Assembly: GCA_026874595.1 (NCBI GenBank)
Contig: CM049318.1
Location: forward strand, 2,479,741-2,543,740
Reading direction: 5' to 3'
Source: Sipunculus nudus
Taxonomy: Eukaryota; Annelida; Sipuncula; Golfingiida; Sipunculidae
Length of the DNA stretch: 64,000 nucleotides
Shown: in pieces, positions 1 to 64,000 of the stretch
How the letters are laid out: each line of letters begins with the position of its first letter
Position numbering within the stretch: the first letter of the stretch is position 1
The notes under the pieces: model-generated
The model's database searches: none
Told to the model about the DNA's origin: nothing
The model's input: the letters and a program-made list of their open reading frames with translations, nothing else
Position numbers and translations under genes: made by a program

Positions 1-850
1 TCATTTTGGTTAAGCGCTGCTTGGTATGGCAAGGGTCTCTGGGCGGGAACACTAGGGTGTGCACAGGGCCCAGCACAGAGCACAGAATTGTAATCAGACC
101 ACTGACTGATAGCATGGTATTTCTATGAAAGGCCTTTTGATAATTCAGTACCTTAATTTCATATTAGGTATTCAGACTAGCTGTCATTAAAAGCGGGATG
201 TTATAATGAAGATTAAGTATAAATAATTAGAAATGTCATGGGATTGCCACTAATTAACCTTGACAAGGATTAAATCTGTGAATTATTTAAACATAAATAA
301 AAATTTGTACAATCCAATGTATGAAATCTTTGTATCTCATAGTTGCTGCCTAGATATGCTCTTAAAATGTCTTTTGGTAAATGTGAAGATCAGAAATGAG
401 GAGTCAAAGGATAATAAGGAATTAACATGGGATCATGTAACACATGTCACACTGACCTGATTAAAACATGTTATTAGCTGAAGTAATCAAAAATATTTGT
501 ACAACATCAATTTTTTTTTAAATCTCAGCACCTCCTAGTCAGTATCTACATTTAATGTCTTGGGGAGAAAACGTAATATGGGACACTGACTGCTTTAGAG
601 CACAGCTTAATGAAAGGAAAATGTTGACTCTTTGCATTTAACAGCAGAGACTCCCTTATTTAAAGACCTGAATTGACATTCCTGACTTCATTTTGCTGCC
701 ATGTGATGGAGGATGGAGTATTCATCAGTAGGGGTGCAGGTACACGATCCCATCCTAGAGACAGGACAATGGAATGAGAGAAGGTCGACGAGAAGATCAT
801 ACCATTCACTGAATCAAGGCAGGCGGAGTTAACTGCTGGTTCATAAAAAA

Positions 851-1011
851 TTAAGGCGTTGATTTATTTGTGATTGGTGCTTCATGAGGATGATGAGAGC
901 TTTTTCTCGTTGACATAATTAAGCTTCTATTGGCCTCCCTTGGGTAGTAAAGGGTTGATTTAGTCCTAGTTGCAACCCCTGGTACCAAGAAGGATGACAA
1001 AGCTTTGTCAG
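851..1011 (-). CDS. Candidate terminal coding exon of the nuclear receptor
   Basis: On the minus strand a good acceptor (a pyrimidine-rich stretch ending CCCTCAG) stands before base 1011. From there the frame is open for 52 codons to a TAA at 851-853. The zinc-finger-2 exon ends in phase 1 with G; joined to the CT that opens this exon it makes an alanine codon and stays in frame. The receptor would then end with a 53-residue basic, Ser/Thr/His-rich tail and no ligand-binding domain. The exon contains no GTRAGT-type donor before the stop, so an onward splice looks unlikely. An AATAAA lies inside the last codons and an ATTAAA lies near 550 on the same strand. The tail matches no family I recognise. 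The alternative is a chance open frame after a chance acceptor, with the true hinge and ligand-domain exons left of base 1. Confidence 0.35.
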
Positions 1012-1084
1012 CTGAGGGAAGAAACATGTCTGGTTTTGGTCCGATCCACTGCCACCAGCTCACTTTACTATTGTGAACGAACTT

Positions 1085-1470
1085 GTTGTTAAAGGGGCCT
1101 ATATTGTTAGCTGATGCATGTAAACTAAAGGTAATCCCTTGAAACTTTTATAAAGTTAGGCCAGGAAACAGCAAACTGACCTCAAAAAGGGTGATCACTT
1201 TATTTATGTCAACGCATTTGTAACATGCATGGGCTCCCAACATAATAATCCAAATACAATTAACAAGTACACCTTGTATTGCAATGAAAGTTTTGCAATA
1301 AGTGACCTTTCAACTTATGAAAATAAGCACCTAACCACCTCTGTTTGTAAACAATGGCCCATGTAACTTGTTCACTAAACAAGATATACAAGCTTGTAGA
1401 TAAACCAGCTCAAACATCCATCACAGAGGCATAATTAAAACATTTCTTAACAGGAATCACCTACACTTCA
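1085..1470. repeat. Dispersed repeat, copy 1 (partner at 20860-21260)
   Basis: This stretch aligns by eye, diverged but collinear, with 20860-21260. Shared landmarks in order are TTAAAGGGGCC, an AAACTTAAG/AAACTAAAG stretch, CTTTTAT, AGGCCAG, TTTTGCAA, GTGACCTTTC/TTGACCTTTC, an ACAAGTTGT-like block, and CATCC(A/T)TCACAGAGGC. No open frame runs through it and I see no terminal repeats, so the class is unknown. Confidence 0.6.
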
Positions 1471-4400
1471 TCAATATGTACCGTTATACGCCATAAACTG
1501 CATAATTTTTACAGAAAAGGAAGGCAAATAGCTGATTTAAATATGCTTTAATATATACTTATCATATTATCAGTATTATTCCAGAGATGAGAATTCACAA
1601 ACAGAAAATGGTGGAAGAGAAAAAAAGAAGAATTTTGGATTAAATTGATGGTTTTGCACTCAGGAAGGGGGGAGCCTTTTTATTCTGTTCTAAGAAGTAC
1701 TTCTCCAGTATTTCATCAAGTATGAAGTTTCTGAATAATTCTTTAAGAAATACAGCATGGTACTGGCCTTATAACCAGCCAGTCCCAAGCAATGTTTAAT
1801 ATATCAGCTGGGCTGAATTATATTTTGCCTGCCAATTTGTTGTACTTATGACAAATACAAGACTCCTCCTCTACGGCAAATTTACAAACATCTGACAGAG
1901 AACAGGTGAAAATCCAGTCTTAAATATACACTGGAGAATCATACACTAGCAACATCAAGGGACATCAGACAGTAACATCTCCACCTTTCTTTATTAAGGC
2001 ACGACCCTATCATTTGAGTTCAATGAAATGCTTCCTTAAAGACAATCACATGCACCAAAGACAGTCTGTGTACTTTGATCACTTGAATTTACTGTTTTAT
2101 GTTAGTTCTCGTATGTAGCAAGATGGTTCCTGTTAGAGTACAAATTATTATTGCTAATACTCAGTATACAGAGGCAAATGGGAGATAAAACATGGATCAA
2201 CCTGTATGTAATTCACCAGATGACACTCATTTACTTTTATATTTCTTTGGATGTAAAGTTTATAGTCAGGGTGATGCTATATAGCAAACTTTTTCCTCTC
2301 CTTGTGTCTTTCAATTCTTCTTTTGTTCGTACTTATCTCCTAATTTCTTTACAAAGGTCACTGGATTATGGGAAAGTATATTATGTGATAGTAAATCTTT
2401 TACTGGCCAACATAAAGGACATGTTCTTTGGCTCCACTGGGAGCTGCTTTTTGTGTGTCCTGGAAAAAGGTCAATCTGGTTTTTAATGCTAACAGAATGT
2501 TTCTTTCACTACCCAAAATGACACAAAATGTTGTAACACTAACACTCAGACCTTACACTGAGGCTTTAAGTAGTATTTTGAAACAGTTAATGCAGCCAAG
2601 TAACTTTTAAAAGTCACCAAAATTGCACCTTTTAATGGTTCAATATATATATATGATGTATACTTCAACAGACTTAAAGAAAATTTAAAAGATTTCAATG
2701 CAAGCTTATGAGTTACCTCAATAGGATATGGTGTCAACCTTCTAAATATTTTACAAAAATCAGCAAAAGTGCAAAAGAAGACTTGTGAACTGAATGTTAA
2801 TGGAGAATTCTAGTAAACAAAACAGGTGCACTTACACAAAACATTAACGTAGATCAGGCAGTTTTGTGTACTGTATTGATACTTGTCATACCCACGCATG
2901 TCCCCTTTGTATTAACTGTTACAAGAAAGTTGCTGTACAAGACTAACATTCTTCTCACACAGCAGATGATCAAGTCTAATAATTCAGAGAGATGCACTCC
3001 CAGGCTCAGAGTTAGATATACAAAACTAAGTCAGAAAACAGTGGTATAATGGTTCCAAGATTTTTGTATTAAATGAGTTCAATAAATGATTATATACACA
3101 TAATTTATTTGGAATACATTTATTACAGAATTTATTATGGACTGGAAAAAAATTAATGAAAATTTGGCTGAAAATAAAAATATCATATCTTACATGACTT
3201 TTTGAGCATTTACTTAAAAGCTTAAAATTTTTATTTCTCTTCACATTTCAAATTTCATAAAATGTTCTCTAATTTTAATGTTGCTCACAAGAACCCTACA
3301 CTAGGAAAATACTGGAATTTTTCTTCTCCTCATTCTAGATCAAATCTTTATTCAGCAGTATGAATGGATAAAATTTCCGATTAACATGGAGCCAATTTAC
3401 TGCTAATGGGGGCAAATTTCACCACATAATCATTGGGTTTGTGGGATTCATTCACTGCAGGTCGATGATAAAACATTCAATATACAGATTCTATTAACCC
3501 GAGTGTTAACCAAATGTATAGGATAGCACTGATTCATTACTTGAGATACTTGTTATGGCTATGTTTTATGACTTTTACACCAATGGTATTATGAGTGAAC
3601 ACAATTTAAAATACCAGAGCCAGTAATCATAGGTTGGTTAATTGCATAACAGCATTTTGACACGTTTCATGAATTGACCAACTGAACTACAGTTAGTTTC
3701 ATCCCCTCATGTCCACCTGTTTTTTTTTTTTTTTTGCTATGAAAAATTTTAGTATTTACATTTAAGGGAAACGATTATGGTGCAGAGTGGAGGAACAAAG
3801 GACCTAATTTTCAATGAGGTAAATAAATACCTATCTTACACCTTATTTAAGAAAGAGAATTATTTGAAAATATGAGAAATCAGTCTACATTTTACAACAT
3901 ATCAGACCCACTTATGATGGTCAAGGTCATTGGTCACATGCTAAAACAGCCTCAACTGACAGCTGCTGATTGGATGATCTCATGTAAACACTCTAAAAAT
4001 TTTAGGCAGTCAAAACAAAGATGGCTACTTATGGAGGGACACATCATATCTGCCAGATCATGGTGAAGAGACTAAAATGTTGTGAAACATAAACAGGGCA
4101 TTTATTTTAAAATTCTTAATCGCCATATTAGGTTGTCACTTTCATATATTGTTTTCTTGGAAATTATTGAAAAAATATAAAATTTTAAGTAAATCATCTT
4201 AAAAACACAAGGGGACAGCTGGTTGTGAAACGGACTATAAGAGAAAGTTAATTACTGTGGTAATCCTTATAATTAAAAGCCATGGTAGGAATGATCTCAT
4301 TGTTTTCTGTTAAAGCATTAAAATTTTAAATTATCTGAAATTAATGCTTCAGGAGGGATGCGAGCTGGTTTAATGAGATGTATAGCACTTTCCCTGAAAG

Positions 4401-5667
4401 TACCGCATGGGTTACCCGAAGGTTACATTATTCAAAAACTGGTGCTCCACTGCCAATATGCAAGTATTGTATTTCCTCAGTTAAGTTCCCAGAGTGTTTA
4501 ACTTTTTATGTTCATGATCCATTAAGAATGCGTCCCCCAATTTCAAGCTTACAGCCCAAATTAGTCAATCTTGAATGGTAGCATGACTATCCCAGTGATG
4601 TCTAAAACACTGGCTGGCCACCAAATAATGCCTAATTTCAATTGTGTGTACATTTCCTGTCTTATTTTTGAGATGTAAGAGGATAACATAATAAATAATT
4701 CCAAAATTAATTATATTGATTGAATAGCTATGTGCCCATCACACAGCACTTAAAGTTAATAATGTCACCCAGACAAGTGTTTGTAAGACCATTGATACTC
4801 AAACCTCACTTAGGCGACTTCAGAAATGTGTTCCCGTTGGTGGTCATGAATCTTAGTTTAAACTGTATCATGTAATGTACTTGCAATCAAATTTTACCAT
4901 GTCACCTATGTATGGGTCTTCTAGATGGTATTAAAATCAAATTGAAGTAGGAAATTCCCTCAAAATAACAGCCTTAGCAACTCATCCTCAGGGTCAATTT
5001 CATTTGATATAGTGACAATTTGATTGAGTGACAATAGTGATTAAACCCAACATATAAAATCTTTCCAGAAACCATTTCTTACACCTCAAGTTGAACTAAT
5101 TTCCTCATGAAGTCAAAATCAAATGAATATCACATGACTGATGCAAGACATTGTAAGATGTGGATTCAAACATGGCTACTACTTTAACACTTCACTGGGC
5201 TTTTCTGAAGAAATACTCTTCACAGATTTAGGCTGATAAGATGGATCATTTCCTTAATTACATTGTACTTAAACTAATGAAGAAACAGTTTAATCTTCGC
5301 TTTAGATAATCTAATGAGGGATTCCCTATGAGGCCATTATTGCCTTCAGGTCTAATTACATTTTAAATTTAAACAGTCTCTAGTCTTCCATTACACATGC
5401 ACAATGTTGGTTACAATTCATATCAAATCAACCAAGCTGATTTTTTATCTCATGTTTCACAAATTTAATTTAAAGTTTGATTTCAATGGAAAATCATAAA
5501 AAAAGATCAGGGCCATTTTATCTGGTTACACAATTAGTCACATTAATGATCCTAATAGGAATCTCAATTTGCATAAACTTTAAATGTGACAACTGATTTT
5601 TCACAATGAAACAACTGTTCTAATTTCATAAATTTACCTTTATTTACCTAAATTTACCTAAACTCAC
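1471..5667 (-). other. AT-rich stretch, probably receptor intron 3
   Basis: No gene, RNA gene or element end is recognisable here. A poly-T run sits near 3720-3735. Small open frames (for example 2151-2486) have no motif and no neighbouring splice signals. If the 851-1011 exon is real, this is the 4.66-kb intron between it and zinc finger 2. Confidence 0.4.
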
Positions 5668-5818
5668 CTTTCTTGGCCATCCCTGCCTGCAGACATTGTT
5701 TGTATCGACATGAGGAGCAGTTTGTCCTGGTGTTCTTGTTGATGATACAATTACCATGAGCACGCAGACCGCTGCAGGAGAGACTGCTCCCTTTGTCATG
5801 ATTACGCAGAAAAAAGAT
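5668..5818 (-). CDS. Nuclear receptor exon, second zinc finger of the DNA-binding domain
   Basis: The 151-bp exon encodes 50 residues plus one base. It opens IFFLRNHD, the FFxR segment that follows the P-box, and contains CIINKNTRTNCSSCRYKQC, the second C4 zinc finger, then LQAGMAKK, the Gly-Met end of the domain. The acceptor is TTATTTTTCAG before base 5818 and the donor is AAAG|GTGAGT at 5668/5667. The exon enters in phase 0, matching the exon at 22123-22266, and leaves in phase 1. The spacing from FF to the first cysteine is 11 residues, as is usual. The first two cysteines of this finger, however, are 8 residues apart (SGLRAHGN); 5 is the usual D-box length, and TLX-type receptors have 7. 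The RTNCSSCR part recalls the Knirps group (CIINKKNRT-type), but the P-box differs and no subfamily can be fixed. The protein would be a nuclear DNA-binding transcription factor. Confidence 0.95.
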
Positions 5819-5980
5819 CTGAAAAATAAGAGAAAAGATACCTGAAATGATCGAAAAAATTTAAAACAAGAGAAAAAATTCTAAAATGAGAGAAAAAATC
5901 TGAAATGAGAGAAAGAGTTCTGAAATGAGAGAAAAAAAGATCTGAAATAAGAGAAAAGAGACTTGAAATGAGGGGGGAAA
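5819..5980 (-). repeat. Tandem array of splice-acceptor-like units next to the receptor exon
   Basis: About eight imperfect units of about 20 bp adjoin the zinc-finger-2 exon. Read on the minus strand, each is a pyrimidine tract followed by CATTTCAG or a close variant (TTTTTTCTCTCATTTCAG). At least five end in CAG and one in TAG. The first exon bases (ATCTTTTTTCTG) resemble the start of a unit, so the array probably grew from the acceptor region itself. The nearest upstream CAG lies 23 bases before the used one, so choosing it would shift the frame. Confidence 0.75.
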
Positions 5981-6010
5981 AATATCTGTAAAAAATATGA
6001 AGGAATTTGA

Positions 6011-6488
6011 AACAAGGCCTACAGGCCTAATGTGAACCTGTGCAAAGTTTGGGAGTATGAATGGAGGTTTATTTTTAAAATTTAATATTTATCCTCTTAT
6101 GTCCTGCATATTCAGCAAAATGGACATTTCAAACCAGCACGTTTGAGACTAGGACTAAAACTAGGATGTATCAGTCAGGATATTTTTTTGATATGTTCTT
6201 TTTGCCAGGGAGGGATATTGGGACAGATGAACAGAAAATTTGGCAGCATGGTTTTGGAGAAGAACATTTTTTAATGAGTTTTAGCTTTTCCCTATAAAAT
6301 CTAAGAAAATACAGTTAGCCAAGAAAAAAGCAAAATCCAATTGTATTTAGATGACAAATTTTTTGCAAAAAATTTAGTGATGCTAGCTCCTGCCATTTTT
6401 GAGACAGCTATGGTTATTACAGATGACGCACAACACACAGACGCACGACGGACACTGCCACACCATCGCATAAGCTCACAGGTTTGCT
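6011..6488 (+). mobile_element. F5-type non-autonomous element, compact copy
   Basis: The left end is AACAAGGCCTACAGGCCT, which contains the palindromic pair AGGCCT/AGGCCT, followed by GTGAACCTGTGC. The right end is AAGCTCACAGGTTTGC, which inverts the AACCTGTG motif. Both ends recur at 14895 and about 18326. The interior (TTTTGGAGAAGAA, CCCTATAAAATCTAAGAAAA, GATGCTAGCTCCTGCC) matches 18060-18240. No protein is encoded. Its place in a superfamily is inferred. Confidence 0.75.
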
Positions 6489-6814
6489 AAAAAGACCATT
6501 TTGATGCACAGAAAATTGTTTAACAGAGGTGGCTCCTGCTACAGGTTATAATCACATGTCAGTCATGTGCTGAGTAAGTCTGTAAAATTTGGTGAAGAAA
6601 GCAGTAAGGGTCTTAGAGATATGTATTAAAAGAATGAGGGAGACTGGAAGGACAGCCGGATGGATGGACATGCAGATGCAGACTGTTTTAGTTCTCCTCC
6701 CTCCTACAGAGGGGAACTAAAAACTAGAGTAAAATGTGCAAGATATGTAAAAAGAAACCAACATGTGACAAATGACCCACTGGTCATGACACTCAGCTGA
6801 TGAGCAGAACCTAC

Positions 6815-7090
6815 AGGAAAATGATTTAATATCAACGAAGTACTCTCCAAACTGGACAGCTGAGTGGTAAAACATTGGGCCCTCTCTGCTGGCGACTCAG
6901 GTTCAATTCCTAACATGGCTATGAGAGAGGGTTGTAGTAGCCTGTCAAGGTCGGTGGTTTTTCCAGGTCCTCTTGTCTCCTCTACCCTTACCAACTATTG
7001 AGCACCAACATCCGAGCCATGGAGAGTGCCTTTTATTAATTATTACAACAAGTTGTACAATCCATGTAAAATAAATAAAGTTTGTAATTA
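6815..7090 (+). mobile_element. tRNA-derived SINE
   Basis: The head has a pol III A-box-like AGCTGAGTGGTAAAAC and, about 50 bp on, a B-box-like GGTTCAATTCC, but no intact cloverleaf. A non-tRNA body follows (GGTCGGTGGTTTTTCC, CTCTACCCTTACCAAC) and an A-rich 3' tail (AAAATAAATAAAG). This order is typical of a SINE. The open frame across it on the other strand (6704-6994) is a shadow. Confidence 0.65.
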
Positions 7091-7317
7091 CTCTAATCCT
7101 AAGGGGCCCCATAAAGTGACAATAACAAAAGCAACAAGCACTGATTTCACTTTAGGATATTGAAACTCTGAACAATAATCCCATAACTAACATGCATTGT
7201 TCTTTTTAGTTGAACCTCTGTCTATGAAGCTGAGAAGTCTGGAAAAAATGGATTTTAATTAAATTTTTAGTTCAAGGACATTGCTCACCTATAGATCCAT
7301 ATATTGAGGTTATAAAA

Positions 7318-9583
7318 AACTAGACATTTCTTGGCACCGAAGGTGCCAGTGTATCCCCAGACATAGTAGGCCCCCCCCCCTTTAAGAATAGACCCCAATT
7401 TTTAGCAGCATATACTGACACTTGGCATATTTATTGTTTCCTCCATCTAACAATCCACAATCTTGTTGAAGATGTTGGTCCTGTGACCTTAATCTTTTTA
7501 AAGATGTGTCCTGTGACCTTGACCTTTGACCTCATGACCCCAAAATCAATTTGGGTCTTGCTTTTCCAATGGGACATATGCAAGTCAAGTTTGAAATCTA
7601 TACATCAATTAAGCAGGAATTATCATCCAGAAACTATTTTTTTTGGACAGATGGCTCCTGTGACCTTCACCTTTGACCTTGTGACCTCAAAATTGATAGG
7701 GGTCTTCCACTCTTGGCAGGTGAACTATATGTGCAAGATGAAAGATATGAGATGAATTGTTTGGCTGAAAATGCATCCACAATCTTTTTAAAGAGGTTTC
7801 CTGTGACCTTGACCTTTGACCTCATGACCCAGAAATCAATTCGGGTCTTGCTTTTCCAATGGGTCAAATACAAGTCAAGTTTGAAATCCATACATCAATA
7901 AAAGCAGGAATTATCATCAAGAAACTAATTTTTGGACAGATGGCTCCTGTGACCTTCACCTTTGACCTTGTGACCTCAAAACTGATAGGGGTCTTCCTCT
8001 CTTGGCAGGTGAACTATATGTGCAAGATGAAAGATCTGAGATGAAATGTTTGGCTGAAAATGCATCCACAATCTTTTTAAAGATGTGTCCTGTGACCTTG
8101 ACCTTTGACCTCATGACCCAAAATCAATTTGGGTCTTGCTTTTCCAATGGGACATATACAAGTCAAGTTTGAAATCCATACATCAATAAAAGCAGGAATT
8201 ATCATCCAGGAATTAATTTTTGGACAGATGGCTCCTGTGACCTTCACCTTTGACCTTGTGACCTCAAAACTGATAGGGGTCTTCCTCTATTGGCAGATGA
8301 CTTATATGTGCAAGATGAAAGGTTTGAGATGAAATGTTTGGCTGAAAATGCATCCACAATCTTTTTAAAGATGTGTCCTGTGACCTTGACCTTTGACCTC
8401 ATGACCCCAAAATCAATTGGAGTCTTGCTTTTTCAATGGGACATATATTAGTCAAATTTGAAATCAATACATCAATAAAAGCAGGAATTATCATCCAGAA
8501 ACTTATTTTTGGACAGATAGCTCCTGTGGCCTTGACCTTTGACCTTGTGACCCTAAAATTTATATGCATCATCCACTATTGGCAAGTGAGCTCTATATTC
8601 AAGATGGAAGACCTGGAATGAAAGTTTGACTTAAAATGCATCCACAGTATCTTTTAAAATGCCAGTCCAGTGACCTTGACCCTTTACCTCATGACCCTAG
8701 AACCTATAGGGTTCTTACTTTAGTGGTGGGCCATACATAAGTCATGTTTGAAATCCATATGTCTATCAACACTGAATATATCATAATAGGTGTGTGATTT
8801 TCACCATATATGGCAATATTCAAGGTCAAGGCCACTATCATAGGAAAGGTCATGACCCCAATTTAAATAAACATCATCCCATAACCAATACCTATGTATA
8901 TGCATAATATTTGACCTTTGACCTCATGACCCTAGAACCTATACGTTCTTACTTTAGTGGTGGGCCATACATAAGTCATGTTTGAAATCCATATGGCTAT
9001 CAACACTGGAGATATCATAAGAGGTGTGTGATTTTCACCATATATGGCAATATTCAAGGTCAAGGCCACTATCATAGGAAAGGTCATGACCCCAATTTAA
9101 ATAAGCATCATCCCATAACCCATACCTATGTATATGCATAATATAAAAGAAATCTGTCCATTAGTTTTTGACTTATAATGCTCACAGTGCTGTAAGATGG
9201 CAATTTTGGGGGTATTAAACGGCACGAAAACAAGTAAAGAATAATAGGTGGCGCCACCAGTTTCTGGAACATGACAACCCTATCCATGATCTTCCATCAA
9301 CTTGATTTTTGGATAAATCCATGCAAGATTGCTTGAGATATTAAAGAATTTGTGGGATTTTCCCCAAAATTGGACCTATTCAAGGTCAAGGACACTCTCC
9401 TAGTAAAGGTCATGACCTCATTTTAAATAGGCGTCGTCCTCTTACCCATATCTATACATATACCAAGTTTGGTAAAGTTCTGTGAAATATTTTTTGGGTT
9501 ATCGCGCCAACAAGATTCATATGCGGCAGCGGCGGGACCGGTATGAAAACATAGTATCCCCCGACTTTGTCTGGGGATACAAT
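7318..9583 (+). mobile_element. F1-type non-autonomous element with TGACCT tandem core, complete copy
   Basis: The left end is AACTAGACATTTCTT, then the hairpin GGCACC-GAA-GGTGCC, then GTATCCCCAGACA. The right end is a hairpin at about 9554-9580 with arms GTATCCCC and GGGGATAC, and TGTCTGGGGATAC inverts the left motif. The core at about 7480-8690 alternates two related units of about 146 bp, one with TTGACCTTTGACCTCATGAC and one with TTCACCTTTGACCTTGTGAC, giving a period near 290 bp. A later duplicated block lies at 8690-8900 and 8905-9140. GGTGGCGCCACC is at about 9249. The open frames here are by-products of the repeat. Confidence 0.85.
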
Positions 9584-10395
9584 AAGTGAATATACAGCCT
9601 TTGAGATGGCTTGTGTTCAGTTAAGCTTAAAGATCACATAGAAATATGACATAAAAGATATATTGGTATAATTTGATTTGGAGAGACACAACTGCTCTTT
9701 ATTATTGCAACATATGCTCATGGTTCCCTGTGCAAACACAAAAAAAACTCAGTTGATTCGTCAGCTGTAGCAGGGGCCTTTAAGGTTTACGCCAGCTCCA
9801 GTGAGCAAATAAAGCAACAGATCAATCAACGTGGAATTTGCTCTGTGCGGATAAAGTCCGCTTGTTCTCCAGCCTGCTGTGTGCAGTGTTCTGGGAACAT
9901 ACTGGTGCAACAATACTTCTCTGGCCACGTTTGAATCACAGTCAACTAACCTTTGACCTTAGTCACCTCAAATTGCCAAGCCATCAGGTGGATTCCCCTT
10001 TTTCTGTATCCTTGTCATCTGTCATTCATAGCATCTGGTCTGTCAAGTGGCTTCCATGAATAAATGCCAAGGCTGAGTAGTTTCTTTCCCCTTTTATATG
10101 AGCAACTTTCTGGGTTAAGTTGAACGTCCTCTGTTTTGTCATGCACAGAATAAGACAAATCATGTCTCCATCCCCAGTTTCTGTCTCATGGTGTGCTGGT
10201 TTGGCACCTTCAGGGTTTCCTTCATATATCCAAGAATTCTTCCATAGGCTGGCAAATGTGGTGTAGGTTAATACAGTATGTGAGTTGAATATTTTTTGGT
10301 TTTGTGTAAATGAATTATTTATGAGGTCATTTATTTTGTAGTTTTACCAAGGAATAGAGCTTTTATAAACAGGGAGTGTACAAGTTAAGAGTTAA
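9584..10395. other. No recognisable gene or element
   Basis: Apparently unique sequence within receptor intron 2. The 73-codon open frame at 9838-10059 has no motif and no codon pattern that I trust. Confidence 0.4.
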
Positions 10396-10430
10396 AACAA
10401 GGGACCCATGGGTCACAAAATATGATTTGG
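10396..10430 (+). mobile_element. F4-type left terminus, solo
   Basis: AACAAG is followed by the perfect 12-bp palindrome GACCCATGGGTC, as in the F4 copies at 22476, 31108 and 33123. The subterminal GCTCAGCTGA is missing or decayed. A possible right end lies at 11725 or 12008, but no link can be shown. Confidence 0.5.
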
Positions 10431-11479
10431 AAGAGGGGGTAGACAAATGTTAGTTTTGTGTGGTAATATAAGCTGTATTATGAGATGATGGTGTAGATGA
10501 CGGTGTTTAACTCAAGTTATGTAAGATATAATCCTGGGATATAGGGAAGAGGATTGATGTTATTTATATTATTTACATTCTGAAATGGAGTGCTTTTGTC
10601 ACATATGTTTTGACTTGGCCTGAAGCCTGAAGTATACACCATTTTGTCAGTTTCATCATGTAATTTTGATCTCTTGAGTATTTATTCAGTTTCAATCAAA
10701 CAAAATTGTTGAGAATCCATCCAGGATATACAAATTTCTAAAATTTCAATAATGATCATAAGTTCCTGTCTGAGTAATTTTTAAAATTTTGACATATTTT
10801 AATTTTTTCTAATTTTGCAAAAAATATAAATTAACAAACTGAAATTCTTGGAAAAGATCTGGAAATTTAGAATAATTTAACATAATCAACTGCATCCTTG
10901 TCTATCATAAATTTGCTTCATATAATCCCTAATAGTAAAGAACAATTTTATTTATTTTATTTTCATTATTAAAATTGAAATGAAAAATACTCAACAGTAA
11001 TTGCATGTCGTCCTTTGGAATACATTAGGGCCATCTGTACAAGATCCATACAACATCATTATTGCAATTAAGGTAGTTCCCTGTTACTCATTAACTATCT
11101 TATTCCTTTTCCATTAATTTTTCTATAAGTTGTTATCATAAACCAATAATTTTTTTAATTATAGTTTATTGTTATGTTTTTGGCCAAAACAACTACTAGA
11201 GGAGAAGGTTGGACAGTTAGATCCAGCTGAAGCCACCCAAGAGTTGGCTGGCTGCACAGTGCACCTCACTTCAGACATGCATAATTGGTATACAGTACAG
11301 CCTAGGTGTGACATGATATTATAAAAACTTAAATTAAAGCTAAAGTTTTTGATCTCTTTCAATTTCAGAATTTAGAAGCTATAATCCTTACATGTGCATG
11401 ATATGAAAATTAAATCAACAGTGCTTATAGGAAAAAAACGTGCCATGGCCAAAGTTGGGCAAAATTTAAGGTAGTGATT
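10431..11479. other. No recognisable gene
   Basis: AT-rich sequence in receptor intron 2. It may include the interior of the element whose left end is at 10396. No coding signal is seen. Confidence 0.35.
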
Positions 11480-11725
11480 TAAAACAGAGGTTTTTCATTA
11501 ATATCTCCAAGGGTAGAAGTCTTAGTGATCCAATTTTAGGTATGTTAGGAGATTTTGGGGACATCAAACTGTATGCTGAATTTCAGATTTGTAGGTCCAA
11601 CGGTTTTGAAACATGCCAGTTTAATGGACAGATGGAAGGATGGACAGAAAGAAGGATGGAACGAACAGCCAACGAAAAAGAACCACGACTATGGCTCAGA
11701 TGACTTATAGTCAAAACTTTTAGTA
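11480..11725 (+). repeat. Dispersed 240-bp repeat with F4-like right end, copy 1
   Basis: Collinear with 42262-42490. Shared landmarks are GAGGTTTTTC, TTAATATCT, GGAGATTTTGGGGACATC, AATTTCAGATT, GTAGGTCCAA, a GGACGGA/GGATGGA-rich stretch, and TATGGCTCAGATGACTTATA. The last part is half of the terminal hairpin found on F4 elements. Confidence 0.75.
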
Positions 11726-11879
11726 AAACCCACCTGATGTTTCCTAAGGAATAAGCTTCTAAGTGTTTTTCTGTAATCAGCTCTAAAATGTAGAAAAATA
11801 GATCAAGGTCACCCATCTTAGGACTTGACTGAGATTTTGTTGACATAAATCTTCACCAAAGAAATAAAATTACCATGGT

Positions 11880-12008
11880 GAATCTTTTAAAGATATCCCA
11901 CTCACAAGGTAAAAGTTAATGGATGCCAGATGGATGGATGCTAAGACGGACAGACGGACAGCTTGAGTGACGACAATAGCCCATCAGCCCAAGGGCTGAG
12001 GGCAAAAA
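11880..12008 (+). mobile_element. Right end of a related element
   Basis: A GACGGACAGACGGACAG-rich stretch is followed by a hairpin with arms AGCCC and GGGCT and an A-run. This resembles the right ends of the hairpin-ended families, but its sequence differs from F1-F6. Confidence 0.4.
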
Positions 12009-13639
12009 AATAAGAAATTTTGTATCCTAGTGTATATTTATAAGTAGGGGTATGAGCTGGTATAGAATATGTGGTGAAAAATCTTTACAGATCGCAATAC
12101 ATTTGTTTACCTTCATGTCTTTCCAAATTTCAATAGAACTGAAACTCCCTTCTAACTTCCACATTTTCAGGAGAAAGCTGAAGGCTTTAAACAGCTTTTG
12201 ACAGCTGAATGGCTTTGAATTTGTCAAATTGTGGGCAGATGTTATTTCACATCAGAAGAGTCAAATCATTTAAACAACATTGAGCTTAATTGACATTTTT
12301 TATGTTAGCCAGGTAACAACGAACTATTTTTATCAATACAATCAGCTGTAGCCATGTGATTACCATCTGCCAATTCTGATAGTACCAGAAAATCCGTCAG
12401 TGCATCACACTACCATAACAGGGTACGTAAGACTTGTTATGCATCTCGTGAACTATTTGTTCACACAAGGGCACAGCCATCTCAAATTTGGTTTTGTTTT
12501 GTGTTGCGCTGTCTGTAGATAAATCCTGGTAACAGAGTCATCTTGGGACTTAAACTTGTGTTGTTATTGTACCTGCATAGTGACTGTATGCCCGGCTATC
12601 ACATGGTGGCAGTGGTGGGATTAGAACAAACAGCTCTGTGGATTATACACCAGCATGTATACAACCTGTTACATTTATTATTTCTAAATTTAAATCTCAG
12701 GTGAAATGTTTAGCTTTCATTTAGACTGAATCTTCTAATGAGCATACTCTAACAAATAATAAGGAATCTAATGAATCAAGTTTTTGAATGATGATAATTT
12801 CTTTTTATATTGCAGTGAATGATTGAAAATTTAAAAGTAAATTTCATAAAGGAAGTATTTCGTTTTTTTAAAGACTTTGCCTAGTAAATCTTTATTTTAA
12901 CAATGGTTTATTTCCCTCTGAAAGTGAAATAACTTACTATTCTATGAAATTTGTGAAATTTAAATTACCACAAATAATTTAGTATCTCTGTTGGTAATCA
13001 GAACTAGAAAACCTGAACACCTTCCTTTCATCTAAAGATCATGATAGTCCATTTTATATTTCATATTTATGTTTGACCAAAAGATGCAGAAATCAAGCAT
13101 GTACCTTGTTTCTTATCACTGATAGAGATATGAACATCCTACCATTTGCAATAAATCTATAGATTTTTAATAAATCAATATTAAAATTGTTATGTAAAAT
13201 GCTTTTTGACATAACACATATTGAAATAAGAAACGAGCTGAAAGTTAACAAAATTATGGCATTTATTATGATTATTGCATGCAGAGTTGATCTAGGGTTC
13301 CTAACCCCTAAGCGTTTAATTTTGACAGTAATGAAAATATACCACATTAATGCTGCAGCAATTCTCATTGTTACTTGTAAGATTTTGAAAGACAAATGTT
13401 GACTGCCAGCAACAACACAACCAATCTAGAATTTATAGACATCACAAGTCAAATGGGAAGTTCAAGTTAATACAGTAATCATTATTTGTGTGACAATTAA
13501 TTTAACTGATGACTGGTCCTTTTCTTTCATAATCTGTTAAACTGGTTACAGTTGTACAGAATCAATCACAAACAGTTTAGTATGCACTACCAAAGAAGTC
13601 CATTCAGATAAAATATTCTAATTCTGTCAAAGATGTATG
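12009..13639. other. No recognisable gene
   Basis: Apparently unique AT-rich sequence in receptor intron 2. The overlapping open frames near 13093-13402 lie on opposite strands of the same bases, and neither has a recognisable motif. Confidence 0.4.
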
Positions 13640-15065
13640 AACAAGTGACCTGTTGGTCATGACGCTCAGCTGACTGACATGTTGATAATATGTCCTTGCA
13701 CAGACAACTAATTAAGATAGATGACATCATTGTTGATACAAATTAGCTTAAGTTCATCAAGAAACCATAAGCACAACAAATTTGATGACAATCCAACCAG
13801 CTTTTCATGAGGAATCTGGCAATTTGTGTGTATTTTGCATTATTTCGGGGGTGCTCAAACATACCCAAAAACTCTGAGAATATAGGTTAACTGTGACCCA
13901 ATTTCAGGTTTCTGTAGAGAACTTTTTAGGAACTCTCAGGATGTCAAGTTAGAAGATTCTGGGCCCCTAGTTATGATTTGTGCCCTACTTTGGCATCAAA
14001 TTTTCAATTATTCTGAGGGGTACTTATAAGCCCCATAGCTCAAAAAATATGGGTAACAGAGACCTTAATTAATGTTTCAAAGGAGACTTTTACAGATCTC
14101 CCTGGATGTTAAGTTGAAAATTCTAGGACCAATGGTTACAATTTGAGCCCTGTTTAGGGATTACTGCATCTTTTAAGGTCTCAAAATAGAAAATAAAAAT
14201 CATAAAAAATCGAAAAAATACCAGTGGCGCCACCAGTCACCAGAAACTGATGAAACACTCCATGATGCATATGCATGCAAAGAATAATGCCGATCAATGC
14301 ACTAGCTGTTCAGATACCAAAGCTTTTGTATCAAATTTTTAGTTATTCTGGGGGGTATTTCTGAGCCCCATAGCTCGGACAATATGGGTGACAGAGACCT
14401 AATTTCAGGTTTCCATGGAGACTTTTCATGGACCTCCCAGCATGTCAAGAAAAAAGATTCTAGGTCTAGTCTTTTTGATTTGTGCCCTGTTAACAGATGA
14501 CTGCATCTTTTAAGGTCTCAAAAATAGATAAATAAAATAGTAAAGTATTGAAAAATACAGGTGGTGCCACCAGTCTGCTGAAACTGATGAAACACTCCAT
14601 GATCAATATCCATGCACAGAATCATGGTGATCGATGCATAAGTTGTTCAGATACTTGAGCTTTTGTATCAAAGTTTCTATTATTCTGGGGGGGGGGGGGG
14701 TTCATGGAAGCCCCATAGCTCACAGGTTTTGGGTAACAGAGACCTAATTCAAGGTTTCCAAAGAGACTTTTCATGGGCCTCCCTGCTTGTCAAGACAAAA
14801 GATTCTAAGTCCAGCTATCAAGATTTGTGCGCTGTTAACAGATGACAGTATCTTTTAAAGTCTCAAAAATAGAGAAAAAAATCGTAAAAAATAAAACAAG
14901 GCCTACAGGCCTAATGCAAACCTGTGCAAAGTTTAGGAGTATGAAAGGAGGTTTATTTTAAAATTTAATATTGATCCTCTTAAGTCCTGCATATCTACCT
15001 TAGTCATTATGATTTCAGCAAAATGGACATTTCAAACCTGCAAGTTTCAGACCAGGACATTTTAA

Positions 15066-16243
15066 AACCAGAATATGGGTAGTTGACAAGCAACTATGTG
15101 TATCTGCAGATATCAGAGTGGGACAGGTGAAGTGAGGCATGGATTAATTGGCAAGGGGAATAGAGTGAGGTGTGTTGCATATTAGCATGGATGTCTGCAG
15201 CTTAAACAGGAACGTAGGCGGTGCCACCTGTCATAAAATTGAGAAAATTGTCCAGGATGTATAAACCTGCAAAATTTCAGTCAAACCACTGCTGAGATAT
15301 GAATGATTTTATCCCAAGGCAGATGAACAGATGGATGCTGTGCATAAGTGGTTGCAGGTGGCTCCACAAGTTTTGCCTATGATGAAGAGCTATGTGAGAT
15401 CTAAACACAAGCAAAATTTTGGCCCAATCAGTCAAACTGTTCCCGAGATATGAGCTTCGATGTCTGCAGAGTAAATGTGAATGTAGGTGGCGCCACCTGT
15501 CATAAAATCAAGAAAGCTGTCCAGGATGTATAAACCTGCAAAATTTCAGGTGGAAAAGTTAAACCACTGCTGAGATATGAGTGATTTTATCCCACGGCAG
15601 ATGAACAGATGGACGCTGTGCATTAATGGTTATAGGTGGCGCCACCAGTTTTGCCTATGATGAAGAGCTATGTGAGACCTATATACATGCAAAATTTAGC
15701 CCAATCGGTCAAACGGTTCCCAAGAAATGAGCTTGGATGTCTGCAGAGTAAACGTGAATGTAGGTGGTGCTACCTGTCATAAAATTGACAAAGCTGTCAA
15801 GGATATATAAACCTGCAAAATTTAAGGTGGAAAAGTCAACCACTGCTGAGATATGAGTGATATTATCCCAAGGCAGATGAACAGATGGATGCTGTGCAAA
15901 AATGGTTGCAGATGGCGCCACCATTTTTAGTGTATGTTATAAAGCTATCATGGGGCTACATTTATGCAAAATTTTTAGCCTGATCGGTCAAACAGTTCCC
16001 GAGATATGTGGGTTTATGTGAGGAAACAAACGCACAAATGGATGCTGGGCAGAGAGGAAAGGTCAAAGGTCAACCAAAAATAAGGGCGCAACAGTTCACG
16101 TGACCGATCATAATTCAAAATTTAAAAAAATTTTGCCCAGTGGTTATGGAGGAGTCCTCTGGAAACCTATGTGGCGATGGCGGCAGCGTCGGCGTCTGAC
16201 TGAAAACAGAGTATCCGCAAAACTCTGTTTTGGCGGATACAAT
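15066..16243 (+). mobile_element. F2-type element, complete copy, nested in F5
   Basis: The left end is AACCAGAATATGGGTAG, then a GTAGTT-GACAAGC-AACTA hairpin and GTGTATCTGC. The right end at 16211-16240 is a hairpin with arms GTATCCGC and GCGGATAC. The core unit of about 260-280 bp alternates GGTGGCGCCACCTGTCATAA with GGTGGCGCCACCAGTTTTG. Just before the right end is AGGTCAAAGGTCA (16060-16072). Confidence 0.8.
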
Positions 16244-16600
16244 GATTGTAGCTGGCACCACCAGTCTTATATACAACAAAGATATATATAAATATGCCCA
16301 ATGTCAGACTGATACGTCAAACTCCTACTGTGGAATAAACAGGGACATACACTGTGCAAAAATTATTGTAGGTGGCGCCACCAGTCTTGTACACTATAAA
16401 GCTACCCGATATGTATAAACATGCCCAATTTTAGGCTGATGTATCAAAATCCTCTGTAGAAATAAGCAGGCACATACACTGCAAAAGTCAATGTATGTGG
16501 CACCACCTGTCTTGTAAAAGAGAATACCATCAAAGATGCACAGACATGTCAAAATATCAGTCCAATACATCAAACTTCCCCAGAGTTTGATGCACTGGGC
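16244..16600 (+). repeat. Tandem array of about 125-bp units
   Basis: About three diverged units carry GGTGGCGCCACCAGTCTTGTA, ATATGTATAAACATGCCCAA, and a CATACACTG(T)GCAAAA stretch. They resemble the F2 core but lack F2 ends here. They may belong to the element that F2 entered. Confidence 0.6.
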
Positions 16601-16609
16601 TGACAAGGC

Positions 16610-16870
16610 TTAGGTGAGTAAGGAAGTTGCCCCGGAGTGACCTGTGACAAATTGCTGCCTCAAGCTACTGCACTGAGTGAACTCGTGACCTGTTGCATAA
16701 TCTGACACAGTTGACAGTCTGCCAAAGCTATAAATAGAATCAAGCTGAACTTTGGTTCCAAATATGATGCAGTGAGCATCATAGCTATAAATAGAAAAGC
16801 TATAAATAGAATGCAGCAACTGCACTGAGTGAACTCCTGACCTGTACCTGGCTGCATTTCTTCCAATCCT
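16610..16870. repeat. Partial duplication with three CTATAAATAG sites
   Basis: GCACTGAGTGAACTC followed by GTGACCTG or CTGACCTG occurs twice about 150 bp apart. CTATAAATAG occurs at 16728-16737, 16785-16794 and 16800-16809. This decamer fits the published MEF2 consensus; function here is unknown. Confidence 0.55.
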
Positions 16871-19024
16871 GGCACTGTGCCAAAACTTTGCTTTTCAGCT
16901 GACTTTTTATAAAAAAAAAAAAAACAGGAATATATGTAAAAAATTATTACTGATGCATACTGAATGCAAAATTAAAATACAGATATATCTCATTGATGGC
17001 AAATTATTGAATTAAGTTGAGTAGGGATACCAATAATTTATATCTACGTACAGTTGTCTTTATACAGCCACAGAGAGGTGAATATCCATGATTGTTACAT
17101 TGCCTGGTACGACGAATAACTTAAATCATAAATCTAAATTTTTTAAAAGCTTTTAAAAAAACTTTCTTGTCACTATCAACCAAAGATAACCTGAAATCTA
17201 ATTGTCTAGTGGCATGATGTAATAGATGCTGATAAACTGGTGCCAGGCTAGATGTAACAGCATAGCACAGCTAACATATATGGTAAAATGACTCAATTCA
17301 ATCTCCATAATTCAGCCAAAAATCATTCATGTGGAACCATAAATGACAATTATCATAAGAATTATTGTAGGGATTATTCTTGTAAAATATTTAACAAACT
17401 GGCTTCAGTGGCATCAGTCGAAAAACGTTTCGCAGGTTTATAACTCATATAGGAAGATACAGCAAACTTGCTAAATTCAGCTTTCTGTAACTCAGCCAAA
17501 AAGCACTGAACCAAAACCATTTGAACAAAATTGAATTATCAACATCTGAGGATAATTAATGTGTGAGATTTACGAATTTGGCCCAGTGGTTTTTGAGAAG
17601 AAGATCTTTGTGGCCACTGAGCTAAAATGGGCTGTTATGGCATATGACTAAATTCAGCTTCCCATAACTTAGCCAAAATTCAATGAAAAGAGACCATTTG
17701 AACAAACTTCAGAAAACACTACCCTAGGATCATTTCTGTGCGATATTAACATTTTGGCCATATGGTTTCAGAGAAGAAGTTTTTTGTAGCCCTCAGTGTG
17801 ATACAGGCACTGATGACCCCATACAAAAAAGGCGGATGCAGGTGGCGCCACCAATACCTCAATTTCAGATAAGACCTATGTGACCAACATTGGCATAAAA
17901 TTTGGTGATGATAGCTCCAGCCATTTCTGAGATTTAAATTTTAATATGCTTTTTTGCACATTAAACAAAGTTCAACCTCCTGTAACTCAGCCAAAAATCT
18001 CCAAACTGGAACCATTTGAACAAACTTGAGAAAGATTGTTCCAGGGATCATATCTGTGATATATTGGACAATTTGGCTGGACAGTTTTGGAGAAGAAGTT
18101 TTTAAAAGGTTTTTTAGCTTTTTCCCTATAAAATCTAAGAAAATGCAGTTAGAAAAAAAATAAACAAAATCCGATATAGTTTTTTGGATGACTGAATATT
18201 TGCAAAAAATTTGGTGATGCTAGCTCCTGCCGTTTTTGAGATAGCTATGGTTAACGTACAGACAACGCACGATGTACGACGCACGACGGACGACGCCGCA
18301 CCATCGCAATAGCTCACAGGTTTGCTTAAAATACAGGTGGCACCATCATTCTGCAAAATATCTGATATAACACCCCATGATCAATATCCATGCTAAGAAT
18401 CATGGTGATCCATGCATTAGTTGTTCAGATACTTGAGCTTTTGTAACAAATTTTTAATTATTGTGTGGGGTACTTCAGAGCCCCATACCTTGAAGAATAT
18501 GGGTATCAGAGACCTAATTCTAGGTTTTCAAGGAGACTTTTCATGGACCTATCTGAAAGTAAAGTTAGAACATTCCAGGTCCAGCGTTTACGATTTGTGC
18601 CCCTGTTAACAGATAACGGCATCTTTTGAGGTCTCAAAAATAGAGAGAAACAAATCGAAAAATATAGGTGGCGCCACCAGTCTTCAGAAACTAATTAAAC
18701 ACTCCATGATCAATATCCATGCAAAGAATCATGGTGATCAATGCATTAGTTGTTCAGATATTTGAGTTTTTGTATCAAATTTTTCATTATTCTTGGGGGT
18801 ACTTCGGAGCCCAATTGCTTGAAGAATATGGGTAACAGAGACCTAATTCCAGGCTTCCAAGGAGATTTTTCATGGACCTCCCTGGATATAAAGTAAGAAG
18901 ATTCCATGGCCAGTGGTTACGACTTGTGCCTTGTTAACGGACAGACGGCCTGCCAGCCTGACGGCCGATGGACAAAAAGTGATCGCTTTAGCTCAGATGA
19001 CTTACAGTCATCTGAGCTAAAAAC

Positions 19025-19511
19025 AGGGCATAATAAAGGGTACAGCATTAAAACTGAATCTTGTGGAACTCATAAGTGGCAACAACCAAGTCTAACTTTA
19101 TTTACTCAAAAATATTTATGGTATAAATCTACTGCTAATTTCATGGTTATATATAGCAGATACATAAAATAATTGTCTATGGTAATCGTTTAAATGATCA
19201 TCAATCATTTTCATCCTACCATTATTTGATATGATTTTACTTATTCTAACCTCTAGATATTAGTTTTGTCTCCAATTTAGTTTCATTCTTCAAGGAGATG
19301 GATACCTTTGAGTCATGACCATCAAATTTGTTCCTACAGAGATCCCTAAGAGCTCACTTTTTATGTCTCAGGTTACTTTTGATTAATAAAATTCACTGAT
19401 CAAATGTCACATCGTCTTAATTTAAGCAGATTAATAATGGAAGTGTATTCATTATGTAACATGCTCTAGGGTTGTAATTATGGATTAAACAAAATGAATT
19501 TATCACTTTCC
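19025..19511. other. No recognisable gene
   Basis: Apparently unique sequence between the F4 right end and the minisatellite. Confidence 0.4.
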
Positions 19512-20217
19512 TACACCTGGCACAACTTGACTGTCAGTCACATGCACCTGGTAAAACACACAACTTGACTGTCAGTCACATGCACCTGGTAAAACACACA
19601 ACTTGACTGTCAGTCACATACACCTGGTAAAACACACAACTTGACTGTCAGTCACATACACCTGGTAAAACACACGACTTGACTGTCAGTCACATACACA
19701 TGGTAAAACACACGACTTGACTGTCAGTCACATACACCTGGTAAAACACACAACTTGACTGTCAGTCACATACACCTGGTAAAACACAACTTGAATGTCA
19801 GTCACATACACCTGGTAAAACACGACGTGACTGTCAGTCACATACACCTGGTAAAACACGACGTGACTGTCAGTCACATACACCTGGTAAAACACGACGT
19901 GACTGTCAGTCACATACACCTGGTAAAACACGACGTGACTGTCAGTCACATACACCTGGTAAAACACGACGTGACTGTCAGTCACATACACCTGGTAAAA
20001 CACGACGTGACTGTCAGTCACATACACATGGTAAAACACACAACTTGACTGTCAGTCACATACACCTGGTAAAACACAACTTGAATGTCAGTCACATACA
20101 CCTGGTAAAACACGACGTGACTGTCAGTCACATACACCTGGTAAAACACGACGTGACTGTCAGTCACATACACCTGGTAAAACACGACGTGACTGTCAGT
20201 CACATACACCTGGTTCA
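19512..20217. repeat. 36/38-bp minisatellite with a palindrome in each unit
   Basis: About 19 units of TGACTGTCAGTCACATACAC plus CTGGTAAAACAC and a variable ACTT or GACG linker. The left units are 38 bp (CACACAACTTG) and later units 36 bp (CACGACGTG). The 36-bp form holds the perfect 15-bp palindrome GTGACTGTCAGTCAC. Since 36 is a multiple of 3, it leaves open frames on both strands with a 12-residue period; these are by-products, not genes. Confidence 0.95.
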
Positions 20218-20257
20218 ACATGTTTGTGAAGAACCAGACATTCATACACAAAAGCAG

Positions 20258-20448
20258 AAGCAGATCCAGGGGAGAGGTCCAGGGGGTTGGCACCCCCCCC
20301 CCCCCTTTTCAGCCACAGCAACCTTTTTTTAAGGGTTTCAGACCAATTCTTGTGGCCTGGACACCCCCCCCCCCCAATCTTTTTAGGTTTGTCATAAGTC
20401 CTCCTGGGGTGGACCCCTCCTTTTCCTAAATCCTCGATCCCCCCTGAT
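20258..20448. mobile_element. C-rich MITE-like repeat
   Basis: It starts AGATCCAGGGGAG, ends CTCGATCCCCCCTG, and contains two C runs of 12 or more (about 20291 and 20366). Ends of the CAGGGG...GATC type in opposite orientation fit a MITE, but the inverted repeat is imperfect and the class is not fixed. Confidence 0.4.
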
Positions 20449-20859
20449 AAGGGAACATTTAAAAATGTGGCAGGTATTAACAGAGTCATTTTTAACACAG
20501 TGGGTTTTAGGTGTTAGAGATAGGTGTCAGAGAATGGTGTTTGAGATAAACCAACCACAGTAATCAGTGGTTGTGTTTACCTTAGAGACACAAAACTGAA
20601 AAGCATGCAATTAAAGTTATGCAAACTTTTATGGAATGGTTTGTTTCCTAATTATAACTTCCAGTGCCAGAAACATTTTTATTTGGCTCAGGCTTCAGGT
20701 GCCAAACAGTCCTTAAATATAAAGAAATGGATGTAACTGTGAGTACACTACAAGAGTATATACGAGTGAACCTTGTGTACTTTCCACGAAGAGGAAGTGT
20801 GTATTAAAAAGTGCATATTCACTACACAATGTATCTCAAACGCGCATCTATTTTTTCCC
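20449..20859. other. No recognisable gene
   Basis: Apparently unique sequence in receptor intron 2. Confidence 0.4.
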
Positions 20860-21260
20860 TAATTAAAGGGGCCAAATCACTGACCTTTATAAACTTAAGA
20901 TAATCCCTAGGAGCTTTTATGAAAATAGGCCAGAAAATGTGGATATCACTGCACACAGGCTGCTTGTTTTGTTTATATCAAGTTGTTTATAATATGTGGG
21001 GGCCCGTCAAAATAATCAAAACAAATTCAACAAGGGCATCTGGCAGCAAGTCAGATAAGCCAGAGCTTTGCAAATGGTGTTTTGCAACAATTGACCTTTC
21101 TACCTCCGCATAAATGCAACCTACCACCTTAGGTTACATGTTTTTCCTGTTTGTCAACATTGCTGTGTTTACAAACAAGTTGTTTGTAATACAAATTCAT
21201 ACATCCTTCACAGAGGCCATTTAAGAACTTTTCATAACAAGAATTTCCCTTAGAACATTA
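20860..21260. repeat. Dispersed repeat, copy 2 (partner at 1085-1470)
   Basis: Collinear in the same orientation with the copy next to the candidate terminal exon: TTAAAGGGGCC, AGGAGCTTTTATGAAAATAGGCC..., CTTTGCAAATGG, GACCTTTCTACC, ACAAACAAGTTGTTTGTAA, and CATCCTTCACAGAGGC. Unknown class. Confidence 0.6.
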
Positions 21261-22122
21261 ATATATACACATAGGGAGCCAGAATTCACATAAATTCCCT
21301 TTCAAAAGGTAGGTGAATGAGCACCTTTAAGGATTCCAGGGACTGCATACATGAGAATAATTTGGGTTCTACATAAAGTGTTTGATTTCTTATTCCTGAG
21401 GTTAAAATTTTGTAATACAGTTCTTAATTACTTACTTTACTCAACTTACTTATTTAACCCAAAATTTAACCAATGGACAGGAAATATTCAACCCTTCGTT
21501 TTCTGGCTTGGTCTTAATACCATATAAAGATTAGCAGGTTGCTGATTTGTAAGTAATGTCTGTTTCATAAAATAAAACTTGCAGGAAGCCCAGATGTAAT
21601 AATAACCATTGCACTTGCTAATATGCACCATCACCCCCTTATGGTTTGGAGTACACCTTAATGAAAAGGGAAGGAGGACGGAGGTCCTTCAGTTGTTTAA
21701 GAAATTTTAAGTGTCTGATGTTCTGCACCTTTGTTATGGACTAGTTTGTGTCATTCTGTGTGATTGGGGTACTTAAAAAGGCATTTCTGTGTGTAACTGG
21801 AATTTCAAACATTAAACTTAAAGGATATAGGTACATGGCCTGTTGGTGGCACTTACTGTCAACTGAGTATAATGAAAATAACCACACTATAAGAAAGATA
21901 TGTAATTAATCTGCCTTCAGGTTTTCTTGTTTTGATACGCATGGGACAAGGAAACTTGTAATTAGGACATAACAGCAATTCTCTATTGTTACATCAGGAT
22001 TTCAATATTTGCCTTTGGGGGTGGGGTTTGAACCTGTGACCTTCCACTCAATAGTCAACTAACAACAAACAGGCTAATCTTTCCAACAATAGGGAATTTT
22101 AATCATATGACAATATACATAC
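21261..22122 (-). other. Intron sequence flanking zinc finger 1
   Basis: No coding signal. At about 22020-22060 the minus strand has GGTTCAAACCCC, which resembles a pol III B-box, but no A-box or fold was found, so no tRNA or SINE is called. Confidence 0.4.
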
Positions 22123-22266
22123 CTTACACGGCATGCAAACATAGGCTCCGAAGTAGCGTCCAGCGACAGTGTCCCCGCAGACCTGGCACTGGTCACTGTC
22201 CCTCATTGGCTGGATGGCCACGTTCTGCATCAGTGTAGACATGGCTATGTCCAGCGAAGGCACTGG
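22123..22266 (-). CDS. Nuclear receptor exon, first zinc finger of the DNA-binding domain
   Basis: The 144-bp exon (48 codons, phase 0 at both ends) lies between the acceptor GTTGTTGCAG (before 22266) and the donor AAG|GTATGT (after 22123). Residues 27-47 hold the first C4 finger: CQVCGDTVAGRYFGAYV then CMPC, spacing C-x2-C-x13-C-x2-C, and the exon ends with K, so the junction reads CMPCK|IFFLR. Before the finger is a short run (MSTLMQNVAIQPMRDSDQ) with an ATG in a fair context (ATAGCCATG) at residue 9. Translation may start there or in an upstream exon. The P-box CMPCK lacks the usual Glu-Gly (CEGCK), which predicts an altered half-site preference. The next exon is 16.3 kb away at 5818. The lack of the usual P-box leaves the subfamily open; a lineage-specific molluscan group is possible. 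Confidence 0.95.
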
Positions 22267-23812
22267 CTGCAACAACAATGTCAGTTAATAAAAAATATCA
22301 TTACTTTCTTAACAACTACATAAACAGATAATGATGGATTTTCCTCGATTTGCACATTATGCATCATGCAATTGGTGTTCACAAAGTTCATGATCAGCAG
22401 AGGCATCAGCTTTAAAGCAGGTTTTAAAATATAAGTATAATCACACATGGTTAAATACTTAAACAGAGTCTTAATACAAGTGACCCATGGGTCAAGACGC
22501 TCAGCTGCCAAGAAATGACCTGCGACATCATGGGCTGAGATTCACAACTTCCAGTCAAATTTTGAAGAACCAATTTGCCAATTTGTTGAAATTTTCTACG
22601 ACAACATAAATATATATCACCTATGTCTGGTTAAAACACAGTGAATTGATGGTCTGAGGAAAATGTATGATTGTTAAGGTATCCAGAACTATTCCCATAG
22701 CTTACTTGATACCTGTCATTCTCAAAAGGAACACCACAAAGGGCAAATATAAGATCAAAATATATAGCAAAAAATCAAGGAAATCCATGCAAGAATTATT
22801 GAGAAACAGGTGCTTCTGTATGAATTTTTAATCAATACAAGCCAACTGTACTGCACTTTCATATATGATGATAATATTTATTAAGAAATATTTGACCCAA
22901 TCCTTTGCAAGATTACATTAATATACATCCGACTGCCTTCACTTTAACAGTTCATGAGATAATATGATGAAAAGGAATTTGAAGATGGTTGCCTGGTGGC
23001 CATTTTGGACTTCTGACAGGTCTGAAATCAGACAACAACCATTCTCTAAATCGGACCAAAAATTGAAGGAAAATTACTGAAACTGCACTGAAAAAAGGAT
23101 TTCTAAGGTGGCTAACTGGCAGATATAAGGGATTTCTGACAAGTCTGACATTTGATATCACACATCCTCCAATAAGAGACCAAACTTGGGGCAAATTCTC
23201 CAAATGACGTTACAGTAATGAATGTCCAAAACAATTCAAAAGGCATGTTCAGGCGCTCATATCAGATTTACAGATATGCAAATGTAAAAGTGTAGGTCCA
23301 ATATTTTTTATTATCACTCTGCTTTTCAATGGGGTCAGCAGGGTTGGTAAACTGCAAAACCTGAAAGAAAAGAAATGCAGAAAGCATTACTAAGAGTCTT
23401 GTAATAAAATAAAGCCATCCTAAATCAAGTACACATCCACATATTATGAGAACAAACACTTGCTTTTATATGTGGTGATTTATATAAAAATATTCAGATA
23501 TCTAGGAAACTAAGTTTATTGCTATGATTCCATAAAATAAACTGCAAAATGTTCCCATCATCTTATAAATCAGTAGCTAAACCTTAATACTATACTCTCA
23601 TAGTGTTAATTCCTGGCTGAAGTATTCCAACAACAGTGTTTTGTTATGCAGTAAGGAGGTACTTATCACTCAGCCTTATCACTTAATAGCCTGATACAAA
23701 AGGCAGTCATATGTCACCAGTGTCACTCACAATTACAGCCACATGCTGAGATGTACCAGCTGGAGTGCAAGCTTATATATACAAGAAAAATAGAGATGGT
23801 CTACAAAATAAG
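22267..23812. other. Intron 1 start, with an F4-type left end
   Basis: AATACAAGTGACCCATGGGTCA at about 22476-22500, followed by GACGCTCAGCTG, is a clear F4 left terminus. Its partner may be the right end at 24908, which would make one 2.4-kb element, but the middle (22510-23812) is not a known core. An acceptor-like site near 23370 opens a short frame; it is not called as an exon. Confidence 0.5.
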
Positions 23813-24908
23813 TTGACTTGACCTATGACCTTGGCCTTTTGCCCACATATCAACTGGATTCTTTCTAAATGATGGGTAACTACTAACCAATTACATCTGG
23901 CCAGGTGTATTTACTTGGCAACCAATAAGTGAATAACTTAGACCTGCAACCTTTAACCTCCTGACCAGCTGACCTCAAAATCAATTAGTTATTTCTTCAT
24001 GCAAAAAGACCCATAAATATGAAGTTTGAATCACATTGAGTGATGCATAGATGTGGCATATGTGAAAGACTGAAGGTTTGGGTTGAACAGTTTCACTTGA
24101 AATATGTTCACAAGCATTTAGAACAATATTGTGACCTTGACCTTTGACCTTTTGAACTCAACTTCAATAGGCTTCTTCCCCTATTGGTAGGTAAGCCATA
24201 TATGACAGATGGAAAGTATAGATTGAAAAGTTTGCCTGAAAATGACTCCACCCAAGAAGTGGGTGCTGTGAACTTGACCTTTGACCTCAAAATCAACAGG
24301 TCTTTTCCCCTGTTGGCAGAGAAGTGATATCAGTGCTGAAAGTTTTGTAATGAAAGGTCTAGCTTGAAATGTGTCCATAACCTTTTCAAAGAAGTGGATC
24401 CTATGACCCTGACCTTTGACCTTGTGACCTCAACATCTATAGGATTCTTCTCCCACTTAGTAGGTGAGCTATATGTGAAAGATCAAAGTATTGGGATGAA
24501 AGGTTTGGCTTAAAATGCGTCCACAGGCTTTTCAAAGAAGTTGGTTCTGTGACCTTGACCTTTGACCTTATGACCTCAAAATAATTATGGTTCTTCCCCT
24601 GTTGGTAGGTGAGCTGTATGTGAAAGATGGAAGGTTTGGGATGAAAATTTTGGCTAAAAGAATTATTTCTGGGGGGTGCAAACACACCCCATAACTTCGA
24701 GAATATAGGCCGCAGTGACCTAATTTCAGGTTTGCAAGGAGATCTTTTTAGAACCTCTAAGACTGCATAGGGTTCATGGCCCTAGCCCGTACGGTTATGA
24801 TTTGTGCCCTGCTAACGGCCGGACGGCCGGCCGGCCGGACAGATGGAAGGACGACGGACAAAGACCCATCGCTATAGCCCAGCATGACTGAAAGTCAGCT
24901 GAGCTAAA
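23813..24908 (+). mobile_element. F4-ended element with TGACCT tandem core
   Basis: Units of about 140 bp with TTGACCTTTGACC, TTCTTCCCC(T/C), TGTTGGTAGGTGAGC, and TATATGTGAAAGAT run to about 24660. They then join an F4 core remnant (TTCTGGGGGGTGCAAACACA, ACCTAATTTCAGGTTT) and the F4 right end: a CCGGACGG-rich stretch, ATAGCCCAGCATGACT and AGTCAGCTGAGCTAAAAA. The core is thus F1-like and the end F4-like. Confidence 0.7.
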
Positions 24909-25640
24909 AAAATACTTTTTGTGCTTTGATGTCTTTGCCTTTAATTACATAAACAATACAGTCAACAACCATCATAATACTGTAGTGTGACAGAACTACA
25001 GTGACCTTAACCGAACATGGCATTTAAGGTCTTTGTACTTTGTGATGTTATGTCATGTAAAATGCACCACAAAGGTGCTGTATAAGTTAAACACATCAAG
25101 ATAAACCCCTGCAGGTATACAACACTATCAAACATGTCAAACAAATTCTGGGATTATATGCGGAGGCATTTCAATTAAAATCTAATCATTTTGAGGTGTT
25201 CCCACTTCCAACTGCCGTCACATTTCTTTAAAATCCACAAAACTGTTCCTAAGATATCTTGTGGACACTCACATACACACAAAGAATTAAGTTAACAGTA
25301 CCCTGCATATAGTTACCAGTAGATTCATTTAATTAGGTCAAAGTGACAACTTAAACCAGCACTGTGCACACATTGCTAATGCCCAGCTCTGGTTGAGAAT
25401 CACCAGTTTGTGGATTCATATTTCATTTCCTCTGACATCCTGAGTTAATTGAAATACCTCATGCCACACAGGGATCAACATCATCAGTTAACTGCTTGCC
25501 AAGGACAAGTTAAAATTCCGGAAATAGTGGTAGCATGAGTGTTGGCTCCTACTTGCCCTACTAGGTAAGTGAGTCCAACATAAACCTTTACCCAAAGGCC
25601 TCACTTTTAACTAGAAAAATGAAATCATATTGATAATATA
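24909..25640. other. No recognisable gene
   Basis: Apparently unique sequence in receptor intron 1. Confidence 0.4.
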
Positions 25641-25824
25641 TGCAGTAGAACCAGTCTAGAAGTCCACCTGTCTAATAAGACCACCCGTATGCTAAGACCA
25701 CACTTGGGTGAACCAAAAGCATTCACAGTTTATTTATAACTGAATAGTTTAATAGACCATCTGTGAATTGAGACCACTTTCAGCAAGTCCTGAAGGTGGT
25801 CTTCTAACACAGGTTTCACTGTAC
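25641..25824. mobile_element. MITE with TIRs of about 27 bp
   Basis: The left end CAGTAGAACCAGTCTAGAAG and the right end CTTCTAACACAGGTTTCACTG are imperfect inverted repeats; both lead into (A)CCACC/GGTGGT. The internal text (CTAATAAGACCACC, GAATTGAGACCAC) repeats the same motif. The size of about 183 bp and the TA/TG flanks suggest a Tc1/mariner-type MITE, which is inference. Confidence 0.7.
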
Positions 25825-26471
25825 CTCTTTATATTAAATCATCTGTACATTTATTTATATAAAGAGATATGTAATTAATAATAATTAATTTGAACAGTTT
25901 TATAGTCCAACATGTTATATAAAACAAGAAACACAATCACCTGGAACACTCTGAATTTGTGGTGGTGATCACTGAATTTTTTAGGACAAGAAAACTTAAT
26001 TTATCACTTGCCTGACCGGGCAAGAACTTTTGAAAGTAACTGTTGAGCCCTGCTTAAATTTACACCACAAGGGTCAGTCCAATGATCACATGAGTGATAC
26101 CAGAGTGAAAATGTGATGCCCTTCTTTTGATATCCAGTTTGTATACTGATGCTGAGGAATATTTCATGTATCAATCTGGCAGTAAAATGTTATACACTTA
26201 TTTTCATTTCATATTCCAATTCGGCTGTCAATATTTAAAGGTAACATAAGGTCTTTCACCCAGCTCCTGAAGAAAAATAATAATATTATAGGAACATTCA
26301 AGATAAAAATTTATTAGTTTTATCAGAGGTTTTAGCCAGAATATAGGAGTTTATCACTCCAAAATCATGATTCACTTGGTAACTTGGTGGTAAGGTGCAA
26401 TCACAACATTCATCATTTGAACACTTAATGACAAACTGCATCTCATATCGCTTTCAGTCACACTTTGCACA

Positions 26472-26604
26472 ATGTATAGCTGATTCTGTACTTAAATGAC
26501 TGTCATGTTTAAAGGCCCTGTCCTTTAAATGAGTTGAATGTATTTGATTCTGTAATTAAATGACTGTCATGTTAAAAGGCCAAGTCCTTTAAATCAGTTG
26601 AATG
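26472..26604 (+). repeat. Direct duplication of about 66 bp
   Basis: Two adjacent copies of GATTCTGTA(C/A)TTAAATGAC, then TGTCATGTT, AAAGGCC, TCCTTTAAAT and AGTTGAATGTATT. Confidence 0.85.
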
Positions 26605-26744
26605 TATTCAATATAACACTATTATGTTGTAAACATAACTGTGAAATGGAAGGATATAGGAAAAAAACATGAAATTAGGGCCTAATAGTTGAAAAATATA
26701 GAAAATTATATGAGACATTTTTTCATAGGAAAATACAGGAATAT

Positions 26745-29010
26745 ATAGTGCATTAGTGCATTAGATAATTAATGAAGTTTATTTGCTGAATTCTCGGATA
26801 TCACTTAATTAACAGAAATCCCACATGCATCTAGGTATTTTACTGTTTTTTACACATGGGTGTAAAGAAACTCTGTTATTTACATGACATTAGTACATTA
26901 GGTTAACAATGAATTATATTTGTTGAACTCTTGGATATCACTTAACAGAAATCCCACATGCATCTAGGTATTTTACTGTTTTTCACACATGGGTGTAAAG
27001 AAACTCTGTTATTTACATGACATTAGTACATTAGGTTAACAATGAATTATATTTGTTGAACTCTTGGATATCACTTAACAGAAATCCCACATGCATCTAG
27101 GTATTTTACTGTTTTTCACACATGGGTGTAAAGAAACTCTGTTATTTACATGACATTAGTACATTAGGTTAACAATGAATTATATTTGTTGAACTCTTGG
27201 ATATCACTTAACAGAAATCCCACATGCATCTAGGTATTTTACTGTTTTTCACACATGGGTGTAAAGAAACCCTGTTATTTACATGACATTAGTACATTAG
27301 GTTAACAATGAATTATATTTGTTGAACTCTTGGATATCACTTAACAGAAATCCCACATGCATCTAGGTATTTTACTGTTTTTTACACATGGGTGTAAAGA
27401 AACCCTGTTATTTACATGACATTAGTACATTAGGTTAACAATGAATTATATTTGTTGAACTCTTGGATATCACTTAACAGAAATCCCACATGCATCTAGG
27501 TATTTTACTGTTTTTCACACATGGGTGTAAAGAAACTCTGTTATTTACATGACATTAGTACATTAGGTTAACAATGAATTATATTTGTTGAACTCTTGGA
27601 TATCACTTAACAGAAATCCCACATGCATCTAGGTATTTTACTGTTTTTTACACATGGGTGTAAAGAAACTCTGTTATTTACATGACATTAGTACATTAGG
27701 TTAACAATGAATTATATTTGTTGAACTCTTGGATATCACTTAACAGAAATCCCACATGCATCTAGGTATTTTACTGTTTTTCACACATGGGTGTAAAGAA
27801 ACTCTGTTATTTACATGACATTAGTACATTAGGTTAACAATGAATTATATTTGTTGAACTCTTGGGTATCACATAACAGAAATCCCACATGCATCTAGGT
27901 ATTTTACTGTTTTTCACACATGGGTGTAAAGAAACTCTGTTATTTACATGACATTAGTACATTAGGTTAACAATGAATTATATTTGTTGAACTCTTGGGT
28001 ATCACATAACAGAAATCCCACATGCATCTAGGTATTTTACTGTTTTTCACACATGGGTGTAAAGAAACTCTGTTATTTACATGACATTAGTACATTAGGT
28101 TAACAATGAATTATATTTGTTGAACTCTTGGGTATCACATAACAGAAATCCCACATGCATCTAGGTATTTTACTGTTTTTCACACATGGGTGTAAAGAAA
28201 CTCTGTTATTTACATGACATTAGTACATTAGGTTAACAATGAATTATATTTGTTGAACTCTTGGGTATCACATAACAGAAATCCCACATGCATCTAGGTA
28301 TTTTACTGTTTTTCACACATGGGTGTAAAGAAACCCTGTTATTTACATGACATTAGTACATTAGGTTAACAATGAATTATATTTGTTGAACTCTTGGATA
28401 TCACATAACAGAAATCCCACATGCATCTAGGTATTTTACTGTTTTTCACACATGGGTGTAAAGAAACTCTGTTATTTACATGACATTAGTACATTAGGTT
28501 AACAATGAATTATATTTGTTGAACTCTTGGATATCACATAACAGAAATCCCACATGCATCTAGGTATTTTACTGTTTTTCACACATGGGTGTAAAGAAAC
28601 TCTGTTATTTACATGACATTAGTACATTAGGTTAACAATGAATTATATTTGTTGAACTCTTGGGTATCACATAACAGAAATCCCACATGCATCTAGGTAT
28701 TTTACTGTTTTTCACACATGGGTGTAAAGAAACTCTGTTATTTACATGACATTAGTACATTAGGTTAACAATGAATTATATTTGTTGAACTCTTGGATAT
28801 CACATAACAGAAATCCCACATGCATCTAGGTATTTTACTGTTTTTCACACATGGGTGTAAAGAAACTCTGTTATTTACATGACATTAGTACATTAGGTTA
28901 ACAATGAATTATATTTGTTGAACTCTTGGATATCACTTAACAGAAATCTCACATGCATCTAGGTTTTTAACAGTTTTTTTACACAGGGTTGTAAGAAACT
29001 TGTTTTTTAA
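26745..29010 (+). repeat. Satellite array, 133-bp unit, about 17 copies
   Basis: GACATTAGTACATTAGG recurs every 133 bp (26886, 27019, 27152 and on). The units are almost identical; the first and the last are decayed. Variants are grouped: the left copies read GGATATCACTT, a middle run reads GGGTATCACAT, and GGATATCACAT appears to the right. This suggests block-wise duplication. There is no open frame across units. Confidence 0.97.
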
Positions 29011-29518
29011 ATAGTGTTAATTAACTTTAATTAAATGGTGTAAATAATGTCAGTGTAAATAACTTGCCAACCCTGTATATAGGAAATACCAGAATCAGCG
29101 GAAGCCCTGTTTCATGACCGCATTTTCAGTTATTGGTTATTGCCAACACCTGACTAGTATTAGTCTAGATATGGAATAGCATCATATTCTACGACATTTA
29201 AAATGACACTTTCTACTGAATAGAGTTCAATCTTCTTCATCCCTAATCGTGAAACAAGAAATCTTACAAACCTTAGAAATGTTACATGCAGGACGGGGGA
29301 TGAAAGACATTAGAGAATCAACATAAAGTATGAAATTTCATAGAAATAATTCCATGAAAAACTGCATGTTGATAATGAGCATGAACTCTGCTTAACATGT
29401 CTCAGGAGAACTAGTATCAATGTATTCTGTATATGTACATTATCATTGGTTTTCTATGGTTTTTCCCATATTTTTCATTGCTCTAGGCCTGAAATAACCT
29501 TTTACAGTGGGACTGACA

Positions 29519-29675
29519 AGATCTGCTGGTGTAACCAGATCTCTCGGCCTGGAATTCTGGTCATGTGACCAGGAAATAAAGTCTGCATCATTTTGTTGAC
29601 TGCTGCCCAAAATGATGCTTGAGAGACCTCAGCCCTGGGGTTATGAGATTTTTTTATGAGGTTGCCAAGGCAACC
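29519..29675. other. Cluster of four inverted repeats
   Basis: In order: AGATCT-CTGGT/ACCAG-AGATCT with one bulge (29519-29542); CTGGTCATGTGACCAG (29557-29572, perfect); 11-bp arms GCATCATTTTG/CAAAATGATGC around a 12-base loop (29585-29618); and GGTTGCCAAGGCAACC (29660-29675, perfect). The role is unknown. Confidence 0.7.
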
Positions 29676-31107
29676 AAATCCCCTTGAGTTGTAATGTCAG
29701 AAATTTGTAGTTCAGCTTAAAATAATTAGCTTCTAAAATTCTACTGGCTTAAAATTAAATAATATAACAATACACCTAGCCCTTTTTATCATCTAGCATG
29801 TCTTTCTCGTCTTTTAAACTGTTATTTAAAATTTTACTTTTAATCAAGAAAAGAAAATTTTGATTGAATGTTTGCCTCCATTGTTTTTTTACAATACAAC
29901 TACTCAAACATTTCCTTCACCACAGAGAATTCCGACTGACATGCCACCTGCTTTTCTGTGCCAGAAACACGCCAAACTAATATTTATTCACAAGCTACCA
30001 GACACCCACTTCTGACCTTCCCACCTAATTTCAGGTGCCACACAGATCTACCATGGAGCATGCCATGTCTTGTATCCAGGTTAGGGACCAAAATCAAACA
30101 AGTTTCCCCTGCACATTTCTGTATCATTGTTCAGTCAGTTATATGCTCCTTTAACCCATGGGAAATTTAGGTCTGTTTTTCAGTAGACTTTGCAAGGACA
30201 AGATAAGCAACTATGTTTTACATCAGCCCATCAAGTTATGGACTAAATATAATACAGTCACAATTATACATCAGTGAAAGTCCAATGAAATTTGGTTAGG
30301 CCATATTAAAATAAATGTTGTTCTACAAAATGACACTGCCATTTTTCATGGATCAATTATTTTTCTTGCAAACGAAAACCAGGTCCTTGATAATGTTGCT
30401 AATTTTTGCTAAGGCACAAATTAAAAAAGGACTGGAAAATAGACTAAATTTGGCGTTGATTATATATACCAGTTCAAAAACTGAAGCAATTTTTTTGACA
30501 AGCTGGCCAAGTTCCATGTATTGTTTTTAACCAGTAAAATAAATAATTTAAACCATTCTCTTCCACCTTTCATTTGTTCCCAGCCCAGATTCTCTAAAAA
30601 AATAAATTTATTTTATGTGGCCTTATAATTATTGATTTCACAAAGTTTAAAACTGCAGTAAAACCATTACAACCATATTGTAAAAGAAACATGCTCACAC
30701 TGTACCACTACACCCTCTGACAGAGGTCATTTCTGCTATAAACAAATCCCTTCTATTGGGGCAGTGTGGAATGGCCAGGACTGCTTGTCAAATCTGTCAA
30801 ACTTAAAAATAAACATTTCAAGGAAACACCTGTTTTCATTCCACAGGCACATGCTTACAAAATATATCTTATTCTGTAATTTGCCTTGAAAACATTCTTT
30901 AAAAAGACACTTGAACAGACTACATTGTCCTCTTTACTTAATTTATACTGATGCATTTAAAAGCCACAGTACGCTGTGCATAGTTGGGGTCAGATTTTGA
31001 CTGCAACAATCCCTAAACAGCAGAGTCATACTCATCAGCCTTCGGGTAAACTGGAATTACGTATGTTTGTGTGCAGGAATATATGGTTTTATGTCAGCGT
31101 GCCCACT
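29676..31107. other. No recognisable gene
   Basis: AT-rich sequence in receptor intron 1. The open frames at 29958-30170 and 30315-30530 have no motif. Confidence 0.4.
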
Positions 31108-31430
31108 GTTTTATAACTAGGGACCCATGGGTCTCGACTCTCAGCTGACTTTGTCTATAAGGATATTTTTACACATTTTCCAGAATGACAGTCCTGTGAC
31201 CTTAACCAATGACCTTGTAACAAAAAATCTGAGAATTTATTATCCTTAAAATTGCAACATTTAGATTATTGTAACAATCTTTTAAAAATAAGTGGGTCCA
31301 GTGACCTTGACCTCTGACCAGATAACCTCAAAATCTACAGTTTTCCTCAGTTGGGCAAGTAAGCCAGAAAGATGGAAAGTTTGGGATGAAAAGTTTGATT
31401 AACAGTGCATCTACTTCTGACAAGACTACT
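31108..31430 (+). mobile_element. F4-type left end joined to TGACCT units
   Basis: AACTAGGGACCCATGGGTC, then CGACTCTCAGCTGAC, is an F4 left end. About 80 bp on come two diverged TGACCT units (GTCCTGTGACCTTAACC; CCAGTGACCTTGACCTCTGACC). No right end was found. Confidence 0.6.
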
Positions 31431-33117
31431 TTAATCCAGTTATAAATAAAATCTCAAAAAAACAGTTTTATAACCATTTAAAAAAAGTCTGAATGTTTGC
31501 CAAAAATCAAGGAGTTCATAACTCTTCTATTCACAAGTTGCACAATGTTTTTTTTTAAACATTTGCCCATAATACTTTCATATAGCTGCAAAATGTTTAT
31601 GGCATTAAAATATTTCCAGTCCAAATAAACAATAACTTTTAGTCTTTGCTTGTATAATTCTAACAGTCACAACATGTTTTGATGCCCCCCCCCCCCCCAA
31701 AAAAAAAAAAAAAAAATTTGCATGTTTTGTTCTACTGCTGATAACCTACCAGTAAGTTGACTATAATTCATGTCTTGCCATTATTATGTGCATGAATGAA
31801 GTGTTAGTAATATCTTACAGTCCAGTCATGGACCATATTTTTCAGCTTGTGACGACATAACTATATATGGAGAGATATGAACACCTGAGGTTCCTTATTT
31901 ACTTGATTTATATTCTTGAACTCATATAATTCTTGTCTCTTGGAGGTAAAAATAAACCAAAAGGTAAAAAGGACACCAAGCATAATACAATATGTACAAG
32001 AGTGAGGTCATGAGGTGGGATATACAGTATTTATTTTCTATTTCTACCATTCTGATTCATGTAGAATAGACAGCACTTTAATAGACCTGTATAGCTTTAC
32101 ATAACATAAATCAGGCTCTTTTCAAATTTTTATTGTTAATAGATAAGATGAATTACATGATCCAAAGTTAACTGATAAATACAGGAGCTCAGCCATTCTC
32201 AATAAAACCACAATAAAACCACTTATAACATTACATACCAAATACAGCACGGATGAGATGTTATGCACCAAAAAAAATGAATGTGAATAATGAAAGATGA
32301 TCAATATATAACAGGTTTAATCTTGCTTTATATGCCTTGAGATAACATCAACCCAGATAGACATAACTGATAAAGCTTGCTTCATTTGGTATCCCATTTC
32401 TTTTGCAGTTGATGTTAATGTTACCATGGCAACCAAACAGATAAGATTATACCAGCTTCTGCAGCATACCATTCAGGTCACCTGCAGTGTGCTTTTGGCA
32501 TGGAGCACTAACCCTGTTCACCCATAGAAAACTCAGCCACAAAAGCTAAACACACAAAATGCCTGAGCCACACCAACATGCTAGGGCCAGACCAAAAAAA
32601 ATCTTCTACTGCATCACTGCTCCAATTTTTCAGAAATTATTTTATATGATGAATCAGTTACAGGTCTACGTTGTTACTGTTGCTTTTTGATGCGACTCCC
32701 TGAATCCCTTCAAATAAGGCAATTTTTTCATTCATGATGGTAATGTGGATGACAGAAAGTTTGTGGGTTCACATCCCATTTGTGCTTATAACTTAATAAA
32801 AGACTTCTTGCCAAAGGGGAACACATTCTTGACCAAGGAGTGAATAGTTACTGGTCATGGGTGGTAGGCATTATAGAAAGAATACCCTTCTAAGGCTTAG
32901 TATGTCTGAATGGGTTGTATACTCCCTGAGCTGAAAAAAAGCTACAAGAACGAACAGGCCCAGCAAGGCAAAGTATAAAGTAGGCTACATAAAAAAAGCT
33001 CAAATATTTTTGTTTACAAGGGACACACAGTACCCAAAAAGATGAAGAAAAATGGAGAGTCGAGTGGGGTAGTGCTATATTATTTTCACACGGCACAAGC
33101 AGTTCTAAAGGAAAGTG
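31431..33117. other. No recognisable gene
   Basis: A C-run followed by an A-run lies at about 31686-31718. Near 32790, GTGGGTTCACATCCCA resembles a pol III B-box and may mark a decayed SINE. The open frame at 32890-33237 crosses into the element ends at 33118-33190 and is not a gene. Confidence 0.35.
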
Positions 33118-33182
33118 TATTTGAATAAGGGACCCATGGGTCACTGTGCTCACCTGAAGTTGACCTTGAAGGTAAAAATCTA
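33118..33182 (+). mobile_element. F4-type left end, cut by F3
   Basis: AATAAGGGACCCATGGGTCA, then a decayed subterminal motif (GTGCTCACCTGAAG), runs straight into the F3 left end. Confidence 0.55.
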
Positions 33183-35631
33183 AACTAGATGTGTCGGAAC
33201 GACACGAATGCCCCCGCCTTGGGCAAATTAGAAACATTTGTAAAATTTGGAAAATTTTTTAAGTCCAGGAGGTGTCGTATGATCAAAAGTAGGTCAACCG
33301 GGATGAAACGCGAACTCGATCTGTAACTGGTCTATATCTGCTCACACACCAAAAATCATGCCAGTATATGAAGGCATTGTGAAAAAAAATCCGTACATGT
33401 GTATCTGTCATGAATATTTCTATTTTTCATGATATTTTCTATGTTTAGGAGCCGTAAAACAATCAAAAGTAGGTCAACCGGGATGAAACGCAAACTCGAT
33501 CTGTAACTGTCATTATCTGCCCACACAAAAAAAATCAGGGTGGTATCTGCAGGCATTGAGGAAAAAAAGTCAGTACATATGCATTTGTTATGAAAATTAA
33601 TATTTTTCATGAAACTTTCTATGTTCAGGAGCAGTCTAATGGTCAAAAGTAGGTCAACTGAGACAAAACAAGACTCGATCTGTAACTGGTCATTATCTGC
33701 CTACACACCAAAAATCAGGCCTGTATCTGCAGGCACTGCAAAAAAAAGTCCATACATATGCACCTTTTTATGAAATTTTCTATGTTAGAGCACCATCAAA
33801 CGGTCAAAAATAGGTCAACTGGGACAAAACGTGAACTTGATCTGTAACTGGTCATTATCTGCCCACACACCAAAAATCAGGCCAATATCTGCAGGTATTG
33901 TGAAGAAAAGTTTGTACAAGTGTATTTGTCATGAAAATATATATTTTACATGAAATTTTCTATGTTCAGGAGCCGTAAAACAGTCAAAAGTAGGTCAACC
34001 GGGACGAAATGCGAACTCTATCTGTAACTGGTCAATATCTGCCGACACACCAAAAATCAGGCCAATATCTGCAGGCATTGCGAAAAAAAGTTCGTACATG
34101 TGTATTTGTCATGAAATTTCATATTTTTAAAGGAAATTTTCTATGTTCAGGAGCCGTAAAACGGTCAAAAGTAGATCAAGCGGGACGAAATGCGTACTCC
34201 ATCTGTAACTGGTCTATATCTGCCCACACACCAAAAATTAGCCCAATATCTGCAGGCATTGCGAAAAAAGTCTGTACATGTGTATCTGTCATGAATATTT
34301 CTATTTTAATGAAATTTTCTAAGTTTAGGAGCTGTAAAACGGTCAAAAGTAGGTCAACCGGGACGAAACGTAAACTCGATCTGTAACTGGTATATATCTG
34401 CCCACACACCAAAAATCAGGCCAATATCTGCAGGCATTGCGAAAAAAAGTCTGTACATATGTATCTGTCATGAATATTTCTATTTTTCATGAAAATTTCT
34501 AAGTTTAGGAGCCGTAAAACGGTCAAAAGTAGGTCAACTTTGATGAAACGCGAACTCGATCTGTAACTGGTCTATATCTGTCCACACACAAAAAATCAGG
34601 CCAATATCTGCAGGCACTGCGAAAAAAAGTCCGTACATGTGTATATGTCATGAAATTTCATATTTTTCATGAAATTTTCTAGGTTTAGAAGCCGTAAAAC
34701 GGTCAAAAGTAGGTCAACCAGGACGAAACGCGAACTCGATCTGTAACTGGTCCATATCTGCTCACACACCAAAAATCAGGCCAATATCTGCAGGCATTGC
34801 GAAAAAAAGTCCGTACATGTGTATCTGTCATGAATATTTCTATTTTTCATGAAAATTTCTAAGTTTAGGAGCCGTAAAACGGTCAAAAGTAGGTCAACCG
34901 GGTTGAAACACGAACTCGATCTGTAACTGGTCTATATCTGTCCACACACAAAAAATCAGGCCAATATCTGCAGGCACTGCGAAAAAAAGTCTGTACATGT
35001 GTATTTGTAATGAAATTTCATATTTTTCATGAAATTTTCTATGTTTAGAAGCCGTAAAACGGTCAAAAGTAGGTCAACCAGGATGAAACGCGAACTCGAT
35101 CTGTAACTGGTCTATATCTGTCCACACACAAAAAATCAGGCCAATGTCTGCAGGCACTGCGAAAAAAAGTCTCTACATGTGTATTTGTCATGAAATTTCA
35201 TATTTTTCATGAAATTTTCTATGTTTAGGAGCCGTAAAACGGTCAAAAGTAGGTCAACCAGGACGAAACGCGAACTCTATCTGTAACTGGTCTATATCTG
35301 CTCACACACCAAAAATCAGGCCAATATCTGCAGGCATTGCGAAAAAAAGTCCGTACATGTGTATCTGTCATGAATATTTCTATTTTTCATGAAATTTTCT
35401 ATGTTTAGGAGCCGTAAAACGGTCAAAAGTAGGTCAACCAGGATGAAATAGCGAACTCGATCTGTAACTGGTCTATATCTGCCCACACACCAAAAATCAG
35501 GCCAATATCTGCAGGCATTGCGAAAAAAAGTCCGTACAACTGTTTGATTTCGGAATGACGGAATGACGGAAGGACGGAATGACGGACATGGGTAAAACTA
35601 TATGCCCCGGCCACTTTGTGGCGGGGGCATA
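33183..35631 (+). mobile_element. F3-type element with 180-bp tandem core, complete copy
   Basis: The left end is AACTAGAT, then the hairpin GTGTCG-GAA-CGACAC, then ATGCCCCCGCC. The right end at about 35601-35630 is a hairpin, TATGCCCCGGCCAC-TTT-GTGGCGGGGGCAT, whose right arm inverts the left motif exactly. The core has 13 units of mostly 178-182 bp marked by GTCAAAAGTAGGTCAAC (about 33280, 33462, 33643 and on to 35419), with AACTCGATCTGTAACTGGTC, and ATATCTGCAGGCATTGCGAA. The units are more alike toward the right. A short GACGGAATGACGGA repeat precedes the right end. Confidence 0.9.
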
Positions 35632-37384
35632 AAAAATATCAAATGGAGATAAAGTCTAAGAGGAAAAGGTAATATATGCCATGGCTGGTTGACATGATAG
35701 GTTTGTATTTATGAGTAAAATATTGTTGCAAATAATATTTGTGACCAAAACATGCATTTCCTAATGTTAAAATTGAAGCATGTGAGCAGTTTGTGACCAT
35801 AAGATGTATATTATAACCATGATCATTGGTTGGCTTTCTGATAAATTGTTGACAGTCCAGTAGTTCACAAATTTGTTAAATTGGATCTATTTTTATAATA
35901 TATATTATAAGATATATGTATTTTTTTTATTTTATAAAATCTATACAGTTGAAATATATAACTTATGTCCCCAGTCCACAGGTACAAGGTCTTTGGGGGG
36001 GGGGGGTGTCGAAGTTTCAATTATTTCTTAATTTTTTTTATTATATCAAATTGTTTTAAAGTTTAACATCTGCAATATTACACAGTTGCTTTCAAGTTTC
36101 AGACCTGAATAGCTTTAATCAATCCATACACAGCATATGAAAGTCATTTCAACAGCGTAATAGGAATAATTTTATAATTAATATATATTTAATGATAATA
36201 TAGAGATGATGGATAGACAGAGCTTTTCCAATTATTTTTTAAATTAAATATATATTACACATTTGCAATTAAAACTAATGTCCTAGTGCACAGGTGCAAA
36301 GGAATCAATGACAGCAGAGTGTGTGTGTGTGGGGGGGGGGGGGAGGTGGCATTTATGACACTTCTGCATATACATACAGGGCAAACAAAGCCTGATCTCC
36401 TGTTCTGCTGAGGTAGGAAAATAATGAACAATTGTTTGTATTAGATCATTTTTTATCACATCAATTCTTTTAATGTTTAGTTTATGAGAATTACTGTACA
36501 CCTGTCACAGCAGGGGATCTTCCCCAGTGACTGTAACAAATCAGGAACCCTAGCTGGCATAGCTGTCTTCCAGTGACCAGGAGTGGGCGGCCTGCATATG
36601 GATAAACAAAGTAACTATGATAGAGCCTGAACAAATAATCCTAATATTGCTGCACATCTTGTTACAGGTGGGATAAAAAACATTATTTTATTTTAGACAA
36701 AGACATCATAATAGGTACCAAATTTCAACTTACAGATTTCTGTAATCAAATGTATTCCACATTTAATCTGTCAACCCTACTACACATTTTAAATTCATAC
36801 AGCAGTATATATGCAGCTAATTATTAAGGTCTACATGGTCATACAAATCATGGGTTAAATTGTGGACACATTATGGGTGGGACAAAATGCCATACAATTT
36901 GCTGCATGTGGACAGAAATCTCCTTTCTTACACTCTAAAAAGTGATCGATGTTACTGTCCGCATCATCTGTGTTATTCTTAAGTACTAACTGTATGATAA
37001 ACACACTTATTTTTCCTTCTATAACCAAAAACACAGCCATGTACAGATTTAGCACAATTGGCCCGTATATATAATAGTTTTTGAATAGTAAACAGCAAAA
37101 GGCCATGCTAACTCATGACAATCAAATATTAAATACATATTGCTGAACTAAAACTGTGCACTTTTATGGAGTGTTTCAACTTTAGCTTCAGGAGTCTCTC
37201 ATGATCAGATATTTCTAGAAGTATCATTATTTCAGCTATGTGACAGTAATATGTGCATAAAATAACCATGGGAATGAATGAACACCTGTCAATCATAGCA
37301 TAAGAAAGAAAGTGGAGATTAACATCTACAATACAATTTTAATTTATTAATTCAAATAAAAAGCTGTGAACAAAACCATTTTCA
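35632..37384. other. Mostly unique sequence with one dispersed repeat
   Basis: The stretch 35785-36010 (AGCAGTTTGTGA, ATTACCATGATCATTGG-like, TTGGCTTTCTGATAA, TGTTGACAG) recurs at about 38835-39085. A TGTCC(T/C)(A/C)GTxCACAGGT motif followed by a long G-run occurs at about 35965, 36280 and 38990. No coding signal is seen. Confidence 0.5.
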
Positions 37385-38561
37385 AACTAGAATATGGGTA
37401 GTCGGCAAGTGACTACGTGTATCCGCCTAAATCAGAGAGGTACGGGTGAAGTGATGAAAGGATATAGAGGTAATTGGAAAACCTTGTGTGGTAGATGACA
37501 TATTACATGAAAGATATAGATTAGTTGGTGTGGAATTGTTATGATGTAAAGGCTGAATTACCTGGAGGGAGGGAGATAGGTGGCGCCACTTGTCATATCA
37601 ACAAAAAAACCTATCCAAGATGTATACACGTGCAAAATTACATGTGAATAAGTCCAACCACTGCAGAGATATACATGATTTTATTGCAAGGCAGACAAAC
37701 AGATGGACGCTGTGCAAAAACAGTTGCAGGTGCCACCACCAGTTTTAGGTATAATAAAGGGCTATGTTAGACCAATACACATGCAAAATTTCAGGCTGAT
37801 ATGTCAAACCAGTCCTGAAATCTAAGCATGGTTGTCTAGAGCATAAACAGGGAGGTAGGTGGCGCCACCTGTCACAAAAATGAAAAAACTATCCAAGATG
37901 AATAAACATGTAAAATTTCAGCCCAATTGGTCAAACAAGTCCTGACATATCAGCATGAATGTCTGCACTGCAAACACATAGGTAGGTGGCGCCACCTGTC
38001 ATATCTGAGCTAAAAATCTATCCAAGATGTATAAACATGCAAAATTTCAAGAGAATAAGTCCAACCACTGCAGAGATATGCATGGTTTTATTCAAAGGCA
38101 GATAAACAGATAGCCGCTGTGCAAAAATAGTTGCAGGTGGCGCCACCAGTTTTGGATATGTAAAAGGGCTATGTTAGACTTATACATATGCAAAATTTCA
38201 GGCTGATCGTCAAACAAGTCCTGAGATATTAGCATGAATGTCTGGAGCATAAACAGGAAGGTAAATCGAAAACCTATCCAAGATGTATAAACGTGCAAAA
38301 TTTCAGCCTGATCAGTCCAACTATTCCAAAAATATGGGGGTTTATGTGTGAACACAGATGCACAGATGGAGGCAGAGCGCTAAGGAAAGGTCAGAGGTCA
38401 AAATAAAATCAGGGCGCAGCAGTTCACATGTGACCCTAACATAATCCCGGGTTTTATTAATTCGGCCCAGCGGTTATGGAGGAGTTCTCCGGACACCTAT
38501 GCGGCAGGGGCAGGGGGCTGAAAACATAGTATCGGCAAAACTCTGTTTTGCCGGATACAAT
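37385..38561 (+). mobile_element. F2-type element, complete copy
   Basis: The left end is AACTAGAATATGG, then a GTAGTC-GGCAAGT-GACTAC hairpin and GTGTATCCGCC. The right end at about 38528-38560 is a hairpin with GTATCGGCAAAAC and GTTTTGCCGGATAC. Core units alternate GGTGGCGCCACCTGTCA with a GGCGCCACCAGTTTT block. AGGTCAGAGGTCA is at 38388-38400. Confidence 0.85.
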
Positions 38562-38799
38562 GAGCATACACTATATCTGATAAGTATATATTGTAATGTG
38601 AAATTGGAAATTGTGGTATTAAACAATTTAATAATTCACCTGAACATTTCCCTATTCGGCCCATCTGGAACATGTATGTTATAATGTAACTGATATTTTA
38701 TAAGCATTTTAAAATATATTATTTAAGCACATAAGGGGGGGGGGGAGGGAGGTACTTGATTAATTAAAATTCCAGTGCACCAACTTTTGAAAATTCTTA

Positions 38800-39085
38800 A
38801 ATAAGATTTTGTAACCAACTAAAAATTATCAGGCTATAGCAGTTTGTGAATATGAGATCTATACTATTACCATGATCATTAGTTGGCTTTTTGATAAGCT
38901 GTTGACAGTTTAGCAGTTTACACTATCCAATTGAATCCATTGTTTTTAAATATATACAAACATACAAACATAATGTTCCCATCACACAGGTTGTTGTATA
39001 AGGAAAAGTTGTATACATTGGACCGGAAACAGCAATGCAATTAAAGAAGGGAACTAATGCAACATATCTGGTTGGGGGGGGGGGT
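38800..39085. repeat. Dispersed repeat, second copy
   Basis: Partner of 35785-36010 in the same orientation, with CATGATCATTAGTTGGC, TTTTGATAAGCTGTTGACAG, and a G-run at about 39075. Confidence 0.5.
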
Positions 39086-39566
39086 TCAGGGTTGCCACGT
39101 GATTCTACTTTTGTGACTGCAGTGTTGCATCACTAATACGTTTACCCAGGCAAGGCTGTAGGGACCAGACATGGCTGGTCTGGAGGTTCAAAATGTAAAT
39201 ACATTAGAGCCTTAGAAAAACTTCGATAACTAGAATAATTTTTAAGCTTTTACTTTCAAATTTCAGAATTTAACAGATTAAATCTGTTTATATACTGACT
39301 GTGAAAAGTAAATCAAATGTTCTTACAAGAAAGAAACCTGGTCAAACTTTAGCAAAATTTAAGGTACCAAATTTATATTTTTGCTAATATTTAAAATAAA
39401 TCAACAGATTTTGATCTAATTTTTTGTATAAAATTAAATTTTAATGAACTAAAGTTGTATTACTGATAAAAAGTTCCTAAATTTAACATTTTTGGTCTTA
39501 AGTGACTAAATATCTTCTTTGATTTGTTTTACAAATTCCATTATGTTTGGGTCCATAACTTTTTTA
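39086..39566. other. No recognisable gene
   Basis: AT-rich sequence in receptor intron 1. Confidence 0.4.
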
Positions 39567-42131
39567 AACTAGAATACGGGTAGTGGACAAGCAACTACGT
39601 GTATCTGCCAAAATCAGAGTGGAATGGGTGAAGTGAGGCATGGATTAAGTGGCAAGGGGAAACAGAGTTAGGTGTGTTGCATATTAGCATGGATGTCTGC
39701 AGCCGAAATGTGTATGTAGTTTGCGCCACCTACCACAAAATCCAGAAAGCTGTCCAATTTGTATACATATGCAAAATTTAAGGCAGAAAAGTCAAACCAC
39801 TACATGTATATGAGTGATTTTATCCCACAGCAGACAAACAGAAGAACTTGTGCAAAAATGGTGGCAGGTGGCGCCACCAATTTTGTGTATGATTAAGAGC
39901 TATGTGAGATCTATACACATGCAAAATTTCAGGGGGATATGTCCAAGCAGTCCATAGATTTAAGCCTGAATGTCTGCAGCTTTAAATAAATGTAGGTGGC
40001 ACCACCTGCCAAAAAATCGAGAATGCTTTCAAAGATGTATAAACACGCAAAATTTTAGGCAGATAATTTGTACCACTACAGAGATATGAGTGATTTTAAC
40101 CCAAGGCAGACAAACAGACGGACGCTGTGCAAAAATGGTAACAGGTGGCCCCTCCAGTTTTGTGTATGATAAAGAGCTATGTGAGATCTATACACATGCA
40201 AAATTTTTGCCCAATTGGTCAAACGGTTCCCGAGATATGAGCTTGTATGTCTGCAGTGTAAACTAGAATGTAGGTGGCGCCACCTGTCATGAAATCAAGA
40301 AATCTGTCCAGGATGAATAAACCTGCAAAATTTTAGGCATATATGTCAAACCACTACAGAGTTATGAGTGATTTTAGCCCACAGCAGACAAACAAACAGA
40401 CGCTGTGCAAAAATGGTTGCAGGTGGCCCCTCCAGTTTTGTGTATGATAAAGAGCTATGTGAGATCTATACACATGCAAAATTTTTACCCAATTGGTCAA
40501 ACGGTTCCCGAGATATGAGCTTGTATGTCTGCAGTGTAAACTAGAATGTAGGTGGCGCCACCTGTCATGAAATCAAGAAATCTGTCCAGGATGAATAAAC
40601 TTGCAAAATTTTAGGCATATATGTCAAACCACTACAGAGTTATGAGTGATTTTAGCCCACAGCAGACAAACAAACAGACGCTGTGCAAAAATGGTTGCAG
40701 GTGGCCCCTCCAGTTTTGTGTATGATAAAGAGCTATGTGAGATCTATACACATGCAAAATTTTTACCCAATTGGTCAAACGGTTCCCGAGATATGAGCTT
40801 GTATGTCTGCAGTGTAAACTAGAATGTAGGTGGCGCCACCTGTCATGAAATCAAGAAATCTGTCCAGGATGAATAAACTTGCAAAATTTTAGGCATATAT
40901 GTCAAACCACTACAGAGTTATGAGTGATTTTAGCCCACAGCAGACAAACAAACAGACGCTGTGCAAAAATGGTTGCAGGTGGCCCCTCCAGTTTTGTGTA
41001 TGATAAAGAGCTATGTGAGATCTATACACATGCAAAATTTTTGCCCAATTGGTCAAACGGTTCCCGAGATATGAGCTTGTATGTCTGCAGTGTAAACTAG
41101 AATGTAGGTGGCGCCACCTGTCATGAAATCAAGAAATCTGTCCAGGATGAATAAACCTGCAAAATTTTAGGCATATATGTCAAACCACTACAGAGTTATG
41201 AGTGATTTTAGCCCACAGCAGACAAACAAACAGACGCTGTGCAAAAATGGTTGCAGGTGGCCCCTCCAGTTTTGTGTATGATAAAGAGCTATGTGAGATC
41301 TATACACATGCAAAATTTTTACCCAATTGGTCAAACGGTTCCCGAGATATGAGCTTGTATGTCTGCAGTGTAAACTAGAATGTAGGTGGCGCCACCTGTC
41401 ATGAAATCAAGAAATCTGTCCAGGATGAATAAACTTGCAAAATTTTAGGCATATATGTCAAACCACTACAGAGTTATGAGTGATTTTAGCCCACAGCAGA
41501 CAAACAAACAGACGCTGTGCAAAAATGGTTGCAGGTGGCCCCTCCAGTTTTGTGTATGATAAAGAGCTATGTGAGATCTATACACATGCTAACTTTTGGC
41601 CCAATCGGTCAAATGGTTCCCGAGATATGAGCTTGGATGTCTGCAGCGTAAACTAGAATGTAGGTGGCGCCACCTGTCATAAAATAAAAAAACTATCCAT
41701 GATGTATTCGCATGCCGAATTAGTGAAATAATAAGGTGAATTAGTCAAACCACTGCAGAGATATGAGTGATTTTAACCCAAGGCAGATGAACAGATGGAC
41801 ACTGTGCAAGCATGGTTGCAGGTGTTGCCACTACTTTTTGTGTAGGTTATAAAGCTATCCAAGGGCTACATTTGTACAAAATCTTTTCCTGATCCGTCAA
41901 ACAGTTCCCAAGTTATGTGGGTTTATGTGTGGAAACAGACGCACAAATGGATGCTGGGCAGAGAGGAAAGGTCAGAGGTCAACACAAATTGGTTAGACAC
42001 CAGTTCACACATGACCGGATAATTGGTGTAAGTTTTGGAAAAATCCGTCCAGTAGTCCCAGAGGAGTTCTCCGGAAATGAACGTGGCGGTGGCGGCGGCT
42101 GTGAAACCCAGTAAAAAACATAGTATCCGCA
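39567..42131 (+). mobile_element. F2-type element, expanded core, right hairpin cut
   Basis: The left end is AACTAGAATACGG, then GTAGTG-GACAAGC-AACTAC and GTGTATCTGCC. The core is enlarged by near-identical 278-bp units. AGGTCAGAGGTCA is at 41969-41981. The right end stops at ATAGTATCCGCA, so the second arm of the terminal hairpin is missing. Confidence 0.85.
40139..41600 (+). repeat. 278-bp tandem units inside the F2 copy
   Basis: GGTGGCGCCACCTGTCATG recurs at 40273, 40551, 40829, 41107 and 41385, exactly 278 bp apart, with only a few differences between units. Each also holds GGTGGCCCCTCCAGTTTTG and ACTAGAATGTAGG, the latter like the F2 left end. The low divergence indicates recent expansion. 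Confidence 0.95.
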
Positions 42132-42261
42132 CAGACTTAATTTCTGGTATGTACATAGGAATTATAAAGAGGAATATTTATGGTAAATATGGAGAAAAAC
42201 TAGATGAGTGGTGTCGATTTTATGCAGTTCTGAAGTGTGAAAATAGATTTTTAATAAATAA

Positions 42262-42490
42262 TTGAGGTTTTTCCTTAATATCTTGAAGGAACGAAGTCCT
42301 ATGGACCCAATTTTCAGCATGGTAGGAGATTTTGGGGACATCTATCTGTATGCCAAATTTCAGATTCGTAGGTCCAATAGTGTCAAAACATGTCAGTTTT
42401 ATGGATGGACATCCGGACGGAAGGATGGACGATGGACAATGGACCACAACTATAGCTCAGATGACTTAAAGTCAGCTGAGTTAATAAAAA
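42262..42490 (+). repeat. Dispersed 240-bp repeat with F4-like right end, copy 2
   Basis: Partner of 11480-11725. The right end has CTATAGCTCAGATGACTTAA and AGTCAGCTGAGTTAA, a more complete terminal hairpin than copy 1. Confidence 0.75.
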
Positions 42491-42499
42491 TCTTAATTT

Positions 42500-43045
42500 T
42501 GAAACACTGGATATTATTAGAAGTGAGAAAGGGCAACGTTTTTGTATAAGATTACTGAATATATATGGGCCTAACCATGATAGTTCAGACTTTTTCAAAA
42601 CAATAAAGGAATACATTGAATCTTCTCCAAATGATAACAAAATTTTCGGAGGTGATTTTAATTTAGTCTTAAAAATAGAGGAACATAAAAAAGGAGGTCA
42701 TCCTAAAACCCATCAAAGAGCACAGGATATAATACATATGTGGTTACATAATTTAGATATGGTAGATATTTAGCATGAACAACATCCGCAACTTCAGCAG
42801 TACACCTGGAAAAGATTAAGACCATCACATATATTCTGTAGACTAGATTTTTCTTAATATCAAAAGGACTTGTTGGAAATGTGGAAAACAGTTGGATCTT
42901 TCCATGGTTTTAAATCAGACCATTCATCAATCAGAATTAGGCTTGATTTAAAATATAGGAAAAGAAGACTAGGGTTTTGGAAACTTAATTGTAAATATCT
43001 ACAGATTTCAGAATACACAGAATTAATTAGAAATACTTGTTGAAT
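42500..43045 (+). pseudogene. LINE ORF2 fragment: decayed AP-like endonuclease domain
   Basis: The translated stretch shows endonuclease landmarks in order: NIYGPNHD; then FGGDFNLVL with the GDFN motif at 42651-42662; LDMVDI; QQYTWKRLRPSH with the YTW motif; CRLDF; and FKSDHSSIRI with the SDH motif, followed by FWKLN. The order and spacing fit the C-terminal half of the endonuclease of L1/Tx1-like LINEs. It is broken: a stop follows LDMVDI, and two frameshifts lie between RLDF and FKSDH. No reverse transcriptase follows; sequence turns into an F4-type repeat at about 43046. The copy can encode no active enzyme. It is clearly a LINE; the clade is less certain. Confidence 0.85.
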
Positions 43046-43310
43046 AATAGTTGTTCAGATACTTGAGCTTTTGAATCAAATTTTCCATTATTCTGGGTGG
43101 TACTTTGGAGCCCCATAGCTTAAAGAATATGGGTAACAGAGACCTTATTTCAGGTTCCCAAGGACATTTTTCATGGACCTCCCTGGATGTCAAGTAAGAA
43201 GGTTCCAGGTCCAGTGGTTACGATTTGTGCCTGGTAAACTGACAGACAGACAGACAGTGAGACAGACAGACAGATGGACGACGGACAAAGAGTGATTGAA
43301 GGATGAAGTA
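43046..43310 (+). mobile_element. F4 core unit and partial right end
   Basis: TTGTTCAGATACTTGAGC, GGAGCCCCATAGCTT, TTTTTCATGGACCTCCCTGG, and a (GACA)n stretch with GACGGACAAAGAGTGAT match F4 units at 14650 and 18740. The terminal hairpin is lost. Confidence 0.75.
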
Positions 43311-46305
43311 GGATGAGACTGTCACTGTCAGAGATATATAAGTCTATTCACACGTACCTTTACCTTTTTTTAATTAGTGAAAATGGATAAAATTTTCATA
43401 TACACCATTTCCCTAAACCATTTCAAATAAAATCTCACTCATTTTCTCTTTTAATCTCTCTCACTTTTAAAATAGTTTTGCATATTTGTTAAATATTTGT
43501 TAACCCAGAGTTCATAGAACAAATTCTTTTATTTTCTAGTTTTGCCTGCTGGCCTTATGGATGAACTGTTGTTGGTTAAGTGATGAGATTAAACTCTAAT
43601 GTTGGGCTCTCCTGGTGTTTCCATAGAAAACTGCATGATGAATTTCTTTTATGTCTTAATTAACCTTTGGCAAAAAATTCTCAAAGAAATAGAGAATGAT
43701 GTATTACATCTTATATTTTCAAGTAGACTTTAGCAGGGAGGTGTATATTACCTGTGACATGTCTCTTTTGGAGCTGTCCTTGGTACAGGTCAATGTACAG
43801 AAAATCAGTCTGTTAACTCTGACCTGGGGACACGTACAGTAATTGACCTATCCACCACAGCCCAGATGTTCCATCCTGATAATCTAAGCCCCAAAAACAC
43901 TCCTACACAGGAGATCTTCCATGCCCATGGTAGCAGAAGCTAATTACAACATAATAATGACGTCATAAAGGTTACCATCTGTGACTTAAATGTTATGTCA
44001 TTGTGTCATAAATATAACATGAATTACACCAAAACAGCTGAGTCACCTATACACAGCATGATCCAGGTAACTTGTGCAGTGTTAAAGTTACCTAAATAAT
44101 TTATGTACTTCAAAGCATTAGCACTGAACGAAATCACGTTAATCTGAAACAAGAGTCGTCTGTTACAGAGAAGTGGAATGAGAAAAAGTCTGCTACAATT
44201 TGGGCCAAGAAACCCGGTATGGCATTCACCAGATGCTCAAAGCATGCAATTACTTTAAATAAACATGTAGAGCTGTGTCCATTAATGATGTGTATTAAAA
44301 AATAAATATAGCTTTACAGACAATGCCTGTGATTGGATAAGACTCAAGACTCTCTAAAAATAAGAAACATTATACAAATAAAGACACTGAAGAATGCTGT
44401 TGAATAAAGTGTAAGTCCACTCAAAATGCAAAATCTAGGTAATGAATACCTTAGTTTGATTAGAAAAAGTGAAATATTTTACAGTATTCTATTCCACACT
44501 CAGTAAAAGCAAATTTAATCATGCATGTATCCACCATTTCAACAATACGAAGGAAATAAAGAAATGCTTCAAGAAATATCATCTCAGTACACATGCCTTA
44601 ACATATAAATTTACAACAGTAACACACTTAATATCATGGCATACCAATTTTTAATATTGGCAAACTGCCCCCAAAAAATCCAAGGTGACCAATCATTGTA
44701 TCAGTAATGAAACTTTCCTAGTCATTTTTTCTTTATGGAAGTAAAATTAAAACAAGAAGATACATCAGTAAATGTAAATCTGTATAATTCCAAGGGGAGA
44801 CAAAGAAGCCCACCTTCCAGGCTTCAACCTGAACTGATTTCAGGAACAATGAGAAACAAATACAATGACATTTATAATTATTTTTTTCATCAAATATATA
44901 TAAAGATGCATGTACCCTGTCATTAAATGTCTATTTTAATCTGACATTTAGATACCCAGCTGATGAGTGATTTCTTTAGGTGTCATTTTTTTTAAATACA
45001 TTTAATAGAAATATTTTGCTTATAAACATTTTTGTTTTAAATATTTTTTCCTTAGAATGTTATCTATCTATATAACAATTTATCTGTCAATTCTATCAAT
45101 GTATATGTACTGTCCTGGACACAAAAATCATATTCATATTGCCCTTGCTTTTTTTCAGGTGCTTCTATTAACTTGACAGAGTTTAGGGGGGGGGAGCAGG
45201 GCCCATAGGGGTAGGGAAGGGGAGAGTTCCTCACTTTCTGGCCTTAAATGGGATAAATTTAAACCATATCTGTGGTATAAATACTGATATAAGCCTCGAC
45301 ACAGTTTTTTTAGCTACAGCACAGAGTTCCTTATGCAAAGGTTATATGAATAGTGCTTCATTTTTTTAAATTTTCATACCTTTGGAGAGGGATGCCCCCT
45401 TCACACCTACCCCTTATGTGCAACATCTGTATCTCTTTGCATTCCTTCCACATTATAGAGGGTACATTCAATTAATGAAAGTAAAAAATTAATTGTCAGT
45501 CACCTATAATAGTTTACTCTTGATAACAAAAAGAAAAATTTCATCCTAAGCCAGCTTTTGGACACTGCAAATTATTGTACAACACAAGAAAGTAGGTAAA
45601 AGTAAGAAAAAGTAGGCATTTTCAAGAAAAATCAGGAAAATAGAACTGAGACCAATAAAGTAGGAAAAGTCGGTTAGCTTGACAGGACAACATGCTGCCC
45701 AAACAGGCCCGTGACTGTAGATATTCAACGCCTGTACCAGAAAACACTAGTCAGGCCTGCAGGTAAAAAAAACAAATTTTGAACCCTGCAGTAGTGAAAT
45801 CAAAGACACAGTTATCATTTAAGACTGCTCATCATGTTTTAATTAGATAGTTACAAGACATAGATACTTTAGCAAGTGCTGCCAATTACTAAATTTGCTT
45901 TCTGTTTTGCTTTCATCTCTCTTGTCCTTGACCTAAGCTGTCTGGCCCATAAACATGAATGTGTGGGTTCTTCAGTGTATGGGGAGGACAGCCAGGCTTG
46001 TGAAAAAGAATATGTTTTATGATAGTGCAGGATGCTGATGGAACAACCTGAGTGGCTCCATGCTTTGCTGGCTTTTCTCATGAGCTCAGGACAGGACAAA
46101 GTATGGGCCAATATTCTGGGTTTGAATGGAAATTTGAAACAATCTCTGAACAAGATATTGCCATTCTGTGTTAATCATGTGAGCTTTCTTAGGCTGTATG
46201 CTTCTTGCGTTGCCTTTCTGGCAACAAGAATGACCTTAGATAGGATCCAGACGTTCCTGGTGTCACTGCCATTTCCCTACCACTTTATTAATATCTGTCC
46301 AGCCT
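43311..46305. other. No recognised gene
   Basis: AT-rich sequence in receptor intron 1, with a G-run at about 45187. Between 45869 and 46305 longer frames are open on both strands (94 codons minus, 103 codons plus), but neither has a motif I recognise, and the plus one runs into the 76-bp satellite. Confidence 0.35.
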
Positions 46306-49300
46306 ACAGATCTGTAAACAGGAACCAGCTCCCCTATTTGTAGTACATTTCATCAATGGATGCACTTCAGGTTTTTGTGATTCAGGTCTGTAAACAGGAA
46401 CCAGCTCCACTGATTGTAGTACATTCCATCAATGGATGCACTTCAGGCTTTTGTGATTCAGGTCTGTAAACAGGAACCAGCTCCCCTGATTGTAGTACAT
46501 TCCATCAATGGATGCACTTCAGGCTTTTGTGATACAGGTCTGTAAACAGGAACCAGCTCCACTGATTGTAGTACATTCCATCAATGGATGCACTTCAGGC
46601 TTTTGTGATTCAGGTCTGTAAACAGGAACCAGCTCACCTGATTGTAGTACATTCCATCAATGGATGCACTTCAGGCTTTTGTGATACAGGTCTGTAAATA
46701 GGAACCAGCTCCACTGATTGTAGTACATTCCATCAATGGATGCACTTCAGTCTTTTGTGATACAGGTCTGTAAACAGGTACCAGCTCCACTGATTGTAAT
46801 ACATTCCATCAATGGATGCACTTCAGGCTTTTGTGATACAGGTCTGTAAACAGGAACCAGCTCCCCCGATTGTAGTACATTCCATCAATGGATGCACTTC
46901 AGGCTTTTGTGATACAGGTCTGTAAACAGGAACCAGCTCCCCTGATTGTAGTACATTCCATCAATGGATGCACTTCAGGCTTTTGTGATTCAGGTCTGTA
47001 AACAGGAACCAGCACCCCTGATTATAGTACATTCCATCAATGGATGCACTTCAGGCTTTTGTGATTCAGGTCTGTAAACAGGAACCAGCTCCCCCGATTG
47101 TAGTACATTCCATCAATGGATGCACTTCAGGCTTTTGTGATACAGGTCTGTAAACAGGAACCAGCTCCCCCGATTGTAGTACATTCCATCAATGGATGCA
47201 CTTCAGGCTTTTGTGATTCAGGTCTGTAAACAGGAACCAGCTCCCCTGATTGTAGTACATTCCATCAATGGATGCACTTTAGGCTTTTGTGATTCAGGTC
47301 TGTAAACAGGAACCAGCTCCACTGATTGTAGTACATTCCATCAATGGATGCACTTCAGGCTTTAGTGATTCAGGTCTGTAAACAGGAACCAGCTCCCCTG
47401 ATTGTAGTACATTCCATCAATGGATGCACTTCAGGCTTTTGTGATACAGGTCTGTAAACAGGAACCAGCTCCCCTGATTGTAGTACATTCCATCAATGGA
47501 TGCACTTCAGGCTTTTGTGATTCAGGTCTGTAAACAGGAACCAGCTCCCCTGATTGTAGTACATTCCATCAATGGATGCACTTCAGGCTTTTGTGATACA
47601 GGTCTGTAAACAGGAACCAGCTCCCCTGATTGTAGTACATTCCATCAATGGATGCACTTCAGGCTTTTGTGATTCAGGTCTGTAAACAGGAACCAGCTCC
47701 ACTGATTGTTGTACATTCCATCAATGGATGCACTTCAGGCTTTTGTGATACAGGTCTGTAAACAGGAACCAGCTCCCCTGATTGTAGTACATTCCATCAA
47801 TGGATGCACTTCAGGCTTTTGTGATTCAGGTCTGTAAACAGGAACGAGCTCCCCTGATTGTAGTACATTCCATCAATGGATGCACTTCAGGCTTTTGTGA
47901 TACAGGTCTGTAAACAGGAACCAGCTCCCCTGATTGTAGTACATTCCATCAATGGATGCACTTCAGGCTTTTGTGATACAGGTCTGTAAACAGGAACCAG
48001 CTCCCCTGATTGTAGTACATTCCATCAATGGATGCACTTCAGGCTTTTGTGATAAAGGTCTGTAAACAGGAACCAGCTCCCCTGATTGTAGTACATTCCA
48101 TCAATGGATGCACTTCAGGCTTTTGTGATACAGGTCTGTACACAGGAACCAGCTCCCCTGATTGTAGTACATTCCATCAATGGATGCACTTCAGGCTTTT
48201 GTGATTCAGGTCTGTAAACAGGAACCAGCTCCCCTGATTGTAGTACATTCCATCAATGGATGCACTTCAGGCTTTTGTGATACAGGTCTGTAAACAGGAA
48301 CCAGCTCCACTGATTGTAGTACATTCCATCAATGGATGCACTTCAGGTTTTTGTGATACAGGTCTGTAAACAGGAACCAGCTCCCCTGATTGTAGTACAT
48401 TCCATCAATGGATGCACTTCAGGCTTCTGTGATTCAGGTCTGTAAACAGGAACCAGCTCCCCTGATTGTAGTACATTCCATCAATGGATGCACTTCAGGC
48501 TTTTGTGATACAGGTCTGTAAACAGGAACCAGCTCCCCTGATTGTAGTACATTCCATCAATGGATGCACTTCAGGCTTTTGTCATTCAGGTCTGTAAACA
48601 GGAACCAGCTCCCCTGATTGTAGTACATTCCATCAATGGATGCACTTCAGGCTTTTGTGATACAGGTCTGTAAACAGGAACCAGCTCCCCTGATTGTAGT
48701 ACATTCCATCAATGGATGCACTTCAGGCTTTTGTGATACAGGTCTGTAAACAGGAACCAGCTTCCCTGATTGTAGTACATTCCATCAATGGATGCACTTC
48801 AGGCTTTTGTGATTCAGGTGTGTAAACAGGAACCAGCTCCCCTGATTGTAGTACATTCCATCCATGGATGCACTTCAGGCTTTTGTGATTCAGGTCTGTA
48901 AACAGGAACCAGCTCCCCTGATTGTAGTACATTTCACCAATGGATGCACTTCAGGCTTTTGTGATTCAGGTCTGTGAACAGGAACCAGCTTCCCTGATTG
49001 TAGTACATTCCATCAATGGATGCACTTCAGGCTTTTGTGATTCAGGTCTGTAAACAGGAACCAGCTCCCCTGATTGTAGTACATTCCATCAATGGATGCA
49101 CTTCAGGCTTTTGTGATACAGGTCTGTAAACAGGAACCAGCTCCCCTGATTGTAGTACATTCCATCAATGGATGCACTTCAGGCTTTTGTGATTCAGGTA
49201 TGTAAGCAGGAACCAGCTCCCCTGATTGTAGTACATTCCATCAATGGATGCACTTCAGGCTTTTGTGATTCAGGTCTGTAAACAGGAACCAGCTCCCCTG

Positions 49301-52300
49301 ATTGTAGTACATTCCATCAATGGATGCACTTCAGGCTTTTGTGATACAGGTCTGTAAACAGGAACCAGCTCCCCTGATTGTAGTACATTCCATCAATGGA
49401 TGCACTTCAGGCTTTTGTGATTCAGGTCTGTAAACAGGAACCAGCTCCCCTGATTGTAGTACATTCCATCAATGGATGCACTTCAGGCTTTTGTGATACA
49501 GGTCTGTAAACAGGAACCAGCTCCCCTGATTGTAGTACATTCCATCAATGGATGCACTTCAGGCTTTTGTGATTCAGGTCTGTAAACAGGAACGAGCTCC
49601 CCTGATTGTAGTACATTCCATCAATGGATGCACTTCAGGCTTTTGTGATACAGGTCTGTAAACAGGAACCAGCTCCCCTGATTGTAGTACATTCCATCAA
49701 TGGATGCACTTCAGGCTTTTGTGATACAGGTCTGTAAACAGGAACCAGCTCCCCTGATTGTAGTACATTCCATCAATGGATGCACTTCAGGCTTTTGTGA
49801 TAAAGGTCTGTAAACAGGAACCAGCTCCCCTGATTGTAGTACATTCCATCAATGGATGCACTTCAGGCTTTTGTGATACAGGTCTGTACACAGGAACCAG
49901 CTCCCCTGATTGTAGTACATTCCATCAATGGATGCACTTCAGGCTTTTGTGATTCAGGTCTGTAAACAGGAACCAGCTCCCCTGATTGTAGTACATTCCA
50001 TCAATGGATGCACTTCAGGCTTTTGTGATACAGGTCTGTAAACAGGAACCAGCTCCACTGATTGTAGTACATTCCATCAATGGATGCACTTCAGGTTTTT
50101 GTGATACAGGTCTGTAAACAGGAACCAGCTCCCCTGATTGTAGTACATTCCATCAATGGATGCACTTCAGGCTTCTGTGATTCAGGTCTGTAAACAGGAA
50201 CCAGCTCCCCTGATTGTAGTACATTCCATCAATGGATGCACTTCAGGCTTTTGTGATACAGGTCTGTAAACAGGAACCAGCTCCCCTGATTGTAGTACAT
50301 TCCATCAATGGATGCACTTCAGGCTTTTGTGATTCAGGTCTGTAAACAGGAACCAGCTCCCCTGATTGTAGTACATTCCATCAATGGATGCACTTCAGGC
50401 TTTTGTGATACAGGTCTGTAAACAGGAACCAGCTCCCCTGATTGTAGTACATTCCATCAATGGATGCACTTCAGGCTTTTGTGATACAGGTCTGTAAACA
50501 GGAACCAGCTTCCCTGATTGTAGTACATTCCATCAATGGATGCACTTCAGGCTTTTGTGATTCAGGTGTGTAAACAGGAACCAGCTCCCCTGATTGTAGT
50601 ACATTCCATCCATGGATGCACTTCAGGCTTTTGTGATTCAGGTCTGTAAACAGGAACCAGCTCCCCTGATTGTAGTACATTTCACCAATGGATGCACTTC
50701 AGGCTTTTGTGATTCAGGTCTGTGAACAGGAACCAGCTTCCCTGATTGTAGTACATTCCATCAATGGATGCACTTCAGGCTTTTGTGATTCAGGTCTGTA
50801 AACAGGAACCAGCTCCCCTGATTGTAGTACATTCCATCAATGGATGCACTTCAGGCTTTTGTGATACAGGTCTGTAAACAGGAACCAGCTCCCCTGATTG
50901 TAGTACATTCCATCAATGGATGCACTTCAGGCTTTTGTGATTCAGGTCTGTAAACAGGAACCAGCTCCCCTGATTGTAGTACACTCCATCAATGGATGCA
51001 CTTCAGGCTTTTGTGATTCAGGTCTGTAAACAGGAACCAGCTCCCCTGATTGTAGTACATTCCATCAATGGATGCACTTCAGGCTTTTGTGATACAGGTC
51101 TGTAAACAGGAACCAGCTCCCCTGATTGTAGTACATTCCATCAATGGATGCACTTCAGGCTTTTGTGATACAGGTCTGTAAACAGGAACCAGCTCCCCTG
51201 ATTGTAGTACATTCCATCAATGGATGCACTTCAGGCTTTTGTGATACAGGTCTGTAAACAGGAACCAGCTTCCCTGATTGTAGTACATTCCATCAATGGA
51301 TGCACTTCAGGCTTTTGTGATTCAGGTGTGTAAACAGGAACCAGCTCCCCTGATTGTAGTACATTCCATCCATGGATGCACTTCAGGCTTTTGTGATTCA
51401 GGTCTGTAAACAGGAACCAGCTCCCCTGATTGTAGTACATTTCACCAATGGATGCACTTCAGGCTTTTGTGATTCAGGTCTGTGAACAGGAACCAGCTTC
51501 CCTGATTGTAGTACATTCCATCAATGGATGCACTTCAGGCTTTTGTGATTCAGGTCTGTAAACAGGAACCAGCTCCCCTGATTGTAGTACATTCCATCAA
51601 TGGATGCACTTCAGGCTTTTGTGATACAGGTCTGTAAACAGGAACCAGCTCCCCTGATTGTAGTACATTCCATCAATGGATGCACTTCAGGCTTTTGTGA
51701 TTCAGGTCTGTAAACAGGAACCAGCTCCCCTGATTGTAGTACACTCCATCAATGGATGCACTTCAGGCTTTTGTGATTCAGGTCTGTAAACAGGAACCAG
51801 CTCCCCTGATTGTAGTACATTCCATCAATGGATGCACTTCAGGCTTTTGTGATACAGGTCTGTAAACAGGAACCAGCTCCCCTGATTGTAGTACATTCCA
51901 TCAATGGATGCACTTCAGGCTTTTGTGATTCAGGTCTGTAAACAGGAACCAGCTCCCCTGATTGTAGTACATTCCATCAATGGATGCACTTCAGGCTTTT
52001 GTGATACAGGTCTGTAAACAGGAACCAGCTCCCCTGATTGTAGTACATTCCATCAATGGATGCACTTCAGGCTTTTGTGATTCAGGTCTGTAAACAGGAA
52101 CCAGCTCCCCTGATTGTAGTACATTCCATCAATGGATGCACTTCAGGCTTTTGTGATTCAGGTATGTAAACAGGAACCAGCTCCCCTGATTGTAGTACAT
52201 TCCATCAATGGATGCACTTCAGGCTTTTGTGATTCAGGTCTGTAAACAGGAACCAGCTTCCCTGATTGTAGTACATTCCATCAATGGATGCACTTCAGGC

Positions 52301-55300
52301 TTTTGTGATACAGGTCTGTAAACAGGAACCAGCTCCACTGATTGTAGTACATTCCATCAATGGATGCACTTCAGGTTTTTGTGATACAGGTCTGTAAACA
52401 GGAACCAGCTCCCCTGATTGTAGTACATTCCATCAATGGATGCACTTCAGGCTTCTGTGATTCAGGTCTGTAAACAGGAACCAGCTCCCCTGATTGTAGT
52501 ACATTCCATCAATGGATGCACTTCAGGCTTTTGTGATACAGGTCTGTAAACAGGAACCAGCTCCCCTGATTGTAGTACATTCCATCAATGGATGCACTTC
52601 AGGCTTTTGTGATTCAGGTCTGTAAACAGGAACCAGCTCCCCTGATTGTAGTACATTCCATCAATGGATGCACTTCAGGCTTTTGTGATACAGGTCTGTA
52701 AACAGGAACCAGCTCCCCTGATTGTAGTACATTCCATCAATGGATGCACTTCAGGCTTTTGTGATACAGGTCTGTAAACAGGAACCAGCTTCCCTGATTG
52801 TAGTACATTCCATCAATGGATGCACTTCAGGCTTTTGTGATTCAGGTGTGTAAACAGGAACCAGCTCCCCTGATTGTAGTACATTCCATCCATGGATGCA
52901 CTTCAGGCTTTTGTGATTCAGGTCTGTAAACAGGAACCAGCTCCCCTGATTGTAGTACATTTCACCAATGGATGCACTTCAGGCTTTTGTGATTCAGGTC
53001 TGTGAACAGGAACCAGCTTCCCTGATTGTAGTACATTCCATCAATGGATGCACTTCAGGCTTTTGTGATTCAGGTCTGTAAACAGGAACCAGCTCCCCTG
53101 ATTGTAGTACATTCCATCAATGGATGCACTTCAGGCTTTTGTGATACAGGTCTGTAAACAGGAACCAGCTCCCCTGATTGTAGTACATTCCATCAATGGA
53201 TGCACTTCAGGCTTTTGTGATTCAGGTCTGTAAACAGGAACCAGCTCCCCTGATTGTAGTACACTCCATCAATGGATGCACTTCAGGCTTTTGTGATTCA
53301 GGTCTGTAAACAGGAACCAGCTCCCCTGATTGTAGTACATTCCATCAATGGATGCACTTCAGGCTTTTGTGATACAGGTCTGTAAACAGGAACCAGCTCC
53401 CCTGATTGTAGTACATTCCATCAATGGATGCACTTCAGGCTTTTGTGATACAGGTCTGTAAACAGGAACCAGCTCCCCTGATTGTAGTACATTCCATCAA
53501 TGGATGCACTTCAGGCTTTTGTGATACAGGTCTGTAAACAGGAACCAGCTTCCCTGATTGTAGTACATTCCATCAATGGATGCACTTCAGGCTTTTGTGA
53601 TTCAGGTGTGTAAACAGGAACCAGCTCCCCTGATTGTAGTACATTCCATCCATGGATGCACTTCAGGCTTTTGTGATTCAGGTCTGTAAACAGGAACCAG
53701 CTCCCCTGATTGTAGTACATTTCACCAATGGATGCACTTCAGGCTTTTGTGATTCAGGTCTGTGAACAGGAACCAGCTTCCCTGATTGTAGTACATTCCA
53801 TCAATGGATGCACTTCAGGCTTTTGTGATTCAGGTCTGTAAACAGGAACCAGCTCCCCTGATTGTAGTACATTCCATCAATGGATGCACTTCAGGCTTTT
53901 GTGATACAGGTCTGTAAACAGGAACCAGCTCCCCTGATTGTAGTACATTCCATCAATGGATGCTCTTCAGGCTTTTGTGATTCAGGTCTGTAAACAGGAA
54001 CCAGCTCCCCTGATTGTAGTACACTCCATCAATGGATGCACTTCAGGCTTTTGTGATTCAGGTCTGTAAACAGGAACCAGCTCCCCTGATTGTAGTACAT
54101 TCCATCAATGGATGCACTTCAGGCTTTTGTGATACAGGTCTGTAAACAGGAACCAGCTCCCCTGATTGTAGTACATTCCATCAATGGATGCACTTCAGGC
54201 TTTTGTGATTCAGGTCTGTAAACAGGAACCAGCTCCCCTGATTGTAGTACATTCCATCAATGGATGCACTTCAGGCTTTTGTGATACAGGTCTGTAAACA
54301 GGAACCAGCTCCCCTGATTGTAGTACATTCCATCAATGGATGCACTTCAGGCTTTTGTGATTCAGGTCTGTAAACAGGAACCAGCTCCCCTGATTGTAGT
54401 ACATTCCATCAATGGATGCACTTCAGGCTTTTGTGATTCAGGTATGTAAACAGGAACCAGCTCCCCTGATTGTAGTACATTCCATCAATGGATGCACTTC
54501 AGGCTTTTGTGATTCAGGTCTGTAAACAGGAACCAGCTCCACTGATTGTAGTACATTCCATCAATGGATGCACTTCAGGCTTTTGTGATACAGGTCTGTA
54601 AACAGGAACCAGCTCCACTGATTGTAGTACATTCCATCAATGGATGCACTTCAGGCTTTTGTGATACAGGTCTGTAAACATGAACCAGCTCCCCTGATTG
54701 TAGTACATTCCATCAATGGATGCACTTCAGGCTTTTGTGATTCAGGTCTGTAAACAGGAACCAGCTCCCCTGATTGTAGTACATTCCATCAATGGATGCA
54801 CTTCAGGCTTTTGTGATACAGGTCTGTAAACAGGAACCAGCTCCCCTGATTGTAGTACATTCCATCAATGGATGCACTTCAGGCTTTTGTGATTCAGGTC
54901 TGTAAACAGGAACCAGCTCCACTGATTGTAGTACATTCCATCAATGGATGCACTTCAGGCTTTTGTGATACAGGTCTGTAAACAGGAACCAGCTCCCCTG
55001 ATTGTAGTACATTCCATCAATGGATGCACTTCAGGCTTTTGTGATTCAGGTCTGTAAACAGGAACCAGCTCCACTGATTGTAGTACATTCCATCAATGGA
55101 TGCACTTCAGGCTTTTGTGATACAGGTCTGTAAACAGGAACCAGCTCCCCTGATTGTAGTACATTCCATCAATGGATGCACTTCAGGCTTTTGTGATTCA
55201 GGTCTGTAAACAGGAACCAGCTCCACTGATTGTAGTACATTCCATCAATGGATGCACTTCAGGCTTTTGTGATACAGGTCTGTAAACAGGAACCAGCTCC

Positions 55301-55498
55301 CCTGATTGTAGTACATTCCATCAATGGATGCACTTCAGGCTTTTGTGATTCAGGTCTGTAAACAGGAACCAGCTCCACTGATTGTAGTACATTCCATCAA
55401 TGGATGCACTTCAGGCTTTTGTGATACAGGTCTGTAAACAGGAACCAGCTCCCCTGATTGTAGTACATTCCATCAATGGATGCACTTCAGGCTTTTGA
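46306..55498. repeat. Satellite array, 76-bp unit, about 121 copies, with higher-order structure
   Basis: The unit (CATCAATGGATGCACTTCAG, GCTTTTGTGATTCAGG, TCTGTAAACAGGAACCAGC, TGATTGTAGTAC) recurs every 76 bp with very few changes. Rare variants reveal larger copies. The segment at 48723-48932 returns at 50471, 51231, 52751 and 53511, offsets of 23, 10, 20 and 10 units. The block at about 50000-52250 is repeated 2280 bp (30 units) later, and about 47720-49200 is repeated 1748 bp (23 units) later. The 69-codon open frames on the minus strand mark one variant segment and are not genes. Confidence 0.98.
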
Positions 55499-57524
55499 GA
55501 TTATAATGAAAGCTTATAATTCTGTTCAACATGTGACACTGACACAAGAGTATAACCACTCCATAAACTTTATATATAAACAACAAATATCTTAATTTTT
55601 GTCACACTGCCAGAGTACCATAATTACTTAAAGTCAGGTTAAGTAACTGCTCAACCCTACCAGCTTCTGAGCTTGTATATGGGGAGTTCAAATCTAAGCC
55701 GAGGAGTGGTGAGATTTTTTTCACAGTCGGTCCCCACTCAGGGTGAGAGCTCTGCAGGCTTAATGGGAAGGCCTTGCCACTAGGCCATGTTTCACTCTCA
55801 AATAAGTGAACCTTTCTGGATGATTATACAGCCATGAGCCACAGGTGCCATAGTTTCTGGGCATGGTTAACCCCAGAATTTTAATGGAAGGAAGCACCTG
55901 CTACTTCCCTGTCAGGTACCCTGATGTACAGACTTAATCAAGCTAGCTAAAAAAACAGAGGCCAGTTAATTCTTCAAACATATTAAATTAAAACAAGGAC
56001 TGTCTCAATGTTGTCTGACTTTGAAAAAAATATTCATCAAAAAAATATGCACAAGGCTTGGTGACAGAGACTAGTTAAACAAGTGATGCGTGAAAAACTA
56101 TAATCTTAGGGTCTGATTACAGTAAGGAACAGTCGGAATAGACTCTAAATGGTATTTAAATAACTGAACAAAGATTTTAAAATTTGAATCACTGGGTTCT
56201 TCCCCATGTTAGGCATCACAGATATCTGAAGTATGTCAGAATCCTGTCAATTTGCATGATAAATGGGACTCATGATAAGTTTGGTTGAGCTGACCTGAAC
56301 CCCTTAATTAAAAACAAAAGCAACACATTCTGGAAGTAAACCATGTCACAAACATTTGATGTTTTTGTTTGCGAGGTTTTGAATTTGCAATGAGAAATCT
56401 TGAAATCTGAAATGAGAAATATTGTGAAAATAAAATGTTTGTGTATTAGAGGCAACATCATCAAAAGGCAAAAGATTGTTATGATATAAAAGAATAATCT
56501 TGTATGTTACCTGTAAATCAAAGATTGCTATTATACATTATATCCCAGAATGTAACATTATGTGACAATTTCCACTAGTCTGATAATCACTTATTCCACC
56601 TGATATGATTTTGCCCAATTATTATTCGAAATAATTTATTAATACAGTAACAGATCTACTCTGTGTACATATGTTTATGGTGAGGTGAGAAAAAAAGGAA
56701 ACCTCTTGAAACAATGAAAAGGTTAAAATCACAAAATGTGAAAAGGTTAAAATCACAAAATGTGAAAAGGTTTACCTCATTACCATAAAGCCAAAAATAG
56801 TATGCTATTCAATCTAACAAACTCTTTGAAGTTTCCAGGATATCCGAGGACATCCAATTATCACTGATGCACATTTTATCTGTGTACAAGTTGGTAAAAC
56901 TCAGAATATGTAACATTATGTATTACAGCGAATTCAATGACCACAACTCTCCTAACACAGTGACCAATGATATCACAATGTTATCAGGCTAGACAGGCAT
57001 TTCTGTAAATATGTATATCCATAATCTAAACCCCCCCCCCCTTATCTATGCCGGTAATGGCCATCTCCTTATCTATGCTTGTGTGACTAACATCATGTAG
57101 GTGCTGTGTCCTGGATCCATTAATCAATGCAGTTATACAAACATGCATTATTTATAGTTTAAAGGAATAATGAATAAGCTAATTTAATACACTTTGTACG
57201 TATCAAATATTAGAATGTGTCATTTTTTAACAGACCTGGAGCAGATAAAGTCTTAATGAATTTATAAAATAAACCTGAGATGACAAATTTGAATTTCTAA
57301 TAACCATTTGCCTAATGCTCATTTGGAAATTATTTTGATAAATGGGATATAAAGTGTTATGATAAGCACTTATTTCATCATGCTGAAGCTGTCTGTAATA
57401 TAAATTGCATAAAAAATTGTCAGAGATATATATCAGTCCTATTACATACTGTTGCTTCAAATAAATAATGAATTACCGGTACATTCATACCGTGATATTA
57501 TTGTTAAGAAAAGTTGTATGTATA

Positions 57525-57567
<43 letters not shown>

Positions 57568-59346
57568 ATATATATACCATATGTACATCATGAACTAAAG
57601 AGATATTTATTTTTAATGTTATAAAGTCAAGACTTCACATCAACCTGAAGAAATGGCAAAACTGTCATGGAAATGAACCATATTGAAGGTGTGTGGCTCA
57701 TTTATGTACTGAAGACTCTCATATTCCCAATGTGTCACACCCCCATCAATTGCTGGGAGCTGTGTGTAAAAAGCTAGAGTATGGCATGCTTCTGTTGTGG
57801 TTAGTTTGTGATGTTTTTAGTTTCTGTTGTGGTAAGTTTGTGATGTTTTTAGTTTCTGTTGTGGTTAGTTGGCACTGTGGTTAGTTTCTGTTGTGGTTAG
57901 TTGACACTGTTGATTTTCTATTGTGGGTAAGTTGTAGAAATTGCTTCAACAACGACATTCACACACACACATTATATATAATTAATATATACTAGCATCA
58001 AATAGGCTTGTGTTATATGCATTTAATTTCTTACAGTCATGATCATTGTATACTCCAAAGCTTAAAAATCACACCTAGAGTAACAATCATGTCCTGGTAA
58101 TATGCTTAATATCTATGGTACAGCCTGAGCTGGCTTTTGCATCAGCATGTCCTAAAATTTATAATGCAAATGAGCATAAAAATCTGCTCAGGGATTAAGC
58201 TTTAAAGCTCAATGTACTTCCAGAGACCCAAGTGCAATGTCAACGGGTGACACTGATAAATTAACAGTGTGTAATCCATACAATGTCACACAGAAGTACC
58301 TACTGCCATGTTTTTTTTTTATAATTTAATGCCAGCTCAGCAAAGTACTATATATCTCATGTAAATGTCTATATAAGCAACATTAATCAAGATATACAGA
58401 ATGGTGTAAGGATAACTCAATGTGAAACTTGCCTCTATGCATTAAGTACATACAGTCAAAAAAAGAAAACACATACACCAGTATGCTAATTATGTACAGG
58501 TAAAAAACACATCTACTTAGGTATGCTAAGGTAGGAGAAACAAACCTGAGAGTGTTCTAACAAATCGATAACTTTTCAGGTGTAGCTGTGAAATGTTTAC
58601 CTGATATCCCTGACGCTGCTGCTATGGCATTGATCAATAAGGGTAGTAAGTAACTATTGTGTCTTGTGTGTACCTTGCCCCGTCACCTGACTAAAGTACA
58701 GGCAGTACTATGGTTTGTACTTGTCTGCTCTGTTCATGTACCAGTTGACTGACTTTGACAAAGTGTTAACATATATATGTGGCTTATACACTAGAGCTGG
58801 GAGGACATATTAAACATGGTAGCTCGCACATGCCAGAGTTCTATAATTAACCTCTGTTTAACATTAGCCAATATGCACTACACGAGCCAGAAATGTACAA
58901 ACCTGAAATGTACATGTATGAAATCAACAAGCATGAAATGTATGGGGGGTATGCATAGTCCAGCAAAGCCTGCATGAAATGGACAGCTGTGGATGAAATG
59001 TACAAGTATGAAATATACAAAACACTGGTCCAGAAAAGTGTGCCACTGGGACATAAGGATAGAACAGTGTACCATACCTTGTGCTGTCACAGTTAGAGAA
59101 CACAGGCCACGGGCATGTAAACACGAGCCGGTAACCAGTTCATTATAGCACGGAGGGTGGAATCACTCAGTTACTCAGGCAGAAATCAAGTGCTGTTCCT
59201 AGAGGTTTTTTGCAGCACTGCTGGTGTGTACATCCAGAACTGGAATGAGCGCTGGTGTTCCTATAACCCACAGCAATGTCAACCAAGTGCTTTGAAAGCC
59301 CGAGGTACACTGCTAACACAGTGGCCAAGGAACAAGCTCCACTTAC
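55499..59346. other. Probable receptor intron 1, with small repeats
   Basis: A 24-bp repeat of GAAAAGGTTAAAATCACAAA at about 56714-56774. A 34-bp-type repeat of GTTGTGG(T)(T/A)AGTTTGTGATG at about 57795-57910. A repeat of GAAATGTACAAGCATG-like units at about 58890-59020. At 55655-55800 GGAGTTCAAATC may be a decayed tRNA-like SINE. No exon is supported. Confidence 0.4.
57518..57578. repeat. (TA)n microsatellite
   Basis: Long run of TA with TGTG interruptions. A similar shorter tract is at 60917-60960. Confidence 0.95.
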
Positions 59347-59570
59347 CATGGCTATGTACCATGGCTACAGTGGTGATAGGCCCAAAAGCAGGTCAATAAT
59401 GGAAGCTCCGCCTGTCTGCGAAACAGCCTTATCAGTGTGTCATTGACCAATGGCAGGTGGCCTAGATAGACATATCTTGTTCTGCAGCTTCTGAACTGAC
59501 AGTGTAAAGCGTGCTGCTATGCTGGTAAACTTGTACTATACATATAGTGTAGCAGCGGGTAACCCACAGA
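59347..59570 (-). other. Candidate first exon and promoter region of the nuclear receptor
   Basis: On the minus strand ACATAGCCATG is followed at once by GTAAGTGG, a strong donor, with the exon ending at 59347. An ATG formed by the last three exon bases would leave phase 0, which fits the acceptor at 22266; the product would begin M-PVPSLDIAMSTL. The ATG 13 bases upstream would give another phase. The plus strand has GACCAATGG (a CCAAT box) at about 59447 and a GC-richer stretch around it. No TATA box or start site can be fixed, so the left edge of the exon is open. It is about 37 kb from zinc finger 1. A chance donor is the main alternative. Confidence 0.3.
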
Positions 59571-61194
59571 CCTAACTAATACCTGAACGATATCCTGGTG
59601 GTAACATAAACCATATATATAACATAATTATCAAATATTATTTTCACTGATAAGAATTAAAATGTTATTTCCTCTATGTATTCAGTAAAATGAATTTATT
59701 CATCAGTTTTTATCAACCGAGTATCTGCCTGAAAAAGTGTTCATTCACATGCCTTATCTCCCATGCTTATTACCACATAGGATCATGAACATATTGTAAG
59801 GAGTACTCTTTTTGTGCTATGAAACTTATTTTCTAAGAAAAGTAACAGGTTAATAGAAAGTAGAAAACCTATATAAATATAATATTTGTAGTATATAAAT
59901 GCATGGTTAAATCATATGTACAAGCTAAGCAAGGTTTTATACCATATGTTATAATGCATATTCAGTATTTGCTAGTTACATGATTGACTCTACAGAAAAA
60001 TACTTAATCAGCCTTGAAATGCCTTGGGGACTCGGATGTCATGTGATCAGGTCATATGGTCAGGTCAAATCATAAACACTGAAAATGCCTGGGGGAAATA
60101 TTATATTATTACCCTCTATGTACAGCACTGTCTGTTACCAAACAAAGCAATTCTGGTCGCAGCTCAAACCATCTGGAGGGCAAACAAGGACACAGATGAC
60201 GCCACAAGCAGTTTCAATCAATACCAGCTTCTGTACAAATTGATCAAGTCATTCTCACTACCTGCAGTATCCCTGTAGTTCAAGTTCCAAACTCTGATGC
60301 ACCAAACTGTTGTACAATTTGTATCTGGTGTCTTTTGTTTTTTTTTTTTTGGGGGGGGGGGGGTTACTGAGTTGTTCTAAGCTTATATTTTTTTTCAATT
60401 TCATAGAAAACTACAAAGACATGAGAATATTTAATGTGATATCACAGAATTAAAACAAAATCCCAATCTTAGAATGAACTGCATATCAGACTTTTTCCAT
60501 TGATTTTGTTTACATGCAATCATCCAATCAGAAGATACCTTAACCATTTTTGGGTGGGGCTGAGAATTTTAAAATGCTTGCATGTACAGCATCAATTGTA
60601 AACTTTCAAAAATATATTCCTCTCTACTGGCTGGAAGTGAACCCTTGTAATGGAAAGAATTAGACCCCTTAAAAGCAAGAAGCCATGCAGCCCTCAGCCA
60701 ACAGGATAAACACATAAAGTGTCTCCTTGACTGTTTGGGATTTTATGCTGCATAAACTGCTTTCTCAGATGTTTATTAATTTAATTTTTAAATATTGTGG
60801 AACAAAAGTATTTAATTTGTCCCCTTGGTGTATGCAAATAAGGTACTGGGAAGAAAATGTGGACACATGAACTGGACATTGATAATTTAGTGAAGAATCT
60901 GGGTATGATTTTTGAAATAAATATATATTTATATATATATATATAAATATACATATATATGTACTGCTATAGCTCAGACAGCTAGACAAAAGCACCTCTT
61001 TGGGCTCATAGACTTGAAATCAACTCAGGTAAAAGCTAGAAATGATTTTGAATACAAATGTTGACTTATAATGGTTCAACCTGATTTTGTGAAAGATCCC
61101 CTCTTTCAAGGACTATAATATCAAATGATTATGAGATATATGACAATGTTTTGGTCAATGGTTAAGATAATTTACTTCTGTGAAATTTACATTG
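59571..61194. other. No recognisable gene
   Basis: Possible 5' flank of the receptor gene. It holds a T-run plus G-run (about 60338-60363) and a TA tract (60917-60960). The 84-codon open frame at 60024-60278 has no recognised motif. Confidence 0.4.
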
Positions 61195-62930
61195 AACTAG
61201 ACATTTCTTGGCACCGCAGGTGCCAGAGTATCCCCAGACATAGTAGGCCCCCCCCCTTTAAGAATAGACCCCCATTTTTAGCAGCATATACTGACACTTG
61301 GCATATTTATTGTTTCTTCCATCTAACAATCCACAATCTTGTTGAAGATGTTGGTCCTGTGACCTTGATCTTTTTAAAGATGTGTCCTGTGACCTTGACC
61401 TTTGACCTCATGACCCCAAAATCAATTTGGGTCTTGCTTTTCCGATGGGTCAAATACAAGTCAAGTTTAAAATCCATACATCAATAAAAAAAGGAATTAT
61501 CATCCAGAAACTAATTTTTGGACAGATGGCTCCTTTGACCTTCACCTTTGAACTTGTGACCTCAAAATTGATAGGGGTCTTCCACTCTTGGCAGGTGAAC
61601 TATATGTGCAAGATGAAAGATATGAGATGAATTGTTTGGCTGTAAATGCATCCACAATCTTTTTAAAGAGGTTTCCTGTGACCTTGACCTTTGACCTCAT
61701 GACCCCAAAATCAATTCGGGTCTTGCTTTTCCAATGGGTCAAATACAAGTCAAGTTTGAAATCCATACATCAATAAAAGAAGGAATTATCATCCAGAAAC
61801 TAATTTTTGGACAGATGGCTCCTGTGACCTTGACCTTTGACCTCATGACCCCAAAATCAATTCGGGTCTTGCTTTTCCAATGGGTCAAATACAAGTCAAG
61901 TTTGAAATCCATACATCAATAAAAGAAGGAATTATCATCCAGAAACTAATTTTTGGACAGATGGCTCCTGTGACCTTGACCTTTGACCTCATGACCCCAA
62001 AATCAATTCGGGTCTTGCTTTTCCAATGGGTCAAATACAAGTCAAGTTTGAAATCCATACATCAATAAAAGAAGGAATTATCATCCAGAAACTAATTTTT
62101 GGACAGATGGCTCCTGTTACCTTGACCTTTGACCTCATGACCCCAAAATCAATTCGGGTCTTGCTTTTCCTATGGGTCAAATACAAGTCAAGTTTGAAAT
62201 CCATACATCAATAAAAGAAGGAATTATCATCCAGAAACTAATTTTTGGACAGATGGCTCCTGTGACCTTGACCTTTGACCTCATGACCCCAAAATCAATT
62301 CGGGTCTTGCTTTTCCAATGGGTCAAATACAAGTCAAGTTTGAAATCCATACATCAATAAAAGAAGGAATTATCATTCAGAAACTAATTTTTGGACAGAT
62401 GGCTCCTGTGACCTTCACCTTTGAACTTGTGACCTCAAAATTGATAGGGGTCTTCCTCTCTTGGCAGGTGAACTATATGTGCAAGATGAAAGATCTGAGA
62501 TGAAATGTTTGGCTGAAAATGCATCCACAGTATCTTTTAAAATGCCAGTCCAGTGACCTTGACCTTTGACCTCATGACCTTAGAACCTATAGGGTTCTTA
62601 CTCTAGTGGTGTGCCATACATAAGTCATGTTTGAAATCCATTTGGCTATCAACACTGGAGATATCATAAGAGGTGTGTGATTTTCACCATATATGGCAAT
62701 ATTCAAGGTCAAGGCCACTATCATAGGAAAGGTCATGACCCCAACTTAAATTAACATCATCCCATAACCCATACCTATGTGTATGCATAATATAAAAGAA
62801 ATCTGTCCATTAGTTTTTGACTTATAATGCTCACAGTACTGTAAGGTGGCAATTTTGGGGGTATTAAACGGCATGAAAACAAGTAAAGAATAACAGGTGG
62901 CGCCACCAGTTTCTGGAACATGACAACCTA
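61195..62930 (+). mobile_element. F1-type element, homogenised core, cut by F6
   Basis: The left end AACTAGACATTTCTT, GGCACC-GCA-GGTGCC and GTATCCCCAGACA match the copy at 7318 almost base for base. The core contains one unit type five times in a row at 146-bp spacing (about 61676, 61822, 61968, 62114, 62260), flanked by the other type. Sequence matches the first copy up to ACATGACAACC at about 62929, where the F6 left end begins; the F1 right end is absent from the window. Confidence 0.85.
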
Positions 62931-64000
62931 AACTAGACGACCATAGGTCGAACGCTTGCCGGAAATCGGAAGTGAAACACAGACGGACAGACAGAACATT
63001 TTGTTTTCTATCAATGGAATGACTCTCAGGGCCATTGCTGAGAATATGTGGCCAGTAGAATGACATATGAGACAAAAGAACAGGCAAGCAGACAAAGCCG
63101 ACAACAAAAGACGAACAGACAGACATACTGACTTTGTGAGACAAGATTGACACCAGATGACTTAACCTAGTTATGGAGAAGATTCAAAGGAAGAAAATGA
63201 GTTATAATTTATGTAATTTAGATTAATAGTTTTGGAGGTATGGCGAATTAATGATATACTTGGGAGGTTCGACTGTAGCGCCCTCTAGCGGACATATTCC
63301 AAAAACGACAAACGCGTTTCGTATTATTAGAGTATGACATGAGATGTCCCAGTTTCAAAAGGATTCCGTCAAAGCTGTGGCCTGTAGAATGCTATATGTA
63401 AGGCGTAAGAACCAGCAAGCAGGCGACTTTGAGGATAACGGACAAACAGATGGACACACTGAGAAAGTGACAGAAGATTGAAACCACATGCCTTAATCAG
63501 GTTATGGAGAAGACTCAAAGGAAGAAAATAAGCTATAGTTTATGTAACTGAGGCTTTGGTTGTAGAGATATGGCCAATACAATGGTATGTGTGTGAGGGT
63601 TGTGTGCAGCGCCCACTAGTGGCCATATCCGGAAAATGAAAATTTGGTTTCGAGATATTAGTGTAAGACATAAGGTGTAATAGTTTCAAAAGGATTCCAT
63701 CAAAACTGTGGCCTATAGAATGCTATATGTGAGACGCAAGAGCAAGCAGGCGAATTTGAGAACAACTGACAAACAGACAGACACACTGACAAAGTGACTC
63801 GAGATTGAGTTCAGATGGCTACTCCAAGGTATGCAGAAGACTCAAAGTAAGAAAAAAGCTACAGTTTATATAACTGAGGTTTATAGTTTTGGAGATATTG
63901 CCAAAGCATGATATGTTGGGAGAGGTTCGAGTTCAGCGCTCCCTAGCGGCCATATCCAGAAAATGAAAAATTGGTTTCGAGATATTAGTGTAAGACTTAA
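62931..64000 (+). mobile_element. F6-type element with 330-bp tandem core, runs off the window
   Basis: The left end is AACTAGACGACCATAGGTCG (hairpin CGACC-ATA-GGTCG), then GAACGCTTGCCGG. Core units of about 330 bp carry TTTCAAAAGGATTCC (63352, 63684), GGTTATGGAGAAGA, TTTGGAGATAT-like, and a GCGCCC(T/A)CTAG(C/T)GG site at 63278, 63609 and 63936. The right end lies beyond base 64000. An open frame on the other strand (62746-63153) crosses the F1/F6 junction and is not a gene. Confidence 0.75.

Follow-up and report, generated by a model that had tools for sequence, protein, structure and literature searches.

The window analysed here, 64,000 nucleotides of Sipunculus nudus DNA (assembly GCA_026874595.1, contig CM049318.1, positions 2,479,741 to 2,543,740 of the forward strand), carries repeat families that differ in sequence and share one layout, and raises the question of what kind of element this is and how it is mobilised. 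A sequence-only reading had described six such families, each with AAC(A/T)AG (AACCAG in one case) followed by a short hairpin, and six distinct left ends AAC(A/T/C)AG with a short hairpin were indeed located in the window; for five families (F1, F3, F5, F6 and G) both ends could be resolved. The family letters, including K for the sixth, were assigned in the present analysis, and the earlier F1-F6 may correspond differently.

Ends, inverted repeats and tandem cores in the window

The features of the six families are as follows.

6011..6027, minus strand: K 3' end, AACAAGGCCTACAGGCC; another copy at 14895
7318..9582, minus strand: F1 copy 1, 5' end at 9582, 3' end CTAGTT at 7318, 289-bp tandem core
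13640..13686, minus strand: G 3' end, AACAAG, hairpin TGACC/GGTCA, ATIR GCTCAGCTGAC
13988..14893, minus strand: G 337-bp tandem core, matching the core that lies upstream of the gene in the C17 Helentron, at 82.7% in the longest piece
15066..16242, minus strand: F3, AACCAG variant of the 3' end, 277-bp core
18989..19019, minus strand: G 5' terminal hairpin, TAGCTCAGATGAC-TTACA-GTCATCTGAGCTA
22474..24906, minus strand: G-ended element with an F1-like core (24130-24659), left end ATACAAG
31115..31161, minus strand: G-type 3' end, AACTAGGGACCCATGGGTC..CTCAGCTGAC
33183..35632, minus strand: F5, 180-bp core, 3' hairpin GTGTCGGAACGACAC, ATIR ATGCCCCCGCC exact, 5' hairpin ending ..GGCGGGGGCAT at the border with AAAAAA
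35551-35586: F5 microsatellite (CGGAATGA)n, adjoining the 5' end of the F5 element
37385..38560, minus strand: F3, left hairpin GTAGTC/GACTAC, right hairpin GTATCGGCAAAACTCTGTTTTGCCGGATAC
39567..42125, minus strand: F3, 278-bp core x7.2; the 5' terminal hairpin has decayed and the right border is approximate
42453..42483, minus strand: G 5' terminal hairpin, further copy
61195..62930, minus strand: 3' part of F1 copy 2, a copy split by F6; hairpin GTATCCCCCGACTTTGTCAGGGGATAC
62931..64000, minus strand: F6, 3' part, nested in F1 copy 2; full element to L001:3322, 4,392 bp

AAC(A/T)AG had been taken as the element start, and here the polarity has to be reversed: the hexamer, read on the other strand, is the 3' terminus CTWGTT, and the element has its 5' end at the right-terminal hairpin. 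Read reverse-complemented, an element opens with TT and a terminal hairpin on an 8-14-nt motif and closes with an inverted copy of this motif, a second hairpin and CTWGTT-3'; this layout has been published for Helitron2/Helentron elements and their gene-less derivatives, the HINEs. The letters CTAGTT reportedly also occur in a paper on a Brassica Helitron.

In F1, F3, F5, F6 and G the inverted-repeat motif (5' ATIR) lies at the terminus and pairs with downstream bases as the 5' hairpin, and the 3' ATIR is subterminal, directly upstream of a separate 3' hairpin. The recurrence of an internal motif, inverted, in the right-terminal hairpin was borne out for these five families, and not for K, for which a motif search found no 5' end, nor for the F3 copy at 39567 with its decayed right hairpin. 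The ATIRs are family-specific, with exact own-family matches of 14 nt in F1, 11 in F5 and 11 in F6 versus 4-7 between families; F3 is less clear, with 8 within the family versus 7 with F1, and the window copy of G has an exact own-family match of only 6 (10/11 by eye, and 11/11 in the C17 copy). In F1 copy 1, whose 3' hairpin is TGGCACC/GGTGCCA, the inverted repeat TGTATCCCCAGACA pairs with the 5' hairpin, and in the F3 copy at 15066 the ATIR TGTATCTGC differs from the terminal GCGGATACA by one mismatch. The 5' part of F1 copy 2 lies beyond the window (L001, about 3324-3617), as does the right end of F6 (L001:3293-3322); F1 copy 2 matches copy 1 at 88% in its 3' part and 93.5% in its 5' part.

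The tandem cores described previously were found in F1 (289 bp x4.4), F3 (277 bp x3.0 and 278 bp x7.2), F5 (180 bp x12.7), F6 (331 bp) and G (337 bp). A microsatellite stands beside the 5' module in F5 and likewise in F6 (L001:1155-1216 and 3251-3275). For the G left ends at 13640, 31115 and 10396, the last of them doubtful and lacking the inverted motif, no right end could be securely assigned in the window. The core of the G-ended element at 22474..24906 matches F1 at 74-86% in pieces >60 bp, and only 81 of its 2,433 bp match the C17 locus, which points to an apparent exchange of cores.

Chance controls and the high-copy family F5

Within the window, the hexamer was followed by a hairpin of stem at least 6 in 13 of 223 cases (5.8%) versus 6.2% of 3,000 random places, i.e. 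without enrichment. A scan for the whole layout returned 12 hits, four of them real ends, versus a mean of 2.8 and a top value of 13 for 60 permuted hexamers, and a second layout scan returned four hits (one spurious, at 41651) versus a mean of 1.16 for 119 permuted hexamers, at least eight of which gave four or more. As real ends could not be told from chance hits and tandem-repeat noise in these scans, the case is not built on them.

The window alone is insufficient to settle the architecture; the genome does so, because of the counts and the oriented pairing of F5 ends. Allowing up to one mismatch, 3,519 left and 3,838 right F5 ends were found genome-wide, versus none with reversed-letter controls. 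Among the exact left ends listed, 30 of 60 had a listed right end within 6 kb and in the correct orientation, versus 0.48 expected from random placement, and the correctly oriented pairs among the matches listed lay 0.28-3.2 kb apart. Furthermore, the flanks of F5 copies differ from one another and end abruptly at the same base.

Two empty sites, both paralogous and from one assembly, place F5 insertions in A-runs. Of eight copies with both flanks (7/10 bodies plus the window copy), none showed a target duplication directly adjoining the element beyond the A-runs. AAAAAT stood on both sides in three of the eight with offsets allowed, the left one at site B being host sequence in the empty copies. 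The occupied site B has 2-4 more A than the empty ones, and here T's borne by the element are indistinguishable from a 2-4-nt duplication. The comparison for one F6 copy showed no duplication and a loss of ∼13 bp of target, and is not a clean insertion. The empty-site check for target duplications proposed by the sequence-only reading, made for F5 and this F6 copy, therefore yielded none outside A-runs and an ambiguous 2-4 A within them.

Coding Helentrons with the ends of F6 and G

An autonomous Rep-helicase element with the same end, which the sequence-only reading had suggested searching for, was found for F6 (at C4 and C8) and for G (at C17). The C4 Helentron (G000:C4:36163192-36187217; 24,026 bp) is bordered on either side by F6-type ends, itself contains tandem arrays, and carries a 2,229-aa open frame with DUF6570, OTU, Helitron_like_N, REP_ORF2-G2P, PIF1 and Exo_endo_phos. 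Window F6 and this element are 98.3% identical over the 5' terminal 2.06 kb, and 4,119 of the 4,392 bp of F6 are covered by matches anywhere in the C4 Helentron, partly to repeat units; judged from these alignments, F6 is an internal-deletion derivative of the C4 Helentron. The similarity of C4 and C8 begins 4-5 nt outside the AACTAG end. The F6 3' hairpin covaries, with double changes in three of five pairs and 35/35 cells paired, versus 14-40% in slid controls.

The C17 Helentron, roughly 14.9 kb long with its 5' border set by the motif alone, has both G ends, a 337-bp core and a 2,342-aa frame. Both it and the C4 Helentron encode Rep, PIF1 helicase and an endonuclease region; at C17 the endonuclease match (23.1 bits versus a Pfam cut-off of 24.5) and the REP_ORF2-G2P match (18.2 versus 27.8) both lie below threshold. 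HUH (SPHAH/SPHIH), two-tyrosine and Walker A patterns occur in the five frames examined, and the open frames of the F6 and G partners had no Pfam match to a DDE transposase at E 0.01. The Reps of the two lineages are 31-32% identical over about 1,500 aa, and gene direction relative to the ends is opposite between them, the gene of the F6 lineage being opposed to the assumed 5'-to-3' direction. One kind of end is found with either gene direction, which suggests that the ends alone set polarity.

A C5 Helentron locus has the same G 3' end (75/79 nt) with different DNA past it, and the C7 and C11 copies are 99.2% alike across 13.9 kb and diverge right after ..GGCAAGCAA. For the Helentrons at C7, C11 and C13, no left end was found in the DNA examined, and the downstream pieces at C13:9109249, C8:39040575 and C14:41719183 gave no convincing CTWGTT and hairpin end with a known ATIR. 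A generic end scan of 15-kb Helentron pieces returned no ends, probably because the elements are longer. PF14214 has 143 matches in the genome, and the loci examined yielded no coding partner for F1, F3, F5 or K. Two candidates were set aside: near the C7:71189229 gene, F5 end motifs lie 1.7 kb apart and resemble a HINE, not a partner, and the F3 beside the C17 gene has the opposite orientation, facing away from it, and seems to be a separate copy.

Class of the elements, rival readings and meaning

Taken on sequence evidence, the elements are very probably non-autonomous Helentrons (HINEs, Helitron2 group) that would spread by rolling-circle copy-and-paste, trans-mobilised by the RepHel-endonuclease of full-size Helentrons of the same genome. 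Helentron/HINE had been named as the nearest known type, and the layout and the coding partners with the same ends agree with this. The proposed order is 5'-TT, 5' ATIR in the terminal hairpin, microsatellite, satellite-like tandem core, inverted 3' ATIR, separate 3' hairpin and CTWGTT-3'. Rep (HUH-Y2) would nick the 5' TT end and peel off one strand; when replication reaches the 3' end, the ATIR and hairpin would mark termination before CTWG, and the single strand (or circle) would be joined into a T-run. Full-size Helentrons may in this way mobilise the HINEs in trans. The sequence-only reading had proposed one mechanism recognising structure plus a hexamer; a single rolling-circle kind stands, whereas the family-specific inverted repeat had been omitted and at least two diverged Reps are involved, and therefore it is one mechanism, not one machine.

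That the families are cut-and-paste MITEs, with the inverted motif as a TIR recognised by a DDE transposase, is very improbable. The short inverted repeats close to either end, the many copies and a 2-4-nt duplication inside A-runs, with which the F5 data are compatible, would suit such elements, and the portion of PMC7492417 available to us states that bivalve Pearl was first described as a MITE. However, the inverted repeats are asymmetric, terminal at the 5' end and subterminal upstream of a second hairpin at the 3' end, the eight F5 copies have no abutting duplication outside A-runs, and the F6 and G partners encode Rep, helicase and endonuclease-type regions with no DDE match. Canonical Helitrons (Helitron1) with CTRR ends, with which 3' CTAG and a nearby 3' hairpin are compatible, are an even poorer prospect: the 5' hairpin, ATIRs, T-run targets, endonuclease fused to RepHel and 5' TT instead of TC all speak against them, and the 5' TT, 5' hairpin and ATIRs exclude Helitron1 as the main label. 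We give next to no credence to satellite arrays that share border motifs by chance and spread through recombination and not transposition. The large tandem cores, a core motif AGGTGGCGCCACC found in more than one family, G ends with an F1-like core and the weak in-window controls could be read in that way, but thousands of F5 ends, half of the 60 listed in oriented pairs, abrupt borders at the same base and coding partners with the same ends argue against it.

As non-autonomous Helentrons, the elements are members of an already known kind, and the useful points are the partner link and the satellite-like arrays inside coding elements. In the portions of the cited papers available to us, HINE/DINE-1-like elements (Thomas et al., 2014; PMC4067079) are alike in subterminal inverted repeats, hairpins at both ends, central tandem repeats in some, a T-rich target without duplication and a Rep-Hel-EN partner sharing ends, whereas the present 3' ends are CTWGTT and the partner is 24 kb long with tandem arrays of its own; a 5'TT/3'CTAG combination is reported there for an oomycete proto-Helentron. 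For the Cg_HINE elements of Pacific oysters, the part seen of Vojvoda Zeljko et al. (2020; PMC7492417) likewise describes a 5' subTIR with complementary IR and microsatellite, satellite-like central repeats, a 3' subTIR with palindrome, T-rich insertion and common ends with unlike cores among families. That study sought autonomous relatives of Cg_HINEs and, in the same part, could relate none, whereas two families here are tied to coding Helentrons. Helitron2, as far as the text seen of Bao and Jurka (2013; PMC3627910) goes, shares the 5' ATIR as 5' hairpin, T-run targets and a 3' ATIR that lies 20-30 nt from the terminus and directly precedes the 3' hairpin; here, in contrast, RepHel is fused to an endonuclease-type domain (Helentron) and both gene orientations occur in one genome. 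Fusarium FoHeli (PMC5148889, in part) resembles the present elements in its ATIRs, hairpins and repeated 5' termini and in having genes of either orientation within one species complex, and differs in that the fungal elements are without endonuclease and have ends TCAG...ATTTT and TGCCT...CTCCTGT.

In a broader scheme, which we consider unlikely, the CTWGTT 3' end with its hairpin may be a common low-specificity termination code for several diverged Helentron Reps, with the ATIR as family identity and gene orientation irrelevant to transposition; satellite-like arrays would then be intrinsic to autonomous elements, which would act as source elements seeding satellites into other families via core exchange. 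According to the part seen of PMC11136912, a large share of the satellite DNA of oysters is Helitron-related. In Sipunculus nudus, one HINE (F6) is shown to be a coding Helentron of 24 kb in shortened form, and family G has ends and core in common with a second one. Direct tests thereby become possible of trans-mobilisation, of what the inverted repeat and hairpin do, and of how the satellite arrays arose.

Element families and the polarity of their ends

Six families with a left end made of the hexamer AAC(A/T/C)AG and a hairpin (F1, F3, F5, F6, G and K) were located in the window, in line with the six proposed in the sequence-only reading, to which our family letters were matched by coordinates and description; in one left-end copy ATACAAG replaces the hexamer. 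Within the window the hexamer was not enriched for hairpins, a stem of at least 6 following 13 of 223 hexamers (5.8%) versus 6.2% of 3,000 random places. Scanned for the layout with an inverted motif of 8 nt, the window yielded 12 matches, four of them real ends (60 permuted hexamers averaged 2.8); with a 10-nt motif it yielded four, one of them spurious (119 permuted hexamers averaged 1.16). These in-window controls are weak, and support comes from genome-wide copies, borders and coding partners.

According to passages of Bao and Jurka (PMC3627910), the 5' inverted repeat (ATIR) of Helitron2 elements lies 0–2 bp from the 5' end and forms a hairpin with downstream bases, and the 3' ATIR lies 20–30 bp from the 3' end, directly upstream of a second hairpin. 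For oyster HINEs (gene-less Helentron derivatives), parts of Vojvoda Zeljko et al. (PMC7492417) describe a left module of subTIR, complementary inverted repeat and microsatellite and a right module of subTIR and palindrome; Thomas et al. (PMC4067079) report 5'TT and 3'CTAG ends for one oomycete proto-Helentron. The window elements match the Helitron2 and oyster HINE layouts only after reverse-complementing: the right hairpin is the 5' end of the element and AACWAG the complement of its 3' end, CTWGTT. The placing of AAC(A/T)AG at the element start was thus not borne out, and the choice of Helentron/HINE as the nearest known type agrees with these descriptions. A microsatellite neighbours the right hairpin in F5 and F6.

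The motif said to be repeated inverted at the right end was recovered, the longest exact own-family match being 14 in F1, 11 in F5, 11 in F6 and 8 in F3, as compared with 4–7 between families. The F3 value barely exceeds that of F3 versus F1, which have GGATACA in common, and shuffling the left segments produced matches of at least 8 in 28 of 2,000 trials. The G pair in the window scored only 6, within the between-family range, because it carries one mismatch; in the coding C17 Helentron, GTCAGCTGAGC near the 3' end and GCTCAGCTGAC at the 5' end are exact inverses. The right ends of F5 and F6 were set by diverging flanks, and those of F3 and G partly by the inverted match itself, which is not independent for these two families. 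On these comparisons the repeat is family-specific.

Copies, borders and insertion sites

Throughout the 1.43 Gb assembly, in which the window spans C13:2479741–2543740, 3,519 left and 3,838 right ends of F5 were found with at most one mismatch, and none with reversed-letter controls. The matches listed include 60 exact left ends on C1, as far as 31.9 Mb, and 100 exact right ends; 30 of these left ends are followed on their own strand, no more than 6 kb downstream, by a listed right end, delimiting elements of about 0.28–3.18 kb; three pairs had the wrong arrangement, and random placement of the ends gave a mean of 0.48 pairs (maximum 3 in 500 trials). Twenty left flanks were mutually different up to AACTAG, which was preceded by A in 15, T in three and C in two. 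The exact right hairpin was present in seven of ten fetched F5 bodies, with AAAAA next in each, and no right end was found in two (L046 and L051). The tenth, L049, has a one-base hairpin variant directly adjoining an F3 end, F5 and F3 lying end to end ∼1670–1750 from the AACTAG end. Beside the 5' end (window 35631; L047, L048, L050, L052–L055), five to six A followed by T were seen in seven of eight copies, the exception being A6G in L048; this A-run may reflect a preferred target or belong to the element itself.

Two F5 insertions were compared with unoccupied counterparts. At site A, window 16889–17314 corresponds to an F5 copy on C4 (L033 and L048; occupied GACTTTTTATAA|F5|AAAAAAGAAATC versus empty GACTTTTTATAAAAAAAAAAAAAACAGG), and at site B an F5 copy lies within a G core on C2 (L044 and L047; occupied TTTGAA|F5|AAAAATAGAGG versus empty ATTGAAAAATACAGG and ATCGAAAAATATAGG). 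In both, F5 was inserted in an A-run (a T-run in the element sense). Site B when occupied has two extra A outside AACTAG, or four counting its own AA, which may be element-borne T's, left open for HINEs in section 6 of Thomas et al. (PMC4067079), or a 2–4-nt duplication. Repeats abutting the element consisted of A only in eight F5 copies; with offsets allowed, AAAAAT stood on both sides in three of the eight, the left AAAAAT of site B being host sequence in the empty copies. For F6, which lies within F1 copy 2 (window 62931 / L001:3322, the latter beyond the right border), the two flanks, once joined, matched F1 sequence 41 times; six of these copies were fetched and five read, and compared with these five ∼13 bp of target are missing at the occupied site. 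The empty-site alignments called for in the sequence-only reading hence showed F5 in A-runs, with a short A duplication possible, and one F6 site with no target duplication but a small target loss, which is against a clean picture.

Coding Helentrons with the ends of F6 and G

The assembly was searched for Helitron_like_N (PF14214), giving at least 143 matches; among the 150 of 195 candidates scored, seven matches lay in open frames of >2,200 aa. Six loci were taken as 15 kb, of which five (all except C13) were extended, and 6-kb downstream pieces were taken from five further loci. Autonomous Rep-helicase elements with the same ends were obtained in this way for F6 (on C4) and G (on C17).

Window F6: 62931 to L001:3322, 4,392 bp, of which 4,119 bp have a match in the C4 element, in part to repeat units.
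C17 element: 5' hairpin at -4707 to 3' end CTTGTT at +10177 (15-kb-piece coordinates), 14,885 bp; 5' border by motif alone.

The C4 element extends from AACTAGACGCCCAGAGGGCGAACGCTTGCCGGAAG to TGCTTGCCGAAATCTTTGATTCCGGCAAGC (24,026 bp), and its 2,229-aa frame has Pfam domains above cut-off including DUF6570, OTU, Helitron_like_N, REP_ORF2-G2P, PIF1, Pif1_2B and Exo_endo_phos. The 5' 2,059 bp of F6 are 98.3% identical to it right up to the element's end, with the next-ranking piece of the F6 core at 93.0%; F6 is therefore a gene-less deletion derivative of the C4 Helentron. The C8 Helentron has an F6-kind left end (AACTAGACAACCTGAGGTTGAAC), its similarity to C4 beginning 4–5 nt outside the border, and the C7 and C11 copies are 99.2% alike and diverge just past the 5' end; the left ends of the C7, C11 and C13 Helentrons were not found in the DNA fetched around them. 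Seven F6-type 3' ends, chosen for having the 3' hairpin, were aligned, and 35 of 35 cells were paired, with both sides changing in three of five pairs (CG/UA, GC/AU, AU/CG). One of 500 shuffles, a control that ignores relatedness, reached the observed covariation score (0.419), and slid versions paired 14–40%; C8_up and C11_a share one change, leaving three types rather than four independent events.

In C8 (ORF-sense 15620–20984, L017), an F6-type element and ∼1.2 kb of other DNA are repeated with a period of 4,096 bp, as would be expected from bypassed rolling-circle termination or from ordinary duplication. In C11 (ORF-sense 16056–16063), F6-like copies follow one another without a gap, each 5' end directly adjoining the 3' end of the next copy.

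The C17 frame (2,342 aa) carries Helitron_like_N, PIF1, DUF6570 and Herpes_teg_N above cut-off, and Exo_endo_phos (23.1 bits) and REP_ORF2-G2P (18.2 bits) below it. Its core is 81–83% identical to the 337-bp core of the window over the three longest pieces (576–722 bp), and the C5:42912065 locus has its 3'-terminal 79 nt in common with C17 (75 identical), with different DNA beyond. The C4 and C17 proteins share 31.7% identity over 1,511 aa, and SPH(A/I)H, two-tyrosine and Walker A patterns occurred in the five frames inspected. Relative to the ends, the gene is oriented 5' to 3' in C17 and oppositely in C4 and C8; single inverted-gene cases (Helentron-Da-40, Helitron-2_CRe, Helitron-1_DR) appear in passages of PMC3627910 and PMC4067079, and inverted genes of Fusarium subgroups in a section of PMC5148889. 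An N-terminal herpes-tegument-like deubiquitinase domain was seen in the C17 protein (L010:2-5374:- residues 63–210) and an OTU domain instead in C4, both being known in Helentrons from part of PMC9741609.

Tandem cores and relation to known elements

The C4 Helentron contains arrays of 331 bp (6.1 copies) and 148 bp and the C17 Helentron one of 337 bp; satellite-like cores therefore belong to coding elements and not to HINEs alone. In the window, an F1-like core lies between the G ends at 22474/24906, which points to a core exchange like that described among oyster HINE families in PMC7492417. The palindrome AGGTGGCGCCACC(A/T)GT occurs in F1, F3 and G cores or tails (window 9246, 14559, 15485, 16370, 18666, 37857, 40272 and others), with 53 matches at ≤2 mismatches on both strands, many being the same site on both strands, against 0.02 expected. 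The window also holds a 9.2-kb satellite array (46307–55502; 76-bp unit, 121 copies, 97% matches). Two further arrays, to which no Helentron-type ends were assigned, have units of 133 bp (26751–29009; 17 copies, 98%) and 36 bp (19521–20214; 18.9 copies, 96%).

No bivalve HINE linked to a coding Helentron was found in the open-licence literature searched, including the available portions of PMC7492417, PMC4067079, PMC3627910, PMC5148889, PMC9741609 and PMC11136912. The elements are of the Helentron/HINE type already known, now with coding partners for two of the families, F6 and G.
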